Shown here one piece after another: positions 1-64,000 of a stretch of 64,000 bases of DNA. Position 1 is the stretch's first letter, and every line of letters starts with the position of its first letter. Below the pieces are notes generated by a model that saw only the letters and a list, made by a program, of their open reading frames with translations, made no database searches and was not told the origin of the DNA. Both the position numbers and the translations under genes were made by a program. The stretch is from Clostridia bacterium. GTDB lineage: Bacteria > Bacillota > Clostridia > Christensenellales > Borkfalkiaceae. Location of the stretch: NCBI GenBank assembly GCA_017468085.1, contig JAFUJR010000006.1, forward strand, positions 1-64,000. Reading direction: 5' to 3'.

Positions 1-245
1 AAAAGCTCTTCTTTGCGCAATATGCAAGCTACGTGGCGGCAGGCTATACGTCGGTAACCGTCAGCGCAACGTACGCAAGCGGCGATTTATGGGTAGGTAA
101 CGACGTTTGGGGCGATAGCGGCTATATGCACTCGTTAGCAAACGGCGCGTCGGTTACGCTCGATTTAACGAAGATGGATAAACTTTGTTTGTTCTTCAAC
201 GCGGCAATGTCCGACGTGGAAATTACGTGGACGTTCAACAAATAA
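1..245 (+). CDS. C-terminal end of an upstream protein (5' truncated)
   Basis: An open frame enters from the left edge (codons begin at base 3) and stops at 245, leaving about 80 residues. No stop precedes the apparent GTG at 33, so this is the tail of a longer protein and not a 70-residue gene. The visible part is rich in Thr, Ser, Gly and alternating hydrophobics, as in the beta-sandwich ends of secreted proteins. It ends with hydrophobic strands containing the run EITWTFNK. It lies 61 bases upstream of a solute-binding lipoprotein on the same strand and may share its transcript. I do not recognise the family. Confidence 0.7.
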   Translation, partial: KLFFAQYASYVAAGYTSVTVSATYASGDLWVGNDVWGDSGYMHSLANGASVTLDLTKMDKLCLFFNAAMSDVEITWTFNK

Positions 246-259
246 AATTGCAAAAAGCG

Positions 260-287
260 TGGATAGGGGGAATATTCCCCTTATCCA
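260..287 (+). other. Intra-operon stem-loop upstream of the first solute-binding protein
   Basis: TGGATA (260-265) pairs with TATCCA (282-287), and GGGG (267-270) with CCCC (277-280), with one G-T wobble between and AATATT in the loop. No T-run follows, so this is more likely an mRNA processing or 3'-protecting hairpin, or a partial terminator, than a full terminator. It separates the upstream tail from the importer genes. Confidence 0.55.
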
Positions 288-306
288 TAAGTGAAAGGAG
301 AAAATC

Positions 307-2073
307 ATGAAAAAATTATACAGAGTATTGGCGCTGACCATGGCGCTTGCAACATGCGGAACGGTAATGGCAGGTTGTACGGGCGGCAAAACCAGCAAAA
401 AGGACGAAATCATCGTAGAGCCTTTTTCGGCAAGCGGATTTGGTATTCAGTGGCTCAAAGACCTCGCTAAGGATTGGATGGCGGAAAACCCCGGCTATAC
501 GGTTAAGGTAAAAGAAAATTCCACCTATCTTTCAGGTACGCAGCTTGCGCAAATCGAGGCGGGTACGACGACTACGGACGTATATTTCGGTGGTTATCCC
601 AACTATTCCAGCGGCTTTTATAAGGGCTATTTTGAAGACCTTTCGGATATGCTTACCATGAAGCCCGACGGCGAGGACGGTTTGACGGTCCAAGAAAAAA
701 TCGTTAACTTCGATAATTGGAAAAAGGTTGCCGGCAAAGTATCCTATGACGAAGCAACGGACGAATTTTCGTACAGCGGTTGCTATATGCTGCCGCATAG
801 TACCACGTTATCCGGTCTTGTTTACGACCACGACGAGTTTTTGAAGAACGGCTGGCTGACTTACGCAGAAAATACTGCGGAGGTAAAAGCGGATTTAGCG
901 GCGCAAGGCATCACCTTTGAGGAATCGGAGTTGCCTGCGCAAAACCCCCTTGATGAACCGGAGACCAGACTGGTTTTCAAGTCGTCTACAGGCATTACCA
1001 ATTACGAATCGGACGAATATATTCTTACGGCGGGAAAGGACGGCAAATACGGCACGTACGACGACGGTCAGCCTCAAACGATGGCGGAATTTGACGAGAT
1101 GGTAGAAGCCATCGTTTCAGCGGGTAAAGTGCCTTTCGTTTATTCGACGGAAAATGAATACGTTACCGAACTTGCAAACGCTTACGTTGTACAATACGCG
1201 GGTTTGGACGCTTACGACGCTTTGACGGCGTTTGACAGCAACGGAAAAGAAATCACCTTGCAAGACGGTTCGTCCGTGGTCATCGATTGGAGTAACGGTT
1301 ACCGTGCGCAGAGCCTAAAAGGGATTGAGGACGCGGTTTCTTTTATTAATGATAACTTCTTGAATTCCGATTATTTTACGACGGGCACGGGAGTACAGGA
1401 CGCGCAGGATAAATTTATTGCAGGTGGGCTTGGTACGAGCACGTACATAGCGATGCTTATGGAAGGAAACTGGTTCGAGCTGGAAGCTATGGAAACGTTG
1501 AAGGCGGCGGCGAGGCGTAATCCCCAAAAGGGCTACGGAAAGGTGGATTACCGTATGATGCTCATGCCCGAAATCGAAGGTCAAAAGGGTATTGACGGCA
1601 ACGGAAACGGCACGGTTTTCCCCGCAGTAGAAGCAGGCGCGATTGTTGTTCGTACGCAAAAATATCCCGAAAAACTCGAAGCGATCAAATCCTTCATTTT
1701 GTATACCTTGACAGACGAAGCTTTGTCTGAAACGACGAAGAAGACGGGCTTGGTGCGCGGTTATAAATACGATTTGACGGCTGAACAAATTGCGGAAATG
1801 ACGCCCTATCAAAGGACCTGTTACCAAATTTATCAAGACACGGAAAATATCAAGGTCATCACGCCCACGACGGATATGCTCCGCGCTCCTTTCCCTTACG
1901 CGGCAATCGGTTATACGTCGGACGTAGGTATGTTGCCGTGCCGCGGCGTACAATCCATTCTTAATTCGTTGAAGGGCGGTAAGTCGGTTGCGGAAGTAGT
2001 AGACGGAATTGCCAACAACTATAACGAGGGGAAGTGGAACGGCTTCTTAACTTCTATAAAAAACAATCTATAA
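307..2073 (+). CDS. Sugar ABC transporter substrate-binding lipoprotein (family 1 type)
   Basis: 588 residues. A type II signal peptide ends in the lipobox M-A-G-C with the lipidated Cys at residue 24, so the mature protein sits on the outer face of the membrane. The rest looks like a large cluster-B/family-1 solute-binding protein for oligosaccharides, longer than the usual 420-450 residues. A loop at about 243-256 reads KDGKYGTYDDG, with acidic residues spaced as in a calcium-binding loop. The second binding protein in the window (30583) carries an equivalent loop. GAAAGGAG lies just before the ATG. Two permease genes follow after 13 bases, fixing its role as the capture component of an importer. 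The ligand cannot be told from sequence; the neighbouring enzymes suggest a complex oligosaccharide. Confidence 0.88.
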   Translation: MKKLYRVLALTMALATCGTVMAGCTGGKTSKKDEIIVEPFSASGFGIQWLKDLAKDWMAENPGYTVKVKENSTYLSGTQLAQIEAGTTTTDVYFGGYPNYSSGFYKGYFEDLSDMLTMKPDGEDGLTVQEKIVNFDNWKKVAGKVSYDEATDEFSYSGCYMLPHSTTLSGLVYDHDEFLKNGWLTYAENTAEVKADLAAQGITFEESELPAQNPLDEPETRLVFKSSTGITNYESDEYILTAGKDGKYGTYDDGQPQTMAEFDEMVEAIVSAGKVPFVYSTENEYVTELANAYVVQYAGLDAYDALTAFDSNGKEITLQDGSSVVIDWSNGYRAQSLKGIEDAVSFINDNFLNSDYFTTGTGVQDAQDKFIAGGLGTSTYIAMLMEGNWFELEAMETLKAAARRNPQKGYGKVDYRMMLMPEIEGQKGIDGNGNGTVFPAVEAGAIVVRTQKYPEKLEAIKSFILYTLTDEALSETTKKTGLVRGYKYDLTAEQIAEMTPYQRTCYQIYQDTENIKVITPTTDMLRAPFPYAAIGYTSDVGMLPCRGVQSILNSLKGGKSVAEVVDGIANNYNEGKWNGFLTSIKNNL

Positions 2074-2086
2074 ACAAGGTGATAAG

Positions 2087-3031
2087 ATGGTACAACGCAA
2101 AAAAGTATCCTCACAAAAAAAAGTAAGAACGCTTTTTATCTTAAGCTTTATCACGTATCCGCTGATACTGTTTTTGATATTTTACGTGCTTGTAAATTTA
2201 AACTCGATACGTATGGCGTTCTTCACCGTCAAAATGGACGGGGCGTGGGTTTTTGCAAAATTAGATAATTTTAAGCAATTTATAAGCGATTTGACGGAAA
2301 GCGGAAACGTCGTCGGCGTCAGCATGCTCAATTCGTTGAAAATGTATATTATCAATTTGGCGATTTGTATGCCGTTATATTTGATTTTTTCGTATATGCT
2401 TTTCAAACAGTGCTTTTTACATAAAGGCATTAGAGTTATCGTAATGTTGCCGCAAATTATATCCGGTTTCGTTATCTGTATGCTCTTCAAAAACTTTATT
2501 TCGGGCGACGAGGCACCCATCAGCGTATTGTTTCAAAAATTAGGGATATTTCTTGATGAAAACGGAAAGCCGGTTGATTTGCTCTATCACGAGGCTTATG
2601 CGTTCGGCACGACGATTTTTTATGGGATTTGGCTGTCGTTTGGTATGAGCTTGATCGTCTATCCCAACGCCATGAAAGAAATTTCTTCGGAGATTATCGA
2701 AAGCGCGCAATTGGACGGCGTTTCCAATATGTTCCAGGAAATGTTCTATATCATTTTACCTCTTATATTCCCGACGCTCAGCACCTTTTTAATCACAGGC
2801 TTGGCGGGTATCTTCACCGAAGCGGGTTCCATCCTTGCATTTTACGACACGGACGCGCCTAGCTTCGTAAGCAATATGGGTTATTATTACGCGCAGTTGG
2901 TTTTAAATGCTAACGAAGCTACGTATCCCATGCTTTCGGCTGGCGGTTTGCTGATGACGTTGGTCGTTGCGCCCGTCGTCATTTTGGTACGGCACTTGCT
3001 TGAAAAATACGGTCCGTCTACGGAGGCATAA
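2087..3031 (+). CDS. Sugar ABC transporter permease, MalF/UgpA-like
   Basis: 314 residues with an N-terminal membrane segment starting near residue 15 and about six hydrophobic segments in all. The EAA-type cytoplasmic loop that docks the ATPase is at about residues 200-222 (core ESAQLDG, then LPLIFPT). The protein ends in the KYGP tail typical of the MalF-like partner. The start is the ATG preceded by AAGGTGAT. It is the first of two permeases directly downstream of the binding lipoprotein. No ATPase gene is present in the cluster. In Bacillota such carbohydrate importers are usually energised by a shared MsmX-type ATPase, so that partner is inferred to lie elsewhere. Confidence 0.9.
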   Translation: MVQRKKVSSQKKVRTLFILSFITYPLILFLIFYVLVNLNSIRMAFFTVKMDGAWVFAKLDNFKQFISDLTESGNVVGVSMLNSLKMYIINLAICMPLYLIFSYMLFKQCFLHKGIRVIVMLPQIISGFVICMLFKNFISGDEAPISVLFQKLGIFLDENGKPVDLLYHEAYAFGTTIFYGIWLSFGMSLIVYPNAMKEISSEIIESAQLDGVSNMFQEMFYIILPLIFPTLSTFLITGLAGIFTEAGSILAFYDTDAPSFVSNMGYYYAQLVLNANEATYPMLSAGGLLMTLVVAPVVILVRHLLEKYGPSTEA

Positions 3032-3032
3032 T

Positions 3033-3947
3033 ATGAAGAAAGTAATAAAAAATTTAGAAAAGCCCCGTGTTTTGGACGTCGTCAGCAAAGTTTTGATTGC
3101 CATTATGTGGGTGTTGTTGGTCGTCTATTGTATCACGTTGTTCATTTTGCCTATATGGATGATTCTTACCTCCTTTAAAGACCAAATCGAATACGTGTCC
3201 AATCGGTTCGGTTTCCCCGAAATTCCGTATTTTGAAAACTATAAAAATATATACCACCATTTACAAATTCCCGCGGACGAGGACGGATTTATAAAATACA
3301 ATATATTCCACATGCTTGGTTTCAGTGTTCTTTACTCGGTTGGCTCGTCGTTCGTAAACGTATTTTTCACCACTTGCATGGCGTACGTGTTATCCAAATA
3401 TAGATTTTTCGGCAGAAACTTTATATACAACCTCGGTATCGTGGTAATGATCGTGCCGATTATCGGTTCTTTGCCGTCGGCGATGGTGATCCGGTCTACG
3501 CTTCTGGTATACGACAATATGTTTTTACATATCATTACGTCGCCGTCCACCTGCTTTTCGGGAATGAATTTCCTCCTTCTATACGGGGCGTTTAAATCTC
3601 TGCCTTGGGATTATGCAGAGGCGGTGTTTATAGACGGCGGCAACGATTTCACGGCATTTTTCAGGATGTATCTGCCCATGATATTGCCTACGGACGTCGT
3701 TATTTTCGTCTTGTCCTTCTTAGGCTCGTGGAACGATTATCAAACGTTTATGCTTTGGTTGCCCAGCACGCCGAACTTGGCGTACGGATTGTATCAATTC
3801 CAAGGACAATCCAGAGCGTTGCTGCATGCGAGTACGGTGGAAATTATGGCGGGGTTCAGCATCGTTATCGTGCCTACAGTCCTTTTGTACGTTTGCTCGC
3901 AAAAGCTTATTCTTTCTAAATTTACAGTAGGGGGATTAAAGGGTTAA
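3033..3947 (+). CDS. Sugar ABC transporter permease, MalG/UgpE-like
   Basis: 304 residues with six predicted membrane segments. The EAA loop is at about 194-213 (core EAVFIDGG followed by LPMILPT) and the C-terminus ends KFTVGGLKG, the usual ending of MalG-like subunits. The ATG at 3033 was chosen over an upstream in-frame ATG at 2967, because GGAGG lies just ahead of it and the longer form would overlap the preceding gene by 65 bases. It pairs with the 2087 permease. Its stop codon overlaps the next ATG by one base, which suggests translational coupling to the large surface lipoprotein. Confidence 0.9.
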   Translation: MKKVIKNLEKPRVLDVVSKVLIAIMWVLLVVYCITLFILPIWMILTSFKDQIEYVSNRFGFPEIPYFENYKNIYHHLQIPADEDGFIKYNIFHMLGFSVLYSVGSSFVNVFFTTCMAYVLSKYRFFGRNFIYNLGIVVMIVPIIGSLPSAMVIRSTLLVYDNMFLHIITSPSTCFSGMNFLLLYGAFKSLPWDYAEAVFIDGGNDFTAFFRMYLPMILPTDVVIFVLSFLGSWNDYQTFMLWLPSTPNLAYGLYQFQGQSRALLHASTVEIMAGFSIVIVPTVLLYVCSQKLILSKFTVGGLKG

Positions 3948-6900
3948 TGAAAAAGAAAAAGATAATTTTCGCCCTCTTGGCGTTATGCTCCACCGTGCTC
4001 TTTGGCGTGGGCGTAGCGGCGTGCGATAACGGCGAAAAACAAAATAACAGCCAAAACCAACAAAGCAGTGAAATCGATTTGACGGGTGAAAAGAAGATTG
4101 TTTCTAATATTGAAGAAACGGTTAAAGTGTATTCCGACATCGACGTCAGTAAATGCTACGGCGTATGCAACGGCTATAAATTTGCGTGCAAGGCGGAAAT
4201 CACGACGCCGAGCGGTAAAATCGTTACAACCGATTCGCAGTATACCGTGGAAGAGGAGGGGGAACATAAAATCAAACTTACCTCCACTATCGGCGGCGAA
4301 AAAGTAGAGGAGGAGTTTACGACCCGCGCAGAGGGATGCTCTGCGCAAGGCTTGTTTACTTGCTCCAACTCTGAATTTTTGCAGGATAATAAAGAAATAG
4401 CGGAAAACGTAATTGCGGACCTTCGCACGGGCGCGCAATTTCAGTTGGATACGACGAATTCCTCCCTTGCGTTTAAACCGGTTGTGGACTTAAAAGACTT
4501 GAAAGGGGAATCTCTCTCGTCGCTGATTGAATTTTCGACGAATGTGAATTCTACCAATTTACCCGATTTGCGCGGGCTTCGCATCGTCCTCACGGACGTT
4601 TACGACAGCACCAACCGCGTCGGCGTTACTTTTACGATGAGCTCCACCATTCTTTGGTTGGATAAAGAGCACGGGATAGAGGAAGGAACGGCGTCTGCAC
4701 CATCCATGAAAGCGGAGTGGGACGGCTATGCCGTAGGCGATTCGTCTACGTACACGCCCGAGCCGGGCAAGACCTACGCGTTTAGCAGCTCGTTTATGCC
4801 CCAATATCACCTTCCGTCTGAAAAAGGGCTTACCTACTTGCCGATTCGTTTATATTACGATATCGACGACAACGCGATTTATACGGAACGTAAGGAAGGG
4901 CTTTTGCTCATTTACGATTTGGATAACCCTATGGATAGCTATGGCGATTTTAAAGGATTCACGACGGGAGAAGTGTACGTCAGTATAGAATGCACGGGGA
5001 CGAGCGGCGATATCGTCTTTACGAAAATCGGCGATTATACCTTCGGGGACGTAACGGCGGATACCTATAAAAAGGCGAATACGTCGATGCTCTTGAACGG
5101 CTATGATTTTGAAAATATGCTGACGGGCGTCGTTGGATATGCGTATCCGTTGCCGCAGGCATTATACGCCGACGCGGTAACGACAAAGCTGTATAAGTTG
5201 GACGGCGAAAAGGAAACGGAAATTGCTTTTGATGGTACGTTTACGCCAAACGAGGCGGGCAGGTACGCGATTACTTGCACTTCGTTGAACGAATACGGCT
5301 ATGAAACAAGCGTAAAAGGATATTTTGACGTGTTGTCCGAAGCGGTAGAAATTACGCCGCCGACGGTAGATTTACAAGCAAAATTATTGGACGTTTGGAA
5401 GGTCCCTACCCTTCAATTTGAGGGCGGCATAGGGGAACTTTCCTTGCGATATACCTTGCAAAAAGGGGAAACGAGCTACGACGTCCTGCCGGGCGACGCG
5501 TTCGCGTTGGATAAAAAGGGGGAAGAAGTCAAACTCGCGGTAACTGCCACGGACGCAATCGGGTATTCCCGTACCTTCACCTTCCCGCTTACCATCGACA
5601 GCAACGTGATGCGTTTTGAACTTCTGAACGAATTTGACAGCGTCAGCGTGAACGCGGGAACGGTTTTGACCGTACCCGATTACGTGGCGATTGATTATTC
5701 CAAAGAGGACGTATCTCAAAACAACGTAGAAATCACCATTCGCCGCGGCAAGACGCAAATTTTGTCCGTCGGGGACGAAATCGAAGTGCGTTCGGATAGC
5801 AACGTTTATTATTACGCGGGCGAAACGCTCTTAAAAACCTTCTCTATCCGCTGTTTACAAAGTTTTGTAGAGGGGGGCAAGGTGGAGGAACAGTTTACGT
5901 CTTCGTCGGGCGTCAGCCAAGTAAATACTTCCATCGTGGGGACGGTGTTTACTCTTTCCAACAACGACGCAACGATATTGATGCCGTACACCCTTTCTTC
6001 CAGCAGTTTGCATATACAGTTTTCGCTGTTTGACGATATGTTGGGCTCGTCGGTGTTGATTAGGCTGCGTTCTTTGTCGGGGCAGGAATTGCTTTACGAG
6101 CTGACGGGACTCGGCGCAGAGCCTACCTTGTATGTCAACGGTGAAAAGACTTACTGCAAAGTAAGCGTAGCTAAGTCGGTCTACAAGGGAACGGATATGC
6201 CCGAATACTTAAATCGCGAATATTATACCTATTCCTTTATCGTGGACGGCGCAAAGGCTACGCTGTACAACGGGGATGCCTTGCGTATTGCAACCATTGA
6301 TAAGTGGAACGACGGCTTGCTTTTCGACGGCTTTGATAGGGGCGCGGTACAGCTCTCGTTCGAGGTGCAGAACGCAAAAACGAACGGCGTATTCGTGCTT
6401 GGTAAGGTCTCTAATCAAGGCTTGACGTCCGTGCATTTGGGTAAGGGTGAAAAAATGGCGCCGATGATCGCTTTCGACGGGGCGTTCGGTTCTATGTCGG
6501 TAGAAAAAGATAGCGAAGTAGTTATCCCTACTGCGTACGTTTACGACGTGTTCGACCCGAAATCCAGCGCAACGCTGTCGATTATGTCGCCGAGCGGGGA
6601 GGATTTGCTTAAAAAAGCGCCTGCCGAGGAATATGTCTTTACGGCAAGCGAATACGGCATTTATTACGTTTCTTACGACGTGCGGGATTCTAAGGGGAAT
6701 ACGGACACGCTCAATTATTTGGTGGTCATCACTGATGACGTCGCGCCGACGTTGACGGTAAACGGGACGTATAAAACGGAGTATAAAGGCAAAGTATCGA
6801 TTTATTCTGCGACGGCTACGGACAACGTGGACGGGGAATTGAAGGTTACCATTTGGGTTGAAAAATCGGATATGACTACGCGTGAAGTGCAGGCAGGCGA

Positions 6901-7000
6901 AAAAGTTTCCTTGGAAAAGGGTAGTTACAAAATCGTTTATTATGCGATGGACGCAAACGGAAATTTTGCCGTACAGCGCTTTGAAATCCAGGTGAAATAA
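3947..7000 (+). CDS. Large exported lipoprotein with Ig-like domains
   Basis: 1017 residues. The signal peptide ends V-A-A-C, predicting lipidation at Cys26, followed by a short Asn/Gln/Ser-rich linker. The body is a chain of beta-sandwich domains. The C-terminal 100 residues have the pattern of bacterial Ig-like (DUF5011/HYR-type) domains, with DDVAPTLTV followed by A-T-D-N-V-D-G. No catalytic motif is visible. It is translationally coupled to the MalG-like permease and followed by a DUF4838 lipoprotein. The 1036-residue protein at 34360 has the same position in the second importer cluster and shares local patterns such as FTTGEVY, so the two look paralogous. A surface glycan-binding or presentation role is inferred from context only. 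Confidence 0.75.
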   Translation: MKKKKIIFALLALCSTVLFGVGVAACDNGEKQNNSQNQQSSEIDLTGEKKIVSNIEETVKVYSDIDVSKCYGVCNGYKFACKAEITTPSGKIVTTDSQYTVEEEGEHKIKLTSTIGGEKVEEEFTTRAEGCSAQGLFTCSNSEFLQDNKEIAENVIADLRTGAQFQLDTTNSSLAFKPVVDLKDLKGESLSSLIEFSTNVNSTNLPDLRGLRIVLTDVYDSTNRVGVTFTMSSTILWLDKEHGIEEGTASAPSMKAEWDGYAVGDSSTYTPEPGKTYAFSSSFMPQYHLPSEKGLTYLPIRLYYDIDDNAIYTERKEGLLLIYDLDNPMDSYGDFKGFTTGEVYVSIECTGTSGDIVFTKIGDYTFGDVTADTYKKANTSMLLNGYDFENMLTGVVGYAYPLPQALYADAVTTKLYKLDGEKETEIAFDGTFTPNEAGRYAITCTSLNEYGYETSVKGYFDVLSEAVEITPPTVDLQAKLLDVWKVPTLQFEGGIGELSLRYTLQKGETSYDVLPGDAFALDKKGEEVKLAVTATDAIGYSRTFTFPLTIDSNVMRFELLNEFDSVSVNAGTVLTVPDYVAIDYSKEDVSQNNVEITIRRGKTQILSVGDEIEVRSDSNVYYYAGETLLKTFSIRCLQSFVEGGKVEEQFTSSSGVSQVNTSIVGTVFTLSNNDATILMPYTLSSSSLHIQFSLFDDMLGSSVLIRLRSLSGQELLYELTGLGAEPTLYVNGEKTYCKVSVAKSVYKGTDMPEYLNREYYTYSFIVDGAKATLYNGDALRIATIDKWNDGLLFDGFDRGAVQLSFEVQNAKTNGVFVLGKVSNQGLTSVHLGKGEKMAPMIAFDGAFGSMSVEKDSEVVIPTAYVYDVFDPKSSATLSIMSPSGEDLLKKAPAEEYVFTASEYGIYYVSYDVRDSKGNTDTLNYLVVITDDVAPTLTVNGTYKTEYKGKVSIYSATATDNVDGELKVTIWVEKSDMTTREVQAGEKVSLEKGSYKIVYYAMDANGNFAVQRFEIQVK

Positions 7001-7011
7001 GGAGGGGTAAG

Positions 7012-9051
7012 ATGAAGAAACGTAATTATATTGCATTGATTTTATCTCTGCTGATGACAAGCTCGTGCGCGCTTGCGTCGGGTTGTAAAGAAAACGCAGA
7101 CGTCCCCAAAAAAGAGACGGTGATTTGCGATATGCTGACGCAACCAACCGATTATACGGTGGTTATTCCGTCCGATTATACCAAGACGGAAGAATATTCG
7201 GCAAAGCAGATTTGCGCGTATTATCAAGAGATTACGGGCGAAAAAATGGAATACGTTGTGGATTCCCAAATGCTTTTGACGGAGGAAAGCACGTATGTTT
7301 CTTTGGGCGATACCTCCCTTTTTGAGCTTGCGGAAAAGGAACACGGCAAGGTCGATTTAAGCGAAACGACGTTGAATACGGACGGATTTTATATCTTTAC
7401 ACACGGGAAATCGGTGTTTATCAACGCCTTTAATGACCGCGGTATTATGTACGGCGCGTTTGAATTTATCGAAAACACGCTCGGCGTACGGTTTTTAACG
7501 GACGATTATACGCACGTGCCGAAATCGGATTCTATTCTTTTGAAAACGTACGATAAATCTTACGCCCCCTTGTTTAGACAAAGAACGTATTTGAATACGG
7601 CTGTGGATAAGGACGACGTGGAGTATACGGCGCATATGCGCTATAACACCGACTATTGCGAGATGCCCGATTATATGGGCGGTTCGACGCAATGGGCAAA
7701 CCTCGGCCCTTCGCACACCTCCTTTAATATCGTCAACCCCGACAATTACGTTACGGGCGAAACGGTTTCGGGTATGCCCGGCAGTATCGTTTTCCAAGAC
7801 GAATACAAGCACGTTTTTGCGCACACGGGCTCGGACGAAGACGCGGATACAATGTACATTGACGTCGGCGGCAGATACGAGGTGTTGGACCTTTGCTATT
7901 CGTCGGGCGTTAACGAGGACGGCACGATTTCGGATGAAGAAATCTCCGCAGTCAAGCTCTCTATCGAGGGGTTAAAAAAGAAGATTTTAGAAGATGAAGA
8001 AGCGGAATTCTTCATGTTCGGTCAGCAAGACCGTACTTACGGCTGTGCGTGCAACCGTTGTAAGGCGGTCAAGGAAAGCTATAAGGCGAGCGGCTTGATG
8101 ATTCGTTTTATCAACTGTGTTTCGGACGGTATTCGTGCGTGGATGCAGGAAGAAAATATCAACAGAAATATCAATTTCGTTATTTTCGCATATTCTTACA
8201 ATGAATATGCGCCCATCGACGAGGACGGGAAGCCGTTGAGTTCTACCGTCGTTCCACGCGACAACGTGTATATCCGTTACGCGCCTATTCACGGTATGCA
8301 ATATTATTCCCTGAACGACGAGCGTCAAGACAACGAAACGCGCGGTATTTACAGCGATTGGGGAAAATTGACGGATAATTTGATGGTGTGGACGTATCAC
8401 GCGTACTATGCGGAATATTTTTGGTATTTGCCCACGATACAGACGATGAAGGACACTTTGCTTCTTTTGAAAGAGGTGGGTACGGAATACGAATTTGCGC
8501 AGGGTTGTTATGAGGATACGGCCATTTACGAGCAGTGGATCGAGTCCTATGTTTTCTCAAAATTGTGTTGGAATATCGAGGCGGACGTCGAAAATTTGCG
8601 CGATGAATTCTTGTTCTATTACTTTGGCGCAGACGCTTTTGAGTACGTTGCGGAATTCCATAACAGAGTGGAGGATAGATATAGCTTAATGTCCGCCGAC
8701 CCTAACGTCGTTATCGACTCTTTGGACATTTTTACGGCGGATTATTGGCAATATTCTTTTATGAACGGCTTATGCGGCTTGTTTGACGACGCAATCGCGG
8801 CGACGAGGGCAAATCCTGCTTTGACGGCGGTGCAGAAGCAACGCTACGTGCAGAACTTGGAAAAGGCGAAGCTCACGCCCATGTATATGCGCTTGTATAA
8901 CGCGAATTCGTATGTGGAATTGACGAAAGAGGACGTTATTTCTATGGCGCAGGAGTGGATTGATTTAGCGGAAAGCTACGGCGTAACCCGTTACGGCGAG
9001 GGTAGTAACCGCTTGCTCAACGTCATCAAGGAAAAATATAATTTAAGCTAA
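7012..9051 (+). CDS. DUF4838 domain lipoprotein
   Basis: 679 residues. The lipobox L-A-S-G-C predicts lipidation at Cys25. Residues of about 40-170 resemble the alpha/beta domain found before GH67/GH20-type barrels (pattern Y-V-S-L-G-D-T, then D-G-F-Y-I and Y-G-A-F-E-F-I-E-N-T-L-G). The central part is DUF4838, a family of uncharacterised, probably barrel-fold proteins common in glycan-degrading bacteria. A Cys motif, C345-A-C347-N-R-C350, follows the run FGQQDRTYG and recurs in the other two DUF4838 proteins of this window. A glycoside hydrolase-like role is plausible but unproven. AAGGAGGGG precedes the ATG. It closes the first five-gene cassette. Confidence 0.82.
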   Translation: MKKRNYIALILSLLMTSSCALASGCKENADVPKKETVICDMLTQPTDYTVVIPSDYTKTEEYSAKQICAYYQEITGEKMEYVVDSQMLLTEESTYVSLGDTSLFELAEKEHGKVDLSETTLNTDGFYIFTHGKSVFINAFNDRGIMYGAFEFIENTLGVRFLTDDYTHVPKSDSILLKTYDKSYAPLFRQRTYLNTAVDKDDVEYTAHMRYNTDYCEMPDYMGGSTQWANLGPSHTSFNIVNPDNYVTGETVSGMPGSIVFQDEYKHVFAHTGSDEDADTMYIDVGGRYEVLDLCYSSGVNEDGTISDEEISAVKLSIEGLKKKILEDEEAEFFMFGQQDRTYGCACNRCKAVKESYKASGLMIRFINCVSDGIRAWMQEENINRNINFVIFAYSYNEYAPIDEDGKPLSSTVVPRDNVYIRYAPIHGMQYYSLNDERQDNETRGIYSDWGKLTDNLMVWTYHAYYAEYFWYLPTIQTMKDTLLLLKEVGTEYEFAQGCYEDTAIYEQWIESYVFSKLCWNIEADVENLRDEFLFYYFGADAFEYVAEFHNRVEDRYSLMSADPNVVIDSLDIFTADYWQYSFMNGLCGLFDDAIAATRANPALTAVQKQRYVQNLEKAKLTPMYMRLYNANSYVELTKEDVISMAQEWIDLAESYGVTRYGEGSNRLLNVIKEKYNLS

Positions 9052-9054
9052 TTT

Positions 9055-9082
9055 GTACGCCTTGCCCAAAGGCAAGGCGTAC
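9055..9082 (+). terminator. Perfect 12-bp hairpin after the first cassette
   Basis: GTACGCCTTGCC (9055-9066) and GGCAAGGCGTAC (9071-9082) are perfect inverted repeats around CAAA. The following bases (AGTTTAAC) have only a short T stretch, so termination may be partial and the downstream glycosidases could receive read-through. Confidence 0.6.
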
Positions 9083-9106
9083 AGTTTAACAAAAAATTAA
9101 AAAATA

Positions 9107-9134
9107 TTGCTTTTTATAAAAAAGTTGATATAAT
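9107..9134 (+). promoter_or_regulatory. Possible sigma-A promoter before 9148
   Basis: TTGCTT (9107-9112) and TATAAT (9129-9134) are 16 bases apart. The expected start of transcription, about 9141, would leave only a seven-base leader before the ATG and would exclude the AAGG at 9135-9138. The promoter is therefore uncertain: the region is A/T-rich and may have produced the match by chance. Confidence 0.35.
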
Positions 9135-9147
9135 AAGGTAGATTACT

Positions 9148-10542
9148 ATGAAAAAAGATAGGTTTTTTACGGCTGTATACTGTCCGCCGTATCCCCCCAA
9201 GGGAAAATATCCCAACCGCATCACGGAAGAGGTGTATCAAATTTTAAAAGGCGTGGGTATTGACCATATTTTCGGGCATTTTGAGGATGATTACGGTTGG
9301 AATTATCTCACCGATTCTATGGATATTTGCGATAAATTGGGTTTGACGTATTTCCCGCGCTTGCGCATTTACGAGCAGTATTTGGCGATTACGGGCGGTT
9401 ATCACGTGAAGGACGGCGTTACTTATGCCGGCAGAACGGATGAGGAAAAAGCGGCAATCGGCGCGGAGTTTTTGCGGCAGGTGGATAGCCTTAGTAGTCA
9501 TTCCAGCTTTGGCGGTATCTATTTCGGCGACGAAAGCGCGTACGGTGCAATCGAGGGGATCGCGGCGGCGCAAAAGCTCTTTTTGGAGAAATATCCCGAC
9601 AAGGAATTCCATTACAATAACTTGAATTATTGTTTCGCCGACGAGCATTTATTCGGTGGCAAAAATGCCGAGGGCTATCACGTGCTGACGGGCGATTTAG
9701 AATGCAAATCGGAAAACCGTTTCAACCGCTACCGTTATCTTATTGATAAATACGTGGACGTTGTTCAGCCCGAATATTTGACGACGGATTTTTATCCGTT
9801 TGGCTGGGCTTGGCGTCATATTCCCTCGTCGGTACACCGTGGCATGTACGAGCTGAACTCGATTTTTGCCGATTATAAAAAGAAAAATAAGGGTATGAAA
9901 TCCTACCAATATATACAAGTCGGCTATTGGGACGACGAGGTGCGTATGAATACGCGCGCAGAAATGGCGTTGCAGATGAATATCACAATCGCCTACGGAC
10001 ACGAGGGTTTTGCGTTCTTCCCCGGCGTCTTCCCCAACGATTTCTTGGACGATCCACCCTCGCAGTGGGAATACGGAAAGGGGGGTATTTGCGGGCTTGT
10101 GGACGCGTACGGCAACCCGACGATGTACGCGGATTTTGTAAAAGAGATTTTGCAGGACTTGCAAGCGTTTGCGCCGATAATGCTCGACAGCGAATTTTTG
10201 GGCGTTGCGACGGTTGGGGAATATCACAACGGTTTCGACGGCGTAGATATCAGCGTTTTGGCGGATAACGACGCACTCTATACGGGGTGGTTGCCCGAGT
10301 GGGGTCGCTATGAGGGCGAATTGCCTGAAATTATGACGGACACGCAACTTTTCATCGGCGTATTTAAGCAGAAAGACGGCAGAAAAGCATATTTTGTTGT
10401 GAATAATTCAACGCTCATCAAGGCAAACGCGACGGTGCGATTACAGGGCGTTCATAAAATAATCCAATCGGGCGTACAAATGGAAAAGAATGGCGAAGTT
10501 TCCGTGCGTATTCCCGCAGGTGAAAGTATTTTAATTTATTAA
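9148..10542 (+). CDS. Putative TIM-barrel glycoside hydrolase
   Basis: 464 residues with no signal peptide, so probably cytoplasmic. The order of motifs fits a glycosidase barrel with a C-terminal beta-sandwich: an early GHFEDDYGWN strand, then GGIYFGDESAYG with an acidic pair as a possible catalytic acid, QPEYLTTDFYPFGW, and GYWDDEV. The last 70 residues are strand-rich and end in PAGESILIY, a typical closing domain of such enzymes. I cannot assign a numbered GH family. It lies three bases plus a ribosome site ahead of a GH38 alpha-mannosidase and a GH20 enzyme, so a role in intracellular breakdown of imported oligosaccharides is likely. Confidence 0.6.
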   Translation: MKKDRFFTAVYCPPYPPKGKYPNRITEEVYQILKGVGIDHIFGHFEDDYGWNYLTDSMDICDKLGLTYFPRLRIYEQYLAITGGYHVKDGVTYAGRTDEEKAAIGAEFLRQVDSLSSHSSFGGIYFGDESAYGAIEGIAAAQKLFLEKYPDKEFHYNNLNYCFADEHLFGGKNAEGYHVLTGDLECKSENRFNRYRYLIDKYVDVVQPEYLTTDFYPFGWAWRHIPSSVHRGMYELNSIFADYKKKNKGMKSYQYIQVGYWDDEVRMNTRAEMALQMNITIAYGHEGFAFFPGVFPNDFLDDPPSQWEYGKGGICGLVDAYGNPTMYADFVKEILQDLQAFAPIMLDSEFLGVATVGEYHNGFDGVDISVLADNDALYTGWLPEWGRYEGELPEIMTDTQLFIGVFKQKDGRKAYFVVNNSTLIKANATVRLQGVHKIIQSGVQMEKNGEVSVRIPAGESILIY

Positions 10543-10554
10543 AGGGTGGGTATT

Positions 10555-12954
10555 ATGAAAAAACTGCACTTGATTTGTAACGCGCACATCGACCCCGTTT
10601 GGCAATGGACGTGGGACGAGGGTATTTCTTCGGCAATTGCAACTTTTCAATCGGCTGCGAATTTAGCGGACGAATTCGATTATATCTTTTGCCATAATGA
10701 AGCAATGCTTTACGAGGCAATCGAGGAAAGCGCCCCCGATTTGTTCGAGCGTATCAAGGTTTTGGTTAAGGAAGGTAAATGGAAAATCGTGGGCGGTTGG
10801 TATTTACAGCCCGATTGCAATATGCCCTCCGGTGAGACGTTCGTGCGGCAAATCAGCGTCGGTAAATCTTATTTTATGGAAAAATTCGGCGTAGAACCCA
10901 CGGTTGCGTACAATTTCGACGCATTTGGGCATAGCGTTGGGCTTCCGCAGATTTTGGTGAAAAACGGCTATAAGGGGTATATGGCTTGCCGTCCGAACAA
11001 ACAACAGTTCACCTACCCCGGCAGATTTTTCAAGTGGACGTCGCCCGACGGCAGTTCTATCGTCATGACCAACTGCGAATCTTACGGTACGTGGCTTGGC
11101 GAAGCGGTGAAAAAAATTAAGCGAGAAATAGAGGGTATTCCCATGTGGATGCTCGGCTCTGACGCAGGCGAAAAGGAAAGAAACGGCATGGAAGACGTGG
11201 ATTACTCTCTTTGGGGGGTGGGCAATCACGGCGGCGGTCCATCCCGTAAAGATTTGCGTGATATTGCCGAATTAAAGGTGGACGGCGTGGAAATTATGCA
11301 TAGTTCCCCCGACGCTTTGTTTGCCGACAATATCCACGTATCTGGCGAGGTGAAAACCTCGTTGGTTACTTGTATGCCCGGATGTTATTCATCTATGGCA
11401 AAGATAAAGCAAGGTTTTAGGAAGGCGGAAAATTTATTCTATAGCGCAGAAAAAATGCTCTCTGTTGCGCGCTTGAACGGCATTGAATTGGATACGTCGG
11501 ATATGAAGACGGCGGAAAAGAAAATTTTGTTTGCCTCTTTCCACGACATTCTTCCGGGCTCGTCCGTGGAAGAGGGGGAACGGGAGGGCCTTTGCGCGCT
11601 GTCTTTAGCGGAAAAGATTGCGCGCGACTATCGCACGAAGGTATTTTTGCGAATGACAATGGGACAAAAACGTGCTGAAGCGGGCGCCTTCCCCGTGTTC
11701 GTTTTCAATTATGCTCCTTATGAAATCACCGTGCCTATCGAGGCGGAGTTTATGCTCGAAAACCAAAACTGGAACGAGGAAATCCGTTATACGCCCCACG
11801 TATATTATCAGGGAGAGGAAATCCCTTGTCAGGTGTTAAAGGAAGAATCCACGCTGAATTTGGATTGGCGTAAAAAGGTCGTTTTTGAGGGAAAGCTGGC
11901 ACCCATGTCCTTAACGAGATTTGAAATTAAGGTAACACCCGTACCCAGAACGCCTATGTTCTCCCCTGCAAAAGAGTGTCGTATGGACGGAAAAATTTCC
12001 ATCGGCAAGCCCATTTTCGAGGTTTACGACGATACCGCGGACCCTTGGGGCATGAGCGCGAAAGAACTCAAAGCGATGGGCGAAAATCCCGTTCCTATGC
12101 GTGAAATGACGCCCGCCGAGGTGGCGGAATTCTGCGTATTTGATAAGGAAACTCCCGCGGAAAAAATTATTGAGGACGGCGCGCTTTTGTCCGTCTACGA
12201 AGGGCTTTACACCAACGGCAAAACCAATGCGGTTTTGCAGGTCAAAGAGTATAAAAACCATAATTATACGGACGTCAAAGCGATTGTGGAATTTGCGGAA
12301 AAGAACAAGCTTTTGCGCGTTAAAATTCCTATCCCCGAAGAATTTAAAGATGGCGTTGCCGTGGGCGACGGACCTTTCGCGTTTGAACAAAAACCGAACG
12401 CGGAATGCGTTTTCCAAAAGTGGTTTGGCGTGCAAAATGCGGACGGGGAAATTTTCTCCGTGCTCAACGACTGCATCTATGCCGGTAAAGTCGAGGACGG
12501 TTATATTCATCTTACTTTGCTCCGCGGTTCGGGATATTGTTTCCATCCCATTGCGAATTTGCAATTGTATCCTTATGACCGCTATTTGCCTCGAATTGAC
12601 GGGGGCAGGTACGCGTTCAATTTCAGAATTGTTTGCGGAAAAGTCAACGATATTTATCGCGCGGCAGAGCTTTTCAACCAGCCTCCGTATGCCGTAAACG
12701 TATTCCCTACGGGCGAAAGCGATAAGGATTTTGCCAAGGTTTCGCTGTTAGGAAACGTCGTTTTGACCAACTGCCACTTGAATGAAAAGGGCGAATACGT
12801 AGCGCGTGTTTACAATCCTTCGGGAAATGCGGAAAATTTCCGTTTGCAAATCGGGGACGTACACGTAGACGACGCGGCGGCGAAGGGCGAGGTCGTTTCT
12901 ATCGTCGTCAAAGACGGGCAAGGCAAAGTTTTACACGATAAAATGCCTACGTAA
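10555..12954 (+). CDS. Alpha-mannosidase, GH38
   Basis: 799 residues, no signal peptide. The family opening motif gives zinc ligands His11 and Asp13 in HIDPVWQW. The catalytic nucleophile region FDAFGHS gives Asp122. The order of GH38 N-terminal barrel, helical middle and long C-terminal beta domain is complete. Its length matches bacterial GH38 enzymes, which release alpha-linked mannose from oligosaccharides such as N-glycan fragments. The ATG at 10555 is preferred over the GTG at 10546 because AAAGGGTGG lies at the right distance upstream. It sits between the putative barrel glycosidase and the GH20 enzyme, and shares a theme with the GH130 phosphorylase at 41457. Confidence 0.93.
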   Translation: MKKLHLICNAHIDPVWQWTWDEGISSAIATFQSAANLADEFDYIFCHNEAMLYEAIEESAPDLFERIKVLVKEGKWKIVGGWYLQPDCNMPSGETFVRQISVGKSYFMEKFGVEPTVAYNFDAFGHSVGLPQILVKNGYKGYMACRPNKQQFTYPGRFFKWTSPDGSSIVMTNCESYGTWLGEAVKKIKREIEGIPMWMLGSDAGEKERNGMEDVDYSLWGVGNHGGGPSRKDLRDIAELKVDGVEIMHSSPDALFADNIHVSGEVKTSLVTCMPGCYSSMAKIKQGFRKAENLFYSAEKMLSVARLNGIELDTSDMKTAEKKILFASFHDILPGSSVEEGEREGLCALSLAEKIARDYRTKVFLRMTMGQKRAEAGAFPVFVFNYAPYEITVPIEAEFMLENQNWNEEIRYTPHVYYQGEEIPCQVLKEESTLNLDWRKKVVFEGKLAPMSLTRFEIKVTPVPRTPMFSPAKECRMDGKISIGKPIFEVYDDTADPWGMSAKELKAMGENPVPMREMTPAEVAEFCVFDKETPAEKIIEDGALLSVYEGLYTNGKTNAVLQVKEYKNHNYTDVKAIVEFAEKNKLLRVKIPIPEEFKDGVAVGDGPFAFEQKPNAECVFQKWFGVQNADGEIFSVLNDCIYAGKVEDGYIHLTLLRGSGYCFHPIANLQLYPYDRYLPRIDGGRYAFNFRIVCGKVNDIYRAAELFNQPPYAVNVFPTGESDKDFAKVSLLGNVVLTNCHLNEKGEYVARVYNPSGNAENFRLQIGDVHVDDAAAKGEVVSIVVKDGQGKVLHDKMPT

Positions 12955-12965
12955 AGGTGAAGAGA

Positions 12966-14573
12966 ATGGGCAAAAAAATCATTTCGTTTATGCTGGATTG
13001 TTCGCGAAATGCTATTCCTAATAAAGCGTTTTTAAAAAAATGGATTGACATACTTGCCGACTGTGGGTATAACGAATTACAACTCTACACAGAAGATACT
13101 TTTCAAGTGAAAAACGAGCCTTACTTCGGTTATTTGAGGGGTGGATTTTCTGTTGCGGATATCAAAGAAATCGATGCGTACTGCCAAAGTAAGGGGATAG
13201 AGCTTGTTCCTTGTATAGAGGTTTTGGCGCATCTTGAACGGATTTTTCGTTGGCAAGATTATGCAAAAATTCACGATACCGGCGACGTGTTATTGGTAGA
13301 TGAAGAACGCACTTACGAGTTTTTAGACCATATTTTTGCGACGGTTTCCAAGGCTTTTTCGTCCAAAAAAATCAATCTCGGTTTAGATGAAACTATGCTG
13401 TTGGGGCAGGGCAGATATTTAATGAAACACGGATACGAGGATAAATCGAGTATCTTTTTTCGGCATCTCGGCAAAGTAAAAACGCTGACGGATAAATACG
13501 GTTTTCATCCGATGATGTGGTCGGATATGTTTTTTCGTTTGGATAATCAGGGAGAATATACGTTAAGCGAGCCAAAGCTCACCCCGCAAACGGTAAAAAA
13601 GAAACCGCAAGGAATCGATTTGGTGTATTGGGATTATAATATCCGTTCCCCTAAGGTGTATCGCGATATGATCCGCTCCCACAAAAAATTCGGTAAAATG
13701 CCCCGTTGGGCAGGCGCGTGTTGGTCGTTTGTCGGTATGCTCCCGCACAACGATTACGCGGAGGAAGCGCTCAAAGTCGCCTTTCCAATTATGTTAGAGG
13801 AGGGGGTTGAGGAGTTTATGCTGACTTGGTGGGGGGATGACGGCGCGGAATGTTCCAAACTGTCCAATCTGCCCATTGTTTACGCGTTTGCGAAAATGGC
13901 GCAAGGGGAAACGGATTTTGAGAAGATAAAGCGTGGGTTTGCGGAAAAATACGCCGTCGATTGGGAAGCCTTTAATCAGATTATTTTGCCAAATCGCATT
14001 GACAACCAACCTTTGGACGTATATAATCCCGCGAAATATATGTTATATAACGACTATTTTTCGGGGATATTCGACAGTACCGTGGCGGTAGGCGTTGCGG
14101 AAAAATACGCCGAATACGAAAGCCGTTTAAACGGTCTTTCCACCCATAGAGAATACGGGTATTTCTTTGATTGCGCGGCAAAATTATGCGCGGTCTTAAA
14201 AGAAAAATACTCGCTCGGCGTGGAAACCAGAGCGCTTTACCAAGCCGGAGATAAGGAAAAAATGAGAGCGCTGTTGTCGCGCTATGACAAAGTTCTTTCT
14301 GCAATACAAATTTTTTATCAAGCCTATAAAAGGCAATGGTTAACGGAAAATACCGATTGCGGATTGGAGGTACAGGCGGCGAGGATCGGCGGTTTGATGC
14401 AGCGTACCAAGGATTGTAAGGAACGTTTGCAAGCATGGATAGCAAGCGACGTAGACGAAATTTCGCAGTTAAAGGATGAAATTCTTGATTTTGGCGGTGA
14501 AAGACCGAACGAAGGAAAGGGTTTGGCGGTTGTTTACAATTCTTATAAAGGCAATTTTTCGGTAAATTATTGA
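12966..14573 (+). CDS. Glycoside hydrolase family 20-like (beta-N-acetylhexosaminidase-like)
   Basis: 535 residues, no signal peptide. The barrel starts at once (IISFMLDCSRNAIP), with ELQLYTEDTF, then VPCIEVLAHLERI. The D-E catalytic pair characteristic of GH20 appears as LGLDET (Asp141-Glu142). WWGDDGAECS later matches the family's tryptophan-rich substrate-binding end. It would cleave terminal GlcNAc or GalNAc in the cytoplasm. The usual N-terminal GH20b domain is absent, and the C-terminal 200 residues are helical. The ATG at 12966 follows AAAGGTGA; the GTG at 12957 is too close to that site. It is the last gene of the 9148-14573 group and is followed by a strong terminator. Confidence 0.78.
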   Translation: MGKKIISFMLDCSRNAIPNKAFLKKWIDILADCGYNELQLYTEDTFQVKNEPYFGYLRGGFSVADIKEIDAYCQSKGIELVPCIEVLAHLERIFRWQDYAKIHDTGDVLLVDEERTYEFLDHIFATVSKAFSSKKINLGLDETMLLGQGRYLMKHGYEDKSSIFFRHLGKVKTLTDKYGFHPMMWSDMFFRLDNQGEYTLSEPKLTPQTVKKKPQGIDLVYWDYNIRSPKVYRDMIRSHKKFGKMPRWAGACWSFVGMLPHNDYAEEALKVAFPIMLEEGVEEFMLTWWGDDGAECSKLSNLPIVYAFAKMAQGETDFEKIKRGFAEKYAVDWEAFNQIILPNRIDNQPLDVYNPAKYMLYNDYFSGIFDSTVAVGVAEKYAEYESRLNGLSTHREYGYFFDCAAKLCAVLKEKYSLGVETRALYQAGDKEKMRALLSRYDKVLSAIQIFYQAYKRQWLTENTDCGLEVQAARIGGLMQRTKDCKERLQAWIASDVDEISQLKDEILDFGGERPNEGKGLAVVYNSYKGNFSVNY

Positions 14574-14637
14574 GTATGGTACGGCAGATAAAATGGATAT
14601 GCAAATAAGCGGACTTATCCCGACTTACAAAAAACAA

Positions 14638-14673
14638 CGACGTGGTTTGTAAAAAACCGCGTCGATTTTTTTT
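14638..14673 (+). terminator. Rho-independent terminator of the glycosidase operon
   Basis: Stem CGACGTGGTTT (14638-14648) with AAACCGCGTCG (14654-14664), one wobble pair, followed by a run of eight T at 14666-14673. Confidence 0.88.
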
Positions 14674-14743
14674 GCCGTTTTGCTGAGTGTGAAAAGACGC
14701 TTGTATTTGATAAACAAGTTGAAAAATTGTTGTAGGAATTTTT

Positions 14744-14878
14744 GTGAGCGTAAAATATTTTTCCGTATATCAACGGGAAATATATTCGGGCTATTATTCT
14801 TTTGTAGTGCAAGCAAACGCGAATATCAAATCGATATTTAAGAGGATGAAAAAAGAGGAGCAAGAAAAGGAACGGTAG
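14744..14878 (+). CDS. Possible small protein, 44 residues
   Basis: An open frame starting GTG, with AGGA seven bases upstream, and ending TAG. The frame is open back to 14723. The product would have a Tyr-rich first half and a highly charged C-terminus (RMKKEEQEKER). Codon choice resembles that of neighbouring genes. It lies between two terminators, which is why I list it. I recognise no family, and it could equally be the decayed end of a longer gene. Confidence 0.28.
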   Translation: MSVKYFSVYQREIYSGYYSFVVQANANIKSIFKRMKKEEQEKER

Positions 14879-14980
14879 CTCACGCTTATCGGTAAGGGAA
14901 AGCGCCAATAATTAAAATTTCGACGGGCATACGCGTGGTGAAAGAGTAGGCGTGCGGTTTATATTTGTTGCGCATATTTA

Positions 14981-15017
14981 AGGAGTTTCTTTGGGAAAAG
15001 AAACTTCTTAGTTTTTG
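14981..15017 (+). terminator. Second terminator, upstream of veg
   Basis: AGGAGTTTCTT (14981-14991) pairs with AAGAAACTTCT (14998-15008) with one wobble, followed by TAGTTTTTG. It must end a transcript starting between 14674 and 14980, or act as backup to the first terminator. Confidence 0.65.
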
Positions 15018-15090
15018 ACTATTTGTCTGCTTTTTATAAAAAAATACCAAAAAATTTTTCGTTTTTTCGTTAGAAATAATTTTTTTAAAG

Positions 15091-15099
15091 TGGTATAAT
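15091..15099 (+). promoter_or_regulatory. Extended -10 promoter of veg
   Basis: TGGTATAAT gives a perfect -10 hexamer (15094-15099) with the TG extension. No good -35 is seen 17 bases upstream (TAGAAA), as is usual for extended -10 promoters. The predicted start is about 15106, giving a leader of about 25 bases. Confidence 0.65.
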
Positions 15100-15130
15100 A
15101 GAGGTAAGAACGGATAGGTTGGTTAAGATA

Positions 15131-15394
15131 ATGCAACAAACAAACTACATAAAATATGCAAACATTGAGGAATTGAAAAAACAGGTAAAAACGTTTTACG
15201 AGAAAGGAAAAAATCTTATAGTGCACACTCGAAAGACGCGGAAAACAGACGTGGAGTACAGCGTCAGCATCGAGGGGATTTATCCTAAATTTTTCACTGT
15301 AAAAAGCCACTCGCTCAACGTGATGTTTACCATACAATACGTTGACGTTTTAACGGGGAATATATCCATAGAAGAAGAAAAGGAAGGCGATTAG
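15131..15394 (+). CDS. veg: Veg family protein
   Basis: 87 residues from ATG 15131. The layout matches Veg/DUF1021: an N-terminal helix (IEELKKQV), a basic central strand (IVHTRKTRKT), an EGIYPKFFTV segment equivalent to the TYPSVF region of Bacillus Veg, and a closing Y-V-D-V-L-T-G strand. Veg is a small conserved Bacillota protein linked in Bacillus subtilis to biofilm gene control. Its biochemical action is not settled. The upstream in-frame TTG at 15119 is disfavoured because the homologous region starts later. The gene has its own promoter, and its stop codon lies inside a terminator shared with the convergent gene. Confidence 0.82.
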   Translation: MQQTNYIKYANIEELKKQVKTFYEKGKNLIVHTRKTRKTDVEYSVSIEGIYPKFFTVKSHSLNVMFTIQYVDVLTGNISIEEEKEGD

Positions 15395-15410
15395 CCTTCC
15401 TTTTTCTTTT
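15378..15410. terminator. Bidirectional terminator between veg and the convergent small gene
   Basis: AAAAGGAAGGC (15378-15388) pairs with GCCTTCCTTTT (15394-15404) and is followed by TTTTTCTTTT. On the minus strand the same hairpin is followed by a T-rich tract, so it can end both converging transcripts. The veg stop codon is in the loop. Confidence 0.85.
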
Positions 15411-15657
15411 ACTTAAAATATTCGCTAGTGTCCGTCGTGGCGTTGATTTGCTTTTTTACGTGAACTAAAATCGAGCCGTCGTCTTGTACCGTTTCGTCAA
15501 GAATAACGAATTTCGTACGCGAGTTTTCCATGGAAACCTTATATCTTGTCAACTCTTGACGGTTTGCATGGATCGCTTCGTTTTTCGTCAATCCCAATTC
15601 GGGCTTTTGCGAAAATACCAACGTTTGCGAGATGCACCCGGATTTCACTCTTTTCAT
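15409..15657 (-). CDS. Small protein of unknown function, 82 residues
   Basis: The start is the ATG at 15657, because AAAAGGAGGTG lies seven bases upstream on the minus strand. The longer frame back to 15729 has no such site. The product begins MKRVKSGCISQTLVFSQKPE, has no signal peptide or membrane segment, and ends in a strand-rich part (VQDDGSILVHVKKQIN). I do not recognise the family. It has its own promoter (15800-15828) and an unusually long leader of about 135 bases. It converges on veg, so it may be a housekeeping gene. Confidence 0.75.
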   Translation of the reverse strand: MKRVKSGCISQTLVFSQKPELGLTKNEAIHANRQELTRYKVSMENSRTKFVILDETVQDDGSILVHVKKQINATTDTSEYFK

Positions 15658-15799
15658 AACACACCTCCTTTTCAGCGCGCCGCGAACGGTAGATGCGGGG
15701 GCCTTATTTACAGAGAGATGATTACGCATTGTTTGACGGCGTTTCTACCGTTTGACGCCTTGCCGAATACGCTCCCATGACAATTTAAATTGTAGATAA

Positions 15800-15828
15800 A
15801 TTATAACACAATTTAAAAAAGAAATCAA
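15800..15828 (-). promoter_or_regulatory. Sigma-A promoter of the 82-residue gene
   Basis: On the minus strand TTGATT (15828-15823) is followed after exactly 17 bases by TATAAT (15805-15800). The start should fall near 15793, leaving a leader of about 135 bases. Confidence 0.75.
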
Positions 15829-15888
15829 ACGAGTTTTGAAAAAATTATAATAAAATTATTCGCAATATAAAAACTTGTTAAAAGGGAG

Positions 15889-15908
15889 GGGCAGGTGTGC
15901 GTTGAATT
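15889..15908 (+). repeat. Dispersed 20-base repeat, copy 1
   Basis: GGGCAGGTGTGCGTTGAATT. Copy 2 lies inverted at 62146-62165 and differs at one base. The half-motif GCGTTGAATT recurs at 15931-15940, preceded by GTAC. Confidence 0.55.
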
Positions 15909-16042
15909 TTAAAAGCCCCCACCCATGTACGCGTTGAATTTATTGGGGAAATCCCGTTAAAATCCACGAATTGCAAGGGCGGGGCTATCTTGATTCCGTT
16001 TTGCAAAAGCAATATTTTTAACGGATAGCGCAAAAAAGGGGC

Positions 16043-16867
16043 TTATCGTTTTTGGCAGGATTTTTTATATTCCATCGCCGTCATACCCGTGATGGCTTTA
16101 AATTTTCGACTGAAATAGTTGAGGTCGGAAAAGCCTACGCGGAGGGCGATTTCCTTGATGGGAACTTCTTCTTTTTCAAGGAGCGCTTTTGCATTTTGTA
16201 TTCGCGTTTCATTGATACATTCCACAACGCTTTTTTGGGCGTATTCTTTGAAGAAATGAGAAAAATAGGATACGCTCATATTAAAGTGTGCGGCAAGCTC
16301 AGGCACGGAAATATTTTCCGTGTAATTTTTTTCGATGTAATCGATGATGTGGTGGAAAGTATCCAACCGTTTGAATTGTTTTTTATAGTGTTCTTCGTCC
16401 AACACGTTTTTCACGTATCGCGCCGTCAATATGCCGAAAAATTCGTAGGCGAGTTTTTTATATTCGACAATGCTTTGAATGGTGCGCGGCTTCGAATATA
16501 CGGCAATCATCTCGTCCAATATTTTGGTGCAATCCTCGTCTACGATGACGTTTTGGAAGAGGGCGCACTCGTTGCCGATCAAGTTGTGGAAAAAGGTCGG
16601 ATCGAATTGAAAACAGTAAAATTCGGATTCGATTTGCGAAATGATACCCGTGTGCAATTCGTTGCCGTTAATAAGCACAATGGTGCCTTTGCGTACCTCG
16701 TGATGTTCCAAATTGCAGCCGGTTACGGCTTTGCCTTTGGTAAAATAAAGCAGTTCTAACGCTTCGTGCCAATGTATGCGCCCCATTGAAGAATGGCGGA
16801 CGAATTTTCGAATATAGATGGGGTTCTTTTTTAGGAAAAGCGGCTCGTATTCGTAATAAGTATCCAT
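16043..16867 (-). CDS. AraC family transcriptional regulator
   Basis: 274 residues. An N-terminal cupin-like sugar-sensing domain (about 1-150, with HWHEALELLYFTKG and the NGNELHTG turn) is followed by two helix-turn-helix units near 170-270. Motifs are ISVPELAAHFNMSVSYFSHFF and IKEIALRVGFSDLNYFSRKF. These match AraC/XylS regulators of sugar genes. GGAG precedes the ATG. It is transcribed divergently from the Gfo/Idh gene, and the 128 bases between them contain two palindromes that overlap the rightward promoter. Control of that gene is inferred. The inducer is not known. Confidence 0.92.
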   Translation of the reverse strand: MDTYYEYEPLFLKKNPIYIRKFVRHSSMGRIHWHEALELLYFTKGKAVTGCNLEHHEVRKGTIVLINGNELHTGIISQIESEFYCFQFDPTFFHNLIGNECALFQNVIVDEDCTKILDEMIAVYSKPRTIQSIVEYKKLAYEFFGILTARYVKNVLDEEHYKKQFKRLDTFHHIIDYIEKNYTENISVPELAAHFNMSVSYFSHFFKEYAQKSVVECINETRIQNAKALLEKEEVPIKEIALRVGFSDLNYFSRKFKAITGMTAMEYKKSCQKR

Positions 16868-16903
16868 AAACGTCTCCTTGATAAATTCACAAAAAGAAAG
16901 CAG

Positions 16904-16940
16904 AATTGTGCTACAATTTTACTTACTATCATGATATAAT
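16904..16940 (+). promoter_or_regulatory. Divergent control region: palindromes and extended -10
   Basis: ATGATATAAT gives a TG-extended -10 (TATAAT 16935-16940) for the Gfo/Idh gene. Two palindromes overlap the promoter: AATTGT-GCT-ACAATT (16904-16918) around the -35 position, and TATCATGATA (16927-16936) across the -10. The 10-mer TGCTACAATT inside the first is also present in the other AraC-linked intergenic region at 51203-51212. Confidence 0.5.
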
Positions 16941-16995
16941 AAAAATGTAATAAAGTCAAGAAAAAATGAGCGAAGTTAAGGAGAAAACAAAAAAA

Positions 16996-18288
16996 ATGGA
17001 CAAAATTATCAGCGTTGTGTTAGTTGGGGCTGGAAATCGTGCTAACGTTTATGCCTCCGTTTCATTGGAATATCCCGAAAAGATGAAGGTCGTTGGTATC
17101 GTAGATCCCGATCCCGTTCGCCGTGAATTGATGCGTGAACGCTACAACGTATCTTTGGAAAATTGTTTTGAGGACGTTTCGGAATTTGTAAAGCGGGAAA
17201 AATTCGCCGACGCCGTTATCAACGGTACGATGGACCATTTGCACGTTCCTACGTCTATTCCCATCTTAGAAAAGGGCTACGATATGCTTTTGGAGAAGCC
17301 TTTTGCCGTAAACGAAAAGGAAATGAACGAGTTGGTAGAGGTGGCGCGCAAGCACAACAATAAGGTAGTTATCGGGCACGTATTGCGTTACACCGATTTC
17401 TATCGCGCAATCAAAAATATCGTGTTAAGCGGCGAAATCGGAAAAATTATTTCCATCGAAACGTGCGAACACGTCAGCTATCATCACATGGCGGCGTCTT
17501 ACGTCCGCGGGAAATGGAGCTCGGAAAAAATCTGCTTTGCGCCGATGCTTTTGGCGAAGTCCTGCCACGACGTCGATATTATGCTGTGGATGATGAAGGA
17601 AACGGAGCCCACGCACGTTGCAAGTTTCGGTTCGGATTTCCAATTCGGCAAAGAGAGGAAACCAGAGGGGGCAGGCAGCAGATGTATGCAGAATTGTCCT
17701 TATGTCGACGAGTGTATATTCTCTGCAAAATCCAACTACCTTGCTTATCCCAGATGGGGGCAATACGTATGGAAATGTTTGGAAGCGAATAAGAATTTGA
17801 CAATCGAACAGCAGGAAGAATCTTTAAAGACGGACAACCGTTACGGAAAGTGCGTATGGGATTTCGAACGCGACGGAAACGTAGACCATCAAGCGCTCGT
17901 CTTCAATTTTGCAAACGGCGCGACGGGTACGTTCAGCATGGTTGGCGGCTGCGCCAAACCCGAACGTAATATCCATATCGTCGGTACGCGCGGCGAAATC
18001 AAAGGTACGTTTGACGATTCCCGCTTCGTCGTAAGAAAAATGACGCCTGCGGACTCCGTGCTTGGTTACGAAGAGAGAGTATACGATTTAAACGTACACG
18101 GAGATATGATCGGCGCGGCTGGCGGACACGGCGGCGGCGACGAGAAGCTCGTATACGATTTCTTAGATTATTTGAACGGGAACGAGCCTTCCGTATCCTG
18201 CGCGACGTTGGAGGATTCCGTAATCAGCCACAGAGCGGTGTTTAAAGCAATGCAATCTAAACACAGCGGCGAAATCGTGAAGATATAA
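16996..18288 (+). CDS. Gfo/Idh/MocA family oxidoreductase with Cys cluster
   Basis: 430 residues. The N-terminal Rossmann fold shows VLVGAGNRA for NAD(P) binding, and LEKPF gives the family's catalytic Lys101. A C-terminal alpha/beta substrate domain follows. These enzymes oxidise or isomerise sugars, inositols or sugar acids. Four cysteines, C230, C234, C240 and C286, form a possible metal site, matched in the paralogue at 53551. The ATG at 16996 was chosen over 16966: AAGGAG lies upstream (12 bases, a little far), and the MDK opening then matches the paralogue's first residues. It is divergent from an AraC regulator. Confidence 0.85.
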   Translation: MDKIISVVLVGAGNRANVYASVSLEYPEKMKVVGIVDPDPVRRELMRERYNVSLENCFEDVSEFVKREKFADAVINGTMDHLHVPTSIPILEKGYDMLLEKPFAVNEKEMNELVEVARKHNNKVVIGHVLRYTDFYRAIKNIVLSGEIGKIISIETCEHVSYHHMAASYVRGKWSSEKICFAPMLLAKSCHDVDIMLWMMKETEPTHVASFGSDFQFGKERKPEGAGSRCMQNCPYVDECIFSAKSNYLAYPRWGQYVWKCLEANKNLTIEQQEESLKTDNRYGKCVWDFERDGNVDHQALVFNFANGATGTFSMVGGCAKPERNIHIVGTRGEIKGTFDDSRFVVRKMTPADSVLGYEERVYDLNVHGDMIGAAGGHGGGDEKLVYDFLDYLNGNEPSVSCATLEDSVISHRAVFKAMQSKHSGEIVKI

Positions 18289-18303
18289 CGGCGGAAAACA
18301 TTA

Positions 18304-18346
18304 CCAACGGAAAATCGTGTTGGGGATATTGCTTTTTGTTTTATTT
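18304..18346 (+). terminator. Weak terminator after the Gfo/Idh gene
   Basis: CCAAC (18304-18308) pairs with GTTGG (18319-18323), followed after about ten bases by a T-rich tract (18333-18346). The stem is short and the spacing imperfect. Confidence 0.4.
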
Positions 18347-18389
18347 TAAATTATAGTTGTTGCGTGGGCGCGTATGAGAAAATAAAAGC

Positions 18390-18439
18390 CAGAGGGGGTA
18401 CCCCCTCTGTTAGGTAGCTACTAATGTATCTACCTAACA
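18390..18439. repeat. Two adjoining palindromes before the repeat lipoprotein
   Basis: CAGAGGGGGTACCCCCTCTG (18390-18409) is a perfect 20-base palindrome. It overlaps by two bases a second inverted repeat, TGTTAGGTAG (18408-18417) with CTACCTAACA (18430-18439). The GC-rich block stands out from its A/T-rich surroundings. No T-run follows. It may be an operator, an RNA structure in the 5' leader of the 18532 gene, or a small mobile repeat. Confidence 0.6.
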
Positions 18440-18531
18440 AAATATCTAACAGATTTATTTTTTTCTGTAATTCGCGCTTGCAAGGCAACCGATAATATGA
18501 TACAGATAAAAAATTTTCAAGGAGGAAAATA

Positions 18532-21500
18532 ATGAAGAAACTTTTTACAGGCATTTTAAGCGTTTTATTGCTGATCGTTCTTTCCGTTTTCGGATTGACG
18601 GGTTGCGGATCGAACGACAAGCAAACGAAGAAGATCTCGCTTGACGTAACGGCAAAAACGCTTGCCGTAGGCGAAAGTTTTACGTTGACGGCAACGACGA
18701 CGCCTGCGGACGCAACGGTTACGTGGTCGTCTTCCGACGAGGCAATCGTTACGGTAGACAACGGAAACGTGCTCGGCGTAAGCGAGGGCTCGGCAACCGT
18801 AACGGCGAAAAACGATACGGTTACGGCAACCTGCGAAATTACGGTAACGGCTGCGGCGGAGCAGAAATACACCATCCTGTTTAAAAACGGCGACGTAGAC
18901 GTTAAATCGATGGAAATATCGGAAGGAGCAACCGTTTCCTATAACGGCATAGCGCCCACCAAAGCGAGCACGGAGGAATACTCGTACACTTTCATCGGTT
19001 GGTCTTTGACGGACGGCGGCGAGGTCGTGGACATTTCTACGATCACGGTTGACGGCGACAAGACTTTTTATGCGGTATTCTCGCAGTCGGTGCGCGAATA
19101 CACCGTAACGTGGAACGTGAACGGCGAAACGACGACGGAAACGTACGCTTACGGCGCAACGCCCGATTATAAGAACGGCACGCCTATCGTTCCCTCGGTT
19201 GGCACGACCAGCTACACCTTCCTTGGTTGGGCGGATACCATCAGCGGCAACGCGTTGGAAACCTTGCCCGCAGTTACGGATAACGTAACTTATTACGCCG
19301 TATTTGAAGAAGTAACGGCGCAGACGAAATTCACCGTTACTTGGATGAACGGCGAAACCCTTTTAAAGACGGACGTTGACGTGGAATACGAAACGCAGCC
19401 CGAATACGTAGGCGAAACGCCCACGAAGGATATGACGACGGAATGCGAATACGTGTTCGTCGGTTGGGCAACGAGCGCAGACGGCGAAAAGTTGGAAACC
19501 TTGCCCGTAGTTACGGCAAACGCAACCTTCTACGCTGTATTTGAAGAAACGGCTCGCAAATATACGGTTACTTGGGTAATCGAGGGCGTGGAAGAAACCT
19601 CGCAGGTCGGTTACGGCAGCGTACCCGCATACCTTGGCACGCCCGAAAAGGCGGACTCGGCAGATTGCTCGTTTAAATTTATCGGCTGGGCATTGAGCGC
19701 AGAGGGCGAAGCTTTGGAAACGTTGCCCGAAGTAAGCGGCGACGCTACTTATTATGCGGTATTCGACGTAGACGAAGTATTTGCAGCGCCTAAATTCTTG
19801 GGCGGCGCAATCGATTACTCCGCAAATTCGGAAGAAATCTTCCTCCCCGACGGCTTGCTGGGCGAAGGGGTTACGCTTGTAAGCGCGGTGGTAAAGGCGG
19901 AAGGTCAAGCGGACGTCGTTGCATACGAAAACGGCGCTTGGGTACATAGCGCGATCACCTTGACGGAAGAAGAATTGAAAGGCAACCTTATCGGCGCGCG
20001 CACGCTGGAAGTACAGCTTTCGAGCGGCGAAGAATACAGCGTAGCCATGAACGTATACGCAGGTATCATCAACGAACTTTCCGACTTCCCGATGTTCTTC
20101 AACAATACGGGCGTTGATTCTACGGTTACGAACGAAACGACGGGTGAGGTTACGGAATACAAGGGCGTTGCACCCTACACCTACGGCTATTATATCGTAA
20201 CCGAGGATTTGGGCTCGTATACCATTTCTTTAAATGCAAGCAAAGAAGAAGTATATACCTATGCAGACGAGCTTTCGTTTGAGCAGGTAGAAGCAACCGA
20301 CTATCAGGCAACCAACGGCTTCAACGGCGTTTTGGACGGTCAAGGCCATACCCTTAAATTCAAACTTATGAGCGGCGGCTTGGTCGGTTTGGTACTCGGC
20401 AACGCAGTCATCAAAAACCTTGCGGTTATTTACGAGGACGCAACCTCGACCTATTACGGCGCGTTCGGTTATATCACCAACGGCCATCCCGAAATCAGAA
20501 ACTGCTATATCGAAAGAACGAACAACCACTATCAGGCATGGTCGGTATTCGGTATTATGTCCAGACCGAACGCTAAACTCGTTCTTCACAACACCGTCGT
20601 ATACGGCTACAATACTTCCAATAACTCGGCAAAGAATAGCAATATGTGGATTGACGCAAGCTCCACCAACGCGTACGTTATTCACGCCCGTACCAACGCA
20701 ACGAACTTCGTAAATATTAAAAACTTCACCAAGGTATTTAACGACGGGGTTTTGGACGGCTCGCGCGAAGTGCTCCTTTCCGAAATCGAGGACACAAGCG
20801 GGTTTGACGATAATTATTGGAGCAAGGAAAACGGCAAGCTCATTTGGAAGGGCTTTGAAACGGCAACCGTTACTTGGGTAAAGGGCGAAGAAACCGTTAC
20901 GGAATTGACAACCAAGGGCGATTGGCTTATGTACACGCAGACGTTACCCGAAAACGTGGAAAACGAAAGCGGTAGCACCACTTATTACTGGTCGAAGAGC
21001 GAGGACGGCGAGGCTGTATCGTTCAGCGACAGATTTAAAGTAGACGAAGACGTTACCTATTATATGGTAACCAAGCAGGAGATCCGTTATTATACGGTAA
21101 CTTGGATTATCGACGGCGTGGAAACGACGACGGACTATCAGTACAACGAAGTCGTTGCGCACGACGATCCCGTTAAGGCGGAAGACAACTATTACACCTA
21201 CAAATTCCTTGGTTGGTCTTACGAAGAAAACGGCGAGCTCGTAGAGCTTGGCACGGCTACGGAAGAATTCGTATACTACGCAGTATTTGAAAAGACGGCG
21301 AAGTTTGCATTCACGACGGTAAGCGCGCCCATCCTTTATTCCACGGACGACGCAAACCTCTTCCTTCCCGAAGAATTGACGGTTACTATCGACGCGGAAA
21401 CGAAGATTTCCAGCGCGGACGGCGCAGTCGTATATTACGAAAACGGCGCTTGGGCAAAGAACTTTGCAATCACTGACGAACAGAGAAAGGCGAACGCAAT

Positions 21501-22365
21501 TGCGACTTTCGACGTTGCAATCGTAAAGGGCGAAAACGCGTATATCGCGACGGTAAAATCCTACGCGGGCGTTATCGACGAGCTTTCCGACTTCCCGAAA
21601 TTCTTTGACAACGACCCGTCGGCAACCCACCCCAACGTTTACGGTTATTATATCGTAGTGAAGGATTTGGGTTCGTATACGATAGACGGTCAAACCTACA
21701 CGTATGCAGACGACTTGACAATGACGCAATCGATGACGACTGATTATACGGCAACCAACGGCTTCAACGGTGTGTTAGACGGCGCAGGTCATACGCTTAA
21801 ATTCAACCTTTTAAGCGGCGGTTTGGTCGGCAATATTTTGGGTGGCTGTACGATTAAGAACTTGGCGGTATTCTTCAACGACAGCACCAGCACCTATTAC
21901 GGCGTATTCGGTTATATGGCGATGACGGCTGGTCCTGTAATTGAAAACTGCTATATTGAGCAGACGAATAACCACTATCAAAAGAGAACGACGTTCGGTA
22001 TTATGGGTCGTCCTTTGGGCAGATTGATTTTGAAAAACACCGTTGTTTACGGTTTCAACAACAACCACGCAAATAACTACAACGGTGAGGCTTCCGCGCC
22101 CATCAGCACGGCTTCGACCAACGCATACGTGATTTGCGGACGCGCCGCCGTTACGCCTACCTTGCCGCAGGCAACGGGCTTTACGAAGGTATACGATAAC
22201 GGTAGCGGTTTACCCTACGACGCAAACGATAATAAACTTTACGTTCCCCTTGCAGATATTGCGGACGCAAGCGGCTTCAACGCATATTGGAGCCAAGCGG
22301 ACGACAAGCTGACGTGGCAAGGCGCGACGGATACCACGGTTTATTCCGTAGTGGCAGTAAAATAA
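18532..22365 (+). CDS. Giant surface lipoprotein: BIG2, InlB-type repeats and two beta-helix modules
   Basis: 1277 residues. The lipobox G-L-T-G-C gives lipidation at Cys25. Domains in order are a BIG2 Ig-like domain (about 36-108, VTWSSSDEAIVTVD), four Listeria-Bacteroides (InlB B-type) repeats (about 112-413, each with a GW turn and ending YAVF), and a beta-helix-like module (about 507-775). Two more InlB-type repeats follow (about 779-922), then a second module (about 1010-1265). Each module opens with ELSDFP and contains NGFNGVLDG-GHTLKF and an ENC/RNCYIE-TNN step. AAGGAGG precedes the ATG. No catalytic motif is recognised. The modules recur three times in the next large gene. A role as a surface glycan-binding or carbohydrate-active scaffold is inferred from the cluster. 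Confidence 0.8.
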   Translation: MKKLFTGILSVLLLIVLSVFGLTGCGSNDKQTKKISLDVTAKTLAVGESFTLTATTTPADATVTWSSSDEAIVTVDNGNVLGVSEGSATVTAKNDTVTATCEITVTAAAEQKYTILFKNGDVDVKSMEISEGATVSYNGIAPTKASTEEYSYTFIGWSLTDGGEVVDISTITVDGDKTFYAVFSQSVREYTVTWNVNGETTTETYAYGATPDYKNGTPIVPSVGTTSYTFLGWADTISGNALETLPAVTDNVTYYAVFEEVTAQTKFTVTWMNGETLLKTDVDVEYETQPEYVGETPTKDMTTECEYVFVGWATSADGEKLETLPVVTANATFYAVFEETARKYTVTWVIEGVEETSQVGYGSVPAYLGTPEKADSADCSFKFIGWALSAEGEALETLPEVSGDATYYAVFDVDEVFAAPKFLGGAIDYSANSEEIFLPDGLLGEGVTLVSAVVKAEGQADVVAYENGAWVHSAITLTEEELKGNLIGARTLEVQLSSGEEYSVAMNVYAGIINELSDFPMFFNNTGVDSTVTNETTGEVTEYKGVAPYTYGYYIVTEDLGSYTISLNASKEEVYTYADELSFEQVEATDYQATNGFNGVLDGQGHTLKFKLMSGGLVGLVLGNAVIKNLAVIYEDATSTYYGAFGYITNGHPEIRNCYIERTNNHYQAWSVFGIMSRPNAKLVLHNTVVYGYNTSNNSAKNSNMWIDASSTNAYVIHARTNATNFVNIKNFTKVFNDGVLDGSREVLLSEIEDTSGFDDNYWSKENGKLIWKGFETATVTWVKGEETVTELTTKGDWLMYTQTLPENVENESGSTTYYWSKSEDGEAVSFSDRFKVDEDVTYYMVTKQEIRYYTVTWIIDGVETTTDYQYNEVVAHDDPVKAEDNYYTYKFLGWSYEENGELVELGTATEEFVYYAVFEKTAKFAFTTVSAPILYSTDDANLFLPEELTVTIDAETKISSADGAVVYYENGAWAKNFAITDEQRKANAIATFDVAIVKGENAYIATVKSYAGVIDELSDFPKFFDNDPSATHPNVYGYYIVVKDLGSYTIDGQTYTYADDLTMTQSMTTDYTATNGFNGVLDGAGHTLKFNLLSGGLVGNILGGCTIKNLAVFFNDSTSTYYGVFGYMAMTAGPVIENCYIEQTNNHYQKRTTFGIMGRPLGRLILKNTVVYGFNNNHANNYNGEASAPISTASTNAYVICGRAAVTPTLPQATGFTKVYDNGSGLPYDANDNKLYVPLADIADASGFNAYWSQADDKLTWQGATDTTVYSVVAVK
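20050..20855 (+). repeat. Beta-helix module copy 1 of 5
   Basis: A coding repeat of roughly 250-270 codons, running from the ELSDFP segment to the LIWKG segment. Nucleotide identity to copies 3-5 is visibly high in the central FNGVLDGQGHTLKF block. Confidence 0.75.
21560..22325 (+). repeat. Beta-helix module copy 2 of 5
   Basis: Same module as at 20050, ending LTWQG. It is the most divergent of the five: it reads GVLDGAGHTLKFNLLSGG and has a different middle. Confidence 0.72.
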
Positions 22366-22453
22366 TTAAAAATCGTAACACGCGCGATTCGGCTGTTTGC
22401 ACTTGGCGCAGATAGCCGAGCCGCGAGGCGATAAAAAAGAATAGAGGTAAAAA
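22366..22453. other. Leader between two surface-protein genes
   Basis: 88 bases with a possible short stem (TCGGCT with AGCCGA, about 22391-22418). No T-run is seen, so read-through from the 18532 gene into the small peptide gene is likely. Confidence 0.35.
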
Positions 22454-22585
22454 ATGAAAAGCAGATACGAAGAAATTGAAATTCAAATTCTCACGTTCGC
22501 GGAAGAGGACATTTTAACAACGTCGCCTGGTCAAGTTGACGGCGACGAAACGAAATATCCCGTCCCCGGCGGTTGGTCTGAGTGA
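22454..22585 (+). CDS. Small TTSPG peptide, 43 residues
   Basis: ATG at 22454 with AGAGGT six to eleven bases upstream, TGA at 22583-22585. The peptide starts MKSRYEEIEIQI, has EEDILTTSPGQVDGD in the middle and ends GGWSE. It is strongly acidic and has no signal peptide or membrane segment. A second peptide with the same plan lies at 62536-62679 on the minus strand, also directly next to a surface-protein gene. Conservation of start, core and end between two distant loci argues for real genes. The stop lies two bases before the GAGGTGG that serves the following 2068-residue gene, so translation is probably coupled. Function unknown. Confidence 0.75.
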   Translation: MKSRYEEIEIQILTFAEEDILTTSPGQVDGDETKYPVPGGWSE

Positions 22586-22593
22586 GGTGGAAT

Positions 22594-25500
22594 ATGAATA
22601 CGAAAATGAATAAGAAAATCAAAAACACCTTGCTTGCAACTTTGTGTTGCGGTTTGCTCGCTACGGCAGGCGCAGGGGTAATGACGGGCTTTAACGCTTC
22701 CGCAGACTCCGTGCGCGTAAAACCTACGGGCTTAAACACGGTAGCCTTGACGGAAGAAATCAACGACGCGGATTTGGACACCTTCCAAGTCTACGGCGCG
22801 TCTACGGGTAAAAAAGAATTGCTCGGCTTCCGTTTCTTGGCGACGATTGAACAGAGCGATTTGGCGTTGATCCCCAACACCGCAGAGTTCGGTACGGTCA
22901 TTATTCCCAACCGTTTGTTGGGCGAAGGGGAATTGACGGTAGACACTGCCAACGCGCTTGTTGCGCCTGCGTTGATCGATACGGCGGCGGCAGAAGTACC
23001 TGCCGACGGTTTGGGCTATTACATCACTTTGATGGGCGAAACTCTGCAAGCGGCTTTCCCCGAAGGCTTATACGACACCGCACTTACCGCGCGTGCATAC
23101 GTTAAATATACGTATACGGCAAACGGTGAAGAAATAACGGACTACGTATATTCCGCAGACGCGATGACACGTTCCATCGCATACGTCGCTTCTCGCGAAT
23201 TGACGGATGCGGAAAACGCGGGCGAGGACGTTTCGGGTATGACCCACTTAAACAACGTTATTTCGCAGACGACGACTGAGGCAACCCTCACGCTGGGCGC
23301 AACGGAAATTGAGGTCGGTGATACGACGACGGCAACCTTGAACGGCGCGACGGACGGCGTAAACGACTATGCCTATAACCTTAAATCCTCTAAGGAAACG
23401 GTTGCAACCATCAACGAAAACGGCGAAATCGTGGCGGTTGGCGGCGGTACGACGACGATCACCGCAAACATCGGTACGAAGACGGTTTCTACGCCACTCA
23501 CCGTCAACGGCGAAAAGATGTCGGTTGCGTTCACGGCAGGGAATATTTTGTATTCCACGCAGGACGGCGAAATCTTCATGCCCGACGGCTTGTTAGACGA
23601 GGGAGAAACGGTTGTCAGCGCAGTCGGCACGGAAGACGGCGTAGATTACTTCGAAAAGGGCAAGTGGACTGCGCTTGGCTTGACGGACGAAGAAAATAAG
23701 CTGAACTCGACAAGACCAACGTCTTTGACGGTAGAAACCTCCGAGGGCGATTTATACAACGTAAATTCGCTTTCCTACGCGGGCGTCATTGACGAACTTT
23801 CCGACTTCCCGAAATTTTTTAACAATACGGCAGTGCCTAGCGAATATGACGCTACCACCTATCCTGCAGTTGCGCCTAACGTTTACGGTTATTATATCGT
23901 AACCAAGGATTTGGGCGACGGCACGGATGAATTGGCGCTTACGCAGACGGAAGCAACCGACTATCAAAAGACAAACGGCTTCAACGGCGTATTGGACGGC
24001 GCAGGGCATACGTTAAAATTCAAACTCACGAGCGGCGGCTTGGTGGGTATGATACTCGGTAATGCAGTTATTAAAAATATTGCAATTATCTACGAGGACG
24101 GCACTTACGACAGCACGACGAAAAAGGGCGGCTACGGCGTACTCGGTTATATGACCAACGGCGCGCCTGAAATCAGAAACAGCTATATCGAAAGAACGAA
24201 CAACCTGTATCATCAGGGCTCGGTATTCGGTATTATGTCTCGTCCCAATGCAAAACTTATTTTGCATAACACGGCTGTACATGCCAACAACACGTCGAAC
24301 CAGAGTGGCTGGTATAGCAATATGTGGATTAACGAAACCTCGACGGACGCATATTTGATTTATGCGCGTGCTGCGGCAACGGGTTGGACGAACGTAACCA
24401 ACTTCACGGAAGTTGTAACGGGCAACACGTTGACGAGCGATTTGAGCACGTTTGATACCAACTATTGGACGACGACAAACAACCAACTTAATTGGAAGGG
24501 GTTGGACGATATGACGGTTTCCGTTTACGACGCTACATACGTAGAAACCGTAGAAGAAAAGGCATATTATTCCACGGTAAGCAGCGAAATGATTTTGCCT
24601 GAGGGCTTACTTACCGACGGTGAAACCATCGTAGACGCAAAAGACGAAAGCGGCAACGATTATTACGAAAACGGCGCATGGCAAAACGTTGCGTTGACGG
24701 CGGACGAAATCAAGGCAAACGCAACCAAAGACGTTACGCTTACCCTTGAAACCTCCGAGGGATATTTCTATAAAGTATCCGTAGGCTCTTACGCGGGTGT
24801 TATCGACGAGCTTTCCGACTTCCCTAAATTCTTTGACAACACGGCGGTTGCAAGCGAATACGACGCGGCAACCTATCCCGCAGTTGCGCCCAACGTTTAC
24901 GGTTATTATATCGTAACCAAGGATTTGGGCTCGTACACGGGTACGGGCGATACGAGAGTTTTTGCCGACGAATTAACGCTTACGCAGACGGCAGCAACCG
25001 ACTATCAAAAGACGAACGGCTTCAACGGTGTTTTGGACGGTCAAGGACACACCCTTAAATTCAAACTTATGAGCGGCGGCTTGGTCGGCTTGGTACTCGG
25101 CAACGCTACCATTCAAAATATCGCGGTTATTTACGAGGACGGCAGCTTTATTTCGCAGAGCGAAGGCGGCGGTTACGGCGTATTCGGCTATATCACGAAC
25201 GGCTCGCCCGTTATCAAAAACAGCTATATCGAAAGAACGAACAACGTATCTTCTCGTTCGACGGTATGGGGCATTATGGCTCGTCCCAACGGCAAGCTGC
25301 AGTTGAATAATACGGTTGTAAACGGTTACCGCGTGCCCAACGATTGTACGTGGTGGTCGAACACGGTCATTAGTTCCGCTTCGACGAACGCTTACGTTAT
25401 TCACGGCAGGGCAAATGCGGCAAGCCAAGGCATGGCGACAAACTTCACGAAGGTTTACACCGACGCGATTGAAAACGGCTCTTTGGAGGTATTGCTTTCC

Positions 25501-28500
25501 GATATCGAAGACGCAAGCGGCTTTGACGATAGATATTGGAGCAAGGAAGGCGGCAAGCTCATTTGGAAGGGCTTTGAAACGGTCAACGTTTCGTGGGTGA
25601 ACGGCGATACGACGACGGTTGAGCCTGTAACGAAAGGCGGCGCGATTGCTATCCCTACGCTTCCCAGCAATATGTACTGGTCGGAGGTAGAGGACGGTTC
25701 TTCGGCGCTCAGCAGTACCATTAAGGTCAATGCGGACGTAACTTATTACGCAATCTCTTTGGATAGAGAGGTTAAAGAAAAAGCCTTGTATTCGACGGCG
25801 GACAGAGAATTCTTCTTGCCCGATACGATGGGCTTGAACATGAGCGAAATTAGTACGATTACGAGCGCGGACGGTGAAACGGTATACTACGAAAACGGCG
25901 CGTGGAACAGAAACTTTGCTTTGTCGGGCGACCAAATCAATGCAAACGAAACGATGGAAACGGCAATCAAGGTATACGACGGAACAATCAATTATTACGT
26001 AACGGTTGTATCCTACGCGGGCGTTATCGACGAACTTTCCGACTTCCCGAAATTCTTTAACAATACGGCAGTTACCAACACAGCCGACAATGCTGCAACT
26101 TATCCTACGGTTGCACCCAACACGTACGGTTATTATATCGTAACCAAGGATTTGGGTACGACGGCAGACGAATTGGCGTTTACGCAGACGGAATCGACTA
26201 ACTACACCGCAACGAACGGCTTCAACGGCATTTTGGACGGTCAAGGACATAAAGTTCAATTCAAGCTTATGAGCGGCGGCTTGGTGGGTATGGTTCTTGG
26301 TAATTGTACCATTCAAAATATTGCCATCGTTTACGAGGACGGCACGTATGACAGCACGGCAAAAACGGGCGGTTACGGCGTATTCGGTTATATAACCAAC
26401 GGTGCGCCCGTAATCAAAAACAGCTATATCGAAAGAACGAACAACCTGTATCATCAGGGCTCGGTATTCGGCATTATGGCACGCCCCAATGTAAAACTTA
26501 CTTTGCATAACACGGCTGTACACGCCAACAACACCTCTAATACGAGCGGTTGGTATTCCAATATGTGGATCAGTTCCGCGTCCACGAACGCGTACTTGAT
26601 TTATGCGCGTGCTGAGGCAACGGGTTGGCCCAACGTAACCAACTTTACGGAAGTTACTACCACCAATACGTTGACGAGTGATTTAAGCTCGTTCGATACC
26701 AACTACTGGAATACGGGCAACAGTCAGCTCAGCTGGAAAGGCATGACGGGCGACGCGGTAAGCTCTCTCGGTACGGTTACGCCTACGATTAAGAATTTGG
26801 TTGAGGATAGCGCGACGGAATATGCTATCGTGCTTCCCACCAATGCAGACGCTACGTTGACGACGGCGAAAGACGAATTGATTTCGTTCTTCGCGGAAGC
26901 CACGGGCGCAACCTTGTCGGTGGTAAGCGACGGTTCGTACGATACGTATGAAACGTATATTTCCATCGGCAACACGCAAACGTTTACCAACGCAAATATT
27001 GCGCTGGGCGATATCAATAGCCAAGGCTATCATATCGAAAGGGTAAACAACACGATTTACATCAACGGTAAAAGCTCGCTCGGTTGTTTGTACGGCGTTT
27101 ACGGATTACTTGAAAATCTTTTCGGTTTTGAACAGTTCTCTGAAGATACGTATACGTTGAAAACGGCGACGACGGTGGCAGCCACGGAGTTGAACGTTAC
27201 GGACAGCCCCGATTTTGAAATGCATATGCCCTCGAACGGCGCGCTTATCGCGGACGCTACTTATAGAAACCGTATGCGTATGGCGCAAAGCGAAAACGAG
27301 CTTTTCTTCCAAGTAGGCGACTATGTACTCAATGCAAACGAATCCGCGAATACGGGCTGGCGCGTATGGCACAACTCTTTGGAAATTTTGCCATATGATT
27401 ATTGGACAAACGGAACGGCAGTTACGGTTAAACATGCTGAGGCAAAGCCTCAAACGCCTGGTACTATAACAGTCGGTCAATCGCAGGCAGTTACTAGTGA
27501 GGATGGCTTGACGACGACGTACACTCCCTTAGATACAGGATTATCTCGTAAGTGGTTTGCGGAATCCGGAAATCAGCTTTGCTATACGGCGCAGGGTGAT
27601 TCTGTTGCATATCAAGCAATGGTTGCGGAAATTGTGAGGGTTATGTCTATCACGCTTACCAGCTCTCAAATTACCAACCGTCCCGACGCAATCTACCTTA
27701 CGCTCACGAGCGAAGACGGTAATGGTGTTTGTACTTGCGAGGCTTGTAAGGAGGCAAAGAACACGTACGGCTCGGACGTAGGTGCGGTTATCAAGCTTTG
27801 CAACGACGTTAGTGCAGGCGTTCAAACGTGGATGGAAGAAAACCCCACCTATAAACGCGATAACGTGAAAGTGCTTTTCTTTGCTTACAACGATTACGTT
27901 ACCGCACCTACGGCAGGCACGATTGAAATGCGTGAGGACGTAGCGGTAATGTATGCAATTTCCCATTACGTCAACTTCCATTACGACGTTTATGAGCCCG
28001 AAAACGACGAGTTTAGGGCACAATTTGAGGCATGGGCGGCGCTCACAGCGATAAATAATTCGGACTTCTGCGTTTGGACGTATACGAAGAACTTTGCTAT
28101 GTATATGCTTCGTGCGGACGTTTACGGCGACTATGCATTCTTCAATGAGCAAGCATATTATTACTTTGCTGAAAATGGCGTAGACCTTTGGTTTAACCAA
28201 GGTGCGACAGACGGCACGAGCACCCTTTCCGCGTTTGAAAAATTGAACGGTTATATCGATTCTAAGATTATGTGGAATAGTGAAAACGAAGTTGGAACCT
28301 TGATTGACAATTGGTTCGCGGCAATGTACGGCGCAGGCGCAGACGATATGTTTAGCTTGTACGAGGCGCAAAACGCGGCGGCAAGAAGCGTATTCGGTAT
28401 AACCACGCTCGGTATTCCTACCGTCGCGATGGATAAATCGTCTGCAAAGGACGTTTTGACGGAAAGCGTACTCAACACTTGGTTTGGTTATATCGACAGC

Positions 28501-28800
28501 GCGAAGAGTGCGGTCAACGCGGATACGTCGCTTACCGACGAGGAAAAGGCAAAGCTTATCGGACATATCAACGAGGAGTGGATTTCGGTCAAGTTCCTTT
28601 ACGTATACCTCTATTATTCGTCTCTCCTTGACGGTTTGGATGGGGTAACGGTAGACGTTGATACGGCGAAGGCAGAATTTAGAGAAGTGCTCGGTTACGA
28701 TTCTGCGACGGGCACGTATGCAAAGGACGTTGTACTTCGCGAAAAGGCAGGCTGTACGCTTGTAGAGTGGATCGAAAGCGATTTCGAGGCAGACGTTTAA
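22594..28800 (+). CDS. Giant secreted protein: three beta-helix modules fused to DUF4838
   Basis: 2068 residues from ATG 22594 (GAGGTGG just upstream; GTG 22582 is less likely). A type I signal peptide ends near N-A-S-A. Domains in order: an alpha/beta region at about 45-220 with LGFRFLATI and ALTARAYVKY; a BIG2-like domain at about 228-305; beta-helix modules at about 394-638, 732-994 and 1139-1383; and a C-terminal DUF4838 unit from about 1395 with its N-terminal companion domain. The DUF4838 Cys motif is C1713-T-C1715-E-A-C1718. No LPXTG anchor, SLH or lipobox is seen, so retention at the surface is unexplained. The fusion links the repeat modules physically to a possibly catalytic domain. 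Confidence 0.8.
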   Translation: MNTKMNKKIKNTLLATLCCGLLATAGAGVMTGFNASADSVRVKPTGLNTVALTEEINDADLDTFQVYGASTGKKELLGFRFLATIEQSDLALIPNTAEFGTVIIPNRLLGEGELTVDTANALVAPALIDTAAAEVPADGLGYYITLMGETLQAAFPEGLYDTALTARAYVKYTYTANGEEITDYVYSADAMTRSIAYVASRELTDAENAGEDVSGMTHLNNVISQTTTEATLTLGATEIEVGDTTTATLNGATDGVNDYAYNLKSSKETVATINENGEIVAVGGGTTTITANIGTKTVSTPLTVNGEKMSVAFTAGNILYSTQDGEIFMPDGLLDEGETVVSAVGTEDGVDYFEKGKWTALGLTDEENKLNSTRPTSLTVETSEGDLYNVNSLSYAGVIDELSDFPKFFNNTAVPSEYDATTYPAVAPNVYGYYIVTKDLGDGTDELALTQTEATDYQKTNGFNGVLDGAGHTLKFKLTSGGLVGMILGNAVIKNIAIIYEDGTYDSTTKKGGYGVLGYMTNGAPEIRNSYIERTNNLYHQGSVFGIMSRPNAKLILHNTAVHANNTSNQSGWYSNMWINETSTDAYLIYARAAATGWTNVTNFTEVVTGNTLTSDLSTFDTNYWTTTNNQLNWKGLDDMTVSVYDATYVETVEEKAYYSTVSSEMILPEGLLTDGETIVDAKDESGNDYYENGAWQNVALTADEIKANATKDVTLTLETSEGYFYKVSVGSYAGVIDELSDFPKFFDNTAVASEYDAATYPAVAPNVYGYYIVTKDLGSYTGTGDTRVFADELTLTQTAATDYQKTNGFNGVLDGQGHTLKFKLMSGGLVGLVLGNATIQNIAVIYEDGSFISQSEGGGYGVFGYITNGSPVIKNSYIERTNNVSSRSTVWGIMARPNGKLQLNNTVVNGYRVPNDCTWWSNTVISSASTNAYVIHGRANAASQGMATNFTKVYTDAIENGSLEVLLSDIEDASGFDDRYWSKEGGKLIWKGFETVNVSWVNGDTTTVEPVTKGGAIAIPTLPSNMYWSEVEDGSSALSSTIKVNADVTYYAISLDREVKEKALYSTADREFFLPDTMGLNMSEISTITSADGETVYYENGAWNRNFALSGDQINANETMETAIKVYDGTINYYVTVVSYAGVIDELSDFPKFFNNTAVTNTADNAATYPTVAPNTYGYYIVTKDLGTTADELAFTQTESTNYTATNGFNGILDGQGHKVQFKLMSGGLVGMVLGNCTIQNIAIVYEDGTYDSTAKTGGYGVFGYITNGAPVIKNSYIERTNNLYHQGSVFGIMARPNVKLTLHNTAVHANNTSNTSGWYSNMWISSASTNAYLIYARAEATGWPNVTNFTEVTTTNTLTSDLSSFDTNYWNTGNSQLSWKGMTGDAVSSLGTVTPTIKNLVEDSATEYAIVLPTNADATLTTAKDELISFFAEATGATLSVVSDGSYDTYETYISIGNTQTFTNANIALGDINSQGYHIERVNNTIYINGKSSLGCLYGVYGLLENLFGFEQFSEDTYTLKTATTVAATELNVTDSPDFEMHMPSNGALIADATYRNRMRMAQSENELFFQVGDYVLNANESANTGWRVWHNSLEILPYDYWTNGTAVTVKHAEAKPQTPGTITVGQSQAVTSEDGLTTTYTPLDTGLSRKWFAESGNQLCYTAQGDSVAYQAMVAEIVRVMSITLTSSQITNRPDAIYLTLTSEDGNGVCTCEACKEAKNTYGSDVGAVIKLCNDVSAGVQTWMEENPTYKRDNVKVLFFAYNDYVTAPTAGTIEMREDVAVMYAISHYVNFHYDVYEPENDEFRAQFEAWAALTAINNSDFCVWTYTKNFAMYMLRADVYGDYAFFNEQAYYYFAENGVDLWFNQGATDGTSTLSAFEKLNGYIDSKIMWNSENEVGTLIDNWFAAMYGAGADDMFSLYEAQNAAARSVFGITTLGIPTVAMDKSSAKDVLTESVLNTWFGYIDSAKSAVNADTSLTDEEKAKLIGHINEEWISVKFLYVYLYYSSLLDGLDGVTVDVDTAKAEFREVLGYDSATGTYAKDVVLREKAGCTLVEWIESDFEADV
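23773..24505 (+). repeat. Beta-helix module copy 3 of 5
   Basis: First module of the 2068-residue protein. Its second half (the NLYHQGSVFGIM segment) is almost identical to copy 5, suggesting an internal duplication. Confidence 0.75.
24788..25575 (+). repeat. Beta-helix module copy 4 of 5
   Basis: Resembles copy 1 most closely in its central and terminal parts (GGLVGLVLGNA, and the ending KEGGKLIWKGFET against KENGKLIWKGFET), which suggests exchange between the two genes. Confidence 0.75.
26010..26743 (+). repeat. Beta-helix module copy 5 of 5
   Basis: Last module before the DUF4838 part. It shares long stretches with copy 3, including the Tyr-rich end of the ELSDFP segment and NLYHQGSVFGIM. 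Confidence 0.75.
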
Positions 28801-28812
28801 TTAAGGAAAAAT

Positions 28813-30558
28813 ATGAAAGTATCTTTTCAAAATGGACGAATTGTGACGGACGGATATTTACACGAGGACGTCCCTTACGACGTTTCGGCAAACAATTTAA
28901 GCGTTTGCTTTGACGGCAGAGGGGGAATATCCAAGTACTTATCCGTCTCCACAGGACGCAACTACGTAACGCGCTCTACTTTCTGTCTATATAAAGACGG
29001 AGTGCAGTTGGGCGCGTATACGGCAAAACAAACGCGAATGGCAGGACGCTTGCAGGAAATTATTCTGACGGGCGAGGACTATCGCGTAGAAATGAAGCAA
29101 TTTATCACCAAAGACGACGACGCGGTTTTTGTGGAGATGGCGTTCTTTGCAGAAAAAAAGAGCGAATTTACCGTCTTTTACGGCCCGGGTTGGGAAGTGC
29201 CGGCGCTTAGCTGTTCCCGTCCCTGCCCTTACGTGGAGGGGAATATGTTCTTTGAATTCCACGTCGACGTCTGCGGAGAAGAGCGCGTGCAATACGTATA
29301 TTCCTTTAAGGAAGACCAAGCGGCTTGTCAAGGTTTGTTGACGGCGTTTGGGCAGAAATTAGAAACGGCGTATGCGGAGGTGGAAAACGTAGTAATTCCT
29401 GCCTCTGTGCATACGGAAGAAGAAAAAGCGTTGTATTTATCCACCTATTTCTGCGCTCTGCAAAATTATAAGGAATGCGGAAAGTTAAAGGGCTTTGTGG
29501 CGGGTTGCAATTACCTCAATCCCGTACGGACGTATTATCGGGATTCCTATTGGACGGTCTTGCCGATGTACGCGCACGATACGAGCCTCGTAAAAGCGCA
29601 AATCCGCACATTGGCGCACGGTATTGCGGAGGACGGTTGTTGTCCTTCGGCGGTCAAGCAAGATTTTTCCGCTTTTTGGGGCGGACATTACGACAGTCCT
29701 TCCTTCTTCGTGATGATGACGTACGATTACGTCAATCATTCGGGCGACCTGCCTTTCTTGCAGGAGGAGATCAACGGAAAGCGGGTGCTGGATTTGTGCC
29801 GTTTGGCGCTGAAAAAGCAAATGGAGCGCACGGACGAAACGGGTCTGCTTTACAAGGAGGGACCTTTCAATAAGCTGGATTGGGCGGACGAGGTCAACCG
29901 CAACGGCTACGTTACTTACGACGAGGCGTTGTATTACCGCGCGCTGTATTGCATGGATAAACTTTTGACGGCTTGCGGTGAGGACGGCAGTTTTTACCGT
30001 CGGCAGGCAGAGAAAGTAAAGTTGGCAATCAACAGCATTTTGTGGGACGAAGGAAAGGGCTATTACGTCAACTACGTAGACGGGGATTTTACCGAAGACA
30101 ACCTTTCCGTCGATACGGTGCTCACGGCTCTGTTCGGCATAGCGGATAAAGAACGCGCGGACAGAATGCTTTGCGCGATGGAAAACCTGCTCGAAACCAA
30201 AAATAATCACTTGCAGCAAGCAGGCGATTACGGCGTGATGTGCGTATATCCGTTTTATAAGCGGATGGGGGCGGCGTACTGGAAGTCGTCGCAGGATTAC
30301 GAATATCATAACGGCGGAAATTGGCCGTATTGGTCGGCAATCTACGCATACGCGAAGTATTTGGCGGGCAAGGAGTACCGTTATCCGTTAGAAAGCTGGT
30401 TTTCCTACAATTTGCACAAAGGGATTTTTACCCCCATCGAATATTTTTCGCCTTGCAGAAAGAGCGGCTCTACCTTACAGGCATGGAGCGGCGCTGCGGC
30501 GTTTGTGTTTGATTTTATCGGCAAACCGTCCTTCTTTGATGGGGCGTATTTGAAATAA
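28813..30558 (+). CDS. Six-hairpin (alpha/alpha barrel) glycosidase-like protein
   Basis: 581 residues, no signal peptide, so cytoplasmic. The first 190 residues form a beta-sandwich. The rest has the Trp/Tyr-rich helical hairpins of (alpha/alpha)6 glycosidases such as GH63, GH78 and related families: YYRDSYWTVLPMY, then ALYYRALYCMDKLL, ILWDEGKGYYVNY, and near the end YHNGGNWPYWSAIYAYAKY. The acidic residues in RDSYW and in the NKLDWADE region are candidate catalytic groups. I cannot fix the GH family. It starts 12 bases after the giant DUF4838 fusion and precedes the second importer set, so it probably acts on the imported product. Confidence 0.7.
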   Translation: MKVSFQNGRIVTDGYLHEDVPYDVSANNLSVCFDGRGGISKYLSVSTGRNYVTRSTFCLYKDGVQLGAYTAKQTRMAGRLQEIILTGEDYRVEMKQFITKDDDAVFVEMAFFAEKKSEFTVFYGPGWEVPALSCSRPCPYVEGNMFFEFHVDVCGEERVQYVYSFKEDQAACQGLLTAFGQKLETAYAEVENVVIPASVHTEEEKALYLSTYFCALQNYKECGKLKGFVAGCNYLNPVRTYYRDSYWTVLPMYAHDTSLVKAQIRTLAHGIAEDGCCPSAVKQDFSAFWGGHYDSPSFFVMMTYDYVNHSGDLPFLQEEINGKRVLDLCRLALKKQMERTDETGLLYKEGPFNKLDWADEVNRNGYVTYDEALYYRALYCMDKLLTACGEDGSFYRRQAEKVKLAINSILWDEGKGYYVNYVDGDFTEDNLSVDTVLTALFGIADKERADRMLCAMENLLETKNNHLQQAGDYGVMCVYPFYKRMGAAYWKSSQDYEYHNGGNWPYWSAIYAYAKYLAGKEYRYPLESWFSYNLHKGIFTPIEYFSPCRKSGSTLQAWSGAAAFVFDFIGKPSFFDGAYLK

Positions 30559-30582
30559 GAAAAAATAGAAGGAGATATATTT

Positions 30583-32322
30583 ATGAAAAAGACAAGAGTG
30601 TTCGCTACGGCGCTTTCCGCTTGCTTGCTTTTCAGCGCGTTTGGCGGCTTGACGGCTTGCGGAGGAAGCAGTGAGGACAAGGGCTACGTATACAACGTTC
30701 CGGGCAAAAATAAGTTGGAAATCAGGGTGGAAAACTTCGGTATGGGCCCCGGCACCGTTTGGCTGGAAGAAACGGCAGACCGTTTTGCGAAAGAAGTATT
30801 GGAAAAGCAATACGGCGACAAGGTTGGCGTGTATATCAAAATTGAAGAAAACAGCCAACAGAACACGGCGGCTATGGCAAGCGACGGTACGCATATCTAT
30901 TTTGACGAACGTGCCTCCGACCCTCAAAGTTTAATGAGAAGCAATTTACTTTTAAACCTTGACGATATCGTAAAAGACGAAACGAGAGTAGGCGGTTCGT
31001 TGGCAAGCAATATTTTTGAGGCGGCTAAGGGCGGTATTACGGACGAAAACGGCAGTTACTACGCGTTGCCCCACTACGAATTCTATCCCGGTATCGCATA
31101 CAACCGCACGACGTTCGATTCCTTAAAGGCGTACTTTGCGGCTGAGGACGAGGACGTGGTTTATACGTATACGTGCAAATATGGCGAAGCGAATTTTATC
31201 GACGACCTTACCGCGAAGAAGTCGGCGGGACCTGACGGTGAATTTAAAACGGAAGACGACGGCTTACCCTGCTCGTTGGAAGAGTTTATTATTCTTTGCG
31301 ATTATATCAAGGAGGAAAGCTACAAAAAAATTTCGCCTATCACGGTTTCGGGTGCCTATTATTACGACTATCCCGATTATATGCTCATGGGCGTTTGGGC
31401 TGCTTTGGCTGGCGCAGAGCAGATGCGCAATTATTACGATTGCACGGGCGAAATCGAGGTGATAGAACGTGTAAACGGCGAGCTTCAATTTGAAGACGAA
31501 CCCTTGTTCGAGGGTATCGATTACGTGAAGAAGCCCAAAACCAAGATGGTAACGATGGCGGAAGACGGCTCCGACGGTTGGATGGGCAACGACATGGTTG
31601 CTAAATATTACGCGATGGCATTGCTTGACGTTATTTGGCACGAAGGGTTCTTCTCTGCTTCCGCGCAATCGCAAAAAGACCACTGGAATACCCATATGGA
31701 TCTTTACTTGGACGGCAAGGGCACGACGAACAATTCCGCTATGCTTATCGAGGGCAGCTACTGGTATAACGAATCCAACGAAAAGGGCGGGTTTGATAAG
31801 TACGAACGCTACGTGGGTAAAGACCGCGAGGATTTGGACGTAGCTTGGATGAGCCTTCCCACCAGCGTAAAGACGGAAGGCGCGGTAGGCAAAGACGCTT
31901 GCTTCTTAGATTGCGGCTTGTCTTACGCGATGGTAAACGGCAATATTGCAAACAACGAAGTGTTGAAAAACGCTTGCCTTGAATTCTTGGCGTTCTGCTA
32001 TTCCGAGCAAGAGCTTAAAAACTTCACGATGAAGACGGGACTTGCAAGATCGATCAAGTACGAGCTTTCCGAAACGGACAAGGGTAATATGAGTATTTAC
32101 GCAAGCCGTTTGTGGGAATCAAGAGATAACGTGGCGGGTTCTAACCTCGTTGCATGGTCGGGCACGTCCAGCATTTTCCCGTTGGTGAAGACGAGAATTA
32201 AGCTCGATTTGAACTGCGGCGTACTCGGCGACGGCGAAATTAAGACGGCTATTCTTTTGAAAGAGCACGACGCAGATACCGTATTTGACATGTGTAGTTT
32301 GTACGGCGATTGGGATTATTAA
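30583..32322 (+). CDS. Sugar ABC transporter substrate-binding lipoprotein, second copy
   Basis: 579 residues. The lipobox L-T-A-C predicts lipidation at Cys26. Size and architecture parallel the 588-residue protein at 307, including an inserted loop GPDGEFKTEDDG (about 216-227) whose acidic spacing resembles a calcium loop. Overall sequence is clearly diverged from the first copy, so it likely has a different ligand. A strong GAAGGAG precedes the ATG. A stem-loop lies between its stop and the next gene. It is followed by two permeases, a ~1,000-residue exported protein and a DUF4838 lipoprotein, in the same order as the first cassette. Confidence 0.88.
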   Translation: MKKTRVFATALSACLLFSAFGGLTACGGSSEDKGYVYNVPGKNKLEIRVENFGMGPGTVWLEETADRFAKEVLEKQYGDKVGVYIKIEENSQQNTAAMASDGTHIYFDERASDPQSLMRSNLLLNLDDIVKDETRVGGSLASNIFEAAKGGITDENGSYYALPHYEFYPGIAYNRTTFDSLKAYFAAEDEDVVYTYTCKYGEANFIDDLTAKKSAGPDGEFKTEDDGLPCSLEEFIILCDYIKEESYKKISPITVSGAYYYDYPDYMLMGVWAALAGAEQMRNYYDCTGEIEVIERVNGELQFEDEPLFEGIDYVKKPKTKMVTMAEDGSDGWMGNDMVAKYYAMALLDVIWHEGFFSASAQSQKDHWNTHMDLYLDGKGTTNNSAMLIEGSYWYNESNEKGGFDKYERYVGKDREDLDVAWMSLPTSVKTEGAVGKDACFLDCGLSYAMVNGNIANNEVLKNACLEFLAFCYSEQELKNFTMKTGLARSIKYELSETDKGNMSIYASRLWESRDNVAGSNLVAWSGTSSIFPLVKTRIKLDLNCGVLGDGEIKTAILLKEHDADTVFDMCSLYGDWDY

Positions 32323-32346
32323 CAACGAACGATATAATTAGCGGCT

Positions 32347-32368
32347 GTGCCGAAAAACCTTTCGGCAC
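32347..32368 (+). other. Stem-loop between binding-protein and permease genes
   Basis: GTGCCGAAA (32347-32355) pairs perfectly with TTTCGGCAC (32360-32368) around AACC, with no T-run. Such hairpins after binding-protein genes commonly protect the upstream mRNA or trim transcription into the permeases, giving excess binding protein. That role here is inferred. Confidence 0.6.
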
Positions 32369-32400
32369 GGCGCGCTAAAAAGAACTCTGGGGGCTATTTT

Positions 32401-33363
32401 ATGGGAGCAAGTACAACTGCAAGCGGAAAGAAATTTCAAACGCGCAAGCAGAGAAGATTGGTTTTTTATATCTTGATGTTTGCGTTGCCGCTTTTGCAAT
32501 TTGCAATTTTTTATCTTTACGTAAACTTCAATTCGTTTATAATCGCGTTCCAAGAAAGAACAAAAGATTTTGAAATCGTTGCCACGGGCGACAATTTCGC
32601 GGAAGCGTTTAAATATTTTTTCAGTGCAAAGGGAGGGAGAATGTTATGGAATTCCCTGCAACTTTTGCTCTGTCAGCTTTTGATAGCAACGCCGCTTGGC
32701 TTGCTGTTCAGTTATTACATCGCAAAGGGGAAAAAGGGCGCGGGGTTTTTTAGAGTTATGCTCTATCTTCCGCAGGTGCTTTCCATGGTCGTTTTGGCGG
32801 CGCTTTTCCAAGTTATCGTCAACGAGGTGTATCCCATTCTTGCAAAGGATTGGTTTTCCGCCGAAAACGCAGGGCCGTTGCTCTCGTCGAGTACGAACTC
32901 CGTTTCTGTGAAGTTTTACACGGCGCTCGTGTTTACGCTGTGGTTTTCTTTCGGTGCAAACGTCCTTATTTATACGGGCGCAATGAGCGGTATCGACCAA
33001 TCCATCGTCGAATCAGCCTCGCTCGACGGCGTAACGACCTTCCAAGAATTTTGGTACATTTACGTGCCCATCATCTTCCCGACGATCACGACCTTCCTTT
33101 TGACGAGTATCGCGGGGATATTCAACAACCAAATGAGTTTGCACCTCTTCTTCGGTAACGACGGAAACGTGCCCGTATTCGCGTATTATTTCTACCGCAT
33201 GGCGGCGAAAAACACCTATGCGAGCCAAGATATTTACGCCGATTCCGGTTATATGACGTTGGGCGAGCTTGCCGCGCTCGGTTTGATTGCGACGGCGATT
33301 TTGGTGCCGGTTACCTTGTTGGTGAAGAAGGCGCTGGAAAAGTACGGACCAAGGGTTGATTAA
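32401..33363 (+). CDS. Sugar ABC transporter permease, MalF/UgpA-like, second copy
   Basis: 320 residues. The ATG at 32401 is preceded by a G-rich site (CTGGGGG). The open frame back to 32347 runs through the stem-loop and is not used. Six membrane segments are expected, the first at about 20-45. The EAA loop is at about 200-222 (ESASLDG, then VPIIFPT). The C-terminus ends KYGPRVD, like its counterpart at 2087. It forms the channel with the 33376 permease. No ATPase is encoded nearby. Confidence 0.9.
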   Translation: MGASTTASGKKFQTRKQRRLVFYILMFALPLLQFAIFYLYVNFNSFIIAFQERTKDFEIVATGDNFAEAFKYFFSAKGGRMLWNSLQLLLCQLLIATPLGLLFSYYIAKGKKGAGFFRVMLYLPQVLSMVVLAALFQVIVNEVYPILAKDWFSAENAGPLLSSSTNSVSVKFYTALVFTLWFSFGANVLIYTGAMSGIDQSIVESASLDGVTTFQEFWYIYVPIIFPTITTFLLTSIAGIFNNQMSLHLFFGNDGNVPVFAYYFYRMAAKNTYASQDIYADSGYMTLGELAALGLIATAILVPVTLLVKKALEKYGPRVD

Positions 33364-33375
33364 GGGGGAACGGAT

Positions 33376-34335
33376 ATGAAGAAAACGAAAACAAAATTTT
33401 CAGTTACCTCCCTTATTATCGCGGTGATGCTTTCGCTTTATGCAATTTCTTTAATCCTTTTGATGGGCTGGGGGATCATCAGCTCCTTTAAATCGGACGA
33501 CGACTTTGTGTTTAACGGAAATATTCTCGGACTGCCCGACTTAAACGCGTGGGGCGCAAAAGAGGCGTTGGCGTTCGGTAATTATCGGAAGATACTCTTT
33601 GGCGCGAGCTTCAAATTTGAGTCTATTGACGCAAGCTATTACTCGGTATTTTTCGGATATATCGAAAATACGCCTGCAAAAACCTTTGCGTTTGGGGATT
33701 TCATTTTTAATTCCCTTATGTACTCGGTTATCTGCTCGTTTGTTCATGCGTTCGTCGCGTTTACCTGCGCTTATCTTTGCGCGAAGTATAAATTCCGTTT
33801 TAGCGAAATTATATACGTCGTCATGCTTGTCGTTATGGCGATTCCCATCGTCGGCTCATCGCCGTCTATGATGTCCGTTTTGCGCGACTTGGGTATTTAC
33901 GATACGATATTCTCTATGGTAGCCCTCAACCTTAATTTTACGGGCGTATATTTCTTCGTGTTCTACGCGCATTTCAAAGGCTTGTCGGATACGTATATGG
34001 AAGCGGCGGAAATCGACGGCGCGTCGCAAATCGGTATCTTTTTTAGGATTATCTTCCCGCTCTGTGCAAAGGTGTTCTTCACGGTATTCCTGTTGCAATT
34101 TATTCAGACTTGGAACGATTATCAAACGCCGCTGTTGTATTACCCCAACCATCCCACCTTATCCTACGCAGTATTCAAAATGATGCGCAACACGGAAGGG
34201 GGCGGTATGGAAGACCAAAACGTACCCACCCGCGTTGCAGGATGTATGGTGCTTGCCGTACCTATTTTCACGATGTTCGTAGCTTGTAATAAGCTGCTTA
34301 TGGGCAACCTGACGATGGGCGGCTTGAAAGAATAA
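33376..34335 (+). CDS. Sugar ABC transporter permease, MalG/UgpE-like, second copy
   Basis: 319 residues with six membrane segments and an EAA loop at about 205-226 (EAAEIDGA, then IIFPL). The C-terminus ends MGGLKE, as in MalG-like subunits. AAGGGGGAA precedes the ATG. It is slightly longer than the copy at 3033 because of an extended periplasm-side segment after the first membrane helix. It partners with the 32401 permease and the lipoprotein at 30583. Confidence 0.9.
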   Translation: MKKTKTKFSVTSLIIAVMLSLYAISLILLMGWGIISSFKSDDDFVFNGNILGLPDLNAWGAKEALAFGNYRKILFGASFKFESIDASYYSVFFGYIENTPAKTFAFGDFIFNSLMYSVICSFVHAFVAFTCAYLCAKYKFRFSEIIYVVMLVVMAIPIVGSSPSMMSVLRDLGIYDTIFSMVALNLNFTGVYFFVFYAHFKGLSDTYMEAAEIDGASQIGIFFRIIFPLCAKVFFTVFLLQFIQTWNDYQTPLLYYPNHPTLSYAVFKMMRNTEGGGMEDQNVPTRVAGCMVLAVPIFTMFVACNKLLMGNLTMGGLKE

Positions 34336-34359
34336 TCGCTTTTATTAAGAGGTAAGAAA

Positions 34360-37300
34360 ATGACGAAAAAAATCAAAATATTGTGCTTAACGCTGTGCGG
34401 CGCCGCCGTTTTGGGACTTGGCGCATTTGCAACGGTAAACATGCAAAATGCGGGGGCGGAAACGGAGCTTATCGTACCCGAAGAATACGTGTTGGCGGAG
34501 GAGTATCTTTACGGCGATACGTTGATCGTTCCCACGCCGTCGAGCGTAAGTATTAAATCAGGGAACACGGAAACTGCGGCGGTCAGCGTCGTTTTGCGCG
34601 GACCTGACGGCGTAGCAAAGGGCGAAGGCAGTTATACCTTGGATAAAATGGGGTATTACGAGCTTACGTATTACAACGCAAACGGGATTTCGGCGACGCA
34701 GACCTTTGTCGTTAACAAAAATAACTACGGGCTTGGCGAAGGCGCTTCGGCAACCTACGTAACCGATTTGCTCGGCGAAACGGGAAAAACGGGCATTGAC
34801 GTTACGTTGAAGGACGGCAGCTCGTTTACCTTCAACAAAACCGTCAACTTAAACGATTTTGCGGGGCAAGAGCTGGAGGTTTGCAAAATCTTCCCGATGT
34901 TTAGAACAAGCGAAAACGAAAACCCCGACGCGTCCACCGTTTCCGTCAAGGTCGTGGATTGCTACGACCCTACCAAATTCGTAGAATTCTATATTTGGTG
35001 CGGCGAGGCGGGTCAAGGCGTTTATTATATGGGCGCTGGCGCAAGCACGCAAAACTTTACGGGCTTGGAGCAAAATTTCAATCGTCCCCACGAAATGACG
35101 GAAGAATACAACGGCGAATTTTATAAAATTCACCGCCCGCAACGCTATCAATCCAAGACGGCTTGGGGTACGGGTATGGGTTGCAGGGATAATGCAACTA
35201 TGCTCGGGCAAGACGGTATGACCCTTTTCTGGGATTTGGAAAATCATCAAATCAAGGCAAAGAGCAACTCGATCCGCTTGATCACCGACATCGACGCCCC
35301 CGAAATTTACGGCTTGAACGTGTTGGATTACGATACTTTCTTCACGACGGGCGAAGTATATTTGAATATTGAGGTCTATAACTACACGAAGTCCGCCTTC
35401 AATTTCGGCGTGGAAAAAATCTTCGGCATGAGCGGCGAAGAATTGCAAAACAGCAAGATCGTCGACGCAAAAGCGCCCGATGTTTCCGTTGGCATCGAAG
35501 CAACGGAGAACAACACGATTTATCTGCAAAAGGGTGAACCCGTCGTCTTACCTACGATAGAAAGAGTTATCGACGCCAACTACTACGGCAAAACGTATTT
35601 GGAAGTATACCGTAATTACGGCAAATACGGGCAAGCGCTGTTAAACGTGGAAAACGGCGTATTCGTGCCCGATTTGGCGGGCAACTACACGGCGGTATAT
35701 TCGGCTGTGGACGGTTACGGTAACGAGGGGAAATTCCTGCTCGATATGGTGGTCGTGGACGAACAGAATATCGTTTACACGCCCACGGCGTTGAATACGA
35801 TGGTTGCCGCGCAGGCCAACGTCATTCCTTATATTCAAGCAAGCGGACTTAATAAGGCTGTTCAAACGACGGTTGTTGTAACTGCGCCCAACGGCGAAGA
35901 AACGGAAGTCGCGGATAACGGCGTGGACGGCTATACGTATATTCCTACGCATGTAGGCGAGTATACGATCAGCTATATTTTCAAAGACAACGTCTACGAA
36001 GAAACGTACGCCTACACCGTAGCGTGCGAGGATAAAAACGCGGCGATTTTTCAAAAAGCGTTCGCATTCCCGTCCTATTTCATCAAAGGCGCTTCCTATA
36101 CGATTGCGCCCGTAGCGGCTTATACGGCAGGGGACGGTCAGTTTAAAGAAAACAAGGCGAGCGTGAGCGTTTCGGTGGACGGCGGCAGTTATCAGCCTCT
36201 TACCGACGCGCAAATGGAAGAATATAAAGTGGAAGCAAATTCAAGCATTCGCTTTAAGGCAAGCTACGGCGAAAGTTTTATCGAATCGGATTTGTATTCC
36301 GTCGTGGACGTCGGTTACGGCAAGAAGACGTCGGAAAAGCAATACTTGAATTATTGGCAGGGGAATTATTCGTCTGCAACGATGTTGTCGGAGGGCGCGC
36401 AATACGAGTTCGACGGCGACGGAACGCTGCAGTTTGTCAACGTGGTTTCCAGCGCGAACTTCAATGCGAAATTTGCTTTGCAAGCGCAATCGGCGGAAAA
36501 GGTAACCTTTACCTTGCGCGACGCACGCGACCCTTCGGGCAGTTACGTTACGTATACCTATCAAACGCAAAGCGCCACCAACGTAACCTTGCACGTTCAG
36601 CAATACGAGGATAACAAGCTTGTTTTGGATAGAAATATTTTGACCAAGCATAAGGCGTTGGCGGGCGAATTTACGTTTGCATATTCTTCGCTCGGTATGA
36701 CTTTAGACGACTTGCTTGTGGAAGGGGTAAAAGCGTTTAACGAGGACAACGCGTTGTTGGAAATTGTAATTTCCGGCGCGACGTCTGCCGCTTCGATCAC
36801 CGTTTCGCAGTTGAATTATCAAACCTTCTCCAAGTCCGTTCGTGAAAGCATACCGCAAATCGTATTCCAAACGCCCAACGGCGCGTTGGAAAGAAACGCT
36901 GTATACGAAATTTCCCCTTGTTACGGGAGCTCGGTGTTTAGTACGGTGTTGGCAAAGGACGTGAAATTGACGGTAGTTGCGCCCGACGGTAAGGTGGCGA
37001 AGTCGGTGGATAACGTAACCTTAGAAAACGTAGCGGCTGACAAAATTTATCAGTTAAAACTTGCGCAAGTCGGTCAATACCGTATCGTCTATGAGGCGAC
37101 TTGCCTTGTATCTACAAGAAACGGACAAGAAGGGTTGTCGAATAGCGATTATTATATCCTCAACGTAAGCGAAGGGGTCGCGCCTACCGTTAAGTTCAAG
37201 GACGGCTCTAACTCGCAAACGGTTGTCAACGTCAAGGTGGGCAGCACGCATGATGTAAAAGCTTTTACCGTATCCGACAACGTAACGGCAAAAGATAACA

Positions 37301-37470
37301 TCAAGGTGTACACGATGATTATGGCTAAGGACTTCACTTTGGAAGAGGACGGCTACAACGTGCGTTCGTACACCTTCAAAAACGTCGGCGAATTTATCGT
37401 CTACGTAGTTGCATATGACGAGCTCGGCAACAGCTCTTCCGTCTACTATAACGTAGTCGTTACCCGATAA
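34360..37470 (+). CDS. Large exported Ig-like protein, second copy
   Basis: 1036 residues. A signal peptide of about 35 residues (hydrophobic core LCLTLCGAAVLGLGAF) ends near Q-N-A-G-A. There is no lipobox Cys, unlike the 3947 protein. The body is a series of beta-sandwich domains with recurrent GxYxVxYxAxDxxGN-like closing strands (for example AVYSAVDGYGNEG, and VVAYDELGNSSS near the C-terminus) typical of Ig-like modules. It occupies the same slot as the 1017-residue protein of the first cassette, and both contain FTTGEVY followed by a strand. No catalytic motif is seen. Glycan binding at the surface is inferred. Confidence 0.72.
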   Translation: MTKKIKILCLTLCGAAVLGLGAFATVNMQNAGAETELIVPEEYVLAEEYLYGDTLIVPTPSSVSIKSGNTETAAVSVVLRGPDGVAKGEGSYTLDKMGYYELTYYNANGISATQTFVVNKNNYGLGEGASATYVTDLLGETGKTGIDVTLKDGSSFTFNKTVNLNDFAGQELEVCKIFPMFRTSENENPDASTVSVKVVDCYDPTKFVEFYIWCGEAGQGVYYMGAGASTQNFTGLEQNFNRPHEMTEEYNGEFYKIHRPQRYQSKTAWGTGMGCRDNATMLGQDGMTLFWDLENHQIKAKSNSIRLITDIDAPEIYGLNVLDYDTFFTTGEVYLNIEVYNYTKSAFNFGVEKIFGMSGEELQNSKIVDAKAPDVSVGIEATENNTIYLQKGEPVVLPTIERVIDANYYGKTYLEVYRNYGKYGQALLNVENGVFVPDLAGNYTAVYSAVDGYGNEGKFLLDMVVVDEQNIVYTPTALNTMVAAQANVIPYIQASGLNKAVQTTVVVTAPNGEETEVADNGVDGYTYIPTHVGEYTISYIFKDNVYEETYAYTVACEDKNAAIFQKAFAFPSYFIKGASYTIAPVAAYTAGDGQFKENKASVSVSVDGGSYQPLTDAQMEEYKVEANSSIRFKASYGESFIESDLYSVVDVGYGKKTSEKQYLNYWQGNYSSATMLSEGAQYEFDGDGTLQFVNVVSSANFNAKFALQAQSAEKVTFTLRDARDPSGSYVTYTYQTQSATNVTLHVQQYEDNKLVLDRNILTKHKALAGEFTFAYSSLGMTLDDLLVEGVKAFNEDNALLEIVISGATSAASITVSQLNYQTFSKSVRESIPQIVFQTPNGALERNAVYEISPCYGSSVFSTVLAKDVKLTVVAPDGKVAKSVDNVTLENVAADKIYQLKLAQVGQYRIVYEATCLVSTRNGQEGLSNSDYYILNVSEGVAPTVKFKDGSNSQTVVNVKVGSTHDVKAFTVSDNVTAKDNIKVYTMIMAKDFTLEEDGYNVRSYTFKNVGEFIVYVVAYDELGNSSSVYYNVVVTR

Positions 37471-37482
37471 GGAGGCATAAGT

Positions 37483-39501
37483 ATGAAAAAACGTATAATT
37501 TCATGGATACTCAGCGCGCTTTGCGTATGCACTTTCTTGGGAGGCTGCGGCAAAGAGGACGAGCGAGTAGCGGAAAGAGAAAAATACAGATACACCGACG
37601 GCGTTCACGATTTAACCGCGCCCGAAACGGACGATTATATGGTGGAAAACGGCAAAACGGAGTATAAGCTCCTTTTGCCCTCTGTCTCGGATTCTAACCT
37701 TATCGTTGCCGAAGCGGAACTCAAATACTTTTTCGAGGAAGCAACGGGCATTAAATTGACTACGGTAACGGAGCCGGAGGAGGGCTTACCTCATACGGCG
37801 GGCGGGAAATATATTTCCCTCGGCGCAACGAAGATGTTGCAATCCGCAAACGTAGATTTAAAAGAGGACGTCATCGGTTCGCAAGGCGTTCGTATCATTA
37901 CGAAGGATAAGACGGTGTACGTTGCCGGCGCAACCTCGAACGGCGCGTTGAACGCTGTGTATACCTTCTTAAATCTTATGTTCGATTACGAGCAGTTCGC
38001 CTACGATTGCTTTACGATTACCGAAACGAGAAACGTCAAGCTCCGTGATTTCAACGTAGTGGACGTGCCCGATTTTGAAATGCGCACCAGCCCTGCCGCG
38101 TTGACCGACCAAAACCCCGATAATCTGCAATACCGTTTCCGCACGCGCACGTACAGCGAGTATTTCTTGCCCGTAGGCGACACCGACAACGGTGCAAGCG
38201 AGCATATTATTCACAACACCTCCAACGTAATTCCTCGCGAAGCGCCTACTTCGCAGGAAAAGTGGTTTTCCGACCAGAGCGGTCAAGGCGCGGACAATAC
38301 GCAGCTTTGCTATACGGCGCACGGCGACGTGGAGGCTTACGAGGCGTTGGTATCGCGCGCGGCGGAGGTTATTTCCCGTTCCTTGGTGAAATATACGCCC
38401 GATAAATACCCTCTGCGCAACATCGTTACGTTTACGCAAGAGGACAACGCCAATACGATGTGTAATTGCGAATGGTGCTCCAAGGCAAAGGAAAAATACG
38501 GCACGCAGTCGGCGCTTGCGCTGATTATGGCAAACAATATCCGCGCAAAACTTGAAGAATGGATGAATATGCCCGAAAACGCGGCGTATAAGCGCGATCT
38601 TACCCTTGTATTCTTTGCTTATGCGGCGTTCGTAGAAGCCCCCGCGCATTACGATGAAGAAGTAGGGAAATACGTCGTCAATCACCCCGACTTGGAAATG
38701 CGCGACGACGTCGGCGTATACTACGCGATTTCCAGCGGTTTAAGCTATCAAAAGAATATCTACGACGAAGCGAGCAAGGAGGGGCTTGAAAACTCCTTAA
38801 AATGGTTTGATATTGCTCCCACCGTACTGCTGTGGACGTACGACGCAAACTTCGGTAACTTCTTATTCAGAACGGCAGGTACGAATTTCTACGATACCGA
38901 CGCATATCAATTCTTTGCGGCAGGCGGTGCGGAAGTTATCTTTAAGCAATCCGCAATGCCCGGCGCAAACGTAACCTCTTTCCAGATGTTGGATATTTAT
39001 TTGGATTCCAAAATGCAATGGGATACCACGCAGGATATTCACGAATTGACGCAAAGATGGTTTAAGGCGATGTTTAAGGACGCGGCGGACGTGATGTACG
39101 ATTTGTACGTGCAGGAAAATAATTGGGCGATCATCGTCGCGCACGAAACTAAAAAAATTACGCAAACGGGTATCATTAACTACGCAATCAGCCGCGAATA
39201 TTGGCAATACGAAATGTTAAAAAGTTGGTTGGATAGTATTGACAAAGCAAGAGAACTTGTGGTAAAATATGAAACAATTGACCCCGAATTGCATAAAGTC
39301 TTAAAAGAACATATCGATATTGAATGGGTATGCCCCGCATATTATATGCTTGCTTATAACGAGGATAGCTTGCCCAACGACGTGTACAATCAAATGGTTA
39401 TGTACTTTAAGACGGATATTTCAAGCTTAAAAGAATTCCGCTTTGCGGAAAGATCCCCCTCGACAATCGGTACTTGGGCGGCGAGCTTGTCTTTGCGATA
39501 A
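37483..39501 (+). CDS. DUF4838 domain lipoprotein, second copy
   Basis: 672 residues. The lipobox L-G-G-C gives lipidation at Cys22. A GH67/GH20b-like N-terminal domain at about 55-200 (YISLGATKML, GVRIITKDKTVYVAG) leads into DUF4838 with the Cys motif C327-N-C329-E-W-C332 and VFFAYAAFVEAP. It resembles the C-terminal half of the 2068-residue fusion more closely than the 7012 copy: both have VPDFEM/SPDFEM, FFAY and QLCYTA segments. AAGGAGGC precedes the ATG. It ends the second five-gene cassette. Catalysis has not been shown for the family as far as I know. Confidence 0.82.
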   Translation: MKKRIISWILSALCVCTFLGGCGKEDERVAEREKYRYTDGVHDLTAPETDDYMVENGKTEYKLLLPSVSDSNLIVAEAELKYFFEEATGIKLTTVTEPEEGLPHTAGGKYISLGATKMLQSANVDLKEDVIGSQGVRIITKDKTVYVAGATSNGALNAVYTFLNLMFDYEQFAYDCFTITETRNVKLRDFNVVDVPDFEMRTSPAALTDQNPDNLQYRFRTRTYSEYFLPVGDTDNGASEHIIHNTSNVIPREAPTSQEKWFSDQSGQGADNTQLCYTAHGDVEAYEALVSRAAEVISRSLVKYTPDKYPLRNIVTFTQEDNANTMCNCEWCSKAKEKYGTQSALALIMANNIRAKLEEWMNMPENAAYKRDLTLVFFAYAAFVEAPAHYDEEVGKYVVNHPDLEMRDDVGVYYAISSGLSYQKNIYDEASKEGLENSLKWFDIAPTVLLWTYDANFGNFLFRTAGTNFYDTDAYQFFAAGGAEVIFKQSAMPGANVTSFQMLDIYLDSKMQWDTTQDIHELTQRWFKAMFKDAADVMYDLYVQENNWAIIVAHETKKITQTGIINYAISREYWQYEMLKSWLDSIDKARELVVKYETIDPELHKVLKEHIDIEWVCPAYYMLAYNEDSLPNDVYNQMVMYFKTDISSLKEFRFAERSPSTIGTWAASLSLR

Positions 39502-39531
39502 GCGTATAGGCTGTATGGGAGAAAGACAAAA

Positions 39532-41433
39532 ATGAAGAAATTTTTATCCTTTATATTATCTTGTACAATGTGCTTTTCGGCGGCGATTGCCGTTGGCTGT
39601 AACGACAATAATTCTTCCGCTCCTGCGCCTGTCGTGGAGAAATTGGAGATGGGGAAAGAGAACTTCCTCATCACGTTGGGGGATAGGGTAGAATTGCCCG
39701 TTTCCTACAACGTATTGGAAGGGAAAACCTTTACGTGGAAATCCTCCTCCCCGTCCGTTGTTTCCGTGGACCAAAACGGCTTTGTGGAGGGCTTGAAAGT
39801 CGGTTCGGCAACGATCACGGCAGAGTACGGCTCTAAACAGGTAAGTTGCAGGGTGGAAGTGGATATGGCGGGCAACGTGCCCACGCTTGCATTCGGTAAC
39901 AACGTACGCGACGAAATCACGATTATGAAAGGCACGGAATTTGCGCTCGGCGCGTGCGTGCAGTTCAACGGAAAGACCTTTACCGACGGCGAAATTGAAT
40001 ATTACGTCGCAGATAAAACGGTTGGCGACGTCGTAGACGGCAAATTCGTAGCGAACGACGCAGTCGGCAGTACGGAAGTGAGCATTTTTGCAACTTGGCG
40101 TGGCTTAACCGTACACGCAGAAACCGTTTCGATCAACGTCATTCCCGAAAATACGGTGCTCTTTAACGGCGGTATGCTCACCTCGATTGATTTGTACACC
40201 GTAACCGAGCACGAGGGCGTAGAATACGCAACCTCGCAGACGATTTCTTCCGTGTTCGTTTCCGAGGACGGTAAGGAAGTAACCGATTATACGCTCTCCG
40301 TTATGGACGAGGGGATTGCCAGCCTTGAAAAAACGGGCGGCGCTTGGAATATTCAAGCGAAAAAAGCGGGTAAAACCAATCTTATCGTCGCTTACGGCGA
40401 CAAAGAAGTGTCCTTTGACGTCGTCGTAGCCCGTCCCGTAAAGGTTTTGGACGTTGCCATCGAGTATTCGATTGCCGACGGACAGTGCTTTGACGGAGCA
40501 ACCCAAACGATGAAGCCCGTAAGCGAGATTGTCGACGGTTTCGAGGGTATGGTTTCGTATGCAATCGACGGCAAGGAATACAAACTTAAAGACGGAAAGC
40601 TGAATATTGGGGAAAGTAACGGTAATTTGGTTACCTTCTACAACGATACCGTCGGCTATCAAGCCGTTTGCAACGTATATACCAAAGTTATAGACGAATT
40701 ACAGGATTTTGTGTCTATTTACGCAAGCGAAGTGCCGACGGATATTACGGGCTCGTATATGCTCGGCAGAGATATCATCGAACCGGACACGATACTTTCC
40801 ATGCCCGAGGGAATGAAACCCAACAACTTCGCGGGTACGTTCGACGGGAAAGGGCACGTGTTGACCTTTATTTTCGATCACGGCACGGAATATAGATTCG
40901 GGCTTTTCGGCGAATTTTTGAAGGGCGCAACGATTAAGAATTTGGCGTTCCATAATATTTACAAGAGCGCAACGGCGGGCAAAAATCCCGCAGGTATCCT
41001 TTGCGGGGAAGGTTCGGACGGTATGCCTGAAACCCCTTACAGTACCCTCGAAAATATCTATGCGGACGTGCAGTTTATCCAATCGGGCGCAAGTAACCTT
41101 GCCTTTATGGGGAATGCGATGTGGGCGGTGCATTTGAAAAACGTCATCGTCTACGTGCCCGAAGTGCCCGTGGCGGACACCTACGGCTCGTTTGCGCGCG
41201 GAGAGGTTGCATCAACAAGCAATAGCTTCGTTATTTCAAGCGCGCCTTTGTACAAAACGACTGCGTCGACAAATTTCAGGGTAGTACCTACTTTGTATGC
41301 CGATTACAACGCATTTAAGGCGGCGGGTCGCGACTTTGATTCTTTCAGCGTAGAATTCTGGGACGTAACGACGTACGGCGTTCCCGTTTGGAAGACGTTG
41401 GTGGACGATTTTGCCGACGTATTCGACGCTTAA
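39532..41433 (+). CDS. Surface lipoprotein with BIG2 domain and beta-helix-like end
   Basis: 633 residues. The lipobox A-V-G-C gives lipidation at Cys23. A BIG2-type domain at about 50-110 (FTWKSSSPSVVSVDQNG) is followed by further Ig-like domains. A C-terminal region from about 385 has the opening IDELQDF and FAGTFDGKGHVLTF, a diverged form of the module in the 18532 and 22594 proteins. The steps GLFGEFLKGATIKNLAF fit a right-handed beta-helix. No catalytic motif is recognised. It sits between the DUF4838 lipoprotein and the cytoplasmic GH130, so it probably belongs to the same glycan-acquisition set. Confidence 0.75.
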   Translation: MKKFLSFILSCTMCFSAAIAVGCNDNNSSAPAPVVEKLEMGKENFLITLGDRVELPVSYNVLEGKTFTWKSSSPSVVSVDQNGFVEGLKVGSATITAEYGSKQVSCRVEVDMAGNVPTLAFGNNVRDEITIMKGTEFALGACVQFNGKTFTDGEIEYYVADKTVGDVVDGKFVANDAVGSTEVSIFATWRGLTVHAETVSINVIPENTVLFNGGMLTSIDLYTVTEHEGVEYATSQTISSVFVSEDGKEVTDYTLSVMDEGIASLEKTGGAWNIQAKKAGKTNLIVAYGDKEVSFDVVVARPVKVLDVAIEYSIADGQCFDGATQTMKPVSEIVDGFEGMVSYAIDGKEYKLKDGKLNIGESNGNLVTFYNDTVGYQAVCNVYTKVIDELQDFVSIYASEVPTDITGSYMLGRDIIEPDTILSMPEGMKPNNFAGTFDGKGHVLTFIFDHGTEYRFGLFGEFLKGATIKNLAFHNIYKSATAGKNPAGILCGEGSDGMPETPYSTLENIYADVQFIQSGASNLAFMGNAMWAVHLKNVIVYVPEVPVADTYGSFARGEVASTSNSFVISSAPLYKTTASTNFRVVPTLYADYNAFKAAGRDFDSFSVEFWDVTTYGVPVWKTLVDDFADVFDA

Positions 41434-41456
41434 CCATTCAAAAGGAAATTTGAGAT

Positions 41457-42494
41457 ATGAAACTGCAAAAATACGCAAATAATCCTATCTTAAAACCCAA
41501 TCCCGCCAATCAATGGGAGGAACGCTGCGTGCTGAACCCCGCGGTGATTTATGACGATAAAAATCAAGAATTCGTCATGCTTTACCGCGCGGCGGGCAAC
41601 GACGTGCGCCATCAAATCAAATTGGGTTTGGCAACAAGTAAGGACGGTATCCATTTCGTCCGGCAAAGCGATAAGCCCGCGTTCGAGGGCAGCCACGACG
41701 AACCCGACGGCGGTTGCGTGGAAGACCCGCGCCTTATGAAAATCGGGGATATGTACTATCTCACTTACGCGGCAAGAGCCTACGCGCCCGGTCAGTATTG
41801 GCTTGTGGAATACGTAGAAGGCGTTTCCAAGTCGCCCACGTACATGGACGAAACGGACGTATCCGGAGAAGAAATCCCTACGTTTGCGAAGAATAATATC
41901 ACCGTTACTTACCTCGCGGCGACCAAAGATTTTAAGGTTTACAAGAAATTTGGACGTATCACCGAGGCGACGGTGGATGACCGCGACGTATACCTATTCC
42001 CTGAAAAGGTAGGGGGCAGGTATGCGATGATCAGCCGTCCGAAGTTTAAAAATGCGCCTGTGAAGATGCCTTCCATTTGGATTTCCTTCGGCGACGACCT
42101 AATCGAATACGATAAGCCCGAACTGCTTATGACGGGCGAGCAGTGGTGGGAAACCCAGCGTATGGGCGGCGGTACGCCTCCTATTAAAACGGAATACGGC
42201 TGGTTTATGCTCTATCACGGCGTTGACGCCAAGGGGATTTACCGCGTCGGGGCAGTGCTTATGGATTTAAACGACCCCAGAAAGATTATTGCAAGAACAA
42301 AAGATTATCTTATGGAGCCCGAACACGATTACGAAACCTGCGGTATTTACGAGGGCTGCGTATTCCCTACGGGTACGGTTGTAAAGGACGGCACGCTGTA
42401 CGTTTACTACGGCACGGCGGATACGTATATCGGTCTTGCTACGGCGGATTTTAACGAACTTTTAAATTACATGATGACGGAATGTAAGGTATGA
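41457..42494 (+). CDS. GH130 beta-mannoside phosphorylase
   Basis: 345 residues, no signal peptide. The five-bladed beta-propeller of GH130 is evident: NPILKP opening, NPAVIYDDKNQEFVMLYRAAG, and the VEDPRL block at 88-93, where the family's catalytic aspartate lies (Asp90). MISRPKF and WFMLYHGVD follow, then GCVFPTGTVVKDGTLYVYYG. These enzymes split beta-mannosides with phosphate to mannose-1-phosphate. Known substrates include mannosyl-glucose, beta-1,4-mannooligosaccharides and mannosyl-GlcNAc. A phosphohexomutase follows with a four-base overlap, which fits conversion of the released mannose-1-phosphate. With GH38 and GH20 nearby, mannosyl-GlcNAc from N-glycans is a good candidate substrate, by inference. 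Confidence 0.92.
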   Translation: MKLQKYANNPILKPNPANQWEERCVLNPAVIYDDKNQEFVMLYRAAGNDVRHQIKLGLATSKDGIHFVRQSDKPAFEGSHDEPDGGCVEDPRLMKIGDMYYLTYAARAYAPGQYWLVEYVEGVSKSPTYMDETDVSGEEIPTFAKNNITVTYLAATKDFKVYKKFGRITEATVDDRDVYLFPEKVGGRYAMISRPKFKNAPVKMPSIWISFGDDLIEYDKPELLMTGEQWWETQRMGGGTPPIKTEYGWFMLYHGVDAKGIYRVGAVLMDLNDPRKIIARTKDYLMEPEHDYETCGIYEGCVFPTGTVVKDGTLYVYYGTADTYIGLATADFNELLNYMMTECKV

Positions 42495-44110
42495 CAGAAT
42501 TTGAAAGATGGCTGGAAAAAGTTGAAAATCAAGAGATAAAAAACGAGCTTGTTTCCGTAGTTGGAAAAGAGAAAGAAATCGAGGATAGATTTTATAAATC
42601 TTTGACTTTCGGGACGGGTGGACTCCGCGGAACGATAGGGGCAGGTACGAATCGAATGAACGTATACACCGTAGGCAGGGCTACGTTCGGGCTTGCGGAA
42701 TACCTGCTTTCTACGGGCGGAAAAAGCATTGCCATCGCGTATGACAGCCGTAATAAATCGGCGGAATTTGCGCGATTGGCGGCAGAAATTATGTCGTACA
42801 AAGGGATTAAGGCATACTTGTTTTCCGAGCTTACGCCCACGCCCGTATTGTCCTTTGCGGTGCGCTATTTGAAAGCGAGCGCAGGTATCGTGATTACGGC
42901 AAGCCATAACCCCAAAGAATATAACGGGTATAAGGTATATAATTCGCTTGGCTGTCAAATTACGGACGAGGCGGCGACGGCGATTACGGCAAGCATTGAA
43001 AACTTTGATTATTTCAACGATTTCACGCCGAACGAAGACTTGATAGAAGTCTTGGACGACGGCGTAAAAAAGGCGTTTTTAGAGACAATACAAGCCTTTT
43101 CGTTGACGAAAATTACGGACGAAAACGCGCCGAGTATCGTATATTCTCCCTTGCACGGCACGGGCAGAAAATACGTGCAAGCCATCTTAAAGGAAATGGG
43201 CGTAAAGGAATTGCATACCGTTGCGGAGCAGGAAATGCCCGACGGAAACTTTACTACTTGTCCGTATCCTAATCCTGAAGAAAAGGCGGCTCTGACGCTC
43301 GCGTTGCGCGACGCGGAAATTTATAAGCCTGACCTTGTCATGGCAACCGACCCCGACGCGGACCGTATCGGTATTGCCGTACCAAACGAAAAAGGAGAGT
43401 ACGTTCTTTTCAACGGCAACGAAACGGGTAGCGTTCTGTTATACTATATTTTGCTTAAAAAGCAAGAAATGGGCATACCGTGTACGCGTTCAACAGTTAT
43501 TAAAACGATTGTAACTACCGATATTATCTTTGATATGGCAAAGGAATTCGGCGCGGAAGTCAAAGAAGTTTTGACGGGCTTTAAGTATATCGGCGAGGCG
43601 CTTGAAGATACGCAAGATTATCTTTTGGGCTTAGAGGAAAGTTATGGGTATCTTGTCGGTACGCACGCAAGGGATAAGGACGCCGTTTCGGCGGCGATGC
43701 TGATTGCCGAAGCGTGCGCTTACTTTAAAGGAAAGGGCAAGAGCCTTTACGGGGTTTTGCAAGAAATTTACGAAAGATACGGATATTATCAAACGGACTT
43801 GAAGTCTATTTCGATGCCGGGCAAAGACGGTATGGAAAAAATGAAAGAGGTGCTTGCGAATATCCGCAAAAATCCGCCGAAAGAAATTGACGGACAGCCG
43901 CTCGTTTTCGACGATTTTGCAAACGGATTATTCGGTTTACCCAAGAGCGACGTATTGCGCTTTAAGAGCGAGGATTGCCGCTTGATTATCAGACCGAGCG
44001 GCACAGAACCGAAAATGAAAATTTATTTGCAGGCAAAAGCACAAAACAAGTCGCTTGCTATAGAAAAATTGCAGTCTATGCAAGTCTTATTGAAGGATTT
44101 TACGGCTTGA
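42491..44110 (+). CDS. Phosphoglucomutase/phosphomannomutase
   Basis: 539 residues. The four alpha-D-phosphohexomutase signatures are intact: ITASHNPKE with phosphoserine Ser138, the metal loop TDPDADR (Asp287, Asp289, Asp291), the sugar-recognition loop around LEESYGYLVG, and the phosphate site RPSGTEPK (501-508). It interconverts hexose-1- and hexose-6-phosphates in the cytoplasm. Its ATG overlaps the GH130 stop (ATGA), so the two are translationally coupled, which points to mannose-1-phosphate as the physiological substrate. The length is slightly under the usual 560-580 of the PgcA-type group. Glucose specificity cannot be excluded. Confidence 0.93.
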   Translation: MTEFERWLEKVENQEIKNELVSVVGKEKEIEDRFYKSLTFGTGGLRGTIGAGTNRMNVYTVGRATFGLAEYLLSTGGKSIAIAYDSRNKSAEFARLAAEIMSYKGIKAYLFSELTPTPVLSFAVRYLKASAGIVITASHNPKEYNGYKVYNSLGCQITDEAATAITASIENFDYFNDFTPNEDLIEVLDDGVKKAFLETIQAFSLTKITDENAPSIVYSPLHGTGRKYVQAILKEMGVKELHTVAEQEMPDGNFTTCPYPNPEEKAALTLALRDAEIYKPDLVMATDPDADRIGIAVPNEKGEYVLFNGNETGSVLLYYILLKKQEMGIPCTRSTVIKTIVTTDIIFDMAKEFGAEVKEVLTGFKYIGEALEDTQDYLLGLEESYGYLVGTHARDKDAVSAAMLIAEACAYFKGKGKSLYGVLQEIYERYGYYQTDLKSISMPGKDGMEKMKEVLANIRKNPPKEIDGQPLVFDDFANGLFGLPKSDVLRFKSEDCRLIIRPSGTEPKMKIYLQAKAQNKSLAIEKLQSMQVLLKDFTA

Positions 44111-44139
44111 TTGACGTAATATAATTATGAGGTAAGGAA

Positions 44140-45816
44140 ATGCTTTATCCTAAATCAAACAAATACAGAGATATCTACAATTTAAACGGGATTTGGAAAT
44201 TCAAAACGGTTGCGGAGGATTATCTTCCCACGGTCAAAGCAGAGGACGCGTCTTGTATGGCAGTACCCGCAAGTTATAACGATATCGTTACTGACCGCGC
44301 CACCAAGGAGCACGTGGGCAAGGTGCTTTACGAAACGGTTTTCTCCATTCCCGTACGTGAAAATATGCTTTATCGGTTGCGGATCGGCGCAACCAGCCAT
44401 CAATGCGACGTTTATTTGAACGGGAAACACATTGGCAGGGGAATCAACGGCTTTTTTCCCATCGATTTGCCCTTGGATAATTTGCAAGAAGAGAACCGTT
44501 TGTCCGTCGTCATCGACAATCGTTTGACCTTCCAAACCTTGCCTCCCGGCAAAGTGGAAAAGGGCAGACAGACGTACAACCACGATTTCTATAATTTCAC
44601 GGGCATTCACCGCGACGTGTTGGTGTATTCCTTGCCCCAAAAACATATCCGCGATATCCGTATAAAGACGGTGGTCGGCGGCGATTATTCGGCGGTGTCC
44701 GTCGAGGTGGATACGGACTGCAAACAGATTGCTTGCAAGATTAAAGACGCCGAAAATAACGTGGTGGCAACGGGTACGGCTGGCTTATTAAAAGTGGAAT
44801 ATCCTCATACCTGGTCTACCGAAACGCCCTATTTATATACCCTCGTTGTTGAAACGGAAAGCGATAAGTACGAGGAACGTTTCGGTATCCGTAAGGTACA
44901 CGTAGACGAAAAAGGGTTCTATTTAAACGACAAGCCCGTTTACTTTAAGGGTTTTGGGATGCACGAGGATTTCTTCATTTTGGGCAAAGGCAACAACGCG
45001 GCTGTCAACATCCGTAATTTCGAGCTTCTCAAATGGATGAACGCAAACTCTTTCCGCACCAGCCATTATCCGTACAGCGAAGAAATTATGGACCTTGCCG
45101 ACGAATACGGATTTTTGGTCATCGACGAAGTGCCAGCCGTAGGTATGCATTGGTGGGACGATTACAATTTTGCTCCCGATAAGGTAAACGGCGAAACGGC
45201 GATTTTGCATAAAGAGCTCATTAAACAGCTGATGGACCGCGATAAAAATCACCCTTGCGTAGTGATGCTCAGCGTCGCAAACGAACCCGCCACGCACGAA
45301 GAGGCGGCAGGCGAATATTTCAAGGACGTCATTTCTTACGCGCGCACGGTGTGCGATTTACCCCTCACGCTTGTAGAGTTTACGCATTTTACGGAAAACT
45401 CGTTGGTTACGGATTGGATAGACGTCGTTTGTATCAATCGCTATTACGCTTGGTACACCGAGCACGCGCAAATCGACGTGGTGTGCGACAGATTGCAGGA
45501 CGAATTACACGCCTACTATAAGGCGGCAAAGAAGCCGATCATCGTTACGGAATTTGGCGCGGATACTTTGGAAGGCGTGCATATGGTGCCGAGTGAAACG
45601 TTTTCGGAGGAATTCCAAGAGGAATACTTGATTGAAAACTTTAAGGCTATCGACTCTTGCGAGGGGTGCATAGGCGAGCATATTTGGAACTTTGCCGACT
45701 TTAAGACGAAAGAGGGGCTTAGACGTGCAAGAGGAAACAGAAAGGGCGTTTTCACTCGTGAAAGACAACCCAAATTGGCAGCGCATTTCGTGCGTAAGCG
45801 CTGGAAAGATAAGTGA
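44140..45816 (+). CDS. uidA: Beta-glucuronidase, GH2
   Basis: 558 residues, no signal peptide. The GH2 order is complete: sugar-binding domain, Ig-like domain, catalytic barrel. The acid/base is Glu382 in VANEP and the nucleophile Glu471 in VTEFG. The glucuronate-recognising N-x-K motif is present as N533-R-K535 in GNRKGVFTRERQPK, and the NRYYAWY and NFADF segments match bacterial beta-glucuronidases. It would release glucuronic acid from imported glycans or conjugates. It lies 29 bases after the mutase and is the last gene of the cluster, followed by a terminator. The long active-site loop typical of drug-glucuronide enzymes is not obvious. Confidence 0.87.
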   Translation: MLYPKSNKYRDIYNLNGIWKFKTVAEDYLPTVKAEDASCMAVPASYNDIVTDRATKEHVGKVLYETVFSIPVRENMLYRLRIGATSHQCDVYLNGKHIGRGINGFFPIDLPLDNLQEENRLSVVIDNRLTFQTLPPGKVEKGRQTYNHDFYNFTGIHRDVLVYSLPQKHIRDIRIKTVVGGDYSAVSVEVDTDCKQIACKIKDAENNVVATGTAGLLKVEYPHTWSTETPYLYTLVVETESDKYEERFGIRKVHVDEKGFYLNDKPVYFKGFGMHEDFFILGKGNNAAVNIRNFELLKWMNANSFRTSHYPYSEEIMDLADEYGFLVIDEVPAVGMHWWDDYNFAPDKVNGETAILHKELIKQLMDRDKNHPCVVMLSVANEPATHEEAAGEYFKDVISYARTVCDLPLTLVEFTHFTENSLVTDWIDVVCINRYYAWYTEHAQIDVVCDRLQDELHAYYKAAKKPIIVTEFGADTLEGVHMVPSETFSEEFQEEYLIENFKAIDSCEGCIGEHIWNFADFKTKEGLRRARGNRKGVFTRERQPKLAAHFVRKRWKDK

Positions 45817-45826
45817 GAACAAAAAG

Positions 45827-45861
45827 GGGCAATTTGGATAAAACCGTTGCCTCCTTTTTTG
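45827..45861 (+). terminator. Terminator of the 18.5-45.8 kb cluster
   Basis: AAAAAGGGGCAA pairs with TTGCCTCCTTTTTT with one bulged base; the T-run is part of the right arm. It falls directly after the beta-glucuronidase stop. Confidence 0.75.
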
Positions 45862-45891
45862 TAAGTAGTAAAAAAGTGCAACGTAAAACTC

Positions 45892-45920
45892 TTGACGGTG
45901 CGCACGGTTTATATTATAAT
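45892..45920 (+). promoter_or_regulatory. Sigma-A promoter of the SGNH-GH2 pair
   Basis: TTGACG (45892-45897), a 17-base spacer and TATAAT (45915-45920). The start should be near 45927, giving a leader of about 90 bases before the 46018 ATG. No clear operator palindrome is seen. Confidence 0.85.
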
Positions 45921-46017
45921 TATCGTGAAAAAGAAATTTGCAAGTAAAAGGAGTTTTATAAAAAGAGTTTAATCAAAACGATAGGAACGTTTTATCCGAA
46001 TTGCGGAGAGGTAAAGT

Positions 46018-47061
46018 ATGCTTTTGAGAAATGCGGCGGAAATTGATACCAATTTTTCAACACCCAAGGCGGTGCAAAGGGACGGTTTGACCTATTATAA
46101 TGCGGAAAACTTTGACGTATACGGACTTAAGTATATCGATGGGGTTTACCGTAGGATGCGCTACGGCGACGCGCTTGCGGTAAGCGAAAAGGTGGCGCTG
46201 ATTTCCTCGGAAAGCGCAGGCGGGAGGGTGCGTTTTGCTACCGACAGCCCGTACGTTGCCATTTTCGTTAAATATCGCTCCGTTGCCAAAGTGGCTAATT
46301 ATTCTCATACGGCTACAATGGGATTTGATTTGTATTCTACTGAACGGTACGAGGGCTGTTTTGTGCCGGATATCAACACGTTGGACACGCTTGAAAGCGT
46401 GTTGGATATAGAAGAACCGCACGGATTTAAAGCGTATACGCTCAATTTTCCCGTATGCAGTGAAATCAGCGAACTGTATATTGGCGTCAAAGCGGGTAGT
46501 CGAATAGAGAAAGCGCCCGCATATGCCATAAAAAAGCCCGTTGTATTTTACGGTTCGTCCGTAACGCAAGGCGCATGTGCTTCCCGCCCGGGGAACACGT
46601 ATGCGAATATGATAAGCCGCGCTTTGGATTGCGATTATCTCAACCTTGGTTTTTGGGGAAACGCAAAAGGGGAAAAAGCAATGGCGGATTACGTTGCGAA
46701 TCTTGAAATGTCGGCGTTTGTTTATGATTACGATTATAATACGGATAATGCCGCGCATCTTCAAGCCACGCACGAGCGAATGTTTCGAATTATAAGGGAG
46801 CGCAATCCCGAATTGCCGATAGTTATCTTATCTGCGCCGAGATATTATCTTAATGAGGAAATGAAAAAACGCCGTTCTATCATAGAACAGACGTTCCAAA
46901 ATGCGGTGAAGGCAGGAGATAAAAAGGTTTGTTTTATCTCGGGGCAAGAGATGTTGGAAGAGGTGAAAGATACCGCCTTGGCGGACAATATTCACCCCGG
47001 CGACACGGGTTTTGCGTGTATGGCAAGGCATATTGGAAATGCGCTTAAAGCGTTGTTATAA
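46018..47061 (+). CDS. SGNH/GDSL hydrolase with GxDLY domain
   Basis: 347 residues, no signal peptide. The N-terminal half (about 20-165) contains M-G-F-D-L-Y and matches the GxDLY domain found before putative GDSL esterases. The catalytic half has block I as G-S-S-V-T-Q-G with Ser181 as nucleophile, LNLGFWGNA as the oxyanion Gly/Asn block, and DNIHP with Asp323 and His326. It is likely a carbohydrate deacetylase or esterase. GAGAGG precedes the ATG. It is the first gene after the 45892 promoter and is followed by a GH2 enzyme, so removal of O-acyl groups before glycosidase action is the likely role. Confidence 0.85.
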   Translation: MLLRNAAEIDTNFSTPKAVQRDGLTYYNAENFDVYGLKYIDGVYRRMRYGDALAVSEKVALISSESAGGRVRFATDSPYVAIFVKYRSVAKVANYSHTATMGFDLYSTERYEGCFVPDINTLDTLESVLDIEEPHGFKAYTLNFPVCSEISELYIGVKAGSRIEKAPAYAIKKPVVFYGSSVTQGACASRPGNTYANMISRALDCDYLNLGFWGNAKGEKAMADYVANLEMSAFVYDYDYNTDNAAHLQATHERMFRIIRERNPELPIVILSAPRYYLNEEMKKRRSIIEQTFQNAVKAGDKKVCFISGQEMLEEVKDTALADNIHPGDTGFACMARHIGNALKALL

Positions 47062-47129
47062 CGCAGTTTACCGATTGTTGAATTGCATATTTGAAAGATA
47101 TTTTGATAAAAACCGTAGGGGAAACTTTT

Positions 47130-50100
47130 ATGAAAAAGACGATCAAAACAATGGAAAAAGACCGTTTTATCCAAATTGCGGCAGGCGGCAAAAAGATGAC
47201 GGGCGAAGTCAAACGCATGGCGGAGCTTTCTCCCTTGCCGATAAACCGCAAACAATTACAGGCGCAAAAAACACCGTTAGGCATAACCATGTCCGCGTTT
47301 AACGAGGAAGAAGCCTATCAATCTTTTTTGAAAGAGAAAGCGGAATTACGCGCTTATTACGCGCCGTTTCTTGAAAATTACGCCCGCCCTGTAACGGAGG
47401 ACGCGCTTTGCCTCACCAATTTTTCTTACCGAAAAGAAACGGAAGAAGATAAGGCGGATTTTACGCGCGTTTTAAACGGCGAGGGGGGATGGGAACAGGT
47501 AAAAATCCCGCATTACGTCGGCCCCGACGGAAGATGGAACGCCTTTTATCGCACCGAATTCTGCTTGGATAAAAAGCAAGACGGAAAATACTATCTTCTT
47601 GATTTCGAAGCGGTAGATTATATCGCAGAGGTATACGTGAACGGCAGAATGGCAGGCAGACACGAAGGCTTCTTCGCACCTTTTTCCGTGCAAATCACCG
47701 ACTATATCCGAGAGGGGGAAAACACCCTTCTTATCGTTGTGAAAAACGACGTAACGAGTACGGCGGTAACGGTGGACGGCTATGCGCATTACGGCGATAA
47801 AATTTACGGCGCGACCCACTTCGGCTACGACGAGCCCGAGCTTGGCTGGCACCACTGTCCTGCGGGGGCGGGTATCTTTGGGAAAGTGAAAATGGCGGTG
47901 GCAGGTACGCGACGAATCACGGATATCTTCGTTCAACCCGATATTGATAAGGGTGAAATTACCGTCCGTACCACCGTGTTTACGTATGCTTATAAAACCT
48001 TAAAGGGCAAGGTTTCGTACACGCTTGAAGGTAGAAATTTCAAACAGATTATTTTTGAAAACAGAGAAGGAAAAACCGACCCGTTCACAGTGGACGAAAA
48101 TTATTTGACGGAAAAAATTTCTTTGCCCGATTTTAAACTTTGGACGCAAAACACGCCCTATTTATACGCTCTCACCGTTACGTTATACGATGAGGACGGC
48201 AACGTGTTGGACGAAAAGCAGACCCACTTCGGTATGCGGAAATTCCATATGGACGAAAACAGCACCCCCAAGGGCGCGTTCTATCTCAATAACGAGCGCA
48301 TTATTCTGCGCGGTACGAACGAGATGGGACACTTGCCCCTTTGCGTTATGCGCGAGGATTACGAACAGCTCGTCGACGATATTTTGATTGCGAAAGTGGC
48401 GAATTTGAATTTCTACCGCATGACCCAACGTCCCGTGCACGACGAAATTTATACCTACTTTGATATGTTGGGTATGCTCTGTCAAAGCGATTTCCCGCTG
48501 TTTAGTTATTTGAAACCGAGCGCCGTCGGCGAGGCGTTAAAGCAAGTGCGGGAAATGGAGATCCATACGCGCAACCACCCTTGCGTTATCGTAGAAACTT
48601 TCTGTAACGAAACGCTTGATAAAACGGCGTGGGGGAAAGAACAATACAACCTCTCCCGTTTTGAAATTGAAAAATTCTTCAACGCGGCGAAAGAGGTGGT
48701 TGAAATTTACAATCCTGACCGCGTCATCAAGTACAACGAGGGCGACTATGCGCCCCTGCCCGAAACGCATGGGATCAGCGATTTCCATTGCTATACCTAC
48801 TGGTACGTATCGCACGGTATGCCCAGCGGCAAGCTGCAAAAGGGGTATCTGCCGCCTATTCGTCCCGATTGGATGACGGGCTGCGGCGAATTCGGCGTAG
48901 ACGGCTTGGATAGATGGGAGCTTATGCAAAAATACGCGCCCAAGGCGTGGTTGCCAAAAACGCAGGACGAGCCTTGGTCGCCTAAGCGTATAGCGAAAGA
49001 ACAGTGCTACGTTTTGCACGGCGATTTCTTCCCTGAACAGAATACGGCGAGGGAATGGATATCGGCAAGCCGTGCTTGGCAAAAACAGGCGATTAAAGAT
49101 TACGTGCATATTTTGCGCCGCAGAGTGGACTATATCGAAAGTACGGCAGTGCATCTGCTTATCGACGCTTGGCCCTGTGGTTGGACGAAAACGCTGGTGG
49201 ACGTGGACAGAATTCCCAAGCCTGCCTACTATGCGTTTAAGGAAGCGAGTATTCCTGTCCGCGTAAGTTTGCGCAGGGATAAGTACGTAGTGTATACGGG
49301 CGACAGTATCACGACGGAGCTTTACGCCCTCAACGATACGGTAAAAGACGTGCCCGTAAGCGTGCAGGCAAGCGTATATTTTAACGGAGAAGAAATCGCT
49401 TCGTACGCGTCGGAAAATACGGCTACGGGGGTAGCATGTACGTATCTAAGCGAAATCATCACTCAAATTCCCGACGGAAAAACGGGCAAAATCAAGGTGG
49501 TGGCGGCGTTGAAAAACGGCGCGGAAACCACCTACGACGAGGTTGAATATACCGTAAAGGAAAGAGTAAAAAAATCGGGCGTAACCCCCTTGCTTTGCGG
49601 CGAACGCGTACAGGCAATAAAGCGTGTTTGCGAGGGGAAGCAAACGGAAAAAGTCCTTTTTGTCGACGACGATTATTTCTACGAGCGTCAAGCCGAATTG
49701 GAAGAAAAAGCGGAAAAGGGTTGCCGATTGATTATCGTTACAAACAAGCCCTTAAACGTGTTGGGCGAGAATATCGTTTTCCGCGTGCACACCTTAGAGG
49801 AGGAAGTCCGTGCCAACAACTTTGTGGCAAGAAGCGAAAGGAACAAGTTCACGAAAGAATTTTCTGAAATGGATTTCCAAAACTTCTACAACGCAAAGAC
49901 GGATTATCAGGATTTGACGGCTTGGTTTAAATTTGAATGGTCGAACTGCGAGGAAATTTTATACACCTTTGAGGATACGAGCGACCCGAAATACGCGCTG
50001 CATAAAAAGCACAAGATGATAGCCGCGCTCAAAAAACACGGCAAGGGCGAAATTATTTTGACCACCCTTTCCTGCTTAGACGGTTGTTTGGGGTGTAATC

Positions 50101-50144
50101 CCGTTTTGGATAAATTCGTTGTAAATCTCATCAAGATGGAGTAA
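47130..50144 (+). CDS. Large GH2 glycoside hydrolase
   Basis: 1004 residues from the ATG at 47130, preceded by AGGGGAAA. The TTG at 47091 is less likely. There is no signal peptide. GH2 features: a jelly-roll with YLLDFEAVDYIAEVYVNG, an Ig-like domain, HFGMRKF as the entry to the barrel, the acid/base Glu494 in CNETL and the nucleophile Glu587 in GEFGVDG. About 300 extra residues follow the barrel, including an Ig-like domain near 700-780 and an alpha/beta region near 810-880. The substrate (galactoside, mannoside or glucuronide) cannot be decided: the N-x-K glucuronidase motif is not seen. Partner of the SGNH gene. Confidence 0.85.
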   Translation: MKKTIKTMEKDRFIQIAAGGKKMTGEVKRMAELSPLPINRKQLQAQKTPLGITMSAFNEEEAYQSFLKEKAELRAYYAPFLENYARPVTEDALCLTNFSYRKETEEDKADFTRVLNGEGGWEQVKIPHYVGPDGRWNAFYRTEFCLDKKQDGKYYLLDFEAVDYIAEVYVNGRMAGRHEGFFAPFSVQITDYIREGENTLLIVVKNDVTSTAVTVDGYAHYGDKIYGATHFGYDEPELGWHHCPAGAGIFGKVKMAVAGTRRITDIFVQPDIDKGEITVRTTVFTYAYKTLKGKVSYTLEGRNFKQIIFENREGKTDPFTVDENYLTEKISLPDFKLWTQNTPYLYALTVTLYDEDGNVLDEKQTHFGMRKFHMDENSTPKGAFYLNNERIILRGTNEMGHLPLCVMREDYEQLVDDILIAKVANLNFYRMTQRPVHDEIYTYFDMLGMLCQSDFPLFSYLKPSAVGEALKQVREMEIHTRNHPCVIVETFCNETLDKTAWGKEQYNLSRFEIEKFFNAAKEVVEIYNPDRVIKYNEGDYAPLPETHGISDFHCYTYWYVSHGMPSGKLQKGYLPPIRPDWMTGCGEFGVDGLDRWELMQKYAPKAWLPKTQDEPWSPKRIAKEQCYVLHGDFFPEQNTAREWISASRAWQKQAIKDYVHILRRRVDYIESTAVHLLIDAWPCGWTKTLVDVDRIPKPAYYAFKEASIPVRVSLRRDKYVVYTGDSITTELYALNDTVKDVPVSVQASVYFNGEEIASYASENTATGVACTYLSEIITQIPDGKTGKIKVVAALKNGAETTYDEVEYTVKERVKKSGVTPLLCGERVQAIKRVCEGKQTEKVLFVDDDYFYERQAELEEKAEKGCRLIIVTNKPLNVLGENIVFRVHTLEEEVRANNFVARSERNKFTKEFSEMDFQNFYNAKTDYQDLTAWFKFEWSNCEEILYTFEDTSDPKYALHKKHKMIAALKKHGKGEIILTTLSCLDGCLGCNPVLDKFVVNLIKME

Positions 50145-50183
50145 AGTGAGTAAGCCCGTGGGGCGTCTAAAAATTTGATGATA

Positions 50184-50215
50184 AAACGCCCGTCCTTTTA
50201 TGAGGGCGGGCGTTT
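50184..50215 (+). terminator. Terminator after the GH2 gene
   Basis: AAACGCCCGTCC (50184-50195) pairs with GGGCGGGCGTTT (50204-50215), one wobble, followed by TTTATT. Confidence 0.75.
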
Positions 50216-50234
50216 ATTGCAAAACAAAAAAACG

Positions 50235-50275
50235 GAGCGGCTATCCACGCGAGGACAGCCGCTCTTTTATGTTTG
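50235..50275. terminator. Bidirectional terminator between GH2 and AraC genes
   Basis: GAGCGGCTATCC (50235-50246) pairs with GGACAGCCGCTC (50253-50264) with one mismatch. On the plus strand TTTTATGTTT follows. On the minus strand CGTTTTTTTG follows, so it also ends the AraC transcript. Confidence 0.8.
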
Positions 50276-50282
50276 ATAAAAA

Positions 50283-51113
50283 TTAAGTATTGATGGATTG
50301 CAACGTTTGTTTTCGGTAATCCTTGGGGGGAATTTTAAATTCTTCGAGGAAATGCTTTGAAAAAGTGCTGGGATTTTCAAAACCGAGCATACCCGAAATA
50401 TCCAAAAGACGGAGGTCGGGGTTTCTAATCAAATCCTTGGACAAATGCACCCGTTTTTTGTTCAAGTATGCAATTGCCGAAACGCCCATATATTTTTTAA
50501 ATTGCGTGGAGAAATAGGGGAGAGAAAAGCCCGTTTCGCGCGCGATTTGCGTAATATTTTTTTGGATAAAATTCATATCGTTGAATTTCGGCAAAAGGTT
50601 TTTCAGCCAATCGGGTTTGTATGCCTGCGAAGATCTTCTGTGCCTAAGCCACTCGGATAAAATTGCCAAAACAATGGATAAATGCAGCGGTTCAAAAAAT
50701 TTGTCGCCGTTGGAAAGCATTTCTTTTAAAAGCAGGGATTGATTAAATAAAAAGGAGAAAAATTCGTTGGAAAAGGTAAACGCAAGCGCCGTTTCTTCAC
50801 GCATGATTTCCTCGTATAATCCCTCTTGGCAATAAGCGCAAAGCTCCTTAAAACGGTTTTCGGAAAGGTATAAATCGATATGCTCGTACACCTTTTCGTC
50901 ATAATCCTTCACCGCGTGCACGTCGCCCGGGCGTAAAATGACGCAAGTCCCGTTTTGAAAGGGGACGGGAAAACCGTTGATAACGTTTGTCGAGCGGCCC
51001 GAAACGCAAAAACACAGCTCAAAAAAAGTGTGGGAGTGTAAATGTCTTGGCGGCATATAGGAAGAGGATATGTAAGGGGTCATTTGATTGGATTCGTCTA
51101 AAACAACGTGCAT
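50283..51113 (-). CDS. AraC family transcriptional regulator, second copy
   Basis: 276 residues. The cupin-like N-terminus (LHSHTFFELCFCVSG, then LRPGDVHAVKDYD) is followed by the two AraC helix-turn-helix units near 175-275 (ITQIARETGFSLPYFSTQF and LLDISGMLGFENPSTFSKHF). AGGAG precedes the ATG. It has a consensus promoter and lies divergent to the rhamnosidase-Gfo/Idh operon. The intergenic region shares TGCTACAATT with the other AraC-linked region. Control of the GH78 operon is inferred, with a sugar from that pathway as likely ligand. Confidence 0.92.
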   Translation of the reverse strand: MHVVLDESNQMTPYISSSYMPPRHLHSHTFFELCFCVSGRSTNVINGFPVPFQNGTCVILRPGDVHAVKDYDEKVYEHIDLYLSENRFKELCAYCQEGLYEEIMREETALAFTFSNEFFSFLFNQSLLLKEMLSNGDKFFEPLHLSIVLAILSEWLRHRRSSQAYKPDWLKNLLPKFNDMNFIQKNITQIARETGFSLPYFSTQFKKYMGVSAIAYLNKKRVHLSKDLIRNPDLRLLDISGMLGFENPSTFSKHFLEEFKIPPKDYRKQTLQSINT

Positions 51114-51139
51114 AACCTTTGCTCCTGTGCTTTTTTAGG

Positions 51140-51168
51140 AGTATACCACAAAAAAATCTCTTTGTCAA
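51140..51168 (-). promoter_or_regulatory. Consensus sigma-A promoter of the second AraC gene
   Basis: On the minus strand TTGACA (51168-51163), a 17-base spacer and TATACT (51145-51140). The start should be near 51133, about 20 bases before the ATG. Confidence 0.88.
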
Positions 51169-51202
51169 TAGTAAAAATCGAAAGGATTTTTCGCGTGGAT
51201 TT

Positions 51203-51261
51203 TGCTACAATTCCCGCATGAGCAAAATTTATCATATTAAAAATCGATTAGTTTTGATAAA
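51203..51261. promoter_or_regulatory. Candidate operator region, AraC/GH78 divergent promoter
   Basis: TGCTACAATT (51203-51212) is shared exactly with the first AraC intergenic region. TTTATCA (51228-51234) and TGATAAA (51255-51261) form an inverted repeat. No convincing promoter for the GH78 gene was found between here and 51393. Confidence 0.35.
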
Positions 51262-51393
51262 AAATAGAGTAGACTGAAAAGACAAAGTATGTTATTATAA
51301 AATAGCAAAAATATAAAAGTGTTTTTCTCTTTTTGTAATATTTTTAGTAAAAATTTTGACGGGAAACGCATTTCCGTCGACTGCCTGAGGGTT

Positions 51394-53535
51394 ATGTGGA
51401 TAATTAAAAATCAAGAGACAATAAGCAACCGTTTGCCTGTTTTTTGCAAGCGATTTGAGATGGAAAAGCCAATCAGGGAATGCGTACTGCGCATTTCCGC
51501 GCTTGGTATTTTCAGCGTGAAAATAAACGGCAGACAAATCGACGATTACTTTATGCCGGGTTGGACGAACTATAACAAGTACGTCCATCTTTGCACGTAC
51601 GATATTACGGCGGATATTCAAAAGGAAAACTGCATTGAGGTTACGCTTTCCGACGGTTGGTATGCAGGCAGGCTTGGCTATACGTGCAAGCCGTGCGTTT
51701 ACGGTAGCGTTTTGGCGCTGTTTGCGGAGCTTGATTGTACCTTTGCGGACGGTACGGGCGTGCAAATTTCCACGGACGAAAGTTGGAAAGTAGGGGAATC
51801 GCATATTATCACATCCTCCTTGCTCGACGGCGAGCACGTCGATTTCCGCATGAAAAAAACGGAATATTCCAAGCTACCGTTTGCGCAACGGTACGCTTGC
51901 AATCTGCCTTTTGAATTATACGATTATGAGCCCGTCAAGGCGTTTACAACGTTAAAACCCACCGTGATTTATCAAGACGAAAATTGTATTCGATTGGATT
52001 TCAAACAAAACTTTTCGGGCTTTATCACCTTTGACGCCGTGGGGGAGGCAGGGACGGAAGTTATCCTCCAACACGCCGAGGTGCTGGAGGAGGACGGCTC
52101 GTTATACTACAAAAATTTACGCTCGGTAAAGGCGACGGATAGGGCAGTTTTGTCGGGCGGTAAAGATAGATTTTCCCCTATTTTCACCTTTCACGGATTT
52201 CGTTATGCGGAAATACGCATTTTCGGCAAGGCGGAGCTTTCCAACCTTGTCGGTGTGGCGTTGACGCAGGATTTGCCGTATACGGGCAAATTCCGTTGCT
52301 CAGACGAGATAGTAAACACCGTTTTTAAAAACGTGCAATGGGGACAAAAGGATAACTTTATTTCTATCCCCACCGACTGTCCTCAGCGCGACGAGCGGTT
52401 GGGTTGGACGGGCGACGCACAGGTTTTTTGCAATACGGCTATGTTCAACTGCAACTGTAACCGTTTCTTCGCCAATTACTTGAAGTTGGTTAGAACGGAT
52501 ATACAACCGGACGGAAAAATCCCGTCCTTTGCGCCTTTCTTTATTCCCGTATCCGTTTCCACGGCGGGTGTGCCCGGTTGGGCGGACGCCATCTGTGTGA
52601 TACCGTACGTGCATTATTTGCATTATAAGGACATCCGCGTGATAAAGGACAATTTACCCGCGGCGGTAAGGCATTTGGACTATTACCTCGCAAACAGTGA
52701 GGAGTATCTTTTAAAGGTAAAAAATCCGTTTGGCGATTGGCTTTCCGTCCAAAAAGCGGAGGACGTAGACGGCGTCAGCCAGGCGTTTTTCGCCTTATCC
52801 GCACAGCTTGTTTCTAAGATGTTCGCGCTTGTAAAGGACGAAAAGAACGCGCAAAAATACGCGCAGATTTACGAGAAGATAAAGGCGGCTTTCCGTCTTC
52901 ATTATAGGACAGAGAACGGCAAGCTGATAGGCGATTCGCAAACGATATACGCCCTTGCGCTGTCCGTTGGATTGGTAAGCAAGGAGGAAGTAAAACCTCA
53001 TCTTTTGGCGGCGGTTGAAAGGGCGGGGAATAAATTGACGACGGGCTTTATCGGCGTAAGACACCTCTTGCCCGCTCTTTGCGAGATTGGCGCAACGGAT
53101 TTGGCTTACCAAATCATCAAGTGTAAGGAATACCCTTCTTGGGGGTATACGATAGAAAACGGCGCAACCACCGTTTGGGAGCGTTGGAACGGGTACACGA
53201 AGGAACACGGCTTCGAAACGCCGTCGATGAACTCTTTTAATCATTATAGCTTAGGTTCATGCGTGGAATGGCTGTACTCGTATGTGCTGGGCATTAAACT
53301 TTCCGCAACGGAAAAACTTTGTATTTCCCCGTCGCTAAGTAAAGAGTTGGCGTTTGCCGAGGGCGAGTATATGACCGAGCGTGGGATTATCCGTGTTTCG
53401 TGGAAATATGATAAAGAGGCATACCATGTACGCGTTGAAAGTGAAAACGGCGTCGAATTTGATTATGATTTTGCAGGCAGAGAAGTTATTTCTTTGCAAA
53501 AAGAGAAAAACGCTCTTACAGCGATTGTTCGATAA
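51394..53535 (+). CDS. Alpha-L-rhamnosidase, GH78
   Basis: 713 residues, no signal peptide. The N-terminal jelly-roll carries ISALGIFSVKINGR, typical of GH78. The catalytic (alpha/alpha)6 barrel has the signature DCPQRDERLGWTGD (328-341). The general-base block TTVWERW includes Glu596. It removes terminal rhamnose from plant glycans or glycosides. The start is uncertain. ATG 51394 fits the family's opening Trp but has GAGGG only two bases ahead, GTG 51319 has no ribosome site, and ATG 51460 would cut the first strand. A Gfo/Idh oxidoreductase follows after 15 bases. Confidence 0.88.
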   Translation: MWIIKNQETISNRLPVFCKRFEMEKPIRECVLRISALGIFSVKINGRQIDDYFMPGWTNYNKYVHLCTYDITADIQKENCIEVTLSDGWYAGRLGYTCKPCVYGSVLALFAELDCTFADGTGVQISTDESWKVGESHIITSSLLDGEHVDFRMKKTEYSKLPFAQRYACNLPFELYDYEPVKAFTTLKPTVIYQDENCIRLDFKQNFSGFITFDAVGEAGTEVILQHAEVLEEDGSLYYKNLRSVKATDRAVLSGGKDRFSPIFTFHGFRYAEIRIFGKAELSNLVGVALTQDLPYTGKFRCSDEIVNTVFKNVQWGQKDNFISIPTDCPQRDERLGWTGDAQVFCNTAMFNCNCNRFFANYLKLVRTDIQPDGKIPSFAPFFIPVSVSTAGVPGWADAICVIPYVHYLHYKDIRVIKDNLPAAVRHLDYYLANSEEYLLKVKNPFGDWLSVQKAEDVDGVSQAFFALSAQLVSKMFALVKDEKNAQKYAQIYEKIKAAFRLHYRTENGKLIGDSQTIYALALSVGLVSKEEVKPHLLAAVERAGNKLTTGFIGVRHLLPALCEIGATDLAYQIIKCKEYPSWGYTIENGATTVWERWNGYTKEHGFETPSMNSFNHYSLGSCVEWLYSYVLGIKLSATEKLCISPSLSKELAFAEGEYMTERGIIRVSWKYDKEAYHVRVESENGVEFDYDFAGREVISLQKEKNALTAIVR

Positions 53536-53550
53536 ATAAGGAGAAAAAAT

Positions 53551-54867
53551 ATGGATAAAGTATTTACCGTTTCTATTTTGGGTTGCGGATCGCGCGGGCA
53601 TTATACGTACGGCAGGTGTATGTCGGAATATTTTGCGGACAAATTTAAAATCGTTTCCGTTTGCGATATCGACCAAGAAAAAATCGAGCTTGCGCAAAAG
53701 GATTGGGAAATCCCCGAAGAAAACTGTTTTTTGGACGAAAACGAATTTTTGAAAGAAAAGCGTTCGGACGCGCTCGTGATCGCTACGCAGGACAGAGACC
53801 ACGTAAGAATGTGCGTCCGTGCGTTGGAGTTAGGTTACGATATTTTACTTGAAAAACCCATTTCGCCCGACGAGGACGAGTTGTACGAGCTGTTGGAGGC
53901 GTATAAAAAGTACGATAAAAAGGTCATCGTTTGCCACGTATTGCGCTATGCGCCCGCTTTTCTTAAAATCAAAGAAATTCTCGATAGTGGCGAAATTGGT
54001 AAAATCGTTTGTATCGATTGGTTAGAGCAGGTTACTTATTGGCATCAAGCGCACAGCTTTGTGCGCGGAAATTGGCGCAACGACGTCGAAACTTCGCCGA
54101 TGATCATGCAAAAATGCTGTCATGATTTGGATTTGTTGCAATATTATGCGGATTCCAAATGCGATACCGTCTATTCGGTGGGCGCACTTACTTTCTTCAA
54201 CGAACAAAATAAACCCGAGGGCGCGGCAAGCCGTTGCAAGGATTGTAAATATATTCACGATTGCGTATACAGCGCGGAAAGGCTGTACGTAGAAAAGTGG
54301 AAAAAGGATTTCGATTGGGCGTTTGATAAGCCGGACGTGGACGATAACGCGCGCAAGCAGGGCTGGCCGTTTAACGTTGTCGATCTTTCCCGTCCCATCA
54401 CGGAAGAGAGTATTCGTAGGGCGTACGAAAATTCGCAGTACGGCAGATGCGTATTCGATTGCGACAACAACGTTGTGGACAACCAAACGGTGGTGATGCA
54501 GTTTGAAAACGGCATTCGCGCCAATCTCACGATGACGGCGTTCACGGCGCTTCCCGGCAGAAAAATGACCTTCCACGGCACGCTTGGCGAAGTGGAAATG
54601 GACGAGGAAAACGACTATATCCGTATATCTCGTTACGGACATGGTACTCGCTTTTTAAGTATTAAAGAGATTTTGAAGGTGGCAATCAACGATACGTTCG
54701 GACATGGCGGCGGGGACTTGATGTTGGTGCGCGATTTCTACGACGCGCTTGCGGGCAAGGGCGAACTTGGCACGACGCTCGAGCGTTCTATCGAAAGCCA
54801 CTTGATGGCGCTCGCGGCAGAAAAATCCCGCGTAAACGGTGAAGTTTGCAAAGTGCATAAAAATTAA
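53551..54867 (+). CDS. Gfo/Idh/MocA family oxidoreductase with Cys cluster, second copy
   Basis: 438 residues. The Rossmann fold starts at residue 7 (SILGCGSRG), LEKPI gives catalytic Lys102, and HVLRYAP and SGEIGKI follow as in the paralogue at 16996. Cysteines 229, 232, 238 and 300 occupy the positions of the paralogue's Cys cluster. AAGGAG precedes the ATG. It is co-transcribed with the GH78 enzyme, so oxidation or epimerisation of a released sugar or sugar acid is plausible. The substrate is not evident from sequence. Confidence 0.87.
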   Translation: MDKVFTVSILGCGSRGHYTYGRCMSEYFADKFKIVSVCDIDQEKIELAQKDWEIPEENCFLDENEFLKEKRSDALVIATQDRDHVRMCVRALELGYDILLEKPISPDEDELYELLEAYKKYDKKVIVCHVLRYAPAFLKIKEILDSGEIGKIVCIDWLEQVTYWHQAHSFVRGNWRNDVETSPMIMQKCCHDLDLLQYYADSKCDTVYSVGALTFFNEQNKPEGAASRCKDCKYIHDCVYSAERLYVEKWKKDFDWAFDKPDVDDNARKQGWPFNVVDLSRPITEESIRRAYENSQYGRCVFDCDNNVVDNQTVVMQFENGIRANLTMTAFTALPGRKMTFHGTLGEVEMDEENDYIRISRYGHGTRFLSIKEILKVAINDTFGHGGGDLMLVRDFYDALAGKGELGTTLERSIESHLMALAAEKSRVNGEVCKVHKN

Positions 54868-54891
54868 ATAGTTTTTTTTGGTAAAATACTA

Positions 54892-54920
54892 TTGAAAAAT
54901 GGGGAAATTTAGGTTATAAT
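54892..54920 (+). promoter_or_regulatory. Sigma-A promoter of the GH36 gene
   Basis: TTGAAA (54892-54897), a 17-base spacer and TATAAT (54915-54920). An inverted repeat, AATAGT (54867-54872) with ACTATT (54888-54893), touches the -35 and could be an operator or a weak terminator of the preceding gene. Confidence 0.8.
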
Positions 54921-54948
54921 ATGGAATAGTTATAGGGGAACGTAAACT

Positions 54949-57117
54949 ATGAGTATTCAATTCAATAAAGACACGAAAATTTTTCATTTGCAGACAAAAA
55001 ATACGTCGTACGTATTCTGCGTTACCGATTTTAACGCGTTGGAGCATCTTTATTACGGCAAAAAAATCCCGTTTGATAACGTAAAACATATCAGCAACCG
55101 TCAAATTTATTCGCACGTCGCGCACGAAAGCCGTGAGGACCGCGCGTTTTCCGCGTCCGTACAGGGTTTTGAAATCGCCGCTTTCAACAGCGGGGATATC
55201 CGCACGCCCTCGGTGGTGTTCGATTATGACAATAAGGCGGACGCTTGCCGTCTGCGTTATCGCTCTCATACTATTTACAAGGGCAGAAAACCGCTTGTAG
55301 GCTTGCCTTATTCTCGCGCGGATGAAAATACGGAAACGTTGGAAGTCGTCCTTACCGACGACGAAAATTCGGTGGAATTCACCCTGATTTACTGCGTGTT
55401 TGCAGACGAGGACGTCATTGCCCGTTCGCAGATATTAAAGAATATCGGCGGCGGAAAGCTTACCGTCCGTAAATTTGCAAGTATGTGCTTGGATTTTTAC
55501 GGCATGGATTTCGACGTCATCACTTTAGAGGGGATTTATCTTTACGAACGCGCGCAGGTTTCCCGTTCGCCCTTAAACCGCGGCGTATTTAAAAATAACA
55601 GCCTTACGGGTACGTCGTCGCATAATCACAATCCCTTTATGGCGCTCTGCGCGCACAACGCGGACGAGGATATCGGCGAGACATACGGTTTCAACCTCGT
55701 ATACAGCGGCAATTTTGCCGACGAGGTCGCCGTTGACCAATTGGGCGATACGCGCGTGATCATGGGCTTTGACGATACGGGCTTTTCTTGGACGGTTGGT
55801 AAAGGGGAAACGCTTGTCGCGCCCGAAGCGATTATGACGTATTCCGACCAAGGCTTGGGCGGTATGAGCCGTAATTTTCACGACCATATCAGAAAGCATA
55901 TCATCGAGCAAGAATTTGCATTCTCGCCCCGTCCTATCGTTATCAATTCGTGGGAAGCAAGCTATTTTACGGTAACGGAAGAAAAGGTGCTTTCCCTTGC
56001 CAGCCATGCGTTGGATTGCGGAATCGATACCGTGGTTTTGGACGACGGTTGGTTTAGAGCGAATGACCGAATCGGGCTTGGCGATTGGCGCACGGACAAG
56101 GAAGCGTTTCCGTCGGGTATTAAAGGACTTTGCGATAAAGTACACGCAATGGGCTTAAAATTCGGGCTTTGGTTAGAGCCGGAAATGGTCAATGCGCAAA
56201 GTGAATATTATAAAGAACACCCCGACTATGTTTTAAGCACCTCAAAACTGCCCTTGATCTCTCGTCATCAGTATCTTTTGGATTTGACACGCGACGAGGT
56301 CGTGCAGGATATTGCAAATCGAATCAAAGAAGAGCTGCAGGGCGTGGAGCTCGATTATATCAAGTGGGATTTTAACCGCTACGCAACGGAAGCAAGCTCT
56401 TTCGTAACGGCGCAAGGCGAGGTATATCACCGTCAAACGTTGGGCGTGTATAAGCTCTTGTCTATGATTAAGGCAGAATTCCCCAACGTCTTGTTTGAAA
56501 CGTGTTCGGGCGGCGGCGGTAGATTCGACTTGGGTATGCTCTATTATTCGCCGCAGATTTGGACGAGTGACAACACCGACCCATACGCGAGAACGTATAT
56601 TCAGTACGGGTCCAGCTACGCCTATCCCGTGTCCGCGCTCAGTTGCCATTTTACGGAGGGGGATTGTACGAGCGGCAGAAAATCTACTTTTGAATTTAGG
56701 TACCGTGTGGCTTCCTTCGGCTCGTACGGCTACGAGTTGGATTTAAGCAAGTACAGCGCGGAGGATAAGGCGGCGTTTAAAAGCTATTCCGAGCTTTACC
56801 GCAAGGACGAGGATTTGAATTTAAGCGGCGATTTGTATCGCTTGATTTCCCCTGAAAAAACGGATTATTGCGCGTATATTGCGGTTTCCAAGGATAAGAA
56901 AAAAGCAAAGCTGACCTTCCTTGAACTGTACGCGTCCGGTTTTATAGAAAGCATGGCTTTGCGCTTAAAGGGCTTAGACCCCGAAAAATTGTATAAAAAC
57001 GAGGAAACGGGCGAGGTGCTTCACGGCGCAACGCTTATGAACGTCGGTATCCGTATCGGCGATTTGTACAGAAAGAAGCGTTCGGACGGTTATACGGTGA
57101 ATTTTGTCGAGGTATAA
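54949..57117 (+). CDS. Alpha-galactosidase, GH36
   Basis: 722 residues, no signal peptide, usual length for the clostridial/bacillar group. An N-terminal beta-supersandwich is followed by a barrel with VLDDGWF, KFGLWLEPEMV and DYIKWDFNR (nucleophile Asp474). Then come CSGGGGRFD and the SDNTD block (540-544) carrying the acid/base aspartate. It hydrolyses alpha-galactosides such as raffinose-type sugars, galactomannan side chains or terminal Gal-alpha glycans. AGGGG precedes the ATG. It has its own promoter and terminator, so it forms a single-gene unit next to the rhamnosidase operon. Confidence 0.95.
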   Translation: MSIQFNKDTKIFHLQTKNTSYVFCVTDFNALEHLYYGKKIPFDNVKHISNRQIYSHVAHESREDRAFSASVQGFEIAAFNSGDIRTPSVVFDYDNKADACRLRYRSHTIYKGRKPLVGLPYSRADENTETLEVVLTDDENSVEFTLIYCVFADEDVIARSQILKNIGGGKLTVRKFASMCLDFYGMDFDVITLEGIYLYERAQVSRSPLNRGVFKNNSLTGTSSHNHNPFMALCAHNADEDIGETYGFNLVYSGNFADEVAVDQLGDTRVIMGFDDTGFSWTVGKGETLVAPEAIMTYSDQGLGGMSRNFHDHIRKHIIEQEFAFSPRPIVINSWEASYFTVTEEKVLSLASHALDCGIDTVVLDDGWFRANDRIGLGDWRTDKEAFPSGIKGLCDKVHAMGLKFGLWLEPEMVNAQSEYYKEHPDYVLSTSKLPLISRHQYLLDLTRDEVVQDIANRIKEELQGVELDYIKWDFNRYATEASSFVTAQGEVYHRQTLGVYKLLSMIKAEFPNVLFETCSGGGGRFDLGMLYYSPQIWTSDNTDPYARTYIQYGSSYAYPVSALSCHFTEGDCTSGRKSTFEFRYRVASFGSYGYELDLSKYSAEDKAAFKSYSELYRKDEDLNLSGDLYRLISPEKTDYCAYIAVSKDKKKAKLTFLELYASGFIESMALRLKGLDPEKLYKNEETGEVLHGATLMNVGIRIGDLYRKKRSDGYTVNFVEV

Positions 57118-57163
57118 AGCTCGGCATGTGCAAGCGTCAGCGTTCCGTTCCTAAATAAAAATC

Positions 57164-57203
57164 AAAACCGTCGTGCTTAAAAATTGCGCGGCGGTTTTCT
57201 TTT
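57164..57203 (+). terminator. Terminator of the GH36 gene
   Basis: AAAACCGTCGTGC (57164-57176) pairs with GCGCGGCGGTTTT (57186-57198) with two wobble pairs, followed by CTTTT. Confidence 0.82.
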
Positions 57204-57212
57204 AAAGAAGCC

Positions 57213-57241
57213 TTGACCTTTTGCGAAAAATTTGCTACAAT
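57213..57241 (+). promoter_or_regulatory. Sigma-A promoter of sbcDC
   Basis: TTGACC (57213-57218), a 17-base spacer and TACAAT (57236-57241). The start is expected near 57248, about 30 bases before the ATG. Confidence 0.85.
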
Positions 57242-57276
57242 GTAGAGGATAAACGTAGAAGTAAGGAGCAAAGTAA

Positions 57277-58416
57277 ATGAAATTCGTACATATTTCGGAT
57301 TTGCATTTAGGGAAACGTTTGCACGAAACGTCCTTGGTCGAAGACCAAGCGGAAATTTTACGGCAAATTATAGGCGTAGTCGATACGGAGCGCCCCGACG
57401 GCGTACTTATTGCGGGCGACGTTTACGATAAGAGTATGCCAAGCGCCGAGGCGGTGCAGTTGTTCGACGCTTTTTTAGCAGAGCTTGCCGCGCGGAGAAT
57501 GCGTACTTTTGTCATTAGCGGTAACCACGATTCGCCCGAGCGTATTGCGTTCGGCGGAAGAATTATGGACGCAAGCGGTATTCACCTTTCGCACGTGTAC
57601 GACGGAGGCGTGAAGTCGGTTTCGCTCACGGACGAGTACGGCGAGGTCTGCGTGTATATGTTGCCTTTCATTAAGCCCGCGCACGTCCGCAGATTTTATG
57701 AAGAGGAGGAAATTACTTCTTACACCGACGCGGTGCGCGTTGCCGTTTCAAAGATGGGCGTGGATAAAAGCAAGCGAAATATTTTAATCACGCACCAATT
57801 CGTTACGGGCGCGACCCGTTCGGACTCAGAGGAAACTGTGGGCGGTACGGACAACGTCGACGCGTCTGTGTTCGATGGGTTCGAATACGTTGCGCTCGGG
57901 CATTTGCACGGCGCGCAAAATTGCGGCTCGGAGCGTATTCGCTACTGCGGTACGCCGTTGAAATATTCTTTTTCCGAGGCGAACGACGAAAAATCGGTTA
58001 CCGTGGTGGAGTTGGGTGAAAAAGGGAGCGCGCTGACCATCAGAACGGCGAGCCTTAATCCTATCCGTGATTTACGGAAAATTAAAGGCGCTTTTGCCGA
58101 ACTTATCGACCCTGCGTTTTACCGTGGGTTGGGTAATTTGAACGATTACGTGCAAATCACCTTGACGGACGAGGACGACGTACCCAATGCGATGGGGCGT
58201 TTGCAAACGATTTATAAAAACGCCTTGGAGTTGAAATACGACAACACGAGAACGCGCGCCGCGGCAGAGATTTACGGGGCGGAGGAAGTGGAAAATAAGT
58301 CGATGTTAGAACTGTTTTCCGAGTTTTTTGCCTTGAAAAACGGTGCGGAAATGAGCGACGAACAGCGCGCATATATGCAAGATATAATTGAAAAAATCGA
58401 GGAGGAAAGCGTATGA
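57277..58416 (+). CDS. sbcD: DNA repair exonuclease SbcD (Mre11 family)
   Basis: 379 residues. The calcineurin-like phosphoesterase motifs are intact: HISDLHLG (5-12), GDVYD (Asp48), GNHDSPE (Asn83, His84, Asp85), THQF and GHLHG. It is the nuclease subunit of SbcCD, which opens hairpins and trims double-strand ends using manganese. AAGGAG precedes the ATG. The stop overlaps the sbcC start (ATGA), the normal arrangement. The gene pair is chromosomal housekeeping and unrelated to the glycan genes. Confidence 0.96.
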   Translation: MKFVHISDLHLGKRLHETSLVEDQAEILRQIIGVVDTERPDGVLIAGDVYDKSMPSAEAVQLFDAFLAELAARRMRTFVISGNHDSPERIAFGGRIMDASGIHLSHVYDGGVKSVSLTDEYGEVCVYMLPFIKPAHVRRFYEEEEITSYTDAVRVAVSKMGVDKSKRNILITHQFVTGATRSDSEETVGGTDNVDASVFDGFEYVALGHLHGAQNCGSERIRYCGTPLKYSFSEANDEKSVTVVELGEKGSALTIRTASLNPIRDLRKIKGAFAELIDPAFYRGLGNLNDYVQITLTDEDDVPNAMGRLQTIYKNALELKYDNTRTRAAAEIYGAEEVENKSMLELFSEFFALKNGAEMSDEQRAYMQDIIEKIEEESV

Positions 58417-61184
58417 GGCCGTTAAAATTGACCGTTTCTGCGTTCGGACCGTACGCAAACAAGGAAGTTCTCGATTTGGATAAACTGGGAGAAAGCGGGT
58501 TATATCTCATTACGGGCACGACGGGCGCGGGCAAAACGTCTATTTTCGACGCAATCACCTACGCTTTGTACGACAGCTCGAGCGGGGAGCTCCGCGACGG
58601 ATCGATGCTCCGTTCCAAATATGCGGACGCGGAAACGGAGACCTTTGTCGAGCTGGAGTTTTTGTGTAAAGACAAGGTATATAAAGTGCGCCGTAGTCCC
58701 GAATATATGCGTCCGAAAAGCCGTGGCGAGGGATTCACGAAAGCGGTTGCGCGCGCGGAATTGCACTATCCGGACGGCAGGGTGGTGGATAAAAGCAAAA
58801 AGGAAGTAACGAACGCGATTTCGGAAATCATCGGCTTGGAAAAAGAGCAATTCTTGAAGATCGCAATGATTGCGCAAGGACAATTCCGTGAAATATTGCT
58901 TACGAATACGGAAAAGAGAAAAGAGCTTTTCCGTCAAATTTTCAAAACGCATAAATTTGAAGAACTGCAAAACCGTGTAAAAGAGGACGCGGCGGCTTTG
59001 GATAGGGAATACGAAAGGGTGAAAAATACCATTCTCGCCTACGCCGAAAATATTTCTTGTCCCGTAGAAAGTTTAGAGTATCCGCTTGTAAAACAGGCGC
59101 AAAAAGGGGAGATTTCCACGCAAGAAACCTTAGAGCTGTTACAGCGTTTATTGCAAACCGATAAAGCGGAAAACGAGAGACTTTCAGACGAGATTTCTAA
59201 GTTGAACGCGGACATGGGTGGGGTGATTGCTAAAATTGCTACGGCAAAGGAGCATGCGGATAACCTCAAAAATTACAACGAAAAAATGCAAAATTTGCCT
59301 AATTTTATCCTCGCTTTGGACGAGGCGAAAAAGGTCTTGGACGAGACGAACGTCCGAGAGGCTGAAGCAGAGGCTTTAGGCAAAAAAATTACCGTTTTAG
59401 AGCAGGAGCTTCCCATATACGAGCAGTGGGATAAGCTCGAAAAAAATTGCCGTGATTTGGCAAAAAATTTGGAAAACGCAACGCATGAAAAAGAGCGTTT
59501 GTCGGCGCTGATCAAGACGCAAAAAGAAAAACTTGACCGGTTAAAAGCCCGTTTGCAAGCCTTGGCGCGCGCAGGCGAAAATCGTGCAATGCTTGAAAAT
59601 GAAGAACAAAAGCTCTTAAGTGAGCAAGTAAAAATTAACGACCTTAAAGGGGATATGCGCAAGCATTTTGAACTGCGTACCGCCTTAGAGGAAACGCAAG
59701 AAAAATATAAAATCTTGCAAGCGCAAGCCGACGCGTTAAACGATAAATATCAGTATTTAAACAAACGCTTTTTGGACGGACAAGCGGGAATCATGGCAAG
59801 TACGCTTGAAGACGGAACGCCTTGCCCCGTATGCGGTTCTGTTCATCACCCGAATCTTGCGCAAATAAGCGAGGACGTACCCACCGAGGCGCGGTTAAAA
59901 GCCGCGAAATCGGAGGCGGAGCAAGGCTTAAAAGAGGCGGAAGAAAAGAGTAAACTTTGCGCAAAAATGGGAGGCGAATTGAGCGTTTTACGCGCCTCTG
60001 TCGAAAACCAAATTCAAACGCTTTTTGCGGGCGAAACGGTAGAAACGGTGGGGGCATGTATCAAATCACGGCTTTTAGCGATAAAAGAAAGTCTAATCGC
60101 CGTCGCCGAAAAAATTACGGCAGAGAAGAAAAACGTCAGCGATAAAGCGGCGCTTGAAAATCTTATCCCCCAAGAGGAAAAACGTTTAAAAGATTTGGAG
60201 GACGAAGAAAAGGGTTGCGCGTTACGCATTGGCGAGCTTTCTGTAAACAAGAAAAACGCCGAGGAGCAATCAGCTGCGTTAAAGGGTAAGTTGACCTATT
60301 CTTCCCTTACGCTTGCGCAAGAGGGCTTGCTTGCGTTAAGGTCGCAAAAACAGATAATTGAAAGGCAAATAAAAACTGCCAACGAGGATTATTTGCATAA
60401 AAAAGAGGCGTTGGGCAAGTTGCAAGGGGAAATTTCCGCGTTAGAACGCCTTGTGAAAAAGGTTTGCGACGTGGATTTGCAGGCAGAGGAAACGAAGCAC
60501 GCAGAGCTTACCAATAAACGGAACGCGCTTACGGAGTATAAAGAAAACGTGGCGGCGCGTATGCAAGCCAACCGTGCATGCGCCGACAATATTGCGCGCG
60601 CGGCGAAGGATTCAAACGAGCTTGAAATGCAAGTCCGTTGGATGAATACGCTTGCAAAAACGGCAAACGGCACGTTGAGCGGGCAAGAGAAAATCTCCTT
60701 TGAAACGCACGTGCAGATGAGTTATTTTGACCGTATTTTACGGCGCGCGAATATCCGTTTGCAGAAGATGACGGGAGGTCAATATGACCTTATCCGCCGC
60801 GTAGAGCCGCAAAATCAACGCTCGCAAGTCGGTTTGGATATTGACGTACTCGACCATTACAACGGCAGTACGCGCCCCGTCCATTCCCTTTCGGGCGGCG
60901 AGCAGTTCAAGGCTTCACTTGCCTTAGCGCTCGGTCTGTCGGACGAGATACAATCCTCGGCGGGCGGCGTGCGGTTGGATACGATGTTCGTGGACGAGGG
61001 CTTTGGTTCGTTAGACGGAGAATCGTTACGTCTTGCCATCGCTACGTTACAGGATTTGACGGAAGGCAACCGCCTCGTCGGCATTATCTCCCACGTCGAG
61101 GAATTGAAAAACAAAATAGACAAGCAAATCGTCGTTGAAAAGTGTAAGGGCGCGGGCAAGGGCAGCCACGCTCGGCTGGTATAA
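58413..61184 (+). CDS. sbcC: DNA repair ATPase SbcC (Rad50 family)
   Basis: 923 residues. Walker A is GTTGAGKTS with Lys41. Long coiled coils at about 180-460 and 490-770 flank the zinc hook CPVC (Cys471, Cys474). The ABC signature LSGGEQ is at 826-831, and Walker B ends VDEG with Asp861 and Glu862. It is the ATPase partner of SbcD. The length is somewhat short of the 1,000-1,050 typical of E. coli-like SbcC, mostly in the coiled coil, but within the range of Clostridia. Followed by a strong hairpin terminator. Confidence 0.96.
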   Translation: MRPLKLTVSAFGPYANKEVLDLDKLGESGLYLITGTTGAGKTSIFDAITYALYDSSSGELRDGSMLRSKYADAETETFVELEFLCKDKVYKVRRSPEYMRPKSRGEGFTKAVARAELHYPDGRVVDKSKKEVTNAISEIIGLEKEQFLKIAMIAQGQFREILLTNTEKRKELFRQIFKTHKFEELQNRVKEDAAALDREYERVKNTILAYAENISCPVESLEYPLVKQAQKGEISTQETLELLQRLLQTDKAENERLSDEISKLNADMGGVIAKIATAKEHADNLKNYNEKMQNLPNFILALDEAKKVLDETNVREAEAEALGKKITVLEQELPIYEQWDKLEKNCRDLAKNLENATHEKERLSALIKTQKEKLDRLKARLQALARAGENRAMLENEEQKLLSEQVKINDLKGDMRKHFELRTALEETQEKYKILQAQADALNDKYQYLNKRFLDGQAGIMASTLEDGTPCPVCGSVHHPNLAQISEDVPTEARLKAAKSEAEQGLKEAEEKSKLCAKMGGELSVLRASVENQIQTLFAGETVETVGACIKSRLLAIKESLIAVAEKITAEKKNVSDKAALENLIPQEEKRLKDLEDEEKGCALRIGELSVNKKNAEEQSAALKGKLTYSSLTLAQEGLLALRSQKQIIERQIKTANEDYLHKKEALGKLQGEISALERLVKKVCDVDLQAEETKHAELTNKRNALTEYKENVAARMQANRACADNIARAAKDSNELEMQVRWMNTLAKTANGTLSGQEKISFETHVQMSYFDRILRRANIRLQKMTGGQYDLIRRVEPQNQRSQVGLDIDVLDHYNGSTRPVHSLSGGEQFKASLALALGLSDEIQSSAGGVRLDTMFVDEGFGSLDGESLRLAIATLQDLTEGNRLVGIISHVEELKNKIDKQIVVEKCKGAGKGSHARLV

Positions 61185-61209
61185 AATGTATAAAAACAAA
61201 ACGGAAAAA

Positions 61210-61244
61210 GAGGCGCGGACCTTCAAAGGTCTGCGCCTCTTCTA
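61210..61244 (+). terminator. Terminator of sbcDC
   Basis: GAGGCGCGGACCT (61210-61222) pairs with AGGTCTGCGCCTC (61227-61239) with one wobble, followed by TTCTATC. On the minus strand it is followed by a TTTTTCCG tract and could also stop purC transcripts. Confidence 0.8.
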
Positions 61245-61269
61245 TCATTAGGCAATCAGGGAAAAATAG

Positions 61270-61302
61270 TACGCGCTCAGGGTTCGAGTCCCTAAGCGCG
61301 TA
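61270..61302 (+). other. tRNA-like acceptor/T-arm minihelix
   Basis: TACGCGCT (61270-61277) pairs with AGCGCGTA (61295-61302). After one C-A mismatch, AGGG pairs with CCCT around the seven-base loop TTCGAGT. That loop fits the tRNA T-loop consensus TTCRANY. D-arm and anticodon arm are absent, so it is not a functional tRNA. It may be a decayed tRNA end, the residue of an integration site or an independent RNA structure. Confidence 0.5.
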
Positions 61303-61321
61303 TTCTGTGCGTACAACGTAA

Positions 61322-62005
61322 TTATCTGTTGTTGATAAGTTTGGTAAGCTCTACGGGGTCAACGATTTTGCCGTCCTTATAAACGCGCATGTTGCCCGAA
61401 GCAATTTCGTCAATTAAGATAACTTCGCCATTGTTATAACCAAACTCAAACTTAATATCCCAAAGGTCAAGCCCGATGGATTTTAAATCGTCCGCAACGA
61501 CTTTCGTGATTTTTAAGGTCTGTTCTTTCATGGAATTGAACATTTCCATGCTCATTACGCCAAGCGCCGCAAGCCCTTCCGCCGTAACGAGAGGGTCGCC
61601 CTTTTCGTCGTTTTTAAAGGTGCATTCTACGTAGCCGCCCGTAAGGGGGGTTCCGTTTTCGATATATTCGCCGTATCTTCTGATAAAGCTACCCGTCGCA
61701 ACCAGACGGCAAATGACTTCAAGACCGTGCCCAAATACGGTTGCAGGCAAAACTTCCATCGTTGCGTTGTCAAGGTCGGCGGAAACGTAATGCGTTTTGA
61801 TGCCAGCCTGTTTCAAGAGTTCAAAATAATACACGGACGATTTTAAGTTTGCTTTGCCGATTCCTTCAATCGTCAAACCGACGGTGTTTTCACCGGGGTC
61901 AAATACGCCGTCCTTGCCCGTGCAATCGTCTTTGAATTTCAACAAAACGTTGCCGTTTTCAAGTTTGTAAACGTCTTTCGTTTTACCAGTGTACAGCTTT
62001 TCCAT
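61322..62005 (-). CDS. purC: SAICAR synthase, PurC
   Basis: 227 residues, slightly short of the usual 235-240. It begins [13 protein letters not shown] and contains [12 protein letters not shown], the ATP-binding strand region, then [14 protein letters not shown] and the aspartate/CAIR-binding [10 protein letters not shown] segment, ending with [12 protein letters not shown]. It joins aspartate to CAIR in purine synthesis. GAGAGG precedes the ATG. No other pur gene is adjacent. A perfect inverted repeat flanks its ribosome site. Confidence 0.95.
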
Positions 62006-62036
62006 AACGTAAACCTCTCAAAAATTTATTTACGTT
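62006..62036 (-). promoter_or_regulatory. Inverted repeat around the purC ribosome site
   Basis: AACGTAAA (62006-62013) and TTTACGTT (62029-62036) are perfect 8-base inverted repeats enclosing GAGAGG. In RNA the ribosome site would lie in the loop; in DNA the repeat falls just downstream of the -10. It does not resemble the Bacillus PurR box. Confidence 0.45.
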
Positions 62037-62039
62037 AAT

Positions 62040-62068
62040 ATTATAACAAACTTTTTTTAATTTTACAA
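62040..62068 (-). promoter_or_regulatory. Sigma-A promoter of purC
   Basis: On the minus strand TTGTAA (62068-62063), a 17-base spacer and TATAAT (62045-62040). Confidence 0.78.
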
Positions 62069-62145
62069 TAATATGAACGGCAAAAATTACAAAAAAATTA
62101 AAAAATATGCGCTTTATTTTTACGTGCTTTATTGCGCATAAATGC

Positions 62146-62165
62146 AATTCAACGCATACCTGCCC
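62146..62165 (-). repeat. Dispersed 20-base repeat, copy 2
   Basis: On the minus strand it reads GGGCAGGTATGCGTTGAATT, differing from the 15889 copy at one base. It lies between purC and the terminator of the small lipoprotein gene. Confidence 0.55.
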
Positions 62166-62189
62166 ACGCCGTATACGTTAAATTGCACA

Positions 62190-62226
62190 AAAAAATGCCT
62201 TTGCGAAAAAGCAAAAGCATTTTTTT
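62190..62226 (-). terminator. Terminator of the minus-strand surface-protein operon
   Basis: AAAAAATGCCTTTGC (62190-62204) and GCAAAAGCATTTTTT (62211-62225) pair with one mismatch. On the minus strand the stem ends in a run of seven T. Confidence 0.82.
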
Positions 62227-62228
62227 GT

Positions 62229-62516
62229 TTAATCGAAGACGTCGGGCGGTAATTCTACTCCGCCTCCCAAGCTGCTGTCCTCGTCGGAACCGTTGCCGCT
62301 GTTAGACTCGCTGCCATTCTCGGAATTGCTGTCCTTATCCGAACTGCCAATTCCGTCGGAGTCGCTGTCGTTAGAGTTGATTTCGCTCTCTGTATTACTG
62401 CTTTGCATGTTGGTAGGGGAGCTGTTGTCACTCTCGCTGTGATTACCGTTTTCGCCGCACGCCGCAATGATAGAGAGGGAAAAAACCGTCAATAATAAAG
62501 CTAAAAATTTCTTCAT
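62229..62516 (-). CDS. Small acidic Ser/Asn-rich lipoprotein
   Basis: 95 residues from the ATG at 62516. The lipobox I-A-A-C gives lipidation at Cys20. The mature part is low-complexity, rich in Ser, Asn, Asp, Glu and Gly, and ends in VELPPDVFD with no folded domain visible. An in-frame ATG at 62531, seven bases after the peptide gene's stop, would add five residues and could be used through coupling. Neither start has a strong ribosome site. It is the last gene of the minus-strand operon. It may be a spacer-like surface lipoprotein; function unknown. Confidence 0.72.
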   Translation of the reverse strand: MKKFLALLLTVFSLSIIAACGENGNHSESDNSSPTNMQSSNTESEINSNDSDSDGIGSSDKDSNSENGSESNSGNGSDEDSSLGGGVELPPDVFD

Positions 62517-62535
62517 GATCAGCTTAACCATTACG

Positions 62536-62679
62536 TTATTCCGAGAATTGCCCGTCGTCAGAAGGAGTGTTAGGGTTGACAAACTCGTGGTCGCCGCCAA
62601 CGAAACCGGGGCTCGTGGTGATAACGTCTTCTGCTTGAACCAAAAGGAGTTCAATATTTAATACTTCATACTTTTTCAT
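62536..62679 (-). CDS. Small TTSPG peptide, 47 residues
   Basis: Start ATG at 62679 with AAGGAGG upstream on the minus strand, stop TAA at 62538-62536. The peptide starts MKKYEVLNIELLLVQ, has AEDVITTSPGFVGGD in the middle and ends GQFSE. It matches the 43-residue peptide at 22454 in opening, acidic core, TTSPG, V-x-G-D and terminal SE. It is acidic, with no signal peptide. It starts 20 bases after a large surface-protein gene and is followed by a small lipoprotein. The strong ribosome site and the paralogue support a real gene. Function unknown. Confidence 0.8.
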   Translation of the reverse strand: MKKYEVLNIELLLVQAEDVITTSPGFVGGDHEFVNPNTPSDDGQFSE

Positions 62680-62698
62680 TTTTTTGTCCTCCTTTTAT

Positions 62699-64000
62699 TT
62701 ATGCGACAAGGCTATTTTTGTAAGCCTTAGCCGATTCGCCGTAACGGTACAAAGCCAAAGCAAGCTTGCCCATGTTCGTGTCGGTACCCTGCATTGCGTA
62801 AGCATAAGCGTTTACGCTGTAAGTCAAGGTTTGCATTTCAACGCCGTCGTAGGAAAGTACGAAAGTGTAGACGGTATCAAACTCGGTTGCAAGGAGCGCG
62901 TCCATATAAATTGTCGTGCCCGTAACCGCAACTTCAACGCCGTTCACGGTAAGCGTAACGTTTTCCGTCGTGCTAAGTTTTACAACGATTTTGTTGGTAT
63001 CGCCGAACCAAACGGTTGCGCCCGTAAACCATGCGCCGTAGGATTCAACGCCTTCGGGAAGTTCGCTGTTGGCAAGATTAAAATCATTCGTTGCAGGCGT
63101 AGCCGTGGAAGCCGTGCCAATGTTTGCAACGTCAGCCGTTGCGGGCGTTTCGTCAGTCGTTTCGTTTACGTAATTATACGCTGCGTCGCCGTAGTAAAGC
63201 AAATCGGTGAGTAGCTGTTTCAACTCGTCGGAAATTTCTTGATTCAACATATTCTGCGCGTAAGCCTTAACGCTGTATTCCGCTTTGCTTGCAATCACCA
63301 TATCGTTGAATTTAAGCTCAGCCGCAACGTTTTCAGCGATTTGGTTGGGAGCAACCGCAAACGAGAATACGTAATAATCGCCGTTTTTAACGCCTTCAAC
63401 AATTTCGGAATTTTCACCCATCGTGAAAGTCATTTGCGCGCTTGCAAACGTTTCGGACATAGACACGTAATAATTCAATTTAAGGTCTTCGCCAATCGTA
63501 AGGGTTGCTTGGTTGATTTTAGCAGATAAATCAACGGGAAGGAAGGAAATTTCTCTGACTTGGGTGGAGGTGTACCATTTTATATAGTTAGACCCCGTGG
63601 TGTTGTTAAACGAGAAATAAACGCCTTCTGTGTCGGTAATACCATACGTACCGTTTTCATTTTTCGTAATGGTTACGTTTAAAACGTTGCCACCGAACGC
63701 TTCACCGTCGTTTGCTTCATAAATATTGTAAGTGCCGTTTGCATTCTTTACGACGTAGAATACGTACGACATATCTATTTCAGTAATTGCGCCAAGTTCC
63801 GTTAAGCCGCTATCCGTTGCAACGTAGCGGTCTTTACTGCTATCCCATGCATTGCTAATATAGAAATAGTTACCGGAGGAGCGTTTTACTGCAAAATAGT
63901 AATACCCTTCATAAGTAATCGTTTCGGGGTCTTGCTCACCGCAACCTGCATTGGTACAGAAACCGTCGACGTAGTTATGCCCAAGCGCGGAAAGTTCTTC
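62699..64000 (-). CDS. C-terminal part of a surface protein (5' end outside the window)
   Basis: The frame is open from 62699 to the right edge. The ATG at 63772 is internal, since codons continue without a stop to base 64000. About 433 residues are visible. Near the edge is a Cys pair in GFCTNAGCGEQ, resembling short Cys-containing motifs of clostridial surface proteins. The rest is beta-rich with two similar units of about 150 residues, each ending in a S-V-K/N-A-Y-A helix followed by a YG-x-A-A/S-Y/K helix. No anchor or catalytic motif is seen. It heads an operon with the 47-residue peptide and a small lipoprotein. Confidence 0.75.
   Translation of the reverse strand, partial: EELSALGHNYVDGFCTNAGCGEQDPETITYEGYYYFAVKRSSGNYFYISNAWDSSKDRYVATDSGLTELGAITEIDMSYVFYVVKNANGTYNIYEANDGEAFGGNVLNVTITKNENGTYGITDTEGVYFSFNNTTGSNYIKWYTSTQVREISFLPVDLSAKINQATLTIGEDLKLNYYVSMSETFASAQMTFTMGENSEIVEGVKNGDYYVFSFAVAPNQIAENVAAELKFNDMVIASKAEYSVKAYAQNMLNQEISDELKQLLTDLLYYGDAAYNYVNETTDETPATADVANIGTASTATPATNDFNLANSELPEGVESYGAWFTGATVWFGDTNKIVVKLSTTENVTLTVNGVEVAVTGTTIYMDALLATEFDTVYTFVLSYDGVEMQTLTYSVNAYAYAMQGTDTNMGKLALALYRYGESAKAYKNSLVA

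Follow-up and report, generated by a model that had tools for sequence, protein, structure and literature searches.

Does an importer whose genes adjoin those of large surface proteins work together with them, and if so, to what end? The window, by which we mean the whole 64,000-nucleotide stretch of DNA analysed (from a Clostridia bacterium of the family Borkfalkiaceae), raises this question twice, with open frames for five genes in the same order at 307-9051 and 30583-39501, all on the forward strand. Copy 1 comprises a sugar-type binding lipoprotein (SBP, 588 residues, 307-2073), an LplB/MalF-type permease (B, 314 residues, 2087-3031), an LplC/MalG-type permease (C, 304 residues, 3033-3947, with its ATG at 3033), an exported Ig protein (IG, 1017 residues, 3947-7000) and a DUF4838 protein with a GH67N-like N-terminal domain (679 residues, 7012-9051; PF16126 at E 1.4e-34). 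Copy 2 comprises the binding lipoprotein (579 residues, 30583-32322), permeases B (338 residues, 32347-33363; BPD_transp_1 at E 6.4e-16) and C (319 residues, 33376-34335; BPD_transp_1 at E 3e-16), the exported Ig protein (1036 residues, 34360-37470) and the DUF4838 protein (672 residues, 37483-39501; PF16126 at E 1.8e-21). The sequence-only reading had described two cassettes of the same order and matching lengths, and the open frames bear this out, as they do the one-base overlap that it noted between permease and Ig-like gene in copy 1, where the stop codon TAA (3945-3947) shares a base with the ATG at 3947-3949.

The copies had also been described as diverged in sequence, which proved correct, and the pairs are nevertheless homologous. 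In direct BLASTP of copy 1 against copy 2 (E for one comparison), the permeases scored strongest (2e-44 and 4e-43), followed by DUF4838 (6e-21), with far weaker values for IG (2e-5) and SBP (7e-5). When the profiles left out the clade of either copy, they still recovered all ten proteins at E <= 1.8e-82: for SBP, B, C, IG and DUF4838 in turn, the values were 1.8e-82, 4.1e-92, 1.7e-82, 5.9e-112 and 4.3e-107 in copy 1, and 2.6e-113, 6.8e-101, 1.5e-104, 1.9e-166 and 6.3e-180 in copy 2. Neither the reversed form nor any of five shuffles of each protein appeared in the ten hit lists, which reached E 100. Chance likeness of the two copies is ruled out by these profiles. No NCBIfam model scored above its cut-off among the nine window proteins scanned.

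The fixed linkage claimed for these genes holds well outside the window, and the refuting outcome named for it, Ig-like and DUF4838 genes mostly apart from these permeases, was not what the survey showed. The source genome carries six cassettes, all in the same order. Within the organism's own family, 54 of 60 sampled IG loci show the complete order; in two other families, so do 9 of 11 strong IG matches. The genes are closely packed, with median gaps within the five-gene set of 21, 11, 21 and 12 bases (60 cassettes, starts chosen by rule). By genome (n = 151), IG and DUF4838 occurred together in 71, IG only in 15, DUF4838 only in 3 and neither in 62; a listed IG lay directly upstream of at least 93 of the 150 DUF4838 matches listed for the family, and a listed DUF4838 lay downstream of at least 87 of the 150 listed IG matches. 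A universal linkage of DUF4838 to permeases is rejected, as 4 of the 10 DUF4838 loci in the source genome lie outside cassettes, three of these four being frames cut by a contig start. One transporter of the cassette type (L205) is without IG, and weaker IG-type proteins (L198-L201) had no adjoining DUF4838 within the stretches read. Across 348 genomes of the wider phylum, the only IG matches beyond the window's own genome were short and generic; because at most two candidates were scored per genome among the matches shown (at most four and five in two further searches), this is weak evidence of absence.

Congruent gene trees had been proposed as the check on transfer of the cassette as a unit, and the trees are largely congruent, with 23 of 66 splits common to all five genes. 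In all ten pairings of genes, the observed agreement exceeded that of every within-genome swap of cassettes, although two pairings were close (IG-SBP, 0.83 observed against 0.82 for the best swap; IG-B, 0.66 against 0.64). Species relatedness as the sole source of the agreement is ruled out by these swaps. Judged from the trees, the five genes have largely been inherited jointly, and their inheritance as one unit is well supported.

A sixth gene, missed in the sequence-only reading, belongs to the set. This is S6, a Big_2-bearing lipoprotein encoded in copy 2 at 39532-41433 (forward strand), homologues of which lie behind DUF4838 in 39 of the 51 testable loci, copy 2 included. Five proteins combine S6 with DUF4838 as a fusion, one of them within the window: a 2072-residue protein (22582-28800, forward strand) matching PF16126, with three S6-type modules inside residues 176-1314 followed by DUF4838 at 1398-2015. 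Upstream of it on the same strand stands a separate S6-type protein of 1277 residues (18532-22365; S6 profile E 7.9e-57), with three module matches and Big_2.

On the side of the transporter, a profile of six cassette SBPs matched family-1 sugar-binding proteins in the PDB (best E 8.3e-21), whereas Pfam had no family for either window SBP. The copy 1 permeases reached 22.2 bits (B, under the cut-off of 26.4) and 32.7 bits (C, scanned from 3066) against BPD_transp_1. Across 60 C permeases, E209, A210 and A211 of the EAA loop were nearly invariant and D214 and G215 invariant. With a sugar-type SBP and two EAA-loop permeases, the cassette is predicted to encode an importer of the CUT1/MalFG type. 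Pfam scans found no ATPase subunit in the window cassettes; the genome has two TOBE_2 ATPases, one of which (C23:130730) is distant from every listed permease match. The CUT1 importers LplABC and YtcQ-YteP-YtcP of Bacillus subtilis likewise have an SBP and two permeases of similar kind and size; they share a distant ATPase, as the cassette may, and are not known to carry the exported trio.

The IG protein has the domain order Ig0-JR1-Ig1-Ig2-Ig3-JR2-Ig4-Ig5 in all six copies of the source genome, with the exception that the first Ig domain was undetected in L050. Copy 1 IG has a lipobox-like VAAC, and copy 2 IG, with the same domain order, a hydrophobic leader and no lipobox. JR1 and JR2 are related to each other (hhalign probability 98.2, E 3e-14). 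Matches of IG in the PDB were mainly of the Ig type, and the JR modules had no match among PDB sequences or, for the two IG proteins put through Pfam, among its models, so that glycan binding by the JR modules is a guess.

DUF4838 (PF16126) was found at E <= 0.01 in all 59 cassette proteins scanned, with both window copies above cut-off. At the same threshold, 25 of the 59 also matched PF03648 and 3 matched PF02838; copy 1 matched PF03648 at E 5.3e-5, slightly under its cut-off. Weak PDB matches were to an alpha-glucuronidase (E 0.0005) and an O-GlcNAcase (E 0.02). These likenesses of DUF4838 are to proteins of the glycosidase fold, not to a transporter subunit. A lipobox-like motif with a hydrophobic leader was present in 69 of 69 SBPs and 59 of 69 DUF4838 proteins.

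Behind copy 1 lie genes for GH38 (10546-12951) and GH20C (12957-14570) proteins, and behind copy 2 GH130 and a phosphoglucomutase/phosphomannomutase-type gene; the enzyme families assigned by sequence in the window are GH38, GH20C, GH130, GH2, GH36 and rhamnosidase. Two AraC-family regulators are encoded on the reverse strand, one between the copies (16043-16867; Pfam HTH_18 and AraC_binding) and one downstream of the enzyme genes of copy 2 (50283-51113; assigned by Pfam). Such regulators made up 27 of 160 neighbouring proteins scanned around cassettes, beside diverse glycosidases. A gpPUL is defined by at least one polysaccharide-degrading enzyme, a carbohydrate transport system and a transcriptional regulator (PMC5320581, in the part consulted), and the window holds glycosidase families, an SBP with two permeases (twice) and two AraC genes.

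Gene order, its conservation, largely joint inheritance and the predicted export signals carried by the binding proteins and by most of the IG and DUF4838 proteins are the firm ground, on which we consider it likely that the cassette is a conserved module for the capture, cleavage and import of glycans within a monoderm polysaccharide-utilisation locus. IG would serve as a surface scaffold in which the related, beta-rich JR1 and JR2 hold the glycan and the Ig domains act as spacers. DUF4838, with its N-terminal domain similar to GH67 and GH20 enzymes, would cut or grip the held glycan, with S6 giving additional binding. The large binding lipoprotein would pass the freed oligosaccharide on to permeases B and C, driven by an ATPase encoded elsewhere. 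Next-door enzymes (GH38, GH20C, GH130, GH2) may then complete the breakdown, and the paralogous cassettes of one genome may serve different glycans.

Other ways to view the cassette differ in what the exported proteins do and on which substrate. DUF4838 might be a GH163-like endo-acting enzyme that frees parts of N-glycans for import and for trimming by GH38, GH20C and GH130. The enzymes behind the two window copies fit this, including the phosphomutase-type gene, as does the occurrence of GH130 and GH20C among neighbours in a second scan (2 of 58 each). A Polaribacter DUF4838 protein is placed under GH163 in a single table row of PMC9870897, a GH163 enzyme is active on complex N-glycans according to part of PMC10154615, and the pneumococcal N-glycan pathway, as described in part of PMC5215778, includes GH20C and GH38. 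However, the NgtS chain of that pathway was absent from the 50 PDB sequences matched by the six-SBP profile at E <= 1, and other cassettes have different enzyme neighbours, adjoining GH31, GH36, GH3, GH43, GH63-like, rhamnosidase and lacto-N-biose phosphorylase families. With this variety, one substrate cannot suit every cassette; we regard N-glycan foraging as rather unlikely. We are similarly tentative about the idea that IG and DUF4838 are both non-catalytic grip proteins, with other secreted enzymes doing the cutting. In 69 DUF4838 sequences, D340 (invariant in all 69) is the sole column of at least 85% Asp/Glu within the presumed barrel region, so that the usual two-acid hydrolase is not evident; E619, beyond that region, is Glu in 63 and Ala in copy 1. 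Conserved aromatics (W450 in 68, W460 in 64, Y394 in 69 and Y462 in 68) and cysteines (C295 and CxCxxC) would also suit a grip. Against this, the likenesses found for DUF4838 are to hydrolases, and since non-cassette members (L054 and L055 shown) align through the same motif, there is no sign of residue loss in the cassette type.

A more ambitious version, in line with the sequence-only suggestion that the surface proteins are working parts of the transporter, would have SBP, IG, DUF4838 and S6 stably assembled on the two permeases, that is, an Ig-scaffolded complex over ABC permeases, duplicated into substrate-specific sets and forming a monoderm counterpart of SusCD. Tight linkage, co-inherited paralogous sets and the S6-DUF4838 fusions are consistent with such a complex, and the four-component complexes on SusCD in Bacteroides offer a precedent (PMC7618045, in part). 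However, exported units also occur without permeases, as Ig-DUF-S6 twice in tandem (L190) and as binding protein-Ig-DUF-S6 (L144), and a shared substrate could also explain the co-inheritance; we think both the docked complex and its standing as a SusCD counterpart unlikely. A further dissent would make the exported proteins adhesins or wall proteins that travel next to a transporter and have no common task; it could draw on the likeness of the last Ig modules to the serine-rich adhesin for platelets (PDB 4m03, E 2.7e-9). It appears very improbable, because chance linkage would have broken across three families and among paralogous sets, where order and co-inheritance have been kept.

Comparison with known systems places the capture, cleavage and import module more closely. 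The gpPULs of Roseburia, Eubacterium rectale and Blautia similarly combine an ABC importer, glycosidases and a regulator and have no outer membrane, whereas the cassette has a fixed exported set of IG, DUF4838 and mostly S6 directly behind the permeases. Since the Blautia paper states in the relevant part that gpPULs are without dedicated surface glycan-binding proteins, enzyme CBMs often substituting (PMC10318527), this exported set would be a novelty among gpPUL-like loci. In Streptococcus pneumoniae, NgtS-P1-P2 is likewise a sugar SBP with two permeases, and an endo-enzyme, EndoD, acts before import, to which we liken the proposed role of the cassette DUF4838. The pneumococcal genes lie apart, with the importer at SP_0090-0092, EndoD (GH85) at SP_0498 and the enzyme locus at SP_2141-2146, and the pathway as described in part of PMC5215778 includes no IG, DUF4838 or S6; here, GH38 and GH20C adjoin copy 1 only, and GH85 was found in none of the window proteins scanned. 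Bacteroidetes SusCD utilisomes would, if the model is right, be alike in bringing together binding proteins and an enzyme at the surface with a transporter, all serving one glycan (PMC7618045, in part), but those are complexes in an outer membrane, whereas the cassette encodes a predicted cytoplasmic-membrane ABC importer. Omp85, present in 7 of 14 control genomes, had no match in the source genome (82% complete), and sporulation genes adjoin the cassettes of relatives; both observations support a monoderm envelope and with it the Gram-positive setting first proposed for the capture system. Literature on DUF4838, GH163, gpPULs and Firmicutes surface glycan-binding proteins did not include the gene set in the relevant parts of the matches listed.

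Little is known of the way in which Gram-positive gut bacteria retain large glycans on the cell surface ahead of import. A set whose order persists in three families and whose copies have multiplied within genomes directs that question to definite, testable proteins, IG, DUF4838 and S6. Two nameless protein types and a Pfam domain of unknown function thereby acquire a proposed task in common, one that can be tested. In these uncultured gut bacteria related to Clostridia, glycans are probably caught, cut and imported at a single site on the cell surface.

The sequence-only reading had described a five-gene cassette occurring twice in the window, and this stands. At 307-9051 (copy 1) and 30583-39501 (copy 2), five genes encode, in order, a binding lipoprotein (SBP), an LplB/MalF-type permease (B), an LplC/MalG-type permease (C), an exported Ig protein of ~1,000 residues (IG) and a DUF4838 protein. 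In copy 1, where C starts at 3033, its stop codon (3945-3947) and the ATG of IG (3947-3949) have one base in common, as had also been noted. Pairwise BLASTP between the copies was clear for the permeases and DUF4838 and weak for SBP and IG. Because profiles of relatives, with each copy's own clade left out, recovered all ten cassette proteins at E <= 1.8e-82, we take the likeness of the copies to be homology rather than a coincidence of lengths. Just upstream of copy 1 lies the 3' end of a different protein gene (1-243), whose start precedes the window.

The genome's assembly comprises 2.06 Mb in 62 contigs (~82% complete, 5% contamination). In 19 stretches examined around permease and DUF4838 matches, the exact SBP-B-C-IG-DUF4838 order was found at six places, two of them in the window and one each on contigs C19 (stretch L039), C44 (L050), C58 (L051) and C59 (L048), the IG of L048 being recognised by alignment and domain profiles only. 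DUF4838 occurs at ten loci, six of them within cassettes, and several other permease pairs are adjoined by different large lipoproteins. Identically scoring permease matches on C55/C56 and C23/C29, with matching gene lengths for C55/C56, suggest that these are redundant contigs.

The proposed linkage of the surface proteins to the importer also held among relatives. The IG profile matched in 86 of 151 genomes of the family, spanning 11 of 18 genera, with a best E below 1e-20 in 68 of the 86. Outside the window's genome, 145 IG matches were listed. From these we chose 60 loci by hand across the range of ranks and inspected a surrounding stretch of up to 20 kb for each; 54 had the full order. 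Three exceptions are truncated by contig ends (L102, L132, L147), L139 has the full order with a split IG frame, L129 has an additional gene before a shorter IG, and L144 is without both permeases. In 15 stretches from other families of the order, the full order accompanied 9 of 11 strongly matching IG genes (446 bits or more), the remaining two standing in tandem in L190 (overlapped by L191) with DUF4838 and without a transporter. Around weaker IG-type proteins (69-163 bits; L198-L201), DUF4838 was not found in the four stretches, and only in L200 do B and C precede the IG-type protein. Of 523 loci with related C permeases, 80 named ones were retained, and among these IG and DUF4838 were present in three only (L202-L204), all Clostridia metagenome bins, with the full order in those from goat cecum and reindeer and C-IG-DUF4838 at a contig start in that from sheep colon; L216 gave a weak IG match (42 bits). 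Across 348 genomes of the phylum, with few candidates scored per genome, full-length IG was found only in the window's genome. In L205 (10979-14505), a cassette-type transporter is followed by tandem-repeat lipoproteins in place of IG and DUF4838, with weak matches (E 0.006) to the JR modules described below. More large proteins with weaker IG-type matches occur in L097 and L140-L143, in the latter immediately upstream of the SBP gene.

Congruent trees had been put forward as the sign of a set moving as one unit, and for the most part congruence was found. From 71 cassettes, two were left out for a short gene and trees were built for each gene of the other 69. Distance correlations between genes were 0.66-0.84, whereas none of 999 permutations exceeded 0.28. 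Swapping cassettes solely within genomes (31 cassettes, 13 genomes, 499 swaps) lowered the mean correlation to 0.30-0.40 and never reached the observed value in any of the ten gene pairs, the closest being IG-SBP (best 0.82, observed 0.83) and IG-B (0.64, observed 0.66). Of 66 splits, 23 were common to all five trees, the others differing in at least one. The six cassettes of the window's genome are not monophyletic: copy 1 clusters with L094 and L197 (the latter belonging to a different family), copy 2 with L092, L093 and L202, and L039 with L089-L091. Judged by these trees, we conclude that the cassette genes are inherited and duplicated together, and transfer of the set between lineages is likely.

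The exported set commonly extends to a sixth gene. Of 58 cassettes examined, 51 continue soon after DUF4838 with a further gene on the same strand that encodes 250 aa or more; 39 of these genes belong to one family (S6), seven to a second group (six with another DUF4838 domain) and five to something else. Big_2 domains were found in all eight S6 members scanned and in that of copy 2 (39532-41433). In copy 1 and its relative L094, the place of S6 is taken by an unrelated 464-aa protein (9148-10542 in the window), which has no Pfam family and a same-length homologue in L094. In other families, S6 follows DUF4838 in 8 of 10 distinct strong-IG loci, the exceptions being L194, which ends there, and L197. 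Among 88 S6-type and 98 DUF4838-type frames in the stretches read, five proteins join both in a single chain: a 2072-aa protein in the window (22582-28800), with three S6-type modules joined to DUF4838, and similar fusions in L054, L092, L098 and L202. Since L190 (G674:C46) carries an IG-DUF4838-S6 unit twice in tandem, with no SBP or permease matched alongside, the exported set looks like a unit in its own right, usually tied to an importer.

In the copies of the window's genome, IG has the domain order Ig0-JR1-Ig1-Ig2-Ig3-JR2-Ig4-Ig5, except that domain profiles did not detect Ig0 in L050. Comparison of JR1 with JR2, putative beta-rich modules whose name and boundaries were set in this analysis, shows them to be related (98.2% probability, E 3e-14), and JR matches at E <= 0.01 in the stretches examined from this genome were confined to the six IG proteins. 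By simple pattern matching, 16 of 69 IG proteins have a lipobox-like motif, 47 a hydrophobic leader alone and six neither; in none of the 69 did the script detect an LPxTG motif or a hydrophobic stretch at the C terminus. Lipobox-like motifs were matched likewise in 69/69 SBP and 59/69 DUF4838 proteins. The N-terminal domain of DUF4838 resembles GH67N in 25 of 59 and GH20b in 3 of 59 (E <= 0.01), and among its conserved core residues (of 69 sequences) are D340, Y394 and P401 in 69, W450 in 68, C295 in 67, each CxCxxC cysteine in 66 and H235 in 65. In 36 SBP sequences, residues 216-229 (copy 2 numbering) form a conserved Asp/Gly-rich loop, with G216, D218, G219, D225-G227 and P229 invariant or nearly so, which resembles a calcium site on visual inspection.

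GH38 and GH20C genes follow copy 1, and GH130, phosphohexomutase-type and GH2 genes follow copy 2. AraC-type HTH models match 27 of 160 neighbouring proteins scanned, beside diverse glycosidases. An Omp85 gene was not found in this ~82% complete genome. One of the two TOBE_2 ATPase genes found is far from all permease matches listed, which would fit a shared ATPase.

What the sequences themselves show is the order of the genes, its conservation, the export signals and a mostly shared descent. The likeliest mechanism is that a glycan caught and processed by the exported proteins is imported by the SBP and permeases: the JR modules would bind it, DUF4838 would cut it and hand-over to the SBP would follow, with the permeases using a shared ATPase. 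Assembly of the cassette proteins into a complex, as the sequence-only reading envisaged, is possible. We found no description of the set in the open literature, most subscription papers being outside that scope. The loci fall within the definition of a Gram-positive polysaccharide-utilisation locus (gpPUL) given in PMC5320581. According to a later paper (PMC10318527), gpPULs are without surface glycan-binding proteins, a role often filled by CBMs on enzymes, and a surface set that stands alone and is co-inherited would depart from this.
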